Assembly: GCA_947588845.1 (NCBI GenBank)
Contig: CANQAR010000019.1
Location: 1 to 46,608, forward strand
Direction: 5' to 3'
From: an uncultured Lachnospiraceae bacterium
GTDB taxonomy: Bacteria > Bacillota > Clostridia > Lachnospirales > Lachnospiraceae
DNA length: 46,608 nt
In this document: positions 1 to 46,608 of the stretch, piece after piece
How positions within the stretch are numbered: the first letter of the stretch is position 1
How the letters are laid out: each line of letters begins with the position of its first letter
The notes under the pieces: model-generated
Database searches by the model: none
Told to the model about the DNA's origin: nothing
The model's input: the letters and a program-made list of their open reading frames with translations, nothing else
Position numbers and translations under genes: made by a program

Positions 1-234
1 GTTACAGTTCACACCCTCACTGAGCTCGAGGTGATTTCCGGGCAAATTGCCCGGAAATCCCGAGGTCTGAGGCGCGACCATGGAATTTCATTCCATGGTT
101 GACCACGGCGTTCGCTGACAGACATACAAGTATGTCTTACAGCTCACTTCCCGCGCAAAATGCTGCGAAAGCAGCATTTCTGTGCATCGCGGAGCGTTGT
201 TACGTTCACGACCTGCAAGGGAGTGAACAGTAAC
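1..234 (+). repeat. Variable-hairpin repeat, family A, long copy
   Basis: The first of three related copies (others at 20042-20194 and 22878-22962). The ends are imperfect terminal inverted repeats of the form GTTACAGTTCACNCCC. Inside are four hairpins: arms 33-43/49-59, one around 78-104 built on CCATGGAAT, one around 120-138 built on AGACATAC, and one around 160-180 built on AATGCTGC. The last 78 bases are almost identical to the end of the copy at 20042. The two middle hairpins are absent from the other copies. The element ends 3 bases before the stop codon of the minus-strand permease. It may begin before the window. It resembles a MITE or REP-like element, but I cannot name the family. 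Confidence 0.75.
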
Positions 235-237
235 GTC

Positions 238-2937
238 TTATTCCCGAAGACGGTCCGCCAGGCTTTCCTGCCTCATTTTCTGAAACTGTCTGCACGGGAT
301 TCCCCACGCGGTCAGCAGAAGGATCGGGAGTGTGGCCAGCCCCGGAAGCATAATACGTCCGGCAAGAACCGAGACGGACAGATGAAACGTGTACCCGCAG
401 TATCCGAATGTAAGCGCAATCGCGCCGGCAAGAGCACATCCCAGATACATACAGCCCTCCGCGGTAAGCATCCATCGCAGCTGCCGTCCGGTCATACCCG
501 TCGCCTCCAAAAGCGCCAGTTCTTTTTTACGACTTAAAACCGTGGTTGCGGTTGTGTTGAAGAAATTCATAATGCCGATAAAAGCCAGCACCAGGCTCAG
601 CAGGCCGCCGATCATATAATAGCGGTTCACGTAGTTATCATACGTCTCTTTTAATTTTAAAACAGACGTGACCTTTATGGTACTGTCTTTTGAAAGGATC
701 GTATCGTCCAGATATTTTCCTACCCTTTCCTCCTGACCTGGAATCGCGTCTATAAGCGCTTTCATTGCAAAAGAGTCTCCGGTGCAGCGGATGTATTCAC
801 CAGCAGGCACCAGCACTTCTATCCCGGTAAGATAAGCATAAGGATAGCCGAGGCTGTATGGCATCGAAACCTCGCCAAGCATCGTGTACGTCCGGCTGGC
901 TCCGTCATCAAACTGAACCTCAAAGGATTCCCCGTTCTGAAAATATGTCTCGCCTTCCTTCAGATAGCGGTTCGGACGGCGCACAAGCGCGTGTCCGCCG
1001 CTGCAGAATTCCTCCCAGCTGCACGCCTCGTCAAGCCAGGTAAGCTTGTCAAACACAGCCCTCGTAATACCCAGATAATGAACCGGCAGCAGATTGGAAG
1101 CGCGCGCAGTCTCCCATGTCTGTTTTGCGCCGCCGCTCCACTTTGAAAGATGCTCTGCTGTAATGTTTTCAAATATTGTGCGTATATGATCGTTCATCGG
1201 CATGGATGCTTCGGTAAGATAAACATATCCGGTACTCTGGCTGTAAAGGCATGAATTTAAAGCATCCTGCATATCCGGAGAAATCGCGCGGCGATAATCA
1301 TAATCGGTGTCTGCGCTAAAAGTCAGCTTATCCAGCTGGAAATCCCCGGCATCCAGATATATACCGGCAAACTCCTGAAAGTCCATATTTCCGGTTGCGA
1401 TACTCACGTAGTACAGGGTTGCCAGAGACAGCATGACAGAAAGGACGACAACGATGCCCTGCCTGCGGTTTCTTATGGTATTCTGCACAGCCATACCCCA
1501 GGCCGATGCAAAAAATTTTTCACTCCGCCGCAGTTCAGTCTCCACTCCGTTCCGGGTCTTCACTTCGTTTCGGTCGGTTCTGAACGCGCGTCGCTGGCAC
1601 GCAGCACCCCTCGGAGCGTTTTTTGTGTCACAGGACGGAATTTTCTGTGATACAAAAAGACAGCGTCCAAAAACACGCGGGCAGTCGTCTGCGTCTGCCA
1701 TCCGCAGAGCCTCCACGGGGGAAAGCTTCCGGACGATCCGGCACGCCTGCAGGCTGGAAAGGTACACGGTAAACAACGCGAAAAGCGCGGCCGTCACAAA
1801 GATCAGAGGATGCGCGGATGTCACGACAGTGAGACTTGCATCAGTATTCTCAAGCGTTGTGCTGACGGCAGGGGCAAGCGCCAGTCCAACGGCATATCCA
1901 TATGGCAAACCGATGGGAATCCCAATTGCGCAAAGCGCCAGCGCCTGTCTGCGGACAACCGATTTTAACTGCTTTCCGGTCGTCCCCACATTCTTCAAAA
2001 GTCCGTAGGTGCGGATATCATTCTTCACGGATATGTTGAAAATATTATAAATGATCAGATAACCGGCCAGGAGGATCAGCAGCGCCAACAATACAACAGA
2101 TAGCAGGGAGATACTGCCCTCCCCAAAGTCAAAGGCGATCAGATACGCGGGGTTCGGCCGGAATCCGTCGCCGGTCCGTCCGCTTGTTTCAAGTCCTGTA
2201 AGGCTGCCGAGCGTCTGGGAATATTCCCTGATCTTAAAAACATTGTCGTACCAGATGCTGAATGTCCAGGAGCCAAAGGAAGCATCCTCTTTGCTCTGGT
2301 CCCCGGAAGCAGGTTCCGAGGGGAGGGTGTCTAAGGCATACTCTCCGCTGACCCAGCCCCACTGAAAAACGTCGGAGGTGTCGCCTTCCCAGAAGCCGCA
2401 CAGGGAGAAAGTCTCATCTGTCAGAGCGGAATCCGTCCCGTGCTGCACTTTAACCGTAAGCTCATTTCCGAGGATGTGGGAAATACCCAGCGCGTCCAGA
2501 ACCTGCGTGCTCACGGCAATCTCATTTCCCGCTTCCGGCATTCTTCCCGCGGTGGGAAGAGCCAGGCGGTTTTCCGCGGCAGCCATGTCCGCACAGTGAA
2601 ATTCCAGCACGAAAGGAAAACGGTTGTCGGACGCGACCCCCACCAGCTGATCAGCTCCAAAACGCGTGACAAAATCACAGGAAGAAAGGACATCTTTTGC
2701 TCTGTCGGCCTCCTCCTGGCTAAGCTGCTGGATCGTTGCGTGCGATGTGGTGAGATACGCTTTTTTGTCCGCCTCCAGCTTTGTCAGAAACATGGAAAGC
2801 GCTCCGGTAAAAAGGGTCGTGAATAGAAGTGTGGTGAGCACGATGGATATTATGGCTAAAATATAACGCCTGAAATTCACTTTCAGAAACCGCAGAGCAA
2901 GGGAATCAAGCACAGGCCGGTTTTCAACCTTTACCAT
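238..2937 (-). CDS. ABC transporter permease, large FtsX type with two halves
   Basis: Integral membrane subunit, about 899 residues, of a peptide- or antibiotic-type exporter. One membrane segment lies near residues 17-43, a group near 275-410 and a second group in the last 140 residues, with two large extracytoplasmic regions between; both halves look like FtsX domains. The start at 2937 (MVKVENRP) is chosen because a GGAGGTG ribosome site precedes it; it overlaps the end of the ATPase gene by 14 bases, implying translational coupling. Between the halves (near residues 425-475) the usual short linker after VEALRMADA is replaced by a Cys/Arg-rich stretch encoded by a repeat element (see 1539-1665). 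Regulation is presumably by the adjacent two-component system. Substrate unknown; bacitracin or lantibiotic detoxification is a family-based guess. Confidence 0.88.
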   Translation of the reverse strand: MVKVENRPVLDSLALRFLKVNFRRYILAIISIVLTTLLFTTLFTGALSMFLTKLEADKKAYLTTSHATIQQLSQEEADRAKDVLSSCDFVTRFGADQLVGVASDNRFPFVLEFHCADMAAAENRLALPTAGRMPEAGNEIAVSTQVLDALGISHILGNELTVKVQHGTDSALTDETFSLCGFWEGDTSDVFQWGWVSGEYALDTLPSEPASGDQSKEDASFGSWTFSIWYDNVFKIREYSQTLGSLTGLETSGRTGDGFRPNPAYLIAFDFGEGSISLLSVVLLALLILLAGYLIIYNIFNISVKNDIRTYGLLKNVGTTGKQLKSVVRRQALALCAIGIPIGLPYGYAVGLALAPAVSTTLENTDASLTVVTSAHPLIFVTAALFALFTVYLSSLQACRIVRKLSPVEALRMADADDCPRVFGRCLFVSQKIPSCDTKNAPRGAACQRRAFRTDRNEVKTRNGVETELRRSEKFFASAWGMAVQNTIRNRRQGIVVVLSVMLSLATLYYVSIATGNMDFQEFAGIYLDAGDFQLDKLTFSADTDYDYRRAISPDMQDALNSCLYSQSTGYVYLTEASMPMNDHIRTIFENITAEHLSKWSGGAKQTWETARASNLLPVHYLGITRAVFDKLTWLDEACSWEEFCSGGHALVRRPNRYLKEGETYFQNGESFEVQFDDGASRTYTMLGEVSMPYSLGYPYAYLTGIEVLVPAGEYIRCTGDSFAMKALIDAIPGQEERVGKYLDDTILSKDSTIKVTSVLKLKETYDNYVNRYYMIGGLLSLVLAFIGIMNFFNTTATTVLSRKKELALLEATGMTGRQLRWMLTAEGCMYLGCALAGAIALTFGYCGYTFHLSVSVLAGRIMLPGLATLPILLLTAWGIPCRQFQKMRQESLADRLRE
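1539..1665. repeat. Family B repeat embedded in permease coding sequence
   Basis: Bases 1539-1581 match the core of the intergenic element at 5587-5629 at 41 of 43 positions by eye. The shared core is followed in both copies by a GC-rich stretch and then a hairpin with different arms: here TGTGTCACAG near 1625-1634 pairs, with one mismatch, with CTGTGATACA near 1646-1655. The repeat lies in the linker between the two halves of the permease and keeps the reading frame open. Exact ends are uncertain. Confidence 0.7.
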
Positions 2938-3625
2938 AGTGTTCACCTCCTGTCGTCTGACCGGATATAATCCTTCCGTCCTCCAGATGGAGTATGCGGT
3001 CGGAAAGCTGCGCGATCTCCTCATTATGTGTGATCATCACAACTGTCTGATGAAATTGTTCCTGCGTTTCTTTCAGCAGTCCCAGCACATCCTGGCTGGT
3101 CCGGGAATCCAGATTTCCGGTCGGCTCATCCGCCAGCAGGACAGCCGGTTTGGTCAGGATTGCCCGCGCAATGGCGACACGCTGCTGCTGACCTCCGGAG
3201 AGTGTGTTCGGGAGCCGGTCCAGCAGATGATCGATTCCCAGCACGCGGACAATCTCTTTCAGATAATCCTGCTGCGGCTTCCTTCCATCCAGCCTGACGG
3301 GAAGAATGATATTTTCCAGAACCGTGAGCATGGGCACCAGATTATACGCCTGAAAGACAAACCCGATATTCCTGCGTCGAAAGATCGTAAGCTCATCGGC
3401 TGTCATCTTTTCAAGCGGCTGACCATCCACCGTTACGTTTCCGGAAGAAGGAACATCCAGTCCGCCCATCATGTGCAGCAATGTAGATTTTCCGCTGCCG
3501 GAGGTGCCGACGACCGCCACAAACTCCCCTTTTTCTACCGTCAGGGAAATACCATCCAGCGCATGAACCGCGGCATCCCCCTTTCCATATATCTTTTTCA
3601 GTTCTCTGGTTTCCAGTATTGTCAT
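2924..3625 (-). CDS. ABC transporter ATPase (LolD/BceA type)
   Basis: ATP-hydrolysing subunit, about 233 residues, partner of the permease that overlaps its 3' end. Visible motifs: Walker A GTSGSGKST near residues 40-48, Q-loop FVFQAYNLVP, signature LSGGQQQRVAIARA, Walker B VLLADEPTGNLDS and switch His in MITHNEE. The start MTILETRELKK at 3625 is chosen for its AAAGGAGA ribosome site; the longer upstream reading has none. The gene follows the histidine kinase with a 236-base gap that contains a hairpin. This gene order (regulator, kinase, ATPase, FtsX permease) is typical of Firmicutes peptide-sensing and detoxification modules. Confidence 0.93.
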   Translation of the reverse strand: MTILETRELKKIYGKGDAAVHALDGISLTVEKGEFVAVVGTSGSGKSTLLHMMGGLDVPSSGNVTVDGQPLEKMTADELTIFRRRNIGFVFQAYNLVPMLTVLENIILPVRLDGRKPQQDYLKEIVRVLGIDHLLDRLPNTLSGGQQQRVAIARAILTKPAVLLADEPTGNLDSRTSQDVLGLLKETQEQFHQTVVMITHNEEIAQLSDRILHLEDGRIISGQTTGGEHYGKG

Positions 3626-3721
3626 CGTAAATTCTCCTTTCCTGAAAAGCCTTTTTACTGACTTTAACACAGAAAAGTTTCCAGGCAGTTTCTGAAATAT
3701 CACAGTTTTGATATAATGCCA

Positions 3722-3782
3722 GGGTCAAAAGTCCGAATCCACGACATGCTTGCATGTTGGTGGGTGAGTGACTTTATGACCC
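3722..3782. repeat. Nested inverted repeat between kinase and ATPase genes
   Basis: Outer arms GGGTC (3722-3726) and GACCC (3778-3782) extend inward with imperfect pairing (AAAAGTC against GACTTTA). An inner perfect palindrome ACATGC-TT-GCATGT sits in the middle. It lies in the 236-base gap 3626-3861, where I see no gene. It could be an mRNA-processing or attenuation hairpin within the operon or another dispersed repeat. TATAAT at 3712-3717 on the plus strand has no convincing -35 partner. Confidence 0.55.
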
Positions 3783-3861
3783 GCTCCCAAAATGAGGAAA
3801 AAGCAGAGCAGGATTGTGGAAGTGCGAAGCATGAAGCAATCCGTATGGCATGTTTCATATA

Positions 3862-4800
3862 TCATACGTGCAGAAATACCGAAAACACAGAACCCTCGCC
3901 GGGGACAGAGCGAACCTTGATATATCCTTTCTGCGCCTGCACGATCTGCCGCGCAAGATACAGGCCGATCCCCACGCCCGGTCTGTCGGAAACGGCAGGA
4001 CTTCGGTAAAAGCGGGCAAAGATCCGGCTCTGCTCTTCTTCTGGAATCCCCATACCGCTGTCCGCAATGTCGATACGCACAAAAAACGTATATTTTTCAG
4101 CGGTTATGGTGATCCGGCCGCCTTCCTGCGTATATTTTATGGCATTGTCCGCAATATTTCCCAGAGCCTCCGCCGTCCATTTCAGATCGAACAGAGCCAG
4201 CAGAGACGGATCGCATATGCAGAACCAGGATATATGCTTTGCCGCGGCCAGAGGCGCATATTCGCGGTTTACGGTGTCCAGCAGCTCCTTTACATAACCG
4301 CTCTGCGCATGAATATTCAGGATGCCGTTTTCCATGCGGGAAAGCATCACCAGGGACCGGATCAGAAAATCCAGTTTTTCCGCCTGCTCATGAATTGTGA
4401 AAATTTCTTCCTCCTGTCCGCCGGAATGTTCCATAAGCAGTTCGGAATACAGTTTCAGATTGGAGATTGGCGTGAGCGTCTGATGCGCGATATCAGAGAT
4501 CAGACTCTGGATCGTCTCCTTTTGTTTTGTGGGAATCGTAGCAGAGAGCGTGCTCTCGGCCAGATAACGCTTCAGACTGTTCTCCAGCAGGGAAAACCGG
4601 CTTTCGGAAATCTCTGTGCGGGGAAGCGGAGCGATATCGTCTGATACCTGCCCTCCTGCTGCCGCTGTATCAATCAGTTCCTGCAGCCGATCCAGTAATT
4701 TTTTCTCTCTCCTGCGAAAAAAGAAGTACCAAAAAAGACCTGTCAAAAGAAAACAAATGAAAAAAATAACTCCTGCATACATCATAAATCTGCCGTCCAT
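3862..4800 (-). CDS. Sensor histidine kinase with one membrane segment
   Basis: Membrane-bound kinase of 312 residues. A single hydrophobic segment (about residues 8-28) is followed directly by a cytoplasmic linker, so there is no extracellular sensor domain. The phosphoacceptor box is DIAHQTLTPISN with His near residue 106. The ATPase domain shows an N box (NIADNAIKYT), G1 (DSGMGIPEEEQ) and G2 (GVGIGLYLARQIV). The start lies inside the end of the response regulator gene (19-base overlap), implying coupled translation. Kinases without a sensor domain next to FtsX-type transporters usually take their signal from the transporter; that role here is inference. Confidence 0.92.
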   Translation of the reverse strand: MDGRFMMYAGVIFFICFLLTGLFWYFFFRRREKKLLDRLQELIDTAAAGGQVSDDIAPLPRTEISESRFSLLENSLKRYLAESTLSATIPTKQKETIQSLISDIAHQTLTPISNLKLYSELLMEHSGGQEEEIFTIHEQAEKLDFLIRSLVMLSRMENGILNIHAQSGYVKELLDTVNREYAPLAAAKHISWFCICDPSLLALFDLKWTAEALGNIADNAIKYTQEGGRITITAEKYTFFVRIDIADSGMGIPEEEQSRIFARFYRSPAVSDRPGVGIGLYLARQIVQAQKGYIKVRSVPGEGSVFSVFLHV

Positions 4801-5465
4801 GTGTAGCCGATTCCATATACGGTTCGGATATACGGCAAAGCGGCGTCATCCGCTTCCAGCTTATCACGAAGACGTTTGACGGCAACCGTGAGCGCATGTT
4901 CCTCCACGTATTCGGTGTTGCCCTGCCACACCTGATCGATCAGCCGGCTTCTCGTCACGGTTGCGCCCCGGTTCTCCAGAAGAACACGCAAAAGCCGCTG
5001 TTCCGTACGGCTCAGCTCTATATTCCGCCCATTGCAGGAAAAATCCATTTTCTGAAAATCAAAGACATACGGACCTACCTGGACGCGCTGAGGCAATCCG
5101 GCTCCCGGCGCGCGGAGCTGAACCGCCACGCGGGCACGGAGCACCATCAGGCTGAAAGGTTTGGTAATATAATCATTGGCTCCCGCCTCCAGCCCTGTAA
5201 CAATATCAATTTCCAGATTATTGACTGTGATCAGGATCACGGGAACCTGGCTGCTCCGGCGAAATAAACGCACAAATTCAATGCCATTCCCATCCGGCAG
5301 ATTCACATCCAGCAGGATGAGCGCGATCCGGTGCTGGCGCAGAATTTCCTGTGCCTCTGCCAGTGTACGGCACTGAAAGAAGTTCCGTCCTTCCTCCTTT
5401 AAAGAAAGACGGATGCCGTCATTTAGTTTTTGATCATCCTCTGCGATCAGGATATTTTGAACCAT
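4782..5465 (-). CDS. OmpR/PhoB-type response regulator
   Basis: Two-domain transcription factor of 227 residues. The receiver domain has the acidic pair at residues 10-11, phosphoacceptor Asp near 53 (LILLDVNLPDG), Thr near 80 and Lys near 102 (ITKPF). The C-terminal winged helix (about 130-227) includes LSRTEQRLLRVLLEN and VAVKRLRDKLE. The start at 5465 has an AGAGGAGAT ribosome site. First gene of the signalling/ABC operon. Its expected target is the promoter of the downstream ABC genes or its own; I cannot identify a binding site by eye. Confidence 0.94.
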   Translation of the reverse strand: MVQNILIAEDDQKLNDGIRLSLKEEGRNFFQCRTLAEAQEILRQHRIALILLDVNLPDGNGIEFVRLFRRSSQVPVILITVNNLEIDIVTGLEAGANDYITKPFSLMVLRARVAVQLRAPGAGLPQRVQVGPYVFDFQKMDFSCNGRNIELSRTEQRLLRVLLENRGATVTRSRLIDQVWQGNTEYVEEHALTVAVKRLRDKLEADDAALPYIRTVYGIGYTWTADL

Positions 5466-5495
5466 GGAAGTATCTCCTCTGAATTTTTAACTTAT

Positions 5496-5738
5496 AGGGA
5501 ACGACAAAACGATTTTCGTTTTGCTCGTTCCCTGCGCCGAATTTGTGCCGCTCAGGCGGCAGTTTTCCGCTTCAAATTCGTGCGCATCTCCACTCCGTTC
5601 CGGGTCTTCACTCCGTTCCGGTCGGTTCTAAACGAGTGCCACCGGCACTCAGAACCGGCGCTGGACGAATGTCCACTGGACATTCAGCGCCCCCGGAGGG
5701 TTTATAGCAAACGGCAAATATTTTTGTCGTTTGCTATA
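5496..5738. repeat. Family B structured repeat, intergenic copy
   Basis: Fills nearly all of the 278-base gap 5466-5743. It holds a series of hairpins: 5496-5511 with 5517-5533 (one-base bulge); GAATTTG/CAAATTC enclosing GCCGC/GCGGC near 5539-5581; GAGTGCC/GGCACTC near 5634-5651; GAATGTCC/GGACATTC near 5666-5684; and a perfect 11-bp pair 5703-5713 with 5728-5738. The core 5587-5629 matches the copy inside the permease. The element ends 5 bases before the stop codon of the ATPase gene. No other gene is visible here, and a promoter for the response regulator is not obvious. Confidence 0.7.
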
Positions 5739-5743
5739 GAATC

Positions 5744-7096
5744 TTAAAACCGGAATTTTGAAATTCCATAAATCGGAATCGTGATTATATTCCCCGCCTG
5801 TCCGCCGCAGGTGCTGCCTTTTACATACAGCACATAATCCGCTTTTTTCTTTTCCAAAGCTTCCATTGCCGTTTTTCCGCTGTTTTTTCCAGACTTTACT
5901 TCGAGCGCATACGTCTTTTCCGATGCCAGTCCCTTTACGTAAAAATCAATTTCACCGTTCCCCAAGGTTGCAAAAGCCGGAGTTTCCAGTGCAATTTCAC
6001 ACGGATGCGTAATTCGCCGTCTCAAATCCAGATAAACAAAATTTTCATTTAAAATACCGGCAGACGCAGCCCTGGAAACACCCGCCTTTGTCAAAAAATA
6101 ATTTGCAAGTCCAACATCCCTGAAATAACATCTTGCTTTTGCCTTGTAGTTCAAAATACTGCATTCCGGCAGCTTACCTGCAAAATCAATAATTCCTGAG
6201 CTGTAAAGCCAGTCCATCGCCCGGTTGACCGATGACTTTGTGATATTGCTGGAATAATCTTTCACGACAATACTCTGCAGTTCCTCACTGAAACTGTCCT
6301 CGTCAAAGCCTTTCTTTTCTTTGGCCAGAACACGTGCAACACTGCAAAAGATATTTTCATAAGTCGCGGCATCCAGGATATCCTCAAAATATCTTCGGCT
6401 CTCATTCGTAAAAAGCCGGATAATTTTAAGCAGCTCCGCCTGACAGTCCTGTAAGGACGCATTTTCCAGATATTTCAGGACGACGCCCGGATATCCGCCG
6501 ATCTGACAGTAATCGTTATACAGACTTTGAAGCTTTTGATAAACGTCGGCGCCGCTTTCCCCATACAGGCTCATGCTCTCATACAAGCCAGTACAGTCCA
6601 GAGCCATCAGAAATTCTTCAAATCCCAGCGTACAGATTTCGATGGAATCCAGGTCGCCGGAAGAATATTTAAACTCCTTTTTTAAAATTCTTCCCAGATA
6701 ACTTCCCATAATGATGAAATCGCATTTCAGCGAACGCGTAAATTCACGGATGCGGTTGTAAATATCCGCCGATTCCTGAATTTCATCAATAATCACAACC
6801 GTGTCCCCAGAGTCCCTGAAATCAGGCTGATATCTTCGAAGCAATTCGAAGAGCGGATTGATGTATCTTTTTCCCGATTTCATGTCCTCCCACAATTCCC
6901 GGTACTGTTCCAAAAAGAGTTCCCCGGTCAGCTCCATCAGATTGATATAAATTTTCTGGCCGTACTGTTCATCCGCAAATCGGTTTACCAGATAGGTTTT
7001 GCCCACCTGCCTCGCACCGGATACCTCCAGTGCGGAATGACCCGGACGCTTTTTCCAAGCCGCCATCTCGTCATAAGCTTTCCGTTTCAGGTACAT
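5744..7096 (-). CDS. AAA ATPase with DUF4143 domain
   Basis: About 450 residues. Walker A is GARQVGKTYL near residues 27-36 and Walker B VVIIDEIQES near 100-110. The remainder matches the DUF4143 layout, with a nuclease-like tail (EIDFYVKG...YALEVKSGK) that resembles the PD-(D/E)XK fold. The start MYLKRKAYDEM at 7096 has an AAGGAG site; an upstream in-frame ATG lacks one. It stands alone between a repeat and a small-RNA locus. Members are widespread in gut Firmicutes, often as accessory genes; a DNA-related or defence role has been proposed for some, but function is unknown. Confidence 0.88.
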   Translation of the reverse strand: MYLKRKAYDEMAAWKKRPGHSALEVSGARQVGKTYLVNRFADEQYGQKIYINLMELTGELFLEQYRELWEDMKSGKRYINPLFELLRRYQPDFRDSGDTVVIIDEIQESADIYNRIREFTRSLKCDFIIMGSYLGRILKKEFKYSSGDLDSIEICTLGFEEFLMALDCTGLYESMSLYGESGADVYQKLQSLYNDYCQIGGYPGVVLKYLENASLQDCQAELLKIIRLFTNESRRYFEDILDAATYENIFCSVARVLAKEKKGFDEDSFSEELQSIVVKDYSSNITKSSVNRAMDWLYSSGIIDFAGKLPECSILNYKAKARCYFRDVGLANYFLTKAGVSRAASAGILNENFVYLDLRRRITHPCEIALETPAFATLGNGEIDFYVKGLASEKTYALEVKSGKNSGKTAMEALEKKKADYVLYVKGSTCGGQAGNIITIPIYGISKFRF

Positions 7097-7212
7097 CGCA
7101 AATGCTCTCCTTTCTGCCCACACCTCAACAGATATTCTTTTTTGAGTATATCAAAAATGTCCTCTTCTTTCAACTGCATACATGGCAAAGGCAGGACAAA
7201 CGCATACCCCGC

Positions 7213-7240
7213 TTGACAAAACCGGGGGATCCGCTATAAT
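7213..7240 (+). promoter_or_regulatory. Consensus sigma-A promoter for small RNA
   Basis: TTGACA at 7213-7218 and TATAAT at 7235-7240 with a 16-base spacer, both perfect consensus hexamers. No protein gene follows on this strand; transcription would run into the conserved segment GACAAGCGGTTAGCCCG and stop at the hairpin 7306-7337. Confidence 0.8.
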
Positions 7241-7246
7241 GAAAAT

Positions 7247-7344
7247 AGAAAAGGGCGTTGCCGACAAGCGGTTAGCCCGGAAACGAGTTTACAAAGTTAA
7301 ACCTTAGAAACCGTCACTTGGCAGAGTGGCGGTTTCTGCTTTTC
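7247..7344 (+). ncRNA. Putative antisense-type small RNA, copy 1
   Basis: About 95-100 nt from the predicted start to the run of T after the terminator. Shares GACAAGCGGTTAGCCCG and the terminator design with the locus at 20270-20359. It runs convergently into the 3' end of the minus-strand ORF ending at 7314 and overlaps its last codons. Established type I toxin-antitoxin pairs in Firmicutes use such 3'-overlapping RNAs; membership here is inference. Confidence 0.6.
7306..7344. terminator. Bidirectional terminator hairpin
   Basis: Arms AGAAACCGTCAC (7306-7317) and GTGGCGGTTTCT (7326-7337) pair with a single G-U, followed by GCTTTTC. The minus-strand ORF stops inside this hairpin. Confidence 0.75.
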
Positions 7345-7736
7345 ATCTCCGTAATCGCATCTGTTCTGAGACATTCAAACGGTTTACCCAGAAGGCATCC
7401 GCTGATCCTGCCAGTCCATGCGCCGGCAATCTTATCACGCAGCTCTGTCTCACTTAATTTTTCTCTCCAGCTGACACTCTCATTTCCTTCTGAAGTTCTC
7501 TCAATTTCCTCATACAAAGACGGTTCCTCATACGGATAATCTTTTTGTACCGGCGCCTGCTTCATCTGCCTGAATGTTTCCAGCGCTTCCGTTTCACAGT
7601 CTTCTGTTTCAGACCAGGCCGCAATCTGTTCACACTTTTTACGAAATCGTTCTACCTTTTTTCCCTCATCTTTCATTTGTCTCCATTCAGTCAGTATTTC
7701 CGGCGCATATTTCATCCACTTTTGATTTTTTAGCAT
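7314..7736 (-). pseudogene. Truncated ADP-ribosylglycohydrolase-like gene
   Basis: ORF of 140 residues with a good GGAGG site. The segment near residues 96-120 (LRDKIAGAWTGRISGCLLGKP) is the N-terminal signature of ADP-ribosylglycohydrolase-family proteins, which are normally several hundred residues long; everything after about residue 125 is missing. The last residues (MKSRNRHSAK) belong to the small-peptide/small-RNA element and parallel the end (VKSNNRQCK) of the peptide encoded at 20332-20406. The gene therefore looks cut by that element, giving a hybrid C-terminus. It lies 93 bases after the FAD-dependent oxidoreductase gene, probably once in the same operon. The truncated product lacks most of the expected metal-binding residues. 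Confidence 0.65.
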
Positions 7737-7829
7737 CGTTTCCTCCGGTTATCTTCTTTCATCTGCTTCATAATGCCTTAGATTATTCCATATTTCATGA
7801 GCTCATTCCGACCCTGACTCATCATGATA

Positions 7830-9737
7830 TCAACACAGGTGTGTCACAAAATAACGTTTACAGTTCAGCGCTGCCTGGTAATACGCATTATGCTCCGGGG
7901 CCTGTGTAATTCTCCGGATATATGTTTCATCATCCAGTGCTTTACGTAACGCAGTTCTGATCTCATCCTTATACTCTTCATGTGCCTCCGCGATTTTCAC
8001 CAACGCCGCAACCGTGTGAGAAAAATGTTGGAAATATACAGAATTCTGCTCTTTTACGATTGATAATTCATAACACGGTTCCAACAATTCATGGTAGATC
8101 GGGTTCTCAAATTCTTCTGGCTTTATGATTTCCAGAAGTTCCGGTACCGCCTCTTTATCCGCCATTTGTCCACACAGGCAGATGGCAATGACGCTTCTCA
8201 TCTGATTGCTTCTTCTGCAGTCCCTAAAGTAAAATGGTCTGCGGTTCCTGATGATTTCCCGAAGAATGGGCAGAGCCCTTTCGTCGCCCATCACCCCCAG
8301 GGCAATTCCCGCATTATATCGGAGCATTTCATCCTCCGATCCTGTCATTTCAAAAACATCGGCTCCAACCACTTTTTTCCCAAGCAGATGACAGGACCAC
8401 AATGCGACAGCCGGACAATCTGTTCCCAGTGCCCGTTTTATTTCTTCCGGATCCGTCATCCACTCCACAAATTTCCGGTTATTTTCTCTGGCCGGGGTCC
8501 AGAAAGAAGGTTCTTTTACCTCACCGTCCTTCAAAAAGCCTCTTTTTCGCAGCTTCTGCTTTAATTCAGGATAGGGAACCTCCATAGGATCCTGCCCGTA
8601 TTCCACCGCCATGGACGCCAGTATGCCGCAGGCTTCCCCCAGTCTGAGAACATCGCTGTTCATCCGAACTGCGGAATTTACATAGCTGTCCATAGACAGA
8701 CACCGCCCGGTAGTAACGATTTCTTTCCAGCCTTTTGGCACTACCGTGCCCACAGGAAGCGGAATATACACGGTACAGGTACTCATGTTGCAGTTTACAA
8801 ACCAGTCCTGATAAGTTTTTTCATCAAATGCCATATCGCTCCCATGCTTGTCCACATCGGAGAAACAGTTCAGCAGAATATTTTCCGGTTTTTTCCCATT
8901 TTCCAGGACGTCCCGAATCGTAAGCGTCTGCTCTCCCTCAAACAGGACTCCTTCCCTGACGCCGATCAGAGGCGCCAGATAAAGAAAACGTGCCTTTTCA
9001 TCCAGTGTTTTCAGGTGACTTGCGTGTGCCCGGATAATCGCACCGGTAAATTCAGTATCATCATACTGATTCACATACCCATTGTCCCGGTATTCATGAT
9101 ACACGCCAAAACGACTGGATACTGTTCCCGCATCTACCCGAAGCCCTCCGTCATAACTTCCTTTATCCAGATACACACATCTGACGCTGGAAAATGGCTG
9201 CGGTTCCTGATCTCCTATCCTGCCTCTGTGCATCTTTACCGGAAGATGGCGCAGTACATGACCGTCGCTTGTCGCATCCACCAACATCTGACAGGACAGA
9301 TTTAAAATCCTTTTTCCCAGATATGCCTTTACTCCGGTCACCTTCTGCTGATCCGCATATACACCGACGATAAGCGAGGAAACTTCCACGTCGATCCCTT
9401 TCTCCTGAAGCAATCGGCTTATCATCAGCCTTTTTGCGTCCGTCAGATCATAAAAACAGCTTTCCGCCAGCTCCGTGCTCTTCTGATCTGTCTCTTCGTA
9501 AAGTCCTCCACGGAAGCCATAATAATATCCGTTCACCAGACCCTGTACGTGGGCGCCTCCGCACCAGGTTCCCTTCTCAAGCAGCAGCACCTTCTTTCCT
9601 TCCAGTGCCGCGGACATCGCGCAGTAAGTTCCTGAACTGCCGCCGCCTGATACGATCACATCATAACGATCATCCCACTCTGGTTCGTCTGTTTCCCTGA
9701 AACGGGATTCTCCTTCATATAATTCATAATACTGCAT
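7830..9737 (-). CDS. FAD-dependent oxidoreductase with helical-repeat tail
   Basis: About 635 residues. The N-terminal part has a dinucleotide-binding fold (YDVIVSGGGSSGTYCAMSAALEGKKVLLLEKG, residues about 20-52) and WCGGAHVQGLVNGYY, typical of the FAD_oxidored family (fumarate-reductase-like flavoproteins). The C-terminal 170 residues resemble HEAT-type repeats (GIALGVMGDERALPILREII and similar). The start MQYYELYEGE at 9737 has an AAGGAGA site. It lies downstream of an interrupted FAD-protein gene and upstream of an ADP-ribosylglycohydrolase fragment, suggesting an operon for an unusual carbon compound that is partly decayed. Substrate unknown; no signal peptide. Confidence 0.85.
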   Translation of the reverse strand: MQYYELYEGESRFRETDEPEWDDRYDVIVSGGGSSGTYCAMSAALEGKKVLLLEKGTWCGGAHVQGLVNGYYYGFRGGLYEETDQKSTELAESCFYDLTDAKRLMISRLLQEKGIDVEVSSLIVGVYADQQKVTGVKAYLGKRILNLSCQMLVDATSDGHVLRHLPVKMHRGRIGDQEPQPFSSVRCVYLDKGSYDGGLRVDAGTVSSRFGVYHEYRDNGYVNQYDDTEFTGAIIRAHASHLKTLDEKARFLYLAPLIGVREGVLFEGEQTLTIRDVLENGKKPENILLNCFSDVDKHGSDMAFDEKTYQDWFVNCNMSTCTVYIPLPVGTVVPKGWKEIVTTGRCLSMDSYVNSAVRMNSDVLRLGEACGILASMAVEYGQDPMEVPYPELKQKLRKRGFLKDGEVKEPSFWTPARENNRKFVEWMTDPEEIKRALGTDCPAVALWSCHLLGKKVVGADVFEMTGSEDEMLRYNAGIALGVMGDERALPILREIIRNRRPFYFRDCRRSNQMRSVIAICLCGQMADKEAVPELLEIIKPEEFENPIYHELLEPCYELSIVKEQNSVYFQHFSHTVAALVKIAEAHEEYKDEIRTALRKALDDETYIRRITQAPEHNAYYQAALNCKRYFVTHLC

Positions 9738-9778
9738 CCTGTTTCTCCTTTCTTCTCTGCCGCAATTCACTTTCAATA

Positions 9779-10579
9779 TCACGATCCAGTGATGTTGATT
9801 AACAAATTCATTCCTTCCCAAAATGCTGTAAGAGGATTGGCAAAATCTGTCCCTGCCCAGACGCAGGGGGCTGATTCCTCATTTTTTGCGCTGCAGCTGT
9901 AATCAAAATCCTGTGCGATAAACAGGATCTTCTCTTCTCCGCAGGGAAAAGCCTTCTTCCACAGCCTTGTAATTTTCTCATACGCTTCGGGAAGCTCCGT
10001 GTCAGCGGAGAACGGAAATTTCACAATTTTCTCACCGGGATTTATCCCTTCTTCTATAATGCAGTCCGGTACCGCGGAATTTATCCGTTCCTCAAATATA
10101 TTTTCTTCCAGACATACCGTAAACAGACTTAATGTTTTCGCGCTGCAGACAATACCTTCCGGGTAAGTATCACGCAGAACCGTCGTATCCAAAAGCATTT
10201 TTCAGCAGATTTCATGGATTCCCGAATTTGTAATACAGGTTACGTGATACCCTTTGTCTGTCCGTTCAACAGCCAGCAGCTTTGCGTCAAGGACAATGCG
10301 CAAACCCTTTTGATCGCAGTATTCGTGGATCACTGGAGCCGCTTTCAAAACATCAAACTTATCTTCTGTCCAGACATGATGCTTTATCATAAGCTTTCCC
10401 AATTCTGTTCCGGCCTCCCTTTCACCGGCATTTTGCATATCCGCCGCGCGAAGGCTTCTGTGAAAATCATTTCCAAGTATCTGGGTTTCTTCCAGGATCA
10501 TACAATCCGGATGTGCTGACGCATAACCGATCCCGAAATACGTTCCTCCTATGATCAGTGTCGATATTTCTTTTACCAT
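9779..10579 (-). pseudogene. FAD-protein gene interrupted by in-frame TGA
   Basis: Two ORFs in the same frame (10579-10202, 125 residues; 10198-9779, 139 residues) are separated by one TGA at 10202-10204. The first has a Rossmann-like start (STLIIGGTYFGIGYASAHPDCMILEE) and the second continues directly (KMLLDTTVLRDTYPEGIVCSA), so an intact protein would be about 265 residues. A CGA-to-TGA change would explain the stop. No further frame damage is seen, so decay is recent or the stop is a sequencing error. The gene precedes the larger FAD oxidoreductase and shares its predicted promoter. Family assignment is tentative. Confidence 0.6.
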
Positions 10580-10634
10580 AAAAGCTGTAATCTCCTTTCA
10601 TTTCTGTATGAATGCCATAAACAGATAAACAGAA

Positions 10635-10664
10635 ATAATACCAGATTCAGTGTAACAGAAACAA
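10635..10664 (-). promoter_or_regulatory. Predicted promoter for FAD-protein operon
   Basis: On the minus strand, TTGTTT (10659-10664), an 18-base spacer ending in TGG, then TATTAT (10635-10640): an extended -10 type promoter. The rest of the 346-base gap 10580-10925 is AT-rich and must also hold the promoter of the divergent GH3 gene, which I cannot place with confidence. Confidence 0.5.
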
Positions 10665-10925
10665 TTTTTCAAAACAGTCCAATTTCCGAAACCGTAAGAA
10701 ATAACGTAAATTTATACCCTTTTGCTATATTCAAATCAAACGAAATGTCTTATTCTATTGTATTTATACTTTCCTTCCATCGGTTTTTTCCTTATACTGA
10801 TATACGCTCCGTAAGAATGTGCAGAGATTTGGGGCAGAAAAACTGCTTCGTACTTTGCATTTCTGCGGTTTGGAAGATTCAGAAATCTCTCAAATTCACC
10901 TATTATGTTACAAGGAGGCTTTGTT

Positions 10926-13160
10926 ATGCAGGAAAAAGAAATAACCAGTCTGCTTTCTCAGATGTCACTGGAGGAAAAAATCGGAGAGCTGTTTCAGATT
11001 CCCGCTTATTTCATCGCCGACGGAAACGCCACCGGTCCTGCAGCCGAACTTGGTATTACAGATGATGATATCCGGCTCGCCGGAAGTTGTCTGTCCATAA
11101 CCGGAGCGAAAAAAATCCGTGAGATCCAGCGTGATCACATGGAGAAGCATCCGCACCACATACCCATGCTGTTCATGGCGGATATCATTAACGGCTATCA
11201 TACCGTTTTTCCAATCCCTCTGGCACAGGGATGCACGTTTAATCCCGCGCTTGTGGAAAAAGCAGCATCGATCGCCGCCCGTGAAGCTGCTGCCGCCGGC
11301 ATTCACGTCACGTTCTCACCAATGGCGGATTTAGTCCGGGATGCCCGCTGGGGAAGAGTGATGGAATCCACCGGCGAAGACCCTTATCTGAACAGCCAGA
11401 TGTCCGCAGCCATGGTCCGCGGTTATCAGGGCGTCAAAAATAAGCTTGCCGAAAAAGGGAAACTTGCCGCGTGTCTGAAACACTTTGCAGGCTACGGCGC
11501 GCCCCAGGGAGGCCGTGACTACAATACAGTAGAATTGTCTGACCGTACTCTGAGAGATGATTATATGCCCGCCTACCAGGCAGCAGTGAAGGCCGGATGC
11601 GCACTGGTCATGACATCCTTTAATACGCTGAATCGGATCCCCTCCACGGGAAACCGACATCTTATGCGCGACGTTCTGCGGGGAGAAATGTGTTTTAACG
11701 GCGTTCTGATCTCTGACTGGGCCGCTGTCAATGAACTGATCTTTCATGGGATCGCGGCAGATGAAAAGGAAGCTGCTCTGCTTGCCATCAGAGCAGGAGT
11801 GGATATCGATATGGCAAGTCCCATTTACATTAAGCACCTGAAACAGCTTGTCGAACAGGGTATGCTGCCGGAAGAATTGATCGAGGAAAGCACTTTGCGC
11901 GTACTTACCTTAAAAAACAGACTCGGGCTTTTTGAAAATCCTTATAAAGACGCAAATGAAAAAGATGAGCAGGAACTTCTGCTCTGCGAAGCACACCGGG
12001 AGGCAGCAAGAAAATGTGCAGAGGAATCATTCGTACTTCTCAAGAACGAAGACTCCATTCTGCCGCTGCATAAAGAAAACGACACCGTCGCTTTTATCGG
12101 TCCCTTCACAGACAACCAGTTCATCTGCGGCTCCTGGTCCATCTTTGCGGACGATGCCGACTGTGTTACCGTAAAATCCGGGGTACAGGAAAATTACCCC
12201 TGTAGTAAAGTATTGTTCTCTGACGGCTGTCCCACGACAGACCCGGGTGAAATAATACAGGGATTTCAGAAATCTCCCGAAAAAGAGATTATCGACTCTG
12301 ATCTTAAACTGGAGCAGGCAATTCAGGAAGCAGTTCAGACCGCCGCCGCCGCCGATAAAGTAGTACTCTGCCTTGGCGAACACCGGGAACTGACCGGCGA
12401 AGGGGCAAGCCGCGCAAGCCTGACCCTGCCGTCATGCCAGCTCAGGCTGCTGAAAGAAATTTCCAGAATAAACCCGAATATCTGCGTCGTACTATTTGGC
12501 GGACGCCCTCTGGATCTGCGTGAAGCTGACAGACACGCAAAGGCAATCCTGGAAGTATGGCTGCCGGGAACGGAAGGAGGAAACGCTATCGCACGCATCC
12601 TCTATGGAGATATCTCGCCTTCCGGACGACTTGCCATGTCCTTTCCCTGGTGTGTGGGACAGATTCCGGTTCATTATAATCATATGAACACTGGCAGGCC
12701 ATTCTCCGGAGATTTCCGTTTGGAGCGGTTCGGCTCAAAATACCTGGATATTCCGAATGAACCCTTCTATGCATTCGGCTATGGCCTGACCTACACTACA
12801 TTTGTCTATTCCGCCGTTTCACTGAGTCAGAACCGTTTACAAACAGGTGAGACAATCTTTGCGTCAGTCCGCGTGACAAATACGGGAAAGCGCACCGGAA
12901 CAGAGACCGTACAGATGTATCTGCACGACACGGCTGCCAGCGTGGCTCGTCCGGTCCGTGAACTGAAAGGGTTTACAAAAGTTACTTTGAACCCGGAAGA
13001 AAGTACAAAAGTATGCTTCCCCATCACAGAAGATCTTCTGCGTTTTCATGATATCAACATGGAATACAAAAGCGAACCTGGAATTTTTGAAGTATTTATC
13101 GGGCCGGACAGCGCCACGAACAATAAAGCGGAGTTTGAACTCTGCCACAGCATAAAATGA
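10926..13160 (+). CDS. Glycoside hydrolase family 3 (beta-glucosidase-like)
   Basis: About 744 residues, cytoplasmic (no signal peptide). It should cleave beta-linked glucosides or xylosides. Domains in order: GH3 N-terminal TIM barrel (about 1-320) with KHFAGYG and nucleophile Asp in VLISDWAAVNE; GH3 C-terminal alpha/beta domain (about 360-590, LCLGEHRELTGEGASR); fibronectin-III-like domain at the end (VRVTNTGKRTGTETVQMYL). Length is normal for bacterial BglX-like enzymes. The start MQEKEITSLL is preceded by AAGGAGG; an earlier ATG in frame overlaps that site. It is divergent from the FAD operon and followed at once by gene debris, so it is the intact core of a rearranged carbohydrate region. 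Confidence 0.93.
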   Translation: MQEKEITSLLSQMSLEEKIGELFQIPAYFIADGNATGPAAELGITDDDIRLAGSCLSITGAKKIREIQRDHMEKHPHHIPMLFMADIINGYHTVFPIPLAQGCTFNPALVEKAASIAAREAAAAGIHVTFSPMADLVRDARWGRVMESTGEDPYLNSQMSAAMVRGYQGVKNKLAEKGKLAACLKHFAGYGAPQGGRDYNTVELSDRTLRDDYMPAYQAAVKAGCALVMTSFNTLNRIPSTGNRHLMRDVLRGEMCFNGVLISDWAAVNELIFHGIAADEKEAALLAIRAGVDIDMASPIYIKHLKQLVEQGMLPEELIEESTLRVLTLKNRLGLFENPYKDANEKDEQELLLCEAHREAARKCAEESFVLLKNEDSILPLHKENDTVAFIGPFTDNQFICGSWSIFADDADCVTVKSGVQENYPCSKVLFSDGCPTTDPGEIIQGFQKSPEKEIIDSDLKLEQAIQEAVQTAAAADKVVLCLGEHRELTGEGASRASLTLPSCQLRLLKEISRINPNICVVLFGGRPLDLREADRHAKAILEVWLPGTEGGNAIARILYGDISPSGRLAMSFPWCVGQIPVHYNHMNTGRPFSGDFRLERFGSKYLDIPNEPFYAFGYGLTYTTFVYSAVSLSQNRLQTGETIFASVRVTNTGKRTGTETVQMYLHDTAASVARPVRELKGFTKVTLNPEESTKVCFPITEDLLRFHDINMEYKSEPGIFEVFIGPDSATNNKAEFELCHSIK

Positions 13161-13161
13161 A

Positions 13162-13269
13162 ATGCTCCTGGCCCAGGATATAGCAAAGGTCATTCTCTTT
13201 GCGTTGGATGCGAACCCCAGGATTGTCATTCATTCCATTGACTTTGAGAGCATCCAGATGCTGGGGTAA
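13162..13269 (+). pseudogene. C-terminal scrap of a short-chain dehydrogenase
   Basis: Thirty-five codons from ATG at 13162 read LLAQDIAKVILFALDANPRI then end near QMLG with a stop. The pattern (a DIA motif, a hydrophobic helix, then a short strand) is the usual C-terminus of SDR-family dehydrogenases. A stop codon lies in the same frame just upstream, so the body of the gene is gone. It begins within the stop codon region of the GH3 gene, indicating a deletion or insertion junction there. Confidence 0.4.
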
Positions 13270-13291
13270 GTCCGGACGGCGTATTTTGATT

Positions 13292-13645
13292 TTACTTCGG
13301 ACTGAAAATGATATTTTTCTCCGCGATCAGCACTGGGGAATCATAGACCGGGATCTGAAAGAACCGGTCTGTGATCCCTTCTCTGCGCCAGCTTTCCTTT
13401 GCGATTTCATAAACGCCGCCTGTAATGACATCCACCAGTACGGGACTTTCAAACCGGCTGTTTACAAAAGCAAATTCATACGGTGTTAAGCTGCAGTCAT
13501 TCGAGGGAATCGCGTCGTCCCGCCAGATCGCGTAAATTCTTTTCCCATTCACTTTTTCCCGGTATCCGCAGACGGACATGCTCCTGTCCGTACTTACCCA
13601 ATAGCGGTTTGTTTCCGTTTCTTCCCGATCATGGGAAAGCGACAC
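13292..13645 (-). pseudogene. C-terminal fragment of a glycosidase-like protein
   Basis: A 117-residue ORF with no clear ribosome site. Segments such as YWVSTDRSMSVCGYREKVNG, VLVDVITGGVYEI and IPVYDSPVLIAEK look like the beta-rich C-terminal domain of sugar-hydrolase-like proteins; the catalytic part is missing. It is truncated at its 5' side close to the PucR-type regulator. I cannot name the family firmly. It could still be expressed as a small protein, but the context of neighbouring fragments favours a remnant. Confidence 0.4.
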
Positions 13646-13758
13646 ACCTGCAATCCTCTCCAGTGTATCATCAAAAGATGTAATTGATTTTTTTCGGTGT
13701 TTGGCATAATATTAGAAAAAATACTATGCGGTAATTTAAAGTTTGGAGGATGTCTTTC

Positions 13759-14985
13759 ATGAATATTGATGAAAAAAAAGCCGTTATTTCCAATGCGCTT
13801 GTGGAACGGAAGGGTATTCAGTATATCGTTGATAAAGCATCTGAGGTGTTCCATAACCCGATATTTATTATTGATCTCAGTATGAAGGTTATCGCCCATA
13901 GTGGCCTTCCGATTCATGATAACGGGATCTGGGATGAAATGTACAGATCCCAAATGGCTTCCTTTGATATTGCAAAGGTGGTAGAAGATGCCGGCGTATA
14001 CCAACATCTCATGCACTCGGATGAGCCGATTTATGGGAAATTCGACTTCTATCCCAAGCGTTTTTTAGGATCCAGAATTCGGGACAAGGTGAATGCGCTT
14101 GCGTTTATCGCCATAATCGAAGAGAATCCGATCCAGAAGGATGAAGAAGTACTAATTGTTTTTTTGTGTAAAATTCTGTTTTATGAAATGCTGTATACTG
14201 ATAGGACAGCCATGCAGCAGATTCCGGCATACAGCATTGTGAAGGATGTTTTGGAAAATCTATCGGATGAGGAGACAGTGGCGAGAAGGCTCAATTATCT
14301 TAATATACATCTGCCAAAGTATATGCAGCTGTTTGTAATCGAATATGACCCGAATAAAATAGGCCTTACTCTTTATTATCTGCAAAAAATGATATCTTCA
14401 ACATTTCCTGATGATATCTGTATCATATATCAGGAAAGGATCCTTTTGGTTTCATCACATCATGGTGTGGGAAACACCTTGAAACGATTACGCACATTGA
14501 TAAGCGGAATCCCGGCAAAGATTGGTATCAGCAGAACTTTTACACAATTTGCTTCTCTACCCCAGGCGTACCGGGATTCACTGCAGGCGATCACGCTGGG
14601 ACGACAGATTTCACCTGAAGCATTTTCTTATAGCTATGATTCTGTTGTATTGGAGGATCTTATATATACGATGAATCAGAGTATGGATATCAGGCCTTTT
14701 GTCAGTCCGATTCTGTGCCAGCTAGAAGAATATGATGAACAAAACAATGCTCAGCTGAAAAGTACACTGGATATATATTTGCAAACGGGGCGCAGCATAC
14801 AGAGAACGACGGAAAAAATGCATATTCATAGAAGCACACTGTATTCCCGTCTGGAAAAGATCCAGGATCTGGTAAATATTAATTTTGAAGATGATGAGTT
14901 CTGTTTTTATCTGCAGCTATCTTATTATATTGATACGCTTCTCGGAAAAATTCATCATACCCCCGACAAAATGTTTGGAAATTGA
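13759..14985 (+). CDS. PucR/CdaR-type transcriptional regulator
   Basis: About 408 residues. The N-terminal 150 residues resemble a sensory PAS/GAF-like region (PIFIIDLSMKVIAHSGLPIHD); the middle part is typical of the family; the C-terminal helix-turn-helix (about 340-400: LDIYLQTGRSIQRTTEKMHIHRSTLYSRLEKI) is the HTH_30 domain. The start MNIDEKKAV at 13759 is chosen because TTGGAGG lies 9 bases upstream; an ATG at 13750 overlaps that site. It is transcribed toward, and located 106 bases before, the methyltransferase operon and is the likely activator for it. An inverted repeat in that gap is a candidate binding site. Confidence 0.88.
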   Translation: MNIDEKKAVISNALVERKGIQYIVDKASEVFHNPIFIIDLSMKVIAHSGLPIHDNGIWDEMYRSQMASFDIAKVVEDAGVYQHLMHSDEPIYGKFDFYPKRFLGSRIRDKVNALAFIAIIEENPIQKDEEVLIVFLCKILFYEMLYTDRTAMQQIPAYSIVKDVLENLSDEETVARRLNYLNIHLPKYMQLFVIEYDPNKIGLTLYYLQKMISSTFPDDICIIYQERILLVSSHHGVGNTLKRLRTLISGIPAKIGISRTFTQFASLPQAYRDSLQAITLGRQISPEAFSYSYDSVVLEDLIYTMNQSMDIRPFVSPILCQLEEYDEQNNAQLKSTLDIYLQTGRSIQRTTEKMHIHRSTLYSRLEKIQDLVNINFEDDEFCFYLQLSYYIDTLLGKIHHTPDKMFGN

Positions 14986-14993
14986 GTGAAATG

Positions 14994-15016
14994 ACCAACG
15001 TTTTGCAGGTGTTGGT
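14994..15016. promoter_or_regulatory. Inverted repeat before methyltransferase operon
   Basis: ACCAAC (14994-14999) and GTTGGT (15011-15016), spacer 11 bases, between the regulator stop codon and the next gene. It could be an operator for the PucR-type regulator or a weak terminator (a T-rich tract follows). A TAAAAT-like -10 lies downstream near 15032-15037 without a good -35, which would fit an activator-dependent promoter. Confidence 0.4.
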
Positions 15017-15091
15017 ACTGTCTTCTTTTTGCTAAAATTTCTATAAGAATTTATCAAGAATATCAATTTAGCGAAAAGGAGGAAATGTCTT

Positions 15092-16372
15092 ATGTATCTC
15101 ACAAGTGAAAGCCCTGTTGTTAAAGGAGCGAAAAACATTATTCATGAAACGCCGGGGTTCATTGGTGCATCGCCCTATGAGTTTACAAACCCCAGACACG
15201 AATTGCTTGGTGCAAGGGAAAGCGCATGGATTGGAGTTTATCTGGATTCTATGCTTCCCAGATTTGACATCGTCGGTCCGGATGCGACAAAAGTTCTGAA
15301 CATGTTTTTTGTGAACCGGGATTATGGAAAATTAAAAGTAGGAGGATCGAGACATGCACTGCAGTGTGATGAGAACGGATATATTATGCAGTCTGGTATC
15401 ATCGGAAAGATCAGTGATAATCATTTTCGCTCCTATAATATCTTTCCTTTTCTTCCGGAAGATTCTGGTTTTGATGTGAAATGGGAAATGGTGCCGGACT
15501 TCTTTATACAGATAGATGGACCAAAATCACTGCAGATCCTGGAACACGCCTTCCAAAAAGATTTTCACGATTTGAAATTCGCTCGGAATACCACATTTGA
15601 ATTCAAGGGGCACGAGATCTACCTGCACCGAATCGGAATGTCTGGGGCGCTTGCATATGAACTTCATGGCAGCCCGGAGATTGGGGAGGAAGTATATACA
15701 ACGATCGTGGAAGCAGGGGAAAAATATGATATCCGGCGGCTCGGAAGCAGACAATACTGTTCCAACCATACGCCGGGAGGATATCCAAATCCCGCCATCC
15801 ATTTTGGCGTTACATCGTTTGGCCCGCAAGGAATGAACCTTGGTATGACAGGAAGCGCCAATGAGAAGTTTGAGAATTATCTGATGACTCCATATGATGT
15901 GGGCTGGGGATATCTTGTTAATTTTGACCATGATTTTACGGGTAAAGATGCCCTTAGCAAAATAGCTGAAAAGCCTAGATATATGCCGGTCACATTGCTT
16001 TGGAATACGGACGATGTGGGGCATGTGGTTGCCTGTGAGATATCGGACCCGGAAATGGCTGCTAACGAGCGGATTATGGACTTTAACCAGGATAATCCGG
16101 AATTCACCCGGATGCATGCTGATTGGGTATATAATGGGGCAGAAAAAATTGGGATAGCTTCTGGACGCGTAATAGACTATTATTCCAATCATTTTATGTC
16201 ATTGGGCTTTATTGCTCCGGACGCGGCAGAAGAAGGAAAAGAGTTGGAGATTCTCTGGGGCAGCTGCGGCAATAAACAGATGAAGATCCGCGCAACGATT
16301 GCCAAATTCCCGTTCTATGACGGGGAATACAGGAACGAGACATTCGATGTAGAGAAAATTCCGCGTGCATAG
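15092..16372 (+). CDS. GcvT-family methyltransferase, LigM-like O-demethylase
   Basis: 426 residues, cytoplasmic, with AAAGGAGG ahead of the start. The fold signature of the aminomethyltransferase (GcvT) family is visible: LGARESAWIGVYLD near the N-terminus, IDGPKSLQIL, HRIGMSGALAYELHG, and the C-terminal barrel starting at FTGKDAL. Length and the segment around residues 205-260 (LGSRQYCSNHTPGGYPNPAI) resemble the tetrahydrofolate-dependent O-demethylases LigM/DesA and DMSP demethylase rather than true glycine-cleavage T protein; no gcvH or gcvP lies nearby. It should move a methyl group from a methoxyl or methylthio substrate to tetrahydrofolate. It heads an operon with a UroD-family methyltransferase (15-base gap) and an MFS transporter. 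The exact substrate cannot be read from sequence. Confidence 0.8.
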   Translation: MYLTSESPVVKGAKNIIHETPGFIGASPYEFTNPRHELLGARESAWIGVYLDSMLPRFDIVGPDATKVLNMFFVNRDYGKLKVGGSRHALQCDENGYIMQSGIIGKISDNHFRSYNIFPFLPEDSGFDVKWEMVPDFFIQIDGPKSLQILEHAFQKDFHDLKFARNTTFEFKGHEIYLHRIGMSGALAYELHGSPEIGEEVYTTIVEAGEKYDIRRLGSRQYCSNHTPGGYPNPAIHFGVTSFGPQGMNLGMTGSANEKFENYLMTPYDVGWGYLVNFDHDFTGKDALSKIAEKPRYMPVTLLWNTDDVGHVVACEISDPEMAANERIMDFNQDNPEFTRMHADWVYNGAEKIGIASGRVIDYYSNHFMSLGFIAPDAAEEGKELEILWGSCGNKQMKIRATIAKFPFYDGEYRNETFDVEKIPRA

Positions 16373-16387
16373 AAAGGAGAAGGGACA

Positions 16388-17344
16388 ATGATAACAGAGA
16401 GAGAAAATGCTCTGCGGGTGCTGAAGCATACAGGGACACCGGAATGGGTGCCGGGAAGTTTTGATTGCGCTGTCACTGTGTTTCCGTCTGGTCTGCAGGA
16501 AAAAGCACCCATGTTTCAATCTGGTAATGATGGCTTCGGATGCCCGTGGGTTTGGGATGCTCAGTGCTTCGGGCATGCGCCGAATGTAAAGCTTCCGCCA
16601 GTAGTGACAGATATTAGCCGCTGGAGGGAAGAGGTCACTTTCCCTGATATTGATGCAGTGGATTGGAAAAGTATTGCCCAAAAAGATTTAGAAAATATTG
16701 ACCGAGAGAATAAGTTGGTACGTTTGTTCTGCGAAATGGGACCTTTTGAGCGCACGAATATTCTGCTGGGCTTTGAAAATGCGTTTATTGCAATGATGGA
16801 GGAACCTGAAGAGTACAAGGCACTCCTGGACGCATGTGCTAATTACAAGATCCGTGTACTCAACAAGCTGCTGCCCTTATACCAGCCGGACGAAGTGTTT
16901 TTCCATGATGATCTGGGAACAGCCAACGGCCCTATGATCTCTTTAGATACTTATCGGAAGCTGATAAAACCAGCTCATAAGAAGATTGCGGATACGATAC
17001 ATGCTCATGGAGCACTCTATACTCATCACAGCTGTGGGCATATGGAAGCATTTTTGGGTGACCTTGTGGAAAATGGCATTGACGGCGTGAATCCTCTCCA
17101 GGCTATGAACCATTGGGATGAGATCATGAAAAAATACCAGGATAAGATCTATTTTAACGTAGGGTGCGAGGTTCATGCGAACATTCCTACTGTTTCTGAA
17201 GAACAGTTGAGAGAGGATGTCCATACAATCATTGATACCTTCGGAGACAGGCTTATGGCGGATGTGTTTATTAGCAATGTCGAGTGCCAGAATAATGGGG
17301 AGATATTAAAAGACGAGATTCGCCGGTACGGTTCCTTGCGGTAA
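16388..17344 (+). CDS. UroD-family methyltransferase (MtaA/MtbA-like)
   Basis: 318 residues; AAAGGAG precedes the start. The C-terminal half has the family pattern: VFFHDDLGTANGPMISLDTY, HSCGHMEAFLGDLVENGIDGVNPLQ and a late Cys in FISNVEC. In MtaA-type methyltransferases a His-X-Cys pair and a later Cys bind zinc; HSC and this Cys are candidates. True HemE is excluded by the metabolic context and by divergence at the N-terminus. It lies between the GcvT-like gene and an MFS gene, so it probably handles the methyl group or a corrinoid carrier in the same demethylation path. No corrinoid protein gene is in the operon. Confidence 0.85.
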   Translation: MITERENALRVLKHTGTPEWVPGSFDCAVTVFPSGLQEKAPMFQSGNDGFGCPWVWDAQCFGHAPNVKLPPVVTDISRWREEVTFPDIDAVDWKSIAQKDLENIDRENKLVRLFCEMGPFERTNILLGFENAFIAMMEEPEEYKALLDACANYKIRVLNKLLPLYQPDEVFFHDDLGTANGPMISLDTYRKLIKPAHKKIADTIHAHGALYTHHSCGHMEAFLGDLVENGIDGVNPLQAMNHWDEIMKKYQDKIYFNVGCEVHANIPTVSEEQLREDVHTIIDTFGDRLMADVFISNVECQNNGEILKDEIRRYGSLR

Positions 17345-17364
17345 ATTGAAAGGAAGATATCCAT

Positions 17365-18516
17365 ATGAATACACGGAATAAATGGAAGACAAAGTGTGGA
17401 ATTTTTATTTTCTCCTTGATCACACAATCCATGAATGCGTTGTCCCTTATGCTTTCCGGAATCACTGCTGACTATCCAAATGTGGGAACATCCTCTGTTC
17501 AGATCGTATTTACTTTGATCACCTTAGCTTCTGTGGCTGGTACCGTGGCAGCAGGTAAGTTGGCATGTTTGATGACGAAAAAGAAAATGGTCAGCATATT
17601 TATGGTAATTATGGTATTTGGCGGGATTTTCGGACGTTTCCTTGGAAATTCACTGGAGATGCTCTATGTTGCCAGTATCATTATCGGTGTTTCCAATGGC
17701 GTCCTGATCCCTGCAGGTTCAGCCCTGATTGCAGAACATTTTGAAGGAGAGGAAAGAGCGGCCTGCGTTGGCCTTCAGTCACTGTTTGTAAGTGGAGGCG
17801 GAATGCTTCTAAACATGTTGGCCGGTATGCTGGCAGCTGTTTACTGGAAGAATACATATCTGGTTTTGCTGACATCAATTCCGGTTCTGGTCTTTACGAT
17901 CCTCCTTCTTCCGGAAGGGAAAATCGAGCAGAGTGAAAAGAATGAAAAGGCGCCGGTGTTAAATACATTTCTTGTTACGTTGATACTTCATTCATTGTTG
18001 TTTGGTATTTGCTGGATGACATTTTACACCAATTTGACTTATTATGTGTTTGAATTGGGTGTAGGAAATGAGACTCAGGCCGGATATGTCACAATGCTGT
18101 TTTCAGCAGGCTCAATTATCGTTGGACTGATCTTGAATCGTGTGATGAAAGTGACCGGAAAGTATTGTTTCGCTACTGGATTATTCATTTCAGCAGCGGG
18201 ATTTTGGATCTTTTCAGTGGCTTCTGGCCTGCCAATTCTAATGATTGGAGCTGTGATGCAGGGTATCGGATTTGGATTATTCATGCCGTCGGGCTACGCG
18301 ATAATTCCCAATTATGTCCACTCAGGAGCCATTACAATGGGGATAGCCTTGTTTACGGCGGCTATGTCTCTGGGGGGATTTGTCAATCCTTATGTTGTTA
18401 CTCCTATTGCAGGAATAATGAGTACTGCGGTATCTGCCAGATTTTTCATTGCTGCAATCCTTCAGACGATTAATGCGGTGGTATGTATTTTTACAACCAG
18501 GGTGATCATGAAATAG
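17365..18516 (+). CDS. MFS transporter
   Basis: 383 residues with about 12 hydrophobic segments in two bundles separated by a charged loop near residues 185-200 (EGKIEQSEKNEKAP). The loop between segments 2 and 3 carries TKKKM, a degenerate version of the MFS loop motif. It resembles oxalate/formate-type MFS carriers. It is the last gene of the methyltransferase operon, so it most likely imports the methylated substrate or exports the demethylated product. A terminator follows at 18588. Confidence 0.88.
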   Translation: MNTRNKWKTKCGIFIFSLITQSMNALSLMLSGITADYPNVGTSSVQIVFTLITLASVAGTVAAGKLACLMTKKKMVSIFMVIMVFGGIFGRFLGNSLEMLYVASIIIGVSNGVLIPAGSALIAEHFEGEERAACVGLQSLFVSGGGMLLNMLAGMLAAVYWKNTYLVLLTSIPVLVFTILLLPEGKIEQSEKNEKAPVLNTFLVTLILHSLLFGICWMTFYTNLTYYVFELGVGNETQAGYVTMLFSAGSIIVGLILNRVMKVTGKYCFATGLFISAAGFWIFSVASGLPILMIGAVMQGIGFGLFMPSGYAIIPNYVHSGAITMGIALFTAAMSLGGFVNPYVVTPIAGIMSTAVSARFFIAAILQTINAVVCIFTTRVIMK

Positions 18517-18587
18517 GGGCACGACGGAAATATTTTTTTGGGAGGCTGCTTTCGAGATCATCAGATAAAAGTAAATGACATTGCATA

Positions 18588-18627
18588 TCCCGCGGTAGAC
18601 AAAATTTTGCCAACCGCGGGATTTTTT
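18588..18627 (+). terminator. Rho-independent terminator of methyltransferase operon
   Basis: TCCCGCGGT (18588-18596) pairs perfectly with ACCGCGGGA (18613-18621), followed by six T. It lies 71 bases after the MFS stop codon. Confidence 0.9.
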
Positions 18628-18789
18628 CTGTTTGAAGAAACATGGTATTTTGTTAATAAAATCTATATAATTAAAATGCAGGGCTCATCGTATCCGGAAA
18701 TTAATCTGTCGTGGGTGACCAGAAGCATGTTTTCCGCAGAGGTCTGGCAGATCGGCAACCTGCCAAAGGGATCTTTGTAGGGAGGTGCA

Positions 18790-19037
18790 TCCTCTTTGCG
18801 TCCGAACTAATCTACGAGCTGATGACGACTGGGGAAGCCAGAACAACACGTTTATGTTCCCGGCAATGTTCAAGGAATTCATCCTTCCCTCATATTAGAA
18901 GGTCTATAGCCTCTGAAAAAAGAACGGCGTAGAGGTCATCATCCATCACAGCGATTCCTATGCTGCGACCCTCGTTCCCTAATATGATCCAGATGGGGAT
19001 CGACGTATGGCAGGGAGCCGTCTATGAGAACAATAGT
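18790..19037 (+). pseudogene. Decayed UroD-family methyltransferase fragment
   Basis: Reading in the frame beginning GAT at 18821 gives DDDWGSQNNTFMFPAMFKEF, then ILPSY, a stop, KVYSL, a stop, then KKNGVEVIIHHSDSYAATLVP. After a one-base insertion it continues as NMIQMGIDVWQGAVYENN up to about 19034. This matches the C-terminal half of UroD/MtaA-type proteins (DDWG, a His-rich site, GIDVWQG). Two stops and a frameshift show it is dead. It sits just downstream of the intact UroD-type gene and operon terminator. The rest of the gap 18628-18820 shows nothing I can support. Confidence 0.65.
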
Positions 19038-19694
19038 TTTCATTGCTCCCACCGCAATCAGGCTCCCTTCCGGGAGGCCAGTGGACAACAGGACCGTATC
19101 ACCGGCAGGGTACTTCCTATCTTCATGATTCAGAACAACGCCAAGCTCCTCCCTACGGATAATATTTACCTGGTACTCCCCCTCCTTTTCTTCTGAGGAC
19201 TCTGTTACGTTTTCTGTCTCTGCCTCCGGCTCCTCTGCCGGATCTGTTTCGGCAGTTCCTTCCGTCCTCGGTTTTGCCCCGGCCTCCGGTTCCTCTGCGG
19301 CATCTTTTCTGTCCGCCGCTTCCGTCCCCGGTTCTGCTCCGGTTTCCAGTTCTGTCTGTCCAGACACAACCGGCAACATGGAGGACTCCGCACGGACACT
19401 CTCCGGATTTTGTTCCTGCACTCCTTCCGGCATTTCCGCTGCTGAAATTTCCGCGGAATTTTCAAGCACAGGCAGCATACTTTTTTCCATGTCCTGCCCG
19501 CCCTCTGGAGGCCGGTTCTCTGTTTCTGCCAGATCCGTTCCAGCTCCGGCATTCCAGTTCCGCAGCGTTCCCTCTGGCAGGGCGCGCAGAGATGCACACT
19601 CAGGCCGGGTATCAATCTGGACAGGATATAAGATTATCAAAGATCTGTTTGAGGGGGATTTCAGCGTCAGAAAAACATCCCTCCCACTAATCAC
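18939..19694 (-). CDS. Hypothetical low-complexity ORF, probably truncated
   Basis: GTG-start ORF of 251 residues with no convincing ribosome site. The middle (about 60-175) is rich in Glu, Ala, Pro and Thr with loose repeats (EPGTEAADRKDAAEEPEAGA). A short region near 175-215 (YQVNIIRREELGVVLNHEDR) could be a small beta domain. The last 35 codons lie antisense to the decayed UroD fragment, so the natural C-terminus has been lost. I do not recognise a family. It may be the remains of a surface or linker-rich protein gene. Confidence 0.3.
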   Translation of the reverse strand: MISGRDVFLTLKSPSNRSLIILYPVQIDTRPECASLRALPEGTLRNWNAGAGTDLAETENRPPEGGQDMEKSMLPVLENSAEISAAEMPEGVQEQNPESVRAESSMLPVVSGQTELETGAEPGTEAADRKDAAEEPEAGAKPRTEGTAETDPAEEPEAETENVTESSEEKEGEYQVNIIRREELGVVLNHEDRKYPAGDTVLLSTGLPEGSLIAVGAMKTIVLIDGSLPYVDPHLDHIRERGSQHRNRCDG

Positions 19695-19730
19695 AGGTTT
19701 CAGGTGGAAAAAGAGAGCCGAAAGTTTTGA

Positions 19731-19759
19731 TTGAAAACCCTTTTGCCGCCTTGTATAAT
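19731..19759 (+). promoter_or_regulatory. Promoter of truncated Rpn-like gene
   Basis: TTGAAA (19731-19736), 17-base spacer, TATAAT (19754-19759), followed by an AAAGGAGG site and GTG start at 19838. Confidence 0.7.
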
Positions 19760-19837
19760 AAAGTCATAACAAGAATGTTCTGCAGCACGCTTTTGACAGA
19801 TTTGAAAAATACAGAGTAAGAACAAAGGAGGCTGCCA

Positions 19838-20227
19838 GTGACTGACAAAAACATAACATTGTCTGACGCGGACATCCAGTGGCATCACGCTTTCTGTGCT
19901 GCCGCGGAACTGGAACTGTCCGCCAACCGGACAGATCTGGACTTTCAGCGGGAGTACAACTTAAGCCAAAAACCCCTGCGGGCTCCTTTTTATAGTCCGG
20001 CATGTAACTGCCAAATCGTCTGTCCTTTTTGTGATACAGTCGTTACAGTTCACTCCCCCATCGAGTTCGAGGTGATTTCCGGACATTTTGTTCGGAAATC
20101 CCGAGGTCTGAGGCGCGAAATGCTGCAAATGCAGCATTTCTGTGCATCGCGAAGCGTTGTTACGTTCACGACCTGCAAGGGAGTGAACAGTAACATACAG
20201 TCCATTTTTACTCCGAAAATCCAGTAA
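19838..20227 (+). pseudogene. Truncated Rpn/transposase-like gene joined to a repeat
   Basis: The promoter, ribosome site (AAAGGAGG) and N-terminus are intact. Residues 1-48 (IQWHHAFCAAAELELSANRT, then DLDFQREYNLSQKPLR) match the start of Rpn-type (PD-(D/E)XK nuclease, transposase-associated) proteins common in Lachnospiraceae, which normally run to several hundred residues. After about residue 50 similarity ends, and from base 20042 the frame reads through the family A repeat to a stop at 20227. The product would be a 129-residue chimera; it is best treated as a dead gene cut at or near a repeat insertion. Confidence 0.55.
20042..20194 (+). repeat. Variable-hairpin repeat, family A, middle copy
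   Basis: Terminal inverted repeats GTTACAGTTCACTCCC at the left and GGGAGTGAACAGTAAC at the right pair with one mismatch. Hairpin 1 has arms 20074-20084 and 20090-20100; hairpin 2 is AATGCTGC/GCAGCATT. The final 78 bases are nearly identical to the copy at 1-234, but the two middle hairpins of that copy are absent. Confidence 0.8.
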
Positions 20228-20234
20228 TTGTGAA

Positions 20235-20263
20235 TTGACATTTTAACTTGTCCTGCATATAAT
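20235..20263 (+). promoter_or_regulatory. Consensus promoter for small RNA, copy 2
   Basis: TTGACA at 20235-20240, 17-base spacer, TATAAT at 20258-20263. No protein gene follows on this strand; the transcript would meet the hairpin 20324-20352. Confidence 0.85.
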
Positions 20264-20269
20264 AAAAAC

Positions 20270-20359
20270 AGAAAGAGGCCCTGCGACAAGCGGTTAGCCC
20301 GATCAGATTATTTTATTTGCTAAAACAACCGTCACTTGCACTGGCGGTTGTTGCTTTTC
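20270..20359 (+). ncRNA. Putative antisense-type small RNA, copy 2
   Basis: About 90 nt. Contains GACAAGCGGTTAGCCCG, also present at 7263-7279, then an AT-rich stretch and the terminator hairpin. It overlaps the last codons and 3' region of the convergent peptide gene 20332-20406, an arrangement like known type I toxin/antitoxin loci with 3' overlap. Confidence 0.65.
20324..20359. terminator. Shared terminator hairpin of peptide mRNA and small RNA
   Basis: AACAACCGTCA (20324-20334) pairs with TGGCGGTTGTT (20342-20352) with one G-U; GCTTTTC follows on the plus strand. The peptide gene's stop codon lies in the first arm. Confidence 0.75.
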
Positions 20360-20406
20360 ACGATAATCGTAACGGTAAATTTACCGATATGTAATGTGAT
20401 TCGCAT
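20332..20406 (-). CDS. 24-residue basic/hydrophobic peptide
   Basis: Translation is MRITLHIGKFTVTIIVK followed by SNNRQCK: a hydrophobic, beta-branched core and a basic tail. A strong purine-rich site (GGGGGTGGGG) lies just before the ATG and a near-consensus promoter 80-110 bases upstream (20484-20512). The stop codon is inside the terminator hairpin, and a second promoter drives an overlapping small RNA from the other side. The tail corresponds to KSRNRHSAK encoded at 7314-7340. Short hydrophobic peptides with such antisense partners are usually membrane-active type I toxins; that is inference. It is too short for routine gene calling. Confidence 0.6.
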   Translation of the reverse strand: MRITLHIGKFTVTIIVKSNNRQCK

Positions 20407-20483
20407 AAGCCCCACCCCCTTTCGAGGGATTTGGCCAACCGCCTGCCGCTTTGCAGTGCCTCTGTCCATGTAAGGACATCCAT

Positions 20484-20512
20484 ATTGTATCAATATCTAT
20501 GTCTTCTGTCAA
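20484..20512 (-). promoter_or_regulatory. Promoter of the small peptide gene
   Basis: Minus strand: TTGACA (20507-20512), 17-base spacer, TACAAT (20484-20489). The leader of about 75 nt contains the pairable segments TGTCCTTACATGGACA and a GC-rich stretch (GCAAAGCGGC) that may fold and limit translation. Confidence 0.8.
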
Positions 20513-20625
20513 CCGACAGTAACATATAAAAATTGGAAGTTCCAACTGTCCCGAACCTTCAGAATACAGATATTGTTCCGAACTCTACTGTTGCTAATCG
20601 ATATGATGCACTGTATCACTGCAAA

Positions 20626-20665
20626 AACCCCTGAAAATGCCCATTTTGCGGGATTTTCAGGGGTT
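20626..20665. terminator. Terminator-like hairpin
   Basis: AACCCCTGAAAAT (20626-20638) and ATTTTCAGGGGTT (20653-20665) form a perfect 13-bp stem. It probably ends transcripts coming from the tsf side. A direct duplication of 34 bases lies next to it at 20692-20725 and 20726-20759 (3 mismatches). Confidence 0.65.
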
Positions 20666-20723
20666 CCTCATTCGCTTTGCTTTATGAAATTACACGCCCA
20701 TGCGACTGCTGCTAACCTCAGGC

Positions 20724-20843
20724 TTACATGCCCATGCGACTGTTGCTAACCTCAGACTTCGGCTGTCGCCTCGCCTCCGCTAAGCAACGCTGCATAGCCT
20801 CCAACATACGGTTCATCTGCTCCCTAGCACTTCGCACAAGCAC
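20724..20843 (-). CDS. Possible 39-residue helical peptide downstream of tsf
   Basis: Reading from GTG at 20841-20843 gives SAREQMNRMLEAMQRCLAEA followed by a basic segment and a C-terminus SNSRMGM. It is strongly charged and could form one helix. A GAGGTAGG sequence precedes the start. The 3' end lies in a 34-base duplication. I do not recognise the family; it may equally be the tail of a lost gene. Confidence 0.25.
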   Translation of the reverse strand: MLVRSAREQMNRMLEAMQRCLAEARRQPKSEVSNSRMGM

Positions 20844-20888
20844 CGCCTACCTCGGTTCCGCTTCGCTGCACCTCGGTATCCGTGCGTC

Positions 20889-20960
20889 GCACAATAAATG
20901 CAAAAAAGGAAGTCTTTCGCAAATTGCATTTGCGTCGACTTCCTTTTGCATTTACTGTGC
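20889..20960 (-). terminator. Long hairpin ending the rpsB-tsf transcript
   Basis: GCACAATAAATGC near 20889-20901 pairs with GCATTTACTGTGC near 20948-20960, the stem continues through GGAAGTC/GACTTCC with a two-base bulge, and an inner stem CGCAAAT/ATTTGCG closes the top. On the minus strand a T-rich tract (CCTTTTTTGC) lies in the distal arm. It begins 13 bases after the tsf stop codon. Confidence 0.65.
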
Positions 20961-20973
20961 TTGTGCTAAACGC

Positions 20974-21915
20974 TTAGTTTCCGGCCATCTGCTTCGCAAC
21001 TTCAGCCGCGAAATCTTCTTCCTTCTTCTCGATTCCCTCACCAGTCTCCCAGCGTACGAATCCCTTGATCGTGATATTCGCACCGTTTGCCTTCTTCACG
21101 GAATCTACATACTGCTGTACGGACTGCTTTCCGTCCTCTGCCTTTACATAGATCTGATCCATGAGGCAGAACTCCTTGAGCTCTTTGTTGACACGGCCGT
21201 TGATCATGCCCTCGATGACCTTCTCCGGCTTGGAAGCTTCCTTCGGATCATTCATGATCTGCGCGCGAAGGATCTCTTTCTCATGCGCGATGAACTCGTC
21301 GCTGATCTCGTTCCTGTTCGTGTACTGCGGTCTAAGAGCTGCTACCTGCATGGCGATGTTCTTTGCCATCTCTTTGATCTCGTCGTTCACAACATCTGTC
21401 ACAACGTCAACGAGAACGCCGATCTTGCCGCCCATATGCGTGTAGGATGCGATGAAGCCCTCTGTCTCTGTAACCTGCTGGAATCTTCTGATGTTCATGT
21501 TCTCGCCGATCACCGCGATCTGTGCCGCCAGAGCTTCCTTGACCGTCATGCTGCCGTCAAATTTCCACGGCTCCGCAAGGAACGCGTCGATATCCGCCGC
21601 TGTCGTATCCATCGCCTGCTCCGCAACCTGCGCCACGTAGTTCTGGAATTTCTCGTTCTTCGCGACGAAGTCTGTCTCAGCATTGACCTCAACCGCAACT
21701 GCCTTCTTCGCATCTGCGGATACGTCCACTCTTACAAGACCTTCTGCAGCGATTCTTCCCGCCTTCTTCTGAGCGGAAGCAAGTCCTTTCTCTCTCAGAA
21801 ACTCAATCGCCTTGTCCATATCGCCGTCGGTCGCCGTCAGAGCCTTCTTGCAGTCCATCATGCCGGCGCCTGTCATCTCTCTTAACTCTTTTACCATTCC
21901 TGCTGTAATAGCCAT
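20974..21915 (-). CDS. tsf: Elongation factor Ts
   Basis: Guanine-nucleotide exchange factor for EF-Tu in translation, 313 residues. The N-terminal UBA-like domain (ITAGMVKELREMTGAGMMDC KKAL, residues 3-26) and the TDFVAKNEKFQNYV motif near residue 80 are diagnostic. The region near 140-200 forms the dimerisation domain. Start ATG at 21915 has a GAGGAGA site. It follows rpsB by 32 bases, the standard order; the usual next genes (pyrH, frr) are absent, and a hairpin plus mobile debris follow instead. Confidence 0.98.
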   Translation of the reverse strand: MAITAGMVKELREMTGAGMMDCKKALTATDGDMDKAIEFLREKGLASAQKKAGRIAAEGLVRVDVSADAKKAVAVEVNAETDFVAKNEKFQNYVAQVAEQAMDTTAADIDAFLAEPWKFDGSMTVKEALAAQIAVIGENMNIRRFQQVTETEGFIASYTHMGGKIGVLVDVVTDVVNDEIKEMAKNIAMQVAALRPQYTNRNEISDEFIAHEKEILRAQIMNDPKEASKPEKVIEGMINGRVNKELKEFCLMDQIYVKAEDGKQSVQQYVDSVKKANGANITIKGFVRWETGEGIEKKEEDFAAEVAKQMAGN

Positions 21916-21947
21916 TTTGTATTCTCCTCTTAATATCTTTTATAGAA

Positions 21948-22688
21948 TTACTCCGCAAGTGCCTCTACCGGCGCTTCCTCAACTTCCTCCGGAATCATTT
22001 CCTCCATACCCTGCTTTGCCTCGATCACTGCGTCAGCCATCTTGGAGACAATCAGCTTGACCGCACGGATTGCGTCATCGTTGCCCGGGATCACATAGTC
22101 GAGCTCTTCCGGATCACAGTTTGTATCGCAGATACCGATGAGCGGGATACCCAGCGTATGCGCTTCCTGCACACAGATTCTTTCCTTCTTCGGGTCAACC
22201 ACGAAGATCGCGTCCGGGATTCTCTTCATTTCCTTGATGCCGCCAAGGTTCTTCTGCAGCTTGCTCTGCTCTTTCTTCAGGGCAATAACTTCCTTCTTCG
22301 GAAGAACGTCGAATGTTCCGTCCTGCTCCATCGTCTCGATTGCTTTGAGACGTCTTACCCTGCTCTGAATTGTCTTGAAGTTTGTCAGCATACCGCCGAG
22401 CCATCTCTCGTTTACATAGAACATGCCGCAGCGCTCCGCCTCTGCCTGTACAGCATCCTGCGCCTGCTTCTTTGTTCCTACGAACAGGATTGATCCGCCG
22501 TTCGCAACGATATCGCATACCGCGCGGTAAGCCTCGTCAACCTTGCCTACTGATCTCTGAAGGTCGATGATGTAGATGCCGTTGCGCTCTGTGTAGATGT
22601 ACTCAGCCATCTTCGGGTTCCATCTTCTGGTCTGATGTCCAAAATGAACACCTGCTTCAAGTAACTGCTTCATTGAAATAACGCTCAT
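21948..22688 (-). CDS. rpsB: 30S ribosomal protein S2
   Basis: Small-subunit ribosomal protein, 246 residues, normal length. Diagnostic segments: [61 protein letters not shown] and [27 protein letters not shown]. The start MSVISMKQ at 22688 is chosen for its AAAAGGAG site; the reading frame stays open upstream through the leader, but that extension is not S2. A leader of about 115 nt and a promoter lie upstream. Confidence 0.98.
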
Positions 22689-22809
22689 GTCTTCTTCTCC
22701 TTTTCGGTTAATATCTTCCGCATGATTCAAATTCACAGAGACCGTGTTTTCCGCATCCACTCCGGCACCGTCCATGAAATTCTCATGCGTGTTTACTGCA
22801 ACTCTAGTA

Positions 22810-22839
22810 CTATAACATAAAGGGCCTGCAAAACGCAAG
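22810..22839 (-). promoter_or_regulatory. Predicted rpsB-tsf promoter
   Basis: Minus strand: TTGCGT (22834-22839), 18-base spacer, TATAGT (22810-22815). The -35 lies in a hairpin-forming sequence (22820-22846, AAGGGCCTGC/GCAAGCCCTT) that could also terminate upstream transcripts. The leader to the rpsB start is about 115 nt and may be a site of ribosomal autoregulation. Confidence 0.55.
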
Positions 22840-22877
22840 CCCTTTCTATCATATATTTCCAGCTTTTTTGCCACTTT

Positions 22878-22962
22878 GTCGCAGGTCACTTCCCCACTGA
22901 ATTCGAGGTGATTTCCGCACGTTTTGTGCGGAAATCCCGAGATCTGCGGCGTGAACTGTAAC
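22878..22962 (+). repeat. Variable-hairpin repeat, family A, short copy
   Basis: Ends GTCGCAGGTCAC (left, diverged) and GTGAACTGTAAC (right). Contains only hairpin 1, arms 22910-22920 and 22926-22936. It ends 3 bases before the stop codon of the MacB-type permease, the same position as copy 1 relative to its neighbour. Confidence 0.7.
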
Positions 22963-22965
22963 TTT

Positions 22966-24255
22966 TTACTCCCTCCGCAGCGCCTCGATCGGGTCCAGGT
23001 TCGCCGCCTGGACGGACGGCAGAAATCCGAACACAATTCCGATCAGCATCGAGAAGAGCACCGCCACGGCGGCCGCCGGGATACTGACCGCCACCGCCAC
23101 GCCGGACACTTTGTTAATGACTCTCGCCATGCCGATCCCTGTCGCGACTCCGATGATGCCGCCCATGCTTGTCAGCACGGCTGCTTCCGTCAGGAACTGG
23201 CCAAGGATCGTGCTCTTGCGGGCGCCGATCGCTTTCTTGAGGCCGATCTCGCTGGTACGCTCGGTCACCGACACCAGCATGATGTTCATGACGCCGATGC
23301 CGCCTACGAGAAGCGAGATGCTGGCGATCCAGATGAGCTGATTGTTCGTCGCGGCGCTCAGATCCTGAAGCTTTCTCGCCTGCTCCGCGACATTGTTCGC
23401 CTTGTACTTGATGCCGCTCGTACTTCCGTTCTCCCCGGTTTCCTCCATGGAATCGCTGGTAATGATCGTCGCGTTCAGAATCTTTGCGGCCTCCTCCCCG
23501 GCTTTCTCCATATCATCCGTGCTGACCGCTTTCACGATCACATTCTCCGGCTCATCGTAGCTGTAGATGATCGGCCACGCCGCCTTCGGCAGGTAAAGAA
23601 CTCCGCTTGAATCCGACGTGTAACTATAGTACTGCGAGATCGTTGAGATCGCGGGAGCCTGCGACGGCTTCTCCGCCACCACGCCGACCACGGTAAACGG
23701 CACCTGGCTGATTTCCACAATCTTGCCGAGCGGATTTTCCTTGCCAAACATATTATTGGCCGCCACACTGTCCACGACCAGAACTTTATGAAACTTTTTA
23801 AAATCTTCCTCGACAAAATTCCGTCCTGTCTGCATGATCAGCCCGCAGGTCTTAAAATAATTTTCGTCAACCCCGCGCAGCTTCGCGTCGGACAGCGGCG
23901 AATTCTGGTAGAAGGTTCCGTCCGAGTTCGTCCGCTCGTTGTAACAGGTGACGCTCTCTACCGAGTCAAGTTCCAGAATTTTCTGCTTTGTCTCCGCGCT
24001 TACCTCACGGAATCCGGTAGGGATCTCGGAGGAAGACCAGATATAAACCGGATTTCCATTTTCCGTCATCAGGATATCCACCCGGTTGCTGCCCGCGCCG
24101 ATCAGACTCTGCTTGATCTGATCGTTTGTCCCCTTGATCGTTGAGACAATCGCGATGATCGACGCGATACCGATAATAATACCGAGCATGGTCAGAAACG
24201 AACGCATCTTGTGGGACCAGATACCCTGAAAAGACAGTCTTACATTTTCTAACAC
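22966..24255 (-). CDS. MacB-type ABC permease (FtsX family)
   Basis: 429 residues. The N-terminal segment ([22 protein letters not shown], about 17-38) is the family signature, followed by a MacB periplasmic-core-like extracytoplasmic domain (about 45-300) and three C-terminal membrane segments (about 305-420) with the [16 protein letters not shown] coupling motif and the end [23 protein letters not shown] start at 24255 with AGGAGGTG. Last gene of a four-gene operon after two adaptor proteins and an ATPase. Related Gram-positive systems (YknXYZ type) protect against or export peptides; substrate here unknown. Confidence 0.93.
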
Positions 24256-24273
24256 TTCGTTGCACCTCCTGCT

Positions 24274-27200
24274 TTATGAGTAATCCAGCTGATCCACTTC
24301 GTTTGTCTTCGCGCCCTCAACCACGTTGTTCCCATACGGAAACGCCAGTTTATCCTGCATGGTGACGCCCTGTATAATCTCAGTTGCATATCCGTAGATC
24401 ATCCGTCCGGTCTCCACATACTGCTTCGTCAGAAGTCCGTCCTCGCCCTGCTTCATGACATAGGTCCGTCCGTCGCTTTCCGTCCTGACAAAGAAATTTT
24501 CCAGATAGATCTTATTGCTGTAATCCTCCACCGTCTCGGAGAGCTGGATCTCGGCCGAACCTTCCGAAAGCTCGCCGTCATCATTCAGCAAAGCCTTAAA
24601 TTCATAATAGGAAGCGTTTGTATTCTCATTGCCCCATCCAAAGCTGTAGGATTCCCCGACACTTGGATATTTGGCAATCTCTTTGATCGTTCCCGTAAAG
24701 GTGACGCCCGTCTCATCCAACGTCCCCGAAATCACATCACCCACCTTGATCTTCTCAAGAGAAAGCTCGTTCATGGAACCGATCGCGTACAATCCCTGCG
24801 TGCTCGCCACTCGCGCAAAATATTCATCATCCGAGCTTCCGTCTTCTGTGCCAATGCTCAGCACCGTGCCGTTCAGCGTGCTCTTTACCACCTTGCCGTC
24901 CACAATTCTCTGCTGCTGTTTCACCTGCAGCTCTGTCTCGCGGATTTCAAGATCGCACTCCTTGATCTCGGACTCCAGATCCGCAATCATATCCTGAAGT
25001 TCTTCCGCTGTATAGCCGTAATCGTCTCCCCAGTCGTTCCAGCCTGGATCAAAGAAATCTGTCCACGGCTCCGTTTCCGGTTCTGTTTCCGGATAAATTC
25101 CGTATTTCTCCATCAGTTCCTCAAGAAGCGGCAGATTCCATACCAGCATCTGTCCCTCTTCGGGAAGCGCGTCAAAGGACGCCCATGCCATTTCAATCGC
25201 CGCGATAATGGTAAACTCATCCTGCGACTCATCGATCGCGTTGATCTGCAGGATCGTATCGCACGCATCCAGAACATAGCTGACCTCGATTTCCTGTCCC
25301 CAGGTCTCTCCAAGCTCCGCAAAAATATCCAGCGCTTCCTCATATGCCGCGTAAGCCGCGTCGTAATCCTCGGCATTGGTCGGATCGAGCAGCTCCGTAT
25401 TGATCAGGAGAATCCTGGCCGTCACATATTTCAGACAGAGCTCTTTGTACTCTTCCTCCAGTCCTTCCGGAGAAAGAGACTCATCCTCCGCAATTGAACT
25501 CTTCAGGCGGTACTGATCCATCGTATTGATCTCTTCCCCCACAAAACTTTCCGGAAGTTCTCCAAGTTTCTGCTGGAAAATGCGGATCGCGCTGTTCCAG
25601 TCCTCCAGATAGGTCTCCATATCCTCTGTGGAAGCCGCCAGAGTACGGAACTGATTCACGTAAGTTTCAATATCTGCATAATCCGTCTGCAGTTCCGTTT
25701 CATCCGGAATCTCTGTCATATCCGCCGATTCCGGTTCCGTCTCACTTTCGGATTCTGATTCTATTCCGGTCTCAGACTCGCTTCCGGATTCCGATTCAGT
25801 CCCGGTCTCTGACTCACTTCCCGATTCCGATTCAGTCCCGGTCTCAGACTCACTTCCGGATTCTGATTCGATCCCGGTCTCTGACTCACTTCCCGATTCC
25901 GATTCAGTCCCGGTCTCAGATTCGTTTCCGGATTCTGATTCAGTCCCGGTTTCAGACTCGTTTCCGGATTCTGATTCCGATCCAGGCTCAGATTCCGTCT
26001 CGCCTCCGGATTCCGATCCGGCTTCACTTCCCGGTTCCGTCTCCTGGCTTCCTGCCAGTCCCCTCGCGGCCTGAAGTTTCTCTTCATACCGCGCAAGCAG
26101 CCCTTTCTGGTGAGAAAGCAGCTGATCATAAGCGCCCAGAAGCCGCTCTGCTTTCTCCTTCGCATCCGTCTGCTGCGGCTCCCACTCGGCAAGCAGCAGC
26201 TCCACGTATCTTGTCTGATACCCTTTTACGGCCTCTCCGTCTTCCGCCGGGGTTCCCAGCAGTTTATCCGCGTAATGGCTCAGTCCATCCAGAACCTCCC
26301 TGTCATTTTCAAAGCAGTCCGCAACTTCCTTTTTCCAGACATAGCCGCCGGAATTCCCCGCATCTGCCTGGGCAAGCTTTCCCCAGAAGCTGCTGAGCGC
26401 CTGGCTGACCGGATCCGCGATATCTCCAGAAGAAATGCTGTCAGCGTGATCCCGGTATAAAGTATCAAGATTCAGGATCAGGCTCTCAAACTGAAGAATC
26501 ATCGTCTCCATCTCGTCCTTCACCTGCTGATTCCGCAGTCTCTCTTCCGCCTCGTCCAGCATCTGAAGCGGCTCTGCCATCACGTCAAGCTTTTTCTGAA
26601 AGGTATTCAGGCTGCCGCATGCTTTTCTGGCGGCCCTGACTTTCGTCTCGTACGTCTCATCTCCGGCATCCATCCCGGACAGCTTTTCAACCAGAGCGCC
26701 TGCGTACCCCACATGACAGATCCCGACGGTCTCTATGCCGTCATATATCTTTTGCAGTTCGTCTTCATATTTCTTTTCATCCGCGCCGCTGTCGTCCGCG
26801 TCCTTTTTCTCCTGCGCGTCCTGTTCCCCGGATGTATCCTGAGAATTTTCGGATCTGCTCCACTCATCGATCAGATTTCTCTGAAAACGGGACTTTAATC
26901 TGTAAGTGCCGTCGTCCTGATAATCCGCCATGACATCGCGGTAATAAAGCGCGCCGGACAGCATCTCTGCGCAGGCTTCTTCCGTGACATCCGTCTTTGG
27001 CGCGGTTTTGCCCTGCTCGTCAATACCGTAAAGTTCTTTCAGTTTCCCCGCCAGATCTAGGAATTTTCCGACAATTTCTGATTCTGTCAGACCCGCGGCA
27101 GAATCCTTTTTTTCACTCTGCGGCGTTTCGCCTTCCGTCGTCTCTTCTGCCTTTTCTGTCTCTTCTCCAGCTCCGGCTGTTTCTCCGTTCTTCCCGACAT

Positions 27201-27831
27201 TTTTTCCGTCCAGAAGCTCTGACGCGCCCTTATCCTTCGAAGGATCCTCCACCGTTTCCACATCCACAATGCTCAGCCCCGGATCCTTTTGTTTCCCGGA
27301 TTTCTCTGTTTCCGTTTCATTCTCTTTCTCAGGAGGCCGCTCCCCGGCGCTCTCCGGCTCGGCAATTATCTCTTCCTCCGGATTCCCTTCCCCGGACGCC
27401 GTCATCGTCGAGTCATTGATTTCCAGAGACGCCGTAGCCCTCGTCCCGCGCAGTTTGTCAAGCTCTTTCTGGAGCCGCGTTCTGTCCAGCTCGTACATCT
27501 GCAGCGTGAGTTTATCCATCTCAAGCTCCAGCTCCGGAAGCGTCATATCATAGGAAAACAGCGGCGTACCTTCCTTCACGGTATCGCCCGGCTGCACAAA
27601 GATCTCCTCGATCTCATACTCATCATTCAGCGTGACTGTCTGGGCAACCTGCGAAGTCACAGTTCCGTAGAGAGAGCCCTCATTGCCATAATACATCTGA
27701 TTCACGTTGAGCACGGGAACGACGTCTACAGGCTTTGCCTGCCCCTTCATGGCACGGTAGGCTCCGTAGCCAACGCCCCCTGTTATTCCTGCCACTACTA
27801 CCGTCGTGATCAAAATCGTCCGAATCTTCAT
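24274..27831 (-). CDS. Giant membrane-fusion (adaptor) protein
   Basis: About 1185 residues, two to three times the usual adaptor. Domains: N-terminal membrane anchor (about 4-25); first half of a lipoyl/barrel-sandwich domain (about 45-95, [20 protein letters not shown]); a helix (about 98-125); then roughly 800 extra residues; a returning helix (about 940-970, [20 protein letters not shown]); and the second lipoyl half and beta-barrel ([18 protein letters not shown] onward). The insert contains acidic low-complexity tracts, helical segments and a Ser/Glu/Gly repeat (about 610-695). The insertion is at the tip of the hairpin, where Gram-negative MacA touches TolC. Start MKIRTILIT at 27831 with GGGGAGGA. 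Partner of the MacB-like ATPase and permease that flank it. Confidence 0.85.
25741..26010. repeat. 36-bp tandem repeats coding for Ser/Glu/Gly/Thr linker
   Basis: About seven 36-bp units encode 12-residue blocks of the form [12 protein letters not shown] inside the giant adaptor; the first and last are diverged. Such acidic Ser-rich tracts act as extended spacers in surface proteins of Gram-positive bacteria. DNA-level similarity between units implies slippage-prone length. Confidence 0.8.
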
Positions 27832-27847
27832 TCTGATTCCTCCCCTC

Positions 27848-28531
27848 TCATCCGGCGGGTGAAGTACGCTCCGAGATCTCGCCGTCAAAAATGTCAACGA
27901 TACGTTTTGCGTACCCCGCAATCCCCGGATCATGTGTGATCATCACAATCGTAACCCCTTCATCATTCAGCCTCTGAAACAGCTCCATCACCTGTTTGCT
28001 CGACTTCGAGTCAAGCGCTCCGGTCGGCTCATCCGCCAGAAGAACCTTCGGCCTGTTCACGATGGCACGCGCGATTGCCACCCTCTGCTTCTGGCCACCG
28101 GAAAGCTGCGTGGGCTTAAAACTCACACGGTCTTCAAGTCCTACTTTCTCAAGCGCCTCCCTCGCGCGCTGCCTTCGGACTTTTTTCCTGACTCCCGCAT
28201 ACACCAGCGGCAGGGCCACATTCTCAAGCGCCGACTGCCTCGACAAAAGCTGGAAATTCTGAAACACAAAGCCGACTTTCTGCAGACGCGCCGCAGCCAT
28301 CGCCTTGTCGTTCAGGGACAGTACATTCTTCCCGTCCAGTTCGTAATCTCCGGAGGTTGGCCTGTCAAGACATCCGATAATATTCATCAGTGTGGACTTT
28401 CCAGAACCAGACGGCCCCATGATCGCCACATACTCTCCTTCCTCCACATGAAGCGACACATCCTTCAGAACCGGAACAGTCATCTTCCCCTGTATATAAT
28501 CTTTGTAGATATGGTCCAGTTTCAGGATCAC
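27848..28531 (-). CDS. MacB-type ABC ATPase
   Basis: 227 residues. Walker A GPSGSGKST near 39-47, Q-loop FVFQNFQLLSRQSALENVALP, signature LSGGQKQRVAIARA, Walker B VLLADEPTGALDS, switch His in MITHDPG. GTG start at 28531 with AGGAGG seven bases upstream. It lies 17 bases from each adaptor gene. It energises the permease at 22966-24255, two genes downstream. Confidence 0.94.
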   Translation of the reverse strand: MILKLDHIYKDYIQGKMTVPVLKDVSLHVEEGEYVAIMGPSGSGKSTLMNIIGCLDRPTSGDYELDGKNVLSLNDKAMAAARLQKVGFVFQNFQLLSRQSALENVALPLVYAGVRKKVRRQRAREALEKVGLEDRVSFKPTQLSGGQKQRVAIARAIVNRPKVLLADEPTGALDSKSSKQVMELFQRLNDEGVTIVMITHDPGIAGYAKRIVDIFDGEISERTSPAG

Positions 28532-28547
28532 AGGACATCCTCCTTTA

Positions 28548-30209
28548 TCATTCTATCTCCTGGCCGCCCGCAGCTGCTCCGCCGATTTCCTCCGCGCCGA
28601 CATACACATCCGCATCCGCGTCATAGTACGGCACATTCATTCCATCTCCATACGTCACCGCGTCGTCAGAGCCTTCCATTCCGACCTCATTCATCATCGA
28701 ATCATCAAGACCTTCCATTCCGCCTTCGTTCATCATCGAATCGTCAAGGCCTTCCATTCCGCCTTCGTTCATCATTGAATCGTCAAGGCCTTCCATCCCG
28801 CCTTCGTTCATCATCGAATCATCGAAGCCTTCCATCCCGCCTTCGTTCATCATCGAATCATCGAAGCCTTCCATTCCGTCTTCGTTCATCATCGAATCAT
28901 CGAAGCCTTCCATTCCGACCTCATTCATCATCGCGTCATCGAGGCCTTCCATTCCGTCGCCGTACAGCGGTTCCTCATAGGCGCCCAGATCCGGCACACT
29001 CATGTCTGTACTGTTGTAGACAACCGGCTGCCCTTCTGCATACTCATCCATCGGGAAAGCGATATAGTCATCCTCATCAAGTCCGTCCGTGATCTCATAT
29101 TTCATCTGCTCTTCGTCATATTCTCCAAGCGCAACTTCCCGCTTTTCGAGGACATTGGAACTGGAGGCTGCCCACACATAGTTCGTCCCGTCTTCTTCCA
29201 TAATATAGTAATCCTCGAGCCACAGTCCCTCTTTTTCCTCTTCCTGCCCGACATCCGCTTCCATATAGACATGCTGGCCCAGGATCAGTCCCTCGGAGCT
29301 GTCAAGCTCCACATAAAACTTGTACGTCGAGGAATCCGCGCCGGAATCTCCATAATAATAATTATTCTGATTTTCTTCCACCGGACTCGTGTCAATCTCG
29401 GAGACCGTTCCGTACCAGCGCATGTTCTCATCAATACGCGAGAAAACGATCATCGGCATTCCTTCCGTGATTCCCATCATGTTCTGCTCGTTCATCTTCC
29501 CCTCAATCCGGAAATCCCCTGCCGCAAGGATCGTGATATACGCCGAACTCTCATCCCCGCCGTAACCATATCCATAGGAAGCTTCGCTGCTCTCCGGATC
29601 CTTTATGCTCTGAATGATCCCGGCCATCTCGGCCGTCACGACCGCGTTATCAATCTCCTCCTGCAGCTTCGTGATCTCCCGCTCTTTCTGCTTGATATCA
29701 TATTCTTTCTGCTTGATGGAGTTCTCCTCCTGCAGGATAGCTGTCGTGTACGTCAGCTTATCCTCCTCCGCAGCCTGATTCCGCATACGCTCATTTTCCG
29801 TGATCGCGCGTTTGCTCGTCTCAATCTCGCCCTGCGCGCGCTCGATATCGATCTGCGTCTGGGCAAGCTTATCCTCGCTCTCCTGCGTATCATATATGAA
29901 CAGCTTGTCGCCCTCTTTGACCTCGTCGCCTTCCTTGACGTAACATTCCTCCACCTTACGGTCGGACGCAAGTTTCACCTCGAGAGTCGCCTGCGCCACG
30001 GTCTCCCCGCCATAGCGTTCCGTCAGGCCGTTCCCGCTGCCGATTCCCGTAATCATTGCCACGGAATCCACATGTACCGCGTCCTCACTCGTCGAGGAGA
30101 CACGGTCCGCCGACTCCGGCTGGTTCCTCAGATAAAAATAATAATAAGCCCCGTATCCCCCTCCTCCGAGGAGCGCCAGTATAAGTACCGTAACCACCAC
30201 TTTTTTCAT
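28548..30209 (-). CDS. HlyD/MacA-type adaptor with C-terminal repeats
   Basis: 553 residues. N-terminal membrane anchor (about 5-27, VVVTVLILALLGGGGYGAYY); lipoyl half (VEECYVKEGDEVKEGDKLFIYDT, about 86-110); coiled-coil hairpin (about 113-190, rich in Glu/Lys/Gln); second lipoyl half (VVTAEMAGIIQSI); beta-barrel and membrane-proximal domains to about 415; then eight 13-residue repeats and a short tail. Normal adaptor size apart from the repeats. First gene of the exporter operon; predicted promoter at 30246-30273. Confidence 0.9.
   Translation of the reverse strand: MKKVVVTVLILALLGGGGYGAYYYFYLRNQPESADRVSSTSEDAVHVDSVAMITGIGSGNGLTERYGGETVAQATLEVKLASDRKVEECYVKEGDEVKEGDKLFIYDTQESEDKLAQTQIDIERAQGEIETSKRAITENERMRNQAAEEDKLTYTTAILQEENSIKQKEYDIKQKEREITKLQEEIDNAVVTAEMAGIIQSIKDPESSEASYGYGYGGDESSAYITILAAGDFRIEGKMNEQNMMGITEGMPMIVFSRIDENMRWYGTVSEIDTSPVEENQNNYYYGDSGADSSTYKFYVELDSSEGLILGQHVYMEADVGQEEEKEGLWLEDYYIMEEDGTNYVWAASSSNVLEKREVALGEYDEEQMKYEITDGLDEDDYIAFPMDEYAEGQPVVYNSTDMSVPDLGAYEEPLYGDGMEGLDDAMMNEVGMEGFDDSMMNEDGMEGFDDSMMNEGGMEGFDDSMMNEGGMEGLDDSMMNEGGMEGLDDSMMNEGGMEGLDDSMMNEVGMEGSDDAVTYGDGMNVPYYDADADVYVGAEEIGGAAAGGQEIE
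28644..28955. repeat. Eight 39-bp tandem repeats (13-residue units)
   Basis: Units read GMEGFDDSMMNEG or GMEGLDDSMMNEG with end copies diverged (GMEGLDDAMMNEV; GMEGSDDAVTYGD). The central units differ from each other mainly by silent or single changes (F/L at position 5), which indicates recent expansion. Acidic and Met-rich; the Asp/Glu content could bind cations, which is inference. Confidence 0.88.
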
Positions 30210-30245
30210 CGGAATTTCGTCCCTTCAAATTTTTTTCTTCCCCTA

Positions 30246-30273
30246 CTATACCACAACTTTGTATAAAAGTAAC
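30246..30273 (-). promoter_or_regulatory. Predicted promoter of exporter operon
   Basis: Minus strand: TTACTT (30268-30273), 16-base spacer ending in TGG, TATAGT (30246-30251), an extended -10 promoter about 37 bases before the adaptor start codon. Confidence 0.55.
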
Positions 30274-30308
30274 ATCAAAATTCTTAATACTTTAAAAAAA
30301 GACAATAA

Positions 30309-30344
30309 ACGGGAGAGAATCCCGTTTCCAGGATTCTCCCCCGT
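30309..30344 (-). terminator. Terminator after iolH
   Basis: ACGGGAGAGAATCC (30309-30322) pairs with GGATTCTCCCCCGT (30331-30344) with one mismatch; on the minus strand a T-rich tract (TTTATTGTCTTTTTTT) follows. It separates the inositol unit from the exporter operon. Confidence 0.85.
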
Positions 30345-30377
30345 GTTAACTGTTAAAACCAGCCTGCAGTAAACAAT

Positions 30378-31298
30378 TTATTTACCAAGAAGCTCTTTCT
30401 CAATTCTTTCTCTCGCTTCCGGAGCCTGCTTGTTCATCTTCTCCGGGAATCCGAACATCGATACGCACGCGATGTTGTCTCCTCCTGCCTTCGGAGCGTC
30501 CGGCTTAAGCTGCTTGTTCGCAAAATCCATCTCTCTTAACGTCTCGAAGATTCCGTCGAAGTCCACATCTCCTTCTCCCATTGCCAGATGCTGATGGATC
30601 GTCACGTCGGACTTTCCTCTTGCGTTCAGCCAGGGCGGATTTGCGATATAGCGGCAGTCCAGCGTCTGGTTGAACGTATCCGCAAACAGCACATGCGTCA
30701 GCTCATCTCCCGCGTATCTCAGCATCGAACGGACATCGCCCTTCCCCTGATCGTAGAAAAATCCATGCGGGGAAGAATACACATACCCAAGATGCTTTGA
30801 CCGGAATGATTTCACCATGTCGCACGTCTCATTATTCAGCTCGCAGAAATCATACGGATGCGACTGAATCTCCACGCGGATATCTTCCTTCTCGATGATC
30901 GGCAGAAGCTCTTCCATTGACCGGAACCACATTCCGTTGCAGATCTCCTGCTGATTCGGATCTCCCGAAAGCTCTGTGTTGATGACTTTGACTCCCATGT
31001 CTCCCGCGATCTGAATCATCCTCTTCCAGTTCTCAACCGCAAATTTTCTCTGTTCCTCCGTGGGACCAGACCAGCGGTAAACTACAATAAAGGAAGAGAT
31101 CTCCACACCGGTCTCGCGAAGAGCCTGACGGTATTCCTGCTCACACTCCTTCGAAAAGAGCGGGTGTTTGTAGAACGGGTTGATACGCGGATGCGGAGAC
31201 TGTTCGATATATTTATAGCCCCAGTCTGCCACCTGATGCACCATATCGTTAATACCCATTTGCTTTGCCAAAACATCAACATCAAATGCTATCTTCAT
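30378..31298 (-). CDS. iolH: IolH-like sugar isomerase/epimerase-fold protein
   Basis: 306 residues, cytoplasmic xylose-isomerase-type TIM barrel. Segments typical of IolH: MKIAFDVDVL, YKYIEQSPHPRINPF, VYRWSGPTEEQRKFAVENWKR, FRSMEELLPIIEKEDIRVEIQSHP, THVLFADTFNQ, IHQHLAMGEGDVDFDGIFETL. The His and Glu residues in these segments are candidate metal ligands. The exact reaction of IolH has not been settled in the family as far as I know. Last gene of iolG-iolI-iolE-iolH (30-base gap from iolE); AAGGAGAG ribosome site. Confidence 0.88.
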   Translation of the reverse strand: MKIAFDVDVLAKQMGINDMVHQVADWGYKYIEQSPHPRINPFYKHPLFSKECEQEYRQALRETGVEISSFIVVYRWSGPTEEQRKFAVENWKRMIQIAGDMGVKVINTELSGDPNQQEICNGMWFRSMEELLPIIEKEDIRVEIQSHPYDFCELNNETCDMVKSFRSKHLGYVYSSPHGFFYDQGKGDVRSMLRYAGDELTHVLFADTFNQTLDCRYIANPPWLNARGKSDVTIHQHLAMGEGDVDFDGIFETLREMDFANKQLKPDAPKAGGDNIACVSMFGFPEKMNKQAPEARERIEKELLGK

Positions 31299-31328
31299 TT
31301 TGATCTCTCCTTTTTCCTGACTTATATC

Positions 31329-32225
31329 TTACAGTCCTGTATGCTCCGCGATGTACTTTCTCGCTTTCAGCGCATATTCAAACGGATTTGCCTTTGCGGG
31401 ATCCTGCTCCGCTTCAACGACAACCCAGCCCTGATAGTCCGCCTCTTCCAGGATGCGGAAGATCGGCGCGAAATCCACATCTCCGTCGCCCGGCACCGTG
31501 AATGTGCCTGCGCGGACACCCTTCAGAAAGCTCCATTTCTCTTTGCGGGACTGCTCCACAACATCCTTGCGGAGATCCTTCAGATGAACGTGACGCACAC
31601 GGTTCACATATTTCTTCAGTACCTTCTCCGGATCGATTCCGGCAAAGGACAGATGACCGCTGTCGAACAGCAGATAAACCAGATCCGGATCCACGGATGC
31701 CATGAAACGGTCGATCTCTTCCTCTGTCTGCACAACTGTTCCCATATGATGATGGAAGGTGAGTACCATTCCCTTATCTTTCGCGATCTTCCCAAGCTTG
31801 TTCAGGCCCGTTGTCAGCAGATCCCATTCCTGATCGTTCATGACATACTTGCCTTCCTGGATCGGATGATCAAGCATTCCCTGTGTGCTGTAGCTCTGCT
31901 CGGAAACTCCGATGCACTTTGATCCTACCTGCAGAAGGAAATCGCACTGCTTGATAAACGCTTCCTCTGTCTCCTCATAAGGCTTGCTGATCAAAAATGA
32001 GGAAAACCACTGATTGCAGATCGTGAGTCCTCTCAGATCAAGCGCTTTTTTCAGCACTGCCGGATCCGTCGGATAGTGGCTTCCAACCTCGCATCCCTTG
32101 AAGCCTGCCAGCGCCATCTCGCTTATTGTCTGCTCAAATGTATTTTCTTTTCCCAGATCCGGCATGTCGTCGTTTGTCCAGCCGATCGGGGCGATTCCAA
32201 GAGATACCTTATTCTTATCCAGCAT
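31329..32225 (-). CDS. iolE: Inosose dehydratase
   Basis: 298 residues. IolE removes water from 2-keto-myo-inositol (scyllo-inosose), giving a trihydroxycyclohexane-dione. Recognised by LGIAPIGWTNDDMPDLG at the N-terminus, MALAGFKGCEVGSHYP, LTFHHHMGTVVQTEEEIDRFM, YLLFDSGHLSFAGIDPEKVLKKY, RVRHVHLKDLR and PGDGDVDFAPIFRILEEADYQGWVVVEAEQDP. Length matches the family. The start has AAGGAGA. Second step after iolG in the same unit. Confidence 0.93.
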   Translation of the reverse strand: MLDKNKVSLGIAPIGWTNDDMPDLGKENTFEQTISEMALAGFKGCEVGSHYPTDPAVLKKALDLRGLTICNQWFSSFLISKPYEETEEAFIKQCDFLLQVGSKCIGVSEQSYSTQGMLDHPIQEGKYVMNDQEWDLLTTGLNKLGKIAKDKGMVLTFHHHMGTVVQTEEEIDRFMASVDPDLVYLLFDSGHLSFAGIDPEKVLKKYVNRVRHVHLKDLRKDVVEQSRKEKWSFLKGVRAGTFTVPGDGDVDFAPIFRILEEADYQGWVVVEAEQDPAKANPFEYALKARKYIAEHTGL

Positions 32226-32277
32226 ATTCGTCTCTCCTTATCTTTTATAAATACTCTGTTCGACCCTGGTATTGACA

Positions 32278-33111
32278 TTATGCGAAGTATTTCTTCACGA
32301 ATGCCTTTGTCACTTCCGCCGCTTTCTTCACGTTCTCCTCATGCGGCATCTCATAATACTCCGGACGGAACTCCTCGATTGTGCAGACGCCGTCGAAGCC
32401 GATCTCTTTCAGAGCTGAAGCGATCGCCGCGTGATCCACCACGCCTTCTTCCGGCCACAGTCTCTTGTCGTCGCCGCAGGAGCCAAGCGGAAGATCCTCG
32501 CAGTCATTCAGATGGTAAACGAAAACTTTCTTTCCGTCCGCGTTTCTCAGATCTTCGATCTTTGAGCACATCTCATGGAAATGGAAGGTATCTACTGTGA
32601 TACCGACGTTGTCCCTGTCAACTGCCTTGACAACATCGTATGCTGTACCAAACTGGTTGATCGAGCAGAACGGCGTGCCGCAGAACTCAAGGGAAATTCT
32701 GATGTCGGAGCCAACCTTGTCGGAGAGATAGCGAAGTCTTGCGACTGCCTCTTCCTTGATCTCGGAAACGCTCTTGTCCTTCACGTTGCAGGTCGGAACT
32801 GTGATCAGCATCTTCATGCCGATCGCCTTGCAGACCTCGAGGATGAAATCCACATGCTCGTCGATCTCCTTCTCGCCTGCCTCGTCTCTCTGGTTGAAGA
32901 ACTCGAGTGTGTTGTAAGCCCACGGTTTGAGGTTGTGATTCTTAAACCAGTCTGCCAGCTCCTCGAGAGTATGATCCTTCAGATACTCTCTTACGCAGTC
33001 AAATCTGACCTCAATATAATCAAAACCATACTTCTCGCAGGCCTCCAGATCTGCCATCAGGGACTGTCCTTTGCATTTCAGCGCTGTTGCTTCATTAAAT
33101 CCAAGTTTCAT
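32278..33111 (-). CDS. iolI: Inosose isomerase
   Basis: 277 residues, nearly the length of Bacillus subtilis IolI, and similar to it from the first residues (MKLGFNEAT, YIEVRFDCVREYLKDHTLEELADWF, FFNQRDEAGEKEI, RDNVGITVDTFHFHEM, FVYHLNDCEDLPLG, VCTIEEFRPEYYEM). IolI interconverts inosose isomers, allowing D-chiro-inositol to enter the path. The start at 33111 is preferred over the ATG nine bases earlier because the AGGAGA site directly abuts the earlier one and is correctly spaced for this one, and because known IolI begins at the same residue. Confidence 0.93.
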   Translation of the reverse strand: MKLGFNEATALKCKGQSLMADLEACEKYGFDYIEVRFDCVREYLKDHTLEELADWFKNHNLKPWAYNTLEFFNQRDEAGEKEIDEHVDFILEVCKAIGMKMLITVPTCNVKDKSVSEIKEEAVARLRYLSDKVGSDIRISLEFCGTPFCSINQFGTAYDVVKAVDRDNVGITVDTFHFHEMCSKIEDLRNADGKKVFVYHLNDCEDLPLGSCGDDKRLWPEEGVVDHAAIASALKEIGFDGVCTIEEFRPEYYEMPHEENVKKAAEVTKAFVKKYFA

Positions 33112-33129
33112 GATTTTCATTCTCCTTTT

Positions 33130-34134
33130 TTATTTGTAAAATTCCGGTTTTTCAACCGTTACAACTTTCTCAATATTTCCTGTCTCCTGCGCTTTGACCA
33201 GAGCGTCCGCCGTAACTGCCGCAAGGTATCCGTCCCATGTGTTCGGTCCTTCAATTACGCCCTTTTCCGCGCAGTCAACCCAGTTCTGAATCTCCGCGTC
33301 ATACGCGTCTTTAAACAATACGAAGCAGTCTGTCGTGATCTCTGTGGAAGCTTTCGCGTTTTTGCGGATGCTCGGAGCCATCGGCGTTCCCATCTTAAGC
33401 GCTCCGTCCTCACACACAACTTCGCAGTTGATGTCATAACCGAACCTGCAGTTTACAAAACACTCTACATCAATGCAGATACCGCTCTTCGTGCGCATCA
33501 GCATGATCTGCGGATCCTTCAGTTCAGAGTGCGAATACTTTGTGGCCTTCGGCATGATCACCTGTACACTCTCATAATCGTCGTTCACCAGCCAGTGGCA
33601 GAGATCGATCTCATGGATCACGGTATCGTGTACTGCCATCGGCGTGTTATAATTTGTTCCCACCTCCGGATTTCTGTGCGTACAGTGCATCATCAGCGGC
33701 TCGCCAAACTCGCCTGTCGCGATCGCGTCCTTGATCTGGATGTAACCCTTATGATAGCGGCGCATAAAGCCAAGCTGGATCAGATGCTTTCCTGACGCCG
33801 TCTCCGCATCCATAACCTTTTTGCAGTCATCCGCCGTGGTACACAGCGGCTTCTCACAAAATACTCTCTTGCCAACGCGAATCGCTTCAAGAAGATCATT
33901 CACATGAGCAAATCCCGGAGAAACAATCAAAACCGCATCCACATCCGGATCATTGATCAGTTCTTTACTGTCCGTGTACACTTTCGCGCCGCCCGCAATC
34001 TGCGCTGCTGTCTTCGCTCCCTCCTCAAAAACATCGGAAACCGCAACTACTTCCGCGCCCTGTGTTCTTTCCGTAATTCTCCTGATGTGGTCTTTTCCCA
34101 TTCCTCCACAGCCAATAACTCCTACTCTCAACAT
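33130..34134 (-). CDS. iolG: Inositol 2-dehydrogenase
   Basis: 334 residues, Gfo/Idh/MocA family, NAD-dependent oxidation of myo-inositol to scyllo-inosose. Rossmann motif GVIGCGGMGKDHIRRI near 5-20, FCEKPLCTTADDC near 92-104 with the catalytic Lys of EKP, MRRYHKGYIQIK, and the inositol-specific stretch HEIDLCHWLVNDDYESVQV near 176-194. It tracks Bacillus IolG closely along its length, including the end VEKPEFYK. Start MLRVGVIG at 34134. First gene of the iolGIEH unit; its promoter contains a LacI-type operator. Confidence 0.94.
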   Translation of the reverse strand: MLRVGVIGCGGMGKDHIRRITERTQGAEVVAVSDVFEEGAKTAAQIAGGAKVYTDSKELINDPDVDAVLIVSPGFAHVNDLLEAIRVGKRVFCEKPLCTTADDCKKVMDAETASGKHLIQLGFMRRYHKGYIQIKDAIATGEFGEPLMMHCTHRNPEVGTNYNTPMAVHDTVIHEIDLCHWLVNDDYESVQVIMPKATKYSHSELKDPQIMLMRTKSGICIDVECFVNCRFGYDINCEVVCEDGALKMGTPMAPSIRKNAKASTEITTDCFVLFKDAYDAEIQNWVDCAEKGVIEGPNTWDGYLAAVTADALVKAQETGNIEKVVTVEKPEFYK

Positions 34135-34244
34135 GATAATTCCACCTTTTTTATTTTTTGTATTCTCTGCCGCACTGCCGACACCCGCACATGTCGGAAC
34201 AGCCTGCACATGTTTAAATTTTCCCGTTCTTGGTCTGCATCGTT

Positions 34245-34273
34245 ATAATACCACTGCGTGCCCGTGCACGCAA
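34245..34273 (-). promoter_or_regulatory. iolG promoter with LacI-type operator in the spacer
   Basis: Minus strand: TTGCGT (34268-34273), 17-base spacer, TATTAT (34245-34250). The palindrome TGCGTGCCCGTGCACGCA occupies 34255-34272 with a central CG, so repressor binding would block polymerase. The leader to iolG is about 105 nt. The rest of the 421-base gap (34135-34555) is AT-rich, with a long-spaced inverted repeat (34416-34427 with 34474-34486) and a small hairpin (34497-34513) that may end the regulator transcript. Confidence 0.85.
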
Positions 34274-34555
34274 TATCTTTTTTACACAAATTTGCTAGAA
34301 TAAATTTATTTATTTTGTATATTTACCATAAAAATAACGGGAAAATTATCAAAAATGCATGAAAATAATGTGGAAAATTTTGTCGATTTGGTACAGGTTA
34401 TCTAAATTTCAAAGAATGCCGCCGCACAGTCTGTTTTCATATCGGTAATTTTGCACGCAACCCATATTACGCCGTGCGGCGGGCATTTTCAAGTCCGAAC
34501 TCTTATGGAGTTCATGAAGCTGCGGCGGAAACAGAATGAATCCTCGCGGGGCGTA

Positions 34556-35581
34556 TCAGATATTATACTTTGTCTTGATCACAATCTCCGTATACATAAA
34601 CTCTTTCTCAGGATCTTTTCCGTCAAACAGCTTATTGAACAGCAGCATTACCGGCTCATATCCCTGTTTGTGGGCATCCTGCCCGAGCAGAAAACGGATT
34701 TTCCCCTCTTTCAGAAAGCGGATATTCTGGTCCGTGAGATCATTCGAGATCACGCGCACCTTTCCTGACAGGCCGCAGTGTTCCAGGGATTCGCACACTC
34801 CTTCTACCCCGGAAGCGGTCAGATAAATTCCCCCGAGATCACTGTACTCTTTTACCATCTCTTCCGCGATCATCCCCGCGATCCGGTCATCGTCAAACGC
34901 ATACTGCACATCCAGAATATCGATATCCGCTCTGCTGGCTGAAAGCTCTTCAATGAATCCCCGTGTCCTGTTTTTATTGGAATGGTTTGTCGGATATCCG
35001 GATATCACAAGGACTTTGCCTCCGTCCGGCATGATCTCCGCCATCAGCCCCGCCGCGGCGCGGCCGCTCTGCATCGCGTCCTGTCCTACAAAACAGATCC
35101 TCGCCGAATCCTCAATATCCGAATTAAATGTCACTACAGGAATATGTTCCTCCGCGAGACTGTCTACCGTTTCCCTCAGACGCCGGTCGTCAACCGGCAT
35201 AAGCGCAATCCCGTCGCAGCCACCTTTTCTCAGCTCCTCGATCTCCGCGATCACTTTCTCGGCGCTCATATCAGGAATTTTCCGGACGAGTACGTTTGCC
35301 CCAAGCCGTTCGGCATCTTCCTTTGCCTGAAGGATTCCCTCCAGCACTTTCTCCATGAATGGTGTCCCGGCCACCTGTATGATCACTCCGATCGTGAGCG
35401 ACCTCCCCGACATCGCGAGCGCCCGGCCCGCCCGGTTCGGCTGGTATCCCATCTTCTTCGCGATCAGCCTTATCCGCTCCGCGACTTCCGGATTAATACG
35501 GCCGCGATTGTTCATCGCCCTGTCCACCGTTCCCCTAGACACACCCGCAGCTTCTGCAATCTGCTGTAATGTTACAGCCAT
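34556..35581 (-). CDS. LacI-family transcriptional regulator
   Basis: About 341 residues. DNA-binding helix-turn-helix at 3-25 (VTLQQIAEAAGVSRGTVDRAMN) and hinge helix near 45-57 (NRAGRALAMSG), then a periplasmic-binding-protein-like sensor domain (SLTIGVIIQVAGTPFMEKVL onward). The sensor is of the ribose/inositol type. The start MAVTLQQ at 35581 is chosen for GGGGGGAAAAG upstream and because the motif begins there. It lies between the importer unit and iolG, and its predicted operators occur at both and at its own promoter, so it is the likely local inositol-responsive repressor. Confidence 0.93.
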   Translation of the reverse strand: MAVTLQQIAEAAGVSRGTVDRAMNNRGRINPEVAERIRLIAKKMGYQPNRAGRALAMSGRSLTIGVIIQVAGTPFMEKVLEGILQAKEDAERLGANVLVRKIPDMSAEKVIAEIEELRKGGCDGIALMPVDDRRLRETVDSLAEEHIPVVTFNSDIEDSARICFVGQDAMQSGRAAAGLMAEIMPDGGKVLVISGYPTNHSNKNRTRGFIEELSASRADIDILDVQYAFDDDRIAGMIAEEMVKEYSDLGGIYLTASGVEGVCESLEHCGLSGKVRVISNDLTDQNIRFLKEGKIRFLLGQDAHKQGYEPVMLLFNKLFDGKDPEKEFMYTEIVIKTKYNI

Positions 35582-35603
35582 ACTTTTCCCCCCATTCATG
35601 GGC

Positions 35604-35658
35604 ATAATACCATATATCAAAATTGCACGCAAGTGCTTTTTTTGCGTGCAATTTTGAT
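35604..35658 (-). promoter_or_regulatory. Regulator promoter within a 15-bp inverted repeat
   Basis: Minus strand promoter TTGCGT (35627-35632), 17-base spacer, TATTAT (35604-35609). Perfect inverted repeat ATCAAAATTGCACGC (35616-35630) and GCGTGCAATTTTGAT (35644-35658) covers the -35 and contains the operator half-site TGCGTG/CACGCA in outward orientation. Suggests autoregulation. Confidence 0.75.
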
Positions 35659-35799
35659 CCTCTAAAAATGGAAAACATACCTGCAAAGCCTGTCCCCATG
35701 CACAGTCATCCCAGGAAATCTGCGCACCAAAAATAACTGCGCACAAGGGACATGCTTTCTTTCATAGTCGTAAAATTTTACAGCCTGTTCTGCAGAAAA

Positions 35800-36777
35800 T
35801 TATGCCTTTCTCGTATTCTTTCTCATGTCGAGCGCAACAGCCGCCACGATGATGATACCTTTGATGATGTTCGTGTAGTTATCATCCACGCCGATCAGCA
35901 CGAGGCCGTTGTTGATAACGCCGAGAATCAGGATACCGCAAAGCACGCCCGTTACCTTACAGATACCGCCGGTATGGGAGGTTCCGCCTACGGTCGCCGC
36001 CGCGATAGCGTCAAGCTCATAGTTAAGACCGGAGTTTGCCGGGTCAGCGGATCCTGCACGGCCTGCCAGAAGGATACCTGCCAGCGCTGCGCACAGACCT
36101 ACCAGGATGTAGGTGATCACAAGGTTCTTTTCTACATTGATACCTGCCACACGCGCCGCCTGGTCATTGCCGCCGATCGCGTAGAGGCTCTTTCCAAATC
36201 TTGTCTGATTCAGGATGAACCATGCAAGAATAAATACTACGACAAATACAAGGATGATCACCGGGAAACCGCCGATCTTTCCGCTGCCCAGGAAACGATA
36301 GCTGTCGGAAAGGTTTGATACCGGACGGCTCGTGAAGATCTTCGCCGCCGCACGGCAGATCAGCTGCCCGCCCAGGGTTGCGATGAATGCCGGCATCTTC
36401 GTGTAAGCGATGATCGCTCCCATGATGGCGCCGATTACAGCTCCCATCAGAAGACCGATGATGATGACTACGATTGCCGGAAGCGGACCTACGCCCGGAA
36501 GCACCTTGGTCGCCAGGTCTGCCGGCTGTACAAGCGCGCCGGTCACGCACGCGATCAGAGCCGCGGACGCGCCGATGGAAAGGTCAATGCCCTTTGTCAG
36601 GATTGCCAGTGCTACGCCGAAGGCAAGGATACCTTTGATGGATTCGCCCGTAAGCAGCGTCCTCGCGTTCGCCACGGTAAAGAATACCGGTCTTGCGATA
36701 CTCATGATGATGATCAGCGCCACAAGGATCAGCCAGATCATATTATCGGATATTGTTTTTTTCATATTGCTGTTCAT
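35800..36777 (-). CDS. Inositol/ribose-type ABC permease (RbsC-like)
   Basis: 325 residues with about eight to ten membrane segments; BPD_transp_2 family. Signature stretches: LAFGVALAILTKGIDLSIGASAAL, PAFIATLGGQLICRA, YAIGGNDQAARVAGINVEKN and GLNYELDAIAAATVGGTSHTGG. The start at 36777 has a GGGGGGAA site. It follows the ATPase gene by 21 bases. Last gene of the importer unit. Confidence 0.93.
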   Translation of the reverse strand: MNSNMKKTISDNMIWLILVALIIIMSIARPVFFTVANARTLLTGESIKGILAFGVALAILTKGIDLSIGASAALIACVTGALVQPADLATKVLPGVGPLPAIVVIIIGLLMGAVIGAIMGAIIAYTKMPAFIATLGGQLICRAAAKIFTSRPVSNLSDSYRFLGSGKIGGFPVIILVFVVVFILAWFILNQTRFGKSLYAIGGNDQAARVAGINVEKNLVITYILVGLCAALAGILLAGRAGSADPANSGLNYELDAIAAATVGGTSHTGGICKVTGVLCGILILGVINNGLVLIGVDDNYTNIIKGIIIVAAVALDMRKNTRKA

Positions 36778-36798
36778 GTTCGGATTCCCCCCTGCCTT

Positions 36799-38301
36799 TT
36801 ATCTCTTTCCCATCTCGTGGGTCGTCGCATACTTCATGATAAGTTCCTGTGAAAACTCGCTGCGGTCCAGAATGCCGCTCACATGGCCTTCGTGCATAAC
36901 CACGATACGGTCCGCCACGCCCATAACCTCCGGCATCTCTGATGAGATCACGATGATCGCCTTGCCCTGGCCCGCAAGCTCGGACAGCAGCGAATGAATT
37001 TCAGACTTCGCTCCTACGTCGATACCTCTGGTCGGCTCGTCGACGATCAGGATATCCGGATCGGTCAGAAGCCACCGGCCAACCAGAACCTTCTGCTGGT
37101 TTCCTCCGGAGAGGTTCGCGATCGGCGTATCTATGCTCGCCGTCTTGGTGCGAAGCTTCTCGATATATTCCTCTGTATCTTTAATCATCTGCTTGTTGTT
37201 CAGCGGCATTCCATACTTGCCGAGAATCAGCTTCGAGATGACAGAATTCATTTTTACGCTCAGGAGGCCTACGATACCGTTTCCACGGCGGTCCTCCGTC
37301 AGCAGACCAATGTGATTGCGGATCGCGTCGCCCGGATTCTTAATATGAAGTTCCTGTCCGTCCTTGTAGATCTTTCCGCTCGTGACATGGCGCATTCCGA
37401 AGATTGCCTCCATCGTCTCGGTACGTCCCGCTCCTACAAGACCTGCGAAACCAAGAATCTCGCCTTTTCTCAAATCAAACGATACATCCTGCACCAGACG
37501 GCCCGCGTTCAGATGCTCTACCTTCAGCACCACGTCGCCAATCGGACATGGAACCTTCGGGAACATATCCGTGATCTCACGGCCTACCATCAGCTGAATC
37601 AGCTTATCCTGCGTCAGATTCTCCGCGCGGTCCGAAGCGACGAACTCACCGTCACGGTAAACGGAGATATCATCACTGATCTGGAAGATTTCATCCATCT
37701 TGTGGGAGATATAGATGATCGCCACGCCTTTCGCCTTCAGATCCGCGATGATCTTGAACAGATCCGCTACCTCCGCCTCGGTCAGCGCCGACGTCGGCTC
37801 ATCCATGATCACGATCGATGCGTCATACGATACGGCCTTTACGATCTCAACCATCTGCATCTTCGCCACCGTCAGGTTCTTCATCTTCTCGTTCGGGTCA
37901 AGGTCAAGGCCCATACGCGCGAACAGCTCGCGGCAGTCGTCGTTCATCTTCTTTTTATCAATCAGCAGGCCCTTCTTCGGCTCACGGCCCAGCCACACGT
38001 TATCCGCCACCGAACGCTCAAGCACCGGAGACAGCTCCTGATGAATCATGGAGATACCTGCGTCAAGCGCTTCCTGCGTCGACTTGAAAGCCACCTCTTT
38101 ACCTTTGTAGATGATCTTTCCGGAAGTAACTGGCTGGATGCCGATCAGGCACTTCATCAGCGTGGACTTGCCCGCGCCGTTCTCCCCCATCAGTGTATGT
38201 ACGGTTCCCGGACGGACTTTCAGCTGTACGCCTTTCAGCGCACGCACACCAGGAAATTCCTTCACGATGTCATGCATTTCCAGTACATATTCTTCACTCA
38301 A
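36799..38301 (-). CDS. Sugar ABC importer ATPase, tandem type (RbsA/MglA-like)
   Basis: About 500 residues with two ATPase halves. The first has Walker A GENGAGKST near 38-46 and Walker B SIVIMDEPTSALTEAEV. The second has signature NLSGGNQQKVLVGRWL and DILIVDEPTRGIDVGAK but a degenerate Walker A (GLVGAGRTE), as is normal for this family. A TTG start at 38301 (SEEYVLEMHDIVKEF) is preferred because AGAGGTGAG lies just upstream; a GTG at 38310 is the alternative. Energises uptake with the permease and binding protein around it. Confidence 0.93.
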   Translation of the reverse strand: MSEEYVLEMHDIVKEFPGVRALKGVQLKVRPGTVHTLMGENGAGKSTLMKCLIGIQPVTSGKIIYKGKEVAFKSTQEALDAGISMIHQELSPVLERSVADNVWLGREPKKGLLIDKKKMNDDCRELFARMGLDLDPNEKMKNLTVAKMQMVEIVKAVSYDASIVIMDEPTSALTEAEVADLFKIIADLKAKGVAIIYISHKMDEIFQISDDISVYRDGEFVASDRAENLTQDKLIQLMVGREITDMFPKVPCPIGDVVLKVEHLNAGRLVQDVSFDLRKGEILGFAGLVGAGRTETMEAIFGMRHVTSGKIYKDGQELHIKNPGDAIRNHIGLLTEDRRGNGIVGLLSVKMNSVISKLILGKYGMPLNNKQMIKDTEEYIEKLRTKTASIDTPIANLSGGNQQKVLVGRWLLTDPDILIVDEPTRGIDVGAKSEIHSLLSELAGQGKAIIVISSEMPEVMGVADRIVVMHEGHVSGILDRSEFSQELIMKYATTHEMGKR

Positions 38302-38373
38302 ATCTCTCACCTCTGTTCTATATTAAGTTTGCTGTGTCCTTATTTTCATTATTATTACTGTATTTATTATACA

Positions 38374-38395
38374 GGCGCCGGCGAACGCCGGCGCC
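38374..38395 (-). promoter_or_regulatory. GC-rich hairpin between binding protein and ATPase genes
   Basis: GGCGCCGGC and GCCGGCGCC with a 4-base loop, in the 136-base gap 38302-38437, without a following T run. Typical position for a 3'-end stabilising hairpin that lets the binding-protein mRNA accumulate above the transporter mRNA. Confidence 0.6.
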
Positions 38396-38437
38396 CAACA
38401 GAAAATATCCACGGGTTCTTGTTTTTCAGCTTCCGAA

Positions 38438-39448
38438 TCAGTCGTAATCAGCTACGTTGTCAGCGGTAACCGGCTCAAACGGTACCCAGAGGATGAAGCC
38501 TGTCTCATCGGTCTCAAACTCTGTGTTGTCTGCAAGGCCATTGCCCTCTACAAGGTTTACAGCTGCCTGAAGAGCGCCTGCTCCCTGGCCATACGCGTTC
38601 TGGAATACGGTCATCGCAAGCGTGCCGTCCTTGACTGCCTGACGTCCGTCAACTGTAGCGTCGATGCCGACGATCGGGATGGAGGTCGGATCCATGTCAA
38701 CCATCTTCAGAGCCTCGATCGCGCCGATTGCCATAGCGTCGTTGTTGGAGATGATGCAGTCGAACTCGGTCTGTGCCGTAAGCAGCGGAGCGATCATATC
38801 CTGTGCTGTCGCACGGTCATAATCACATGCAAGCGGAGCGCTCGCTTCCTCAGCCGTGATGCCGTTGTCCTCAAGTGCCTGAAGCACGGACTCGGTACGA
38901 AGCGTCGTGGATGTCTGGCCAAGTGTACCATTCAGAAGGATGTACTTGATCTCGGTCTTGTCCTGGCCTTTGAAGTACTCAGCAAGGAACTCGCCCTGAT
39001 ACCTTCCGGAATCATGCTCATCAGATCCTACATAGGCAACATTCTCATTCAGTACGGAAGTGTCAGCCGGAAGACGGTTTACGAATACCACCTTCATGTC
39101 GCCTGCTGCTTCCACAACCTGCGGAGCTGTCTCCGGATCAGGCATGTTCACGATGACAACCTTCTGGCCCGCGTTCTTTGCGGTCTCAACATACTGAAGC
39201 ATTGTGCTGGTGTCGTTCTTCGCGTCCTGCGTCGTAACTTTGATGCCGAAGTTCTCAGCCGCTTCCTGAGCGCCGCTCTCCAGCTCAGACAGGAACTCGT
39301 CACGGAGCGCCATGATGAATGTGATCTCACCGACATCCGCGCCGATATCGAGTGCGCCCGCAGTTTCTTCTTCCGCGCTGACGCCCATGCACAGTGTGCC
39401 AACCGCCATAACAGCCGCCAGCAGAGTTGCTAAAACTTTCTTTTTCAT
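38438..39448 (-). CDS. Sugar ABC importer binding protein (RbsB-like)
   Basis: 336 residues. N-terminal signal sequence (KKKVLATLLAAVMAVGTLCMGVSAEE); a lipobox is not clear-cut (GTLCMG includes Cys18). The mature protein is a type I periplasmic-binding fold (ITFIMALRDEFLSELESGAQEAAENFGIKV, CIISNNDAMAIGAIEAL, IPIVGIDATVDGRQAVKDG). Given the iol context, an inositol or inositol-isomer ligand is expected. Start at 39448 with AGGAGGT. First gene of the importer unit; promoter with operator directly upstream. Confidence 0.93.
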   Translation of the reverse strand: MKKKVLATLLAAVMAVGTLCMGVSAEEETAGALDIGADVGEITFIMALRDEFLSELESGAQEAAENFGIKVTTQDAKNDTSTMLQYVETAKNAGQKVVIVNMPDPETAPQVVEAAGDMKVVFVNRLPADTSVLNENVAYVGSDEHDSGRYQGEFLAEYFKGQDKTEIKYILLNGTLGQTSTTLRTESVLQALEDNGITAEEASAPLACDYDRATAQDMIAPLLTAQTEFDCIISNNDAMAIGAIEALKMVDMDPTSIPIVGIDATVDGRQAVKDGTLAMTVFQNAYGQGAGALQAAVNLVEGNGLADNTEFETDETGFILWVPFEPVTADNVADYD

Positions 39449-39479
39449 AGTTTACCTCCTGTGTTTTTTATTTTCATAC

Positions 39480-39508
39480 ATTATAGCAATGCGTGTGCGT
39501 GTACGCAA
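39480..39508 (-). promoter_or_regulatory. Importer promoter with LacI-type operator in the spacer
   Basis: Minus strand: TTGCGT (39503-39508), 17-base spacer, TATAAT (39480-39485). Palindrome TGCGTGTGCGTGTACGCA at 39490-39507, same register as at iolG. Confidence 0.88.
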
Positions 39509-39687
39509 TTCGCTTTTTCAACAAAATTACAGTTCATATTTGTTCATTTTGCATAATTGATAAAATATTCACAATATTTTTGTACATTTTTCCTGATTTT
39601 GTCTGGCTTTTTGCCAGATGAAAGGGGAGCGTTTTTGTGAAATATAACCAGACATGTAAATTTGCTGCCGACATGAAATTTTTTCGT

Positions 39688-39705
39688 TGCGTGCACATGT
39701 ACGCA
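39688..39705. promoter_or_regulatory. Second, promoter-distal operator
   Basis: TGCGTGCACATGTACGCA at 39688-39705 matches the other two palindromes but has no -10 element. Its centre is 198 bp from the promoter operator, which would allow looping by a tetrameric repressor. The rest of the gap 39509-39687 is AT-rich with no gene. Confidence 0.65.
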
Positions 39706-39720
39706 TACGCAAAAATGCAC

Positions 39721-39746
39721 GCGGCTGCGCCCGAAGGCGCAGCCGC
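39721..39746 (-). terminator. Terminator after the second IolG-like gene
   Basis: GCGGCTGCGCC (39721-39731) pairs perfectly with GGCGCAGCCGC (39736-39746), loop of 4; on the minus strand GTGCATTTTTG follows. It separates the upstream metabolic unit from the importer. Confidence 0.8.
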
Positions 39747-39759
39747 ACACAGTACATTA

Positions 39760-40770
39760 TTACATAAGCTCAGAAATCTTGACCGGACGATGCTCTGCCA
39801 GAGACTTCTTGGCAGCAAGGCCCATAACTACCGGTTTCAGACCGTCCATGATCGTGACCGGAGTCTCCGTATCGTTCTCGATTGCGTTCACGAAGCCCTT
39901 GATCTCGGTTGCGTACGCTTCCATATAGCGCTCAAGGAAGAAGTACAGCGGCTTCTCGCCTGTTACGCCGTCCTCGTTGCTGATCTGAACGGTGGACGCA
40001 CTGTCGTTTCCAGACGCAGCCATACCCTTGGAGCCGAATACTTCCGCTCTCTGATCATAGCCGTAGACTGCTTTTCTGGAGTTGTCGATGACAGCGATCG
40101 CGCCGTTTGCCATCTTCATCGTGACAACTGCCGTGTCAACGTCGCCTGCCTCGCCGATTGCCGGATCTACCAGCACAGCGCCCTCTGCATAGACTTCTTC
40201 TGCATCGCTGCCGGAAAGGAAGCGGGCCATATCGAAGTCATGGATCATCATGTCAAGGAAGATTCCTCCGGACACCTTTACATAATCCATTGATGGCGGA
40301 GCCGGATCCCTGGACGCGATCTTCACGATATGCACATCACCGATTTTGCCGTCTGCAACAGCCTTCTGAACTGCCGCGTAGTTGTGGTCGAATCTGCGGT
40401 TGAAACCTACCTGATATTTCACCGGATGCTTCTCAAGAGCCGCGATAACTTCTTTGATCTTTGCCACTTCCAGATCGATCGGCTTCTCGCAGAATACATG
40501 TTTTCCTGCCTCAATTGCCTCGATGGAGATGGAAGCGTGTGTGTTTGTGGAGGAGCAGATCAGAACTGCCTGGATCTCCGGATCCGCAAGAACTTCCTTG
40601 TAATCCTTCGTCGTGTGCTGTACGCCTTTTGCTTTTGCCCATGCGGCCGTCTCGTCATTCATGAACGGATCCGCCAGGATTTTTACCTGTGCGTTCGGAA
40701 CTTTCGTGCAGATGCTCTCTACATGAACCTTGCCGATTCTGCCTGCTCCAATGATACCTACTGTTACCAT
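39760..40770 (-). CDS. Gfo/Idh/MocA dehydrogenase, second IolG-like
   Basis: 336 residues. Rossmann motif VTVGIIGAGRIGKVHVESI at the N-terminus, FCEKPIDLEVAKI with the catalytic Lys, GFNRRFDHNY, and GGIFLDMMIHDFDMARFL, which places the His of the family's D-x-x-x-H active-site pattern; the end is AAKKSLAEHRPVKI. It resembles enzymes annotated as inositol 2-dehydrogenase but differs clearly from the IolG at 33130-34134, so it may act on another isomer (scyllo- or chiro-inositol) or on a later intermediate. Start at 40770 with AAAGGAGA. It ends the unit with the transketolase genes (174-base gap 40771-40944 with no gene). Confidence 0.88.
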   Translation of the reverse strand: MVTVGIIGAGRIGKVHVESICTKVPNAQVKILADPFMNDETAAWAKAKGVQHTTKDYKEVLADPEIQAVLICSSTNTHASISIEAIEAGKHVFCEKPIDLEVAKIKEVIAALEKHPVKYQVGFNRRFDHNYAAVQKAVADGKIGDVHIVKIASRDPAPPSMDYVKVSGGIFLDMMIHDFDMARFLSGSDAEEVYAEGAVLVDPAIGEAGDVDTAVVTMKMANGAIAVIDNSRKAVYGYDQRAEVFGSKGMAASGNDSASTVQISNEDGVTGEKPLYFFLERYMEAYATEIKGFVNAIENDTETPVTIMDGLKPVVMGLAAKKSLAEHRPVKISELM

Positions 40771-40944
40771 AAAGCATTCTCCTTTCCTCTTTTTCATTCT
40801 CAGTGTCTGTTATGCCTGTTGTATTTGTTTATTTATTTTACAGCAAACGCTGGATGCGTTCGCCATAATTTACTGAGAGCGGCCATCGACGGGCATGCTC
40901 ACATGCACCGGCGAATGGACATCGAACGGGCTTTCATTAAAAAT

Positions 40945-41904
40945 TTACTTGCGGCCGATTGCCTTCTTCACTTTCCGGACAATATGATCTGACGTCAGGT
41001 CAAACGCCTTGCGCAGATAATCCTGAGGACCTACTTCGCCGTAGACATCCTCCACCGCCACATATTCCACCGGAACAGGCAGTTCGCCGGCCAGCACTTC
41101 CGTCACCGCGCTGTAAAGTCCGCCGATCTTGTTGTGGTTCTCCGCCGTCACGACTGCTCCCGTCGCCTTCGCGTACTTCAGCACGCACTCCTTGTCGATC
41201 GGCTTCACGGTGAACATATCCACTACGCTGATCTCGATGCCTTCCTTCGCGAGCTCGGCTGCCGCCATCATCGCCTCATGAATCATGATTCCAGTCGCGA
41301 AGACAACCGCGTCTTTACCCTCACGGATCGTGTTTCCTTTACCGATCGGCGTCGTCTCGCCGTCCGCGTAAACCTTTGCCGTCAATTTACGGGGCACACG
41401 GATGTATTTCACACCTTTGATATCGCTCACCTGATTGAGCACGCTGATGAGCTGGTTTGCGTCCGCGATGTCGATGACCGTCGCGGTCGGGATCGCGCGG
41501 TAAAGCGCCATATCTTCAAACGGCATATGCGTTCCGCCGTTGAAAGCGGCCGTGATGCCGGGGTCCGTACCGATTACAGTGATATCGTTGCCCGTGTAGC
41601 CTGCCGACAGGAAAAGCTGATCAAAGCAGCGGCGGGAGGCAAACGGTCCGAATGTATGGCAGATCGGCTTGAAGCCCTGGGATGCAAGACCGCAGGCAAC
41701 TCCGATCATATTGCTCTCCGCAATACCGCAGTTGATCGCACGGTCAGGATGAGCCGCCGCCCATTTGGCCGTACCGATACAGCTCATAAGGTCAGCGTCC
41801 AGATAAATGACATCCGGATCCTTCTCTGCCAGAGCGGGGATCTCCTTGCCGAGAATTTCCTTGAATGCGCGGGATTCCATTTCTCCGTTATATACTATAT
41901 TCAT
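40945..41904 (-). CDS. Transketolase, C-terminal subunit
   Basis: 319 residues: pyrimidine-binding domain of a ThDP enzyme with catalytic Glu in NCGIAESNMIGVACGLA, HTFGPFASRRCFDQL, and a C-terminal domain (VTAENHNKIGGLYSAVTEVL). Pairs with the N-terminal subunit encoded just upstream (14-base gap). Start MNIVYNGEME at 41904 with GGAGGG. Split transketolases of this kind are frequent in catabolic loci for unusual sugars, where they transfer two-carbon units from a ketose phosphate. Its presence in an iol locus is unexpected. Confidence 0.93.
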   Translation of the reverse strand: MNIVYNGEMESRAFKEILGKEIPALAEKDPDVIYLDADLMSCIGTAKWAAAHPDRAINCGIAESNMIGVACGLASQGFKPICHTFGPFASRRCFDQLFLSAGYTGNDITVIGTDPGITAAFNGGTHMPFEDMALYRAIPTATVIDIADANQLISVLNQVSDIKGVKYIRVPRKLTAKVYADGETTPIGKGNTIREGKDAVVFATGIMIHEAMMAAAELAKEGIEISVVDMFTVKPIDKECVLKYAKATGAVVTAENHNKIGGLYSAVTEVLAGELPVPVEYVAVEDVYGEVGPQDYLRKAFDLTSDHIVRKVKKAIGRK

Positions 41905-41918
41905 ATTCTTCCCTCCGC

Positions 41919-42758
41919 TTATTCCAGGGCGGCAAGCTTCTCGCGAAGCTCGGCCAGCCACTCGTCAAACTTGTCAGCGCCGACGGTCATGCTGTGGTTG
42001 CTCATGGTCTCCTCGACTTCCTTCACTCCGGCGCCCTTTACGGTATCCATCACGATGGCGTAAGGTTTGTCTCCGCCCTTCTTTGTATTTTCAAGAGCTT
42101 CATAGAGCGCTTCCACATCGTTTCCGTTGATCTTAACCGTCTCAAATCCGAACGCCTTCATCTTGCCGTCCAGATCCTCGTTCGGAAGAATATCCTTTGT
42201 ATAGCCGTCAAGCTGTTTCTTGTTCCAGTCTATCAGGACAACCAGGTTGGAAAGCTTCTTCGCGGCCGCGAACATAAACGCTTCCCAGCACTGTCCTTCG
42301 TTGATCTCTCCGTCGCCCACGATCAGGAATGTGCGGCAGCTCTGCTTTTTCAGCTTGTCCGCCAGCGCGATGCCTGCCGCGAGGGAAGTTCCCTGACCCA
42401 GAGAACCTGTCGTGATATCCACGCCCGGCGTCTTGTTACAGTCGCAGTGGCTCGGGAATTTTGTTCCCGGCTGATTCAGTGTCTTAATCTCATCATAGGG
42501 ATAGAATCCTTTCAGAGCAAGCGCGGCGTAAACAGCGGGGCCTGCATGTCCTTTGGAGCAGACCAGCTTGTCTCTCGTCGGCATCTTCGGATTGGCGGGA
42601 TCTACCGTCATCTGAGAACCGTAGAGAACCGCCAGGGCATCGCATACGCTTAAAGCGCCGCCGATATGTCCGAATCCGCGGGATTTGATGGATTCCACAG
42701 TGCCGATGCGGATCTGGGCCGCCAGCTTCTGTAAGCTTTTCTTCAATTCAGCATCCAT
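41919..42758 (-). CDS. Transketolase, N-terminal subunit
   Basis: 279 residues: ThDP pyrophosphate-binding domain with GHIGGALSVCDALAVLYG, KGHAGPAVYAALALKGF, GSLGQGTSLAAGIALADKL and the metal/ThDP motif GDGEINEGQCWEAFMFAA. Together with the next gene it makes a full-length transketolase. The start MDAELKKSL at 42758 has a GAGGAGA site. It follows the malic enzyme gene after a structured 160-base gap. Confidence 0.93.
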   Translation of the reverse strand: MDAELKKSLQKLAAQIRIGTVESIKSRGFGHIGGALSVCDALAVLYGSQMTVDPANPKMPTRDKLVCSKGHAGPAVYAALALKGFYPYDEIKTLNQPGTKFPSHCDCNKTPGVDITTGSLGQGTSLAAGIALADKLKKQSCRTFLIVGDGEINEGQCWEAFMFAAAKKLSNLVVLIDWNKKQLDGYTKDILPNEDLDGKMKAFGFETVKINGNDVEALYEALENTKKGGDKPYAIVMDTVKGAGVKEVEETMSNHSMTVGADKFDEWLAELREKLAALE

Positions 42759-42788
42759 TTTTTTCTCCTCATCTTTTAAAAATCGAGT

Positions 42789-42907
42789 AGGAGGCAGTTT
42801 TTCCCTCCTGCTCTCCGTGCGGCCCGCATGCTGCGCCAGCAGCTGACCGTATGCGGGCCTGCGCATCTATACCTGTTCCGCGGGCACTCCCACAAGAGAA
42901 AGCCCGC
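42789..42907 (-). other. Structured gap between malic enzyme and transketolase
   Basis: Three potential hairpins: AGGAGG/CCTCCT (42789-42794 with 42804-42809), GCCCGCAT/ATGCGGGC (42832-42839 with 42851-42858) and GCGGGC/GCCCGC (42880-42885 with 42902-42907). No gene is seen in 42759-42918. They may terminate part of the transcript or protect mRNA ends. Confidence 0.45.
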
Positions 42908-42918
42908 AGACCTTTTTC

Positions 42919-44094
42919 TTATAACCTTGCCACACCTGACCTGCGCGCCGCCTCCGCGACAGCCTTCGCCACCGCCGGGCCCACTCTCGGGTCAAATGCC
43001 TTCGGGATGATATAGTCGGCGCTGAGTTCCTCGTCGGAAATCAGATCCGCCAGAGCCTTCGCAGCCGCCATCTTCATCTCCTCGTTGATGTCCTTCGCAC
43101 GCACATCGAATGTACCGCGGAAGATTCCCGGGAACGCAAGCACGTTGTTGATCTGGTTCGGGAAGTCGCTGCGTCCGGTCGATACTACCGCCGCTCCGCC
43201 TGCCTTCGCCTCATCCGGGAAGATCTCCGGCGTCGGGTTCGCGCACGCAAAGATGATCGCATCTTTGTTCATCGTCTGCACCATCTCTTTAGTCACCTGG
43301 CCAGGCGCCGATACACCGATAAATATATCCGCTCCCACCAGCATGTCCGCCAGCGTGCCCTGCTTCTTCTCCAGGTTCGTCACCTGCGCCATCTCTTCCT
43401 TGATCCAGTTCATGCCCTTCTCACGGCCCGCGTAGATCGCGCCTGAGCGGTCGCACATTGTAATGTTCTTAAAGCCCGCCGCCAGAAGCAGTCTCACGAT
43501 CGAGATCGCCGCAGCGCCTGCTCCGGAAGTGACAACCTTCACATCCTCTTTCTTCTTGCCGACAACCTTCAGCGCGTTCGTGAGGCCCGCCAGAGAGATG
43601 ACTGCCGTGCCGTGCTGGTCATCGTGGAAGATCGGAATATCGCATTTTTCCTTCAGTTTGCGCTCGATCTCGAAGCAGCGCGGAGCTGAGATATCCTCAA
43701 GATTGATCCCTCCGAAGGAACCGGAAATCAGCGCTACCGTATTGACAAACTCGTCTACATCTTTCGTCTTAACGCAGAGCGGGAACGCGTCCACATTACC
43801 GAATGCCTTGAACAGGACGCACTTTCCTTCCATAACCGGCATGCCTGCCACAGGGCCGATATCGCCAAGGCCGAGTACGGCGCTGCCGTCGGTGATCACC
43901 GCGCACATGTTGTGTCTGCGGGTAAGTTCGTAGGATTTCTCCTCATCCTTCTGAATCTCCAGGCAGGGCTGCGCAACGCCGGGAGTATATGCCAGGGAAA
44001 GATCATCCTTCGTCGCAACCGGGACGGTCGCAATCACCTCGATCTTGCCCTTCCACTGCTCATGAAGTCTCAAAGACTCTTTTGCATAATCCAT
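42919..44094 (-). CDS. Malic enzyme (NAD(P)-dependent)
   Basis: 391 residues. Oxidative decarboxylation of L-malate to pyruvate and CO2. N-terminal domain with LSLAYTPGVAQPCLEIQ, catalytic region ALISGSFGGINLEDISAPRCFEIE and FHDDQHGTAV, then a Rossmann domain (KVVTSGAGAAAISIVRLLL) and CANPTPEIFPDEA with SDFPNQINNVLAFPGIFRG. Length is that of short bacterial malic enzymes without the phosphotransacetylase tail. Located 22 bases after the LarA-family gene, which suggests linked use of malate or a similar hydroxy acid. Confidence 0.95.
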   Translation of the reverse strand: MDYAKESLRLHEQWKGKIEVIATVPVATKDDLSLAYTPGVAQPCLEIQKDEEKSYELTRRHNMCAVITDGSAVLGLGDIGPVAGMPVMEGKCVLFKAFGNVDAFPLCVKTKDVDEFVNTVALISGSFGGINLEDISAPRCFEIERKLKEKCDIPIFHDDQHGTAVISLAGLTNALKVVGKKKEDVKVVTSGAGAAAISIVRLLLAAGFKNITMCDRSGAIYAGREKGMNWIKEEMAQVTNLEKKQGTLADMLVGADIFIGVSAPGQVTKEMVQTMNKDAIIFACANPTPEIFPDEAKAGGAAVVSTGRSDFPNQINNVLAFPGIFRGTFDVRAKDINEEMKMAAAKALADLISDEELSADYIIPKAFDPRVGPAVAKAVAEAARRSGVARL

Positions 44095-44116
44095 AATTGT
44101 CTTCTCCTATCAATAA

Positions 44117-45367
44117 TTATTCAGTTACACACGGAAGCGTGGATCCTCCGTACGGCATCGCCAGCACTGTCGCGTCCTTTCCCAGCTTCTCAAACGCGTC
44201 GTCGAGCGCTTTCTGCGCGGACGGCTTCGGCTCAAGGAAAATACCGCGGACAAACTCGTCCTCCAGATCCGACACCAGATAAATGTCGGCGTTCTCCAGA
44301 ACCATCGCGATGGCAGCAGCCTTGTGGCCGCCCAGCTGGAAATCCGTCTGGATCCGCTCGATCATGGAAGAAGCCGTCGGCGATTTCGTCATCCACTCTT
44401 CAAACACGCGCTCGCCCAGTCCCTCTTTACAGGAACCGATCAGAATGACGATTCCGCCCTTCTTTACCGCGTGCTTCGCGTTGTCCAGCGCTTTCTGCGT
44501 CTGATACAGATTCAGATCCTTGGGAGCGCCGCCCTGGGATACCAGAACGATGTCCGCGCGCTGCGGGATCTCCTTGCGGTAGATCCGATCCAGGAAACGG
44601 CAGGCTTCTCTGTGCGCTTTTACCGCGTCACCTGCTGCCGCCATGATTACTTTTTTGTGCTCGTCAAGCACCACATTGACAATATAGTCAATGCCGACAA
44701 TCTTTCCTGCTTCCTCAATATCCTCGCGCAGCGGATTGCCGTCAAGCCGTCCCGCACATGCCTCCGGCTTCACCATCTGGCTGTGGTTTGCCTGAATCGC
44801 GTCCCTTGTGGACACGCCCGGCATGATCGCCTTCGCGCCTCCGCTGTAGCCCGCAAAATAATGATACTCAATATTTCCAAGGCAGATTCTCCGGTCTGCT
44901 TCCGCCACGACCCGCGTGATATCCACGGGCGTTCCGTGGGATGTCGTCCCCATGTGCACACAGTCGGAAGGATCGCTGTCAACACAGGTGATCTCCGAGA
45001 AAGCTCTCTCTCCCGCAAGTTTTTTCATCTCTTCCGGTTTATGCTTTCTGTGGCTGCCCAGCGCGAACACCAGCGTGATGTCTTCTTTGCGGACACCCGC
45101 CTCATAAAGCGTATCAAGAAGCGGAGGCAGCACCACATACGTCGGCATCGGCCTGGTGATATCGCTGGTGATGATCGCAATCTTCTCACCCGGCTTTACC
45201 ACATCCTTCAGAAGCGGAGCCCCGATCGGAGCAGAAAGCGCACGGCGCACCTCCGCCTCCCCGGTCAGTTCACATTCCACTTCATTGGCATGCAGAACAC
45301 CCAGCACATTCTGATCCGGCACTTCCACCGTCTGAATTCCTGTTCCAAAACCAAACTCTAATTTCAT
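44117..45367 (-). CDS. larA: LarA-family nickel-dependent 2-hydroxyacid racemase/epimerase
   Basis: About 416 residues. Family motifs: TSDITRPMPTYVVLPPLLD, FALGSHRKHKPEEMKKLAG with the catalytic His region, and NIEYHYFAGYSGGAKAIMPGVS, whose Lys corresponds to the residue that binds the nickel-pincer nucleotide cofactor in lactate racemase. The start at 45367 (MKLEFGFG) is preferred over an ATG 12 bases earlier because GGAGGT lies between them. The superfamily includes lactate, malate and gluconate-type enzymes; the next gene is malic enzyme, so malate is one candidate. Cofactor genes larB/C/E are not in the window. The symbol is by homology only. Confidence 0.85.
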   Translation of the reverse strand: MKLEFGFGTGIQTVEVPDQNVLGVLHANEVECELTGEAEVRRALSAPIGAPLLKDVVKPGEKIAIITSDITRPMPTYVVLPPLLDTLYEAGVRKEDITLVFALGSHRKHKPEEMKKLAGERAFSEITCVDSDPSDCVHMGTTSHGTPVDITRVVAEADRRICLGNIEYHYFAGYSGGAKAIMPGVSTRDAIQANHSQMVKPEACAGRLDGNPLREDIEEAGKIVGIDYIVNVVLDEHKKVIMAAAGDAVKAHREACRFLDRIYRKEIPQRADIVLVSQGGAPKDLNLYQTQKALDNAKHAVKKGGIVILIGSCKEGLGERVFEEWMTKSPTASSMIERIQTDFQLGGHKAAAIAMVLENADIYLVSDLEDEFVRGIFLEPKPSAQKALDDAFEKLGKDATVLAMPYGGSTLPCVTE

Positions 45368-45408
45368 TGTTACCTCCATGCCCCGCGCGGGGCAGTATCA
45401 CTTGTTAT

Positions 45409-46608
45409 TTACGCGAATGTCTTCGCCGCATGGCGCAGCGCCTTCACGACTGGAAGTTCTTCCCCGGAAAGGAAGCGGATCAGCGCGCCGCCTGCCGTAC
45501 AGATATAGGACATCCGGTCTTTGAGGCCGTATTTCTCCGTAGCTGTCACGCTGTCGCCGCCGCCCACCAGTGTGTAAGCCTCGGAATCCGCCAGCGCGTC
45601 CCAGACTGCCTCTGTGCCGTACTCCGTCAGCTCTTCCTCGAAGATTCCCATCGGTCCGTTGACGCAGACCGTCTTCGCATTCAGAATGATCTCACGGTAT
45701 TCTTCGGCAGCTTTATGTCCGATATCCACCAGACCCACATAATTCGGTATATAATTGACTCTCGCTTCCTTGCGCTTTCCATTCTCAACCCAGGCCAGAT
45801 CCTGCGGCAGCACGATCTTGTCCTTGTACTGTTCATAGAGAGGCTTCGCTTTCTCAATCCACTCCGCGTAGTTGGACTTCACGATAAAGTCCATGCTTTT
45901 CTTGCCGATCTCCTTGCCGGCAGCCGCCAGCAGGATGTTGGCCACGAGGCCGCCTGTCAGCACCTGGTCCGCGATGCCGCGTCCAAGAACTGTCTCCATC
46001 ATCAGGAACGCGTCGGAGATCTTCGCGCCGCCCAGCACGAACACGCAGGGACGCTCCGGATTCTCCATCACCTGGGATACCGCGCAGTACTCAGCTTCGA
46101 ACAGACGTCCCATCGCGGACGGCATCACCTGCTCGAAACCGCAGAGTGAAGGCTGATCTCTGTGAGCCGCCGCAAACGCGTCGCACACATAAATATCGCC
46201 AAGCGGGGCAAGCGTGCGCACCAGCAGCGTCTTTGCCTGCTCCTCATGGGACAGGTTCAGCTTCATCTCAAAGAGCGTCTGCTCCTCAGAGACAAAACGC
46301 ACATTGTCCAGAAGAAGGATCTCTCCGTCCTTCAGAGCCTTGATCGCCTCGCGGGCCGCCGGTCCGCAGACATCGTCGATAAATTTCACTTCCCGGTTCA
46401 GGAGCTCGGCCAGAACCTTTGAGTGAGGCTCCGTGGTATAGAAGTTCTTGTACTCAATATCGCTGCCCTGATGCGCCATCAGGACTACCTTCGCTCCCTT
46501 GTCCGCCAGCTCGCGGATCGTGGGAACACAGCCCTGGATACGGTTGATGCTCTTTAATGTGTTGGTCTTTTTGTCGACCGGCTGGTTGATATCCACACGG
46601 CAGAGCAC
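45409..46608 (-). CDS. pgk: Archaeal-type phosphoglycerate kinase, 5' end outside window
   Basis: At least 399 residues; the window cuts the gene just before VLCRVDINQPV, so about 10-20 N-terminal residues are missing. PGK features: RVDINQPV, TIRELADKGAKVVLMAHQGS, EILLLDNVRF, CDAFAAAHRDQPSLCGF, VFVLGGAKISDAF, VNGPMGIFEE and TLVGGGDSVTATEKYG. The pattern AHQGS, LDNVRFVSEE and FAAAHRDQPS resembles archaeal PGKs rather than the standard bacterial glycolytic enzyme (SHLGRP, LENTRF, FGTAHRAHAS). It heads the visible part of the unit with larA, malic enzyme and transketolase. It may use a substrate other than 3-phosphoglycerate. Confidence 0.85.
   Translation of the reverse strand: MLCRVDINQPVDKKTNTLKSINRIQGCVPTIRELADKGAKVVLMAHQGSDIEYKNFYTTEPHSKVLAELLNREVKFIDDVCGPAAREAIKALKDGEILLLDNVRFVSEEQTLFEMKLNLSHEEQAKTLLVRTLAPLGDIYVCDAFAAAHRDQPSLCGFEQVMPSAMGRLFEAEYCAVSQVMENPERPCVFVLGGAKISDAFLMMETVLGRGIADQVLTGGLVANILLAAAGKEIGKKSMDFIVKSNYAEWIEKAKPLYEQYKDKIVLPQDLAWVENGKRKEARVNYIPNYVGLVDIGHKAAEEYREIILNAKTVCVNGPMGIFEEELTEYGTEAVWDALADSEAYTLVGGGDSVTATEKYGLKDRMSYICTAGGALIRFLSGEELPVVKALRHAAKTFA

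Follow-up and report, generated by a model that had tools for sequence, protein, structure and literature searches.

The window analyzed here, which is the whole stretch of 46,608 nucleotides from an uncultured Lachnospiraceae bacterium, contains a short repeat whose hairpin arms change together from copy to copy, and this raises the question of what keeps them paired. The original prediction offered two answers, namely, that the fold itself is selected or that the arms are rewritten by a copying mechanism; some evidence was found for both, but copies resident at a site are not visibly kept paired. The three repeats in the window are copies of one high-copy MITE family of Lachnospiraceae. In the reading that we regard as fairly probable, this MITE is moved by an IS66-family element, its pairing is kept at propagation, resident copies drift, and recombination and template switching shuffle the alleles.

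All three copies were found where they had been placed, at 1-234, 20042-20194, and 22878-22962, with the arms of hairpin H1 reading as predicted at 33-59, 20074-20100, and 22910-22936. The paired changes were also reproduced, pair 9 being G-C, G.T, and C-G, and pair 10 being G-C, A-T, and A-T in copies 1 to 3. The ends had been described as common to the copies; they are of the GTTACAGTTCAC type, except that copy 3 has a degenerate left end (GTCGCAGGTCAC), where no target duplication can be discerned. Because the first base of copy 1 is also the first base of the contig, only its right duplication (235-242) is visible. The copies are modular, as had been suggested: copy 1 and its ortholog in genome G046 are one base and one 81-nt block of two hairpins apart. 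The predicted fold of copy 1 has an energy of -111.3 kcal/mol, whereas shuffled sequences average -67.1 (z -9.1). The features of the three copies are as follows.

1-234, + strand: MITE copy 1, four hairpins; its G046 ortholog is without 81 nt
1-12, + strand: left terminal inverted repeat of copy 1, GTTACAGTTCAC, also the contig edge
33-59, + strand: hairpin H1 of copy 1, arms GATTTCCGGGC/GCCCGGAAATC
77-157, + strand: 81-nt block of copy 1 that adds two hairpins, at 77-99 and about 114-142; the block is missing in the G046 ortholog
158-179, + strand: hairpin H2 of copy 1, arms AAATGCTGC/GCAGCATTT
223-234, - strand: right terminal inverted repeat of copy 1
235-242, no strand: right target duplication of copy 1, GTCTTATT, which flanks the G046 ortholog, L149, on either side
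20034-20041, no strand: left 8-bp target duplication of copy 2, ATACAGTC
20042-20194, + strand: MITE copy 2, full length, 153 nt
20074-20100, + strand: hairpin H1 of copy 2, arms GATTTCCGGAC/GTTCGGAAATC, one G.T pair
20118-20139, + strand: hairpin H2 of copy 2
20195-20202, no strand: right 8-bp target duplication of copy 2, ATACAGTC
22878-22962, + strand: MITE copy 3, worn, with a single hairpin; ortholog in G046
22910-22936, + strand: hairpin H1 of copy 3, arms GATTTCCGCAC/GTGCGGAAATC; two mismatched pairs in the G046 ortholog

The element is built in the order left end, variable spacer, CGAGGTG-H1-CCCGAG, GCGCG-H2-CTGTGCATCGCGAAGCG, and right end. The right end contains a copy of the terminal repeat in nearly inverted form and may be able to fold on itself. 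According to crude open-frame calls, the 55 of 67 copies with enough flank lie in 24 tandem, 21 divergent, and 10 convergent gaps, and the median distance of copies is 41 nt from stop codons and 123.5 nt from starts.

The repeat is dispersed, as had been proposed, but it is more than that: it is a MITE that duplicates 8 bp of its target and has a probable partner of the IS66 type. Its terminal inverted repeats, as in other MITEs, are the 12-bp GTTACWGTTCAC ends, and its target duplications have a fixed length of 8 bp, with 7 or 8 of the 8 flank bases matching in 85 of 99 copies (8/8 in 64, 7/8 in 21, and fewer in 14). These 99 copies, which have recognizable ends, enough flank, and distinct right flanks, were retained from 109 full-length matches taken regardless of duplication; an exact 8-nt duplicate was present in 64 of the 109, and each other length from 5 to 11 in 0 to 2. 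When left flanks were compared with the right flanks of other copies as a control, 7/8 bases matched in 10 of 9702 comparisons and 8/8 never did. The 73 copies picked for a duplication of at least 7/8 are short, at 37 to 225 nt and mostly 140-154 nt, and are without a transposase of their own. Copy 3 is present in G046, while the same gap of G006 holds none, and another gap holds separate insertions with different duplications in the window's own genome (G000) and G046. Past mobility of this MITE family is clear.

Regarding its distribution, G000 (5.06 Mb, 280 contigs) contains at least 48 matches to copy 2, with 40 of 190 first-look candidates scored, and the end pattern GTTACNGTTCAC occurs in it 167 times (70 + 97) versus once for a reversed control. 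A covariance-model search of the genome and its relatives, which had been suggested together with the original prediction, yielded matches in 14 of 98 genomes, G000 included, with at most 31 candidates scored per genome, and the arms covary. Thirteen of the 14 genomes, again including G000, belong to the genus and one (G056) to another genus of the family; the remaining 34 genomes of the genus gave no covariance-model match at E 0.001. The repeat was without a match in plasmids and phages at E 1e-5, and its H1 pattern was not found in viral contigs. A pattern leaving the inner arms free matched 64 stretches in named genomes, all of which are MAGs of uncultured Lachnospiraceae; one of these MAGs is called Eisenbergiella. 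The host habitat of the family is probably the rabbit gut, because the isolate names in matching MAGs begin with 'Lapin', which was taken as rabbit.

A transposase with the same ends had been named as something to look for, and a partial IS66-family element in G000 does share the 12-bp end. A partial DDE_Tnp_IS66 gene sits 64 nt inside an identical 12-bp end (A end, contig C20), with a Pfam match of E 2.6e-21 and 76.7 bits against a cut-off of 23.1; the NCBIfam match of the transposase to NF033517 (E 2.2e-34, 119.2 bits) falls below the required 180, presumably because the gene is cut. In G000, the 12-bp end is followed by one sequence (type A) at 11 places and by another (type B) at six, nearly all at contig ends. 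The 8-bp flank of all six type B ends is identical to that of six of nine distinct type A sites, as is expected if both ends belong to one element that duplicates 8 bp. Since the same 12-bp end and 8-bp duplications occur in the same genome, an IS66-family insertion sequence is, judging from these sequences, the likely mover of the MITE, and we infer that its transposase is likely to act on the MITE ends.

The IS66 element is known here from partial pieces at contig ends, with no complete copy assembled. Among the 47 genomes of the genus, a close long copy of the transposase occurs only in G000, and fragments occur in G000 and G004; in the latter, a type B end shares a contig with remnants of this transposase. 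Transposase matches, mostly weak, were obtained in seven of these 47 genomes, G000 included, and no partner transposase was seen in most of the MITE-bearing genomes among them, which may be explained by draft assemblies breaking at repeats. In relatives, nine PF03050 hits were obtained in five of eight genomes; five of these IS66-type loci had no GTTACNGTTCAC end in the available stretch, inspected with up to three mismatches, and an autonomous element in relatives was rejected as a candidate with no GTTAC end at the five loci checked. The IS66 family has tnpA and tnpB as accessory genes. In G004, an open frame close to the transposase remnant had no Pfam match and did not resemble the other IS66 protein encoded in G000.

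Covariation of the arms was assessed in 59 distinct full-length copies against 500 shuffles and slid controls. Stem cells are paired in 99.3% of cases versus 92.0% after shuffling, doubly changed pair cells number 121 versus 47.4 (at most 15 in slid controls), and the covariation score is 0.281 versus 0.134 (at most 0.101 in slid controls). Three of five covariation measures beat all 500 shuffles, while the number of doubly changed pairs and the number of further pair types in these copies do not exceed them. The H1 alleles include GGGC/GCCC, GCAC/GTGC, GTGC/GCAC, GGAC/GTCC, GGAC/GTTC, and GAAC/GTTC, and those of H2 are mainly CTGC/GCAG and CCAC/GTGG. The arms of the G004, G045, G023, and G056 subfamilies are largely new and mostly still paired; a G.A mismatch in H1 is kept by seven copies of one G004 subfamily. 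Thirteen representatives were hand-chosen to span the subfamilies, from seven genomes within the genus plus a single genome outside it, in another genus. The number of doubly changed cells in their H1 was 17 versus 3.8 after shuffling; H1 alone was used because MAFFT misaligned the longer arms of H2 across divergent subfamilies. The covariation is real and is kept in spreading lineages.

Resident copies behave differently. Singletons per site amount to 12/40 (0.30) in stems, 22/79 (0.28) at other internal sites, and 10/24 (0.42) in the end repeats. Seven orthologous pairs have both flanks similar, five of them distinct; L026/L175 and copy 3/L383 were used for changes in place, and L184/L321 and L084/L324, which are fragments without hairpins, were left out. 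In the two pairs with stem differences, none of three in-place stem changes is compensated: the G046 ortholog of copy 3 (L383) has two broken H1 pairs and the window copy has none, and L026 and L175 are one uncompensated stem base apart. Copy 1 and its G046 ortholog are identical in H1 and H2. L091 and L187 share a gap but differ in their duplications and were, thus, dropped as separate insertions; had they been one insertion, it would have undergone compensated H2 changes and an inversion of the H1 loop. Considering the stem singleton rate, which is like that of other sites, together with the lack of compensation in all three changes, pairing is kept in spreading lineages and not visibly in residents. 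Copies drift once in place, on the few data of three changes.

The mechanism that we favor would begin with an IS66-family transposase that recognizes the 12-bp end GTTACWGTTCAC and moves the MITE, leaving 8-bp target duplications; conserved short blocks lie between the ends and enclose at least two hairpins. As long as a lineage is still spreading, the arms would change with pairing retained, and the arms of a landed copy would drift like the rest of the element. The fold would play its part when the element propagates, with the element most likely in a single-strand or cruciform form. Paired alleles would be reshuffled and loops inverted by two processes, recombination among copies and template switching at the hairpins. 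The pairing would then be kept by selection at propagation and not by mutation alone, and selection is favored here with template switching as a contributor.

As an explanation in its own right, template switching in DNA replication, by which one arm is copied onto the other without selection and the loop is sometimes inverted, is plausible, but not probable. Full loop inversions (GAT/ATC, AAA/TTT, AAAA/TTTT, and GAAA/TTTC) were found between near-identical copies that differ at 2/119, 3/114, 2/131, and 4/105 other sites, although some inversion matches in loops of three or four bases are due to chance. In L248 (G045), A-T is replaced by C-G in both H2 arms and the loop is inverted relative to the common G045 loop; the combination of a compensated change and loop inversion is regarded as the strongest possible support for template switching in the retrieved part of one study (PMC8794818). 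However, L248 differs from its neighbor in the minimum spanning tree, L247, by two compensated pairs and one loop substitution, and its loop is not inverted against L247; therefore, the reading of L248 depends on the comparison chosen. H2 swaps two adjacent pairs almost without an intermediate (one A.C cell in 74), whereas an intermediate chain of G-C, G.T, and A-T exists at H1 pair 9. Loops that differ at no fewer than two positions are compatible with inversion in 80 of 228 copy pairs at H1 and in 14 of 456 at H2, and at H2 plain reversal is compatible with 36; L151 shows a large loop change between near-identical copies that is not an inversion. In addition, uncorrected private mismatches persist (A.C 8, other 5, and G.T 4), and two orthologous pairs diverge uncompensated. 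The loop inversions, of which one is accompanied by a compensated pair, suggest template switching as an additional process at the hairpins.

A hypervariable hotspot at the hairpins was rejected because element positions 1-28 and 109-142 were equally mosaic in a leave-window-out control; with other segments of the element also mosaic, exchange between copies is likely. This local mosaicism beyond the hairpins fits a further explanation, which we consider doubtful, that pairing was inherited from a few founder subfamilies and that the covariation reflects relatedness and recombination with no ongoing process. The free combination of H1 and H2 alleles, the different paired alleles borne by near-identical copies at both hairpins, and the two of five covariation measures within the shuffle range are also in its favor. 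In contrast, the arms of G004, G045, G023, and G056 differ and yet mostly pair, which means that paired arms arose repeatedly.

A stronger form of selection at propagation may be put forward tentatively, in which movement would need the folded internal hairpins, with polarity, in a single-strand or cruciform step, only paired copies would spread, and the loops would record template switches; we regard it as rather unlikely. If true, it would make the family a natural experiment that separates fold selection from mutational arm copying.

It is improbable that the + strand is transcribed and acts as a structured RNA, with regulatory, stabilizing, or processed hairpins and the RNA fold under selection. 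The fold of copy 1 is strong, and the distinct non-canonical states in duplication-bearing copies (59 H1 and 54 H2 hairpins) are G.T 22, A.C 7, and other 4, an early count of distinct allele cells having given G.T 21 versus A.C 6; however, those in the remaining copies (50 and 34 hairpins) are G.T 15, A.C 20, and other 11, and alleles over all copies stand at 22 to 20, with no asymmetry. The nominal p values are 0.008 for intact copies and 0.011 for the contrast, based on allele counts that are not independent events, and two A.C states recur in several copies; the counts are read here as weak support for a tolerance of G.T on one strand among copies that can spread. Furthermore, stems mutate like other internal sites, orientation relative to genes shows no clear bias (14 same and 10 opposite in the 24 tandem gaps), and the repeat has no Rfam match at gathering scores, at which the whole window matched only Clostridiales-1 at 3714-3853. 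An RNA gene on one strand is not established by the G.T/A.C counts, gene orientation, or Rfam. Covarying stems are usually taken as proof of functional RNA, and this mobile DNA family covaries strongly too. The family provides a many-copy test of hairpin-arm co-evolution and a caution against calling such repeats RNA genes, and one may ask why conserved internal hairpins occur in an element whose probable mover is a DDE transposase.

Among known systems, REPINs and REP sequences with RAYT transposases are also high-copy, intergenic, mobile hairpins, and a REPIN is a pair of REP units in inverted orientation, associated with tyrosine transposases, as described in the available part of PMC3116915. 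Unlike REPINs, the present repeat ends in 12-bp terminal repeats and is flanked by 8-bp target duplications, and its candidate partner is a DDE transposase of the IS66 type. Movement by the tyrosine transposases of the REPIN/RAYT system is not known to leave a target duplication, in contrast to the 8-bp duplications found here. Template-switch RNA hairpins show loop inversion with compensated stem changes, as in the present family, and, in the part of that report retrieved, are located in ribosomal RNA genes (PMC8794818), whereas the hairpins described here lie in a mobile element with tens of copies per genome. The small dispersed repeats of Nostoc, which belongs to another phylum, are small mobile hairpins with paired arm changes, like the repeat here, and we know of no IS66 link for them.

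In the portion of PMC3281130 that was accessible, a table gives 8-bp duplications for the IS66 elements ISPpa5a and ISPpa7. The DDE_Tnp_IS66 gene here similarly adjoins the end that gives 8-bp duplications; unlike IS66 insertion sequences, the repeat encodes no transposase. MITEs in the sections available of PMC10969869 and PMC3189936 are similarly short and non-coding, with terminal inverted repeats, target duplications, and the ends of an insertion sequence of the same genome. The former, a review, describes MITEs moved in trans by insertion sequences and mentions stable stem-loops in transcripts, and IS66 is absent from its text as retrieved. MITEPsy1 was seen to transpose (PMC3189936, in part) and is listed as 'IS5?' with 4-nt duplications, versus 8 bp and an IS66 candidate here. 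Among the literature matches listed, none names, in its title or the start of its abstract, a MITE with IS66 ends and covarying hairpins. In comparison with known MITEs, the present repeat has a conserved internal multi-hairpin frame with arms covarying across subfamilies.

The MITE ends are disrupted in several copies of the window's own genome (G000), in which a sequence starting CAATGTCATTAAGTTTAG breaks the element inside or beside a terminal repeat and extends up to the contig end. This sequence looks like a second insertion sequence, and the MITE ends may be its preferred target. The interrupted copies are located at G000 contig ends, in the following loci:

L002, L009, L011, L015, L067, L093; MITE copies broken by the CAATGTCATTAAGTTTAG sequence

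One MITE-like element (L048:1501-1537) was 37 nt long, hardly more than both terminal repeats, with flanks that matched at seven of eight bases, and it is either a mobile unit of minimal size or what a deletion has left behind. Regarding the gap shared by L091 and L187, which are MITE copies of G000 and a compared genome, G046, one copy sits inside the remnants of another in G000, and the G046 copy is present elsewhere in the gap, at a site without an insertion in G000. Compared with the window at 22745-22760, L383, which is orthologous in G046 to the copy 3 locus, had approximately 143 additional nucleotides upstream of the copy; this length difference is another insertion or deletion within the intergenic gap that holds copy 3.

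Adjoining MITE copy 2, window 20232-20512 was a second dispersed repeat, which matched, as a whole or in parts, several places in the compared genomes G006, G046, and G008 (78-91%). The window also contained tandem repeats within long open frames and a match to RF01699, the Clostridiales-1 RNA, a family with no known function:

25700-26049, tandem 18-nt repeats within a long minus-strand open frame
28599-28988, tandem 39-nt repeats within a long minus-strand open frame
3714-3853, Clostridiales-1 RNA, RF01699 match at 67.9 bits
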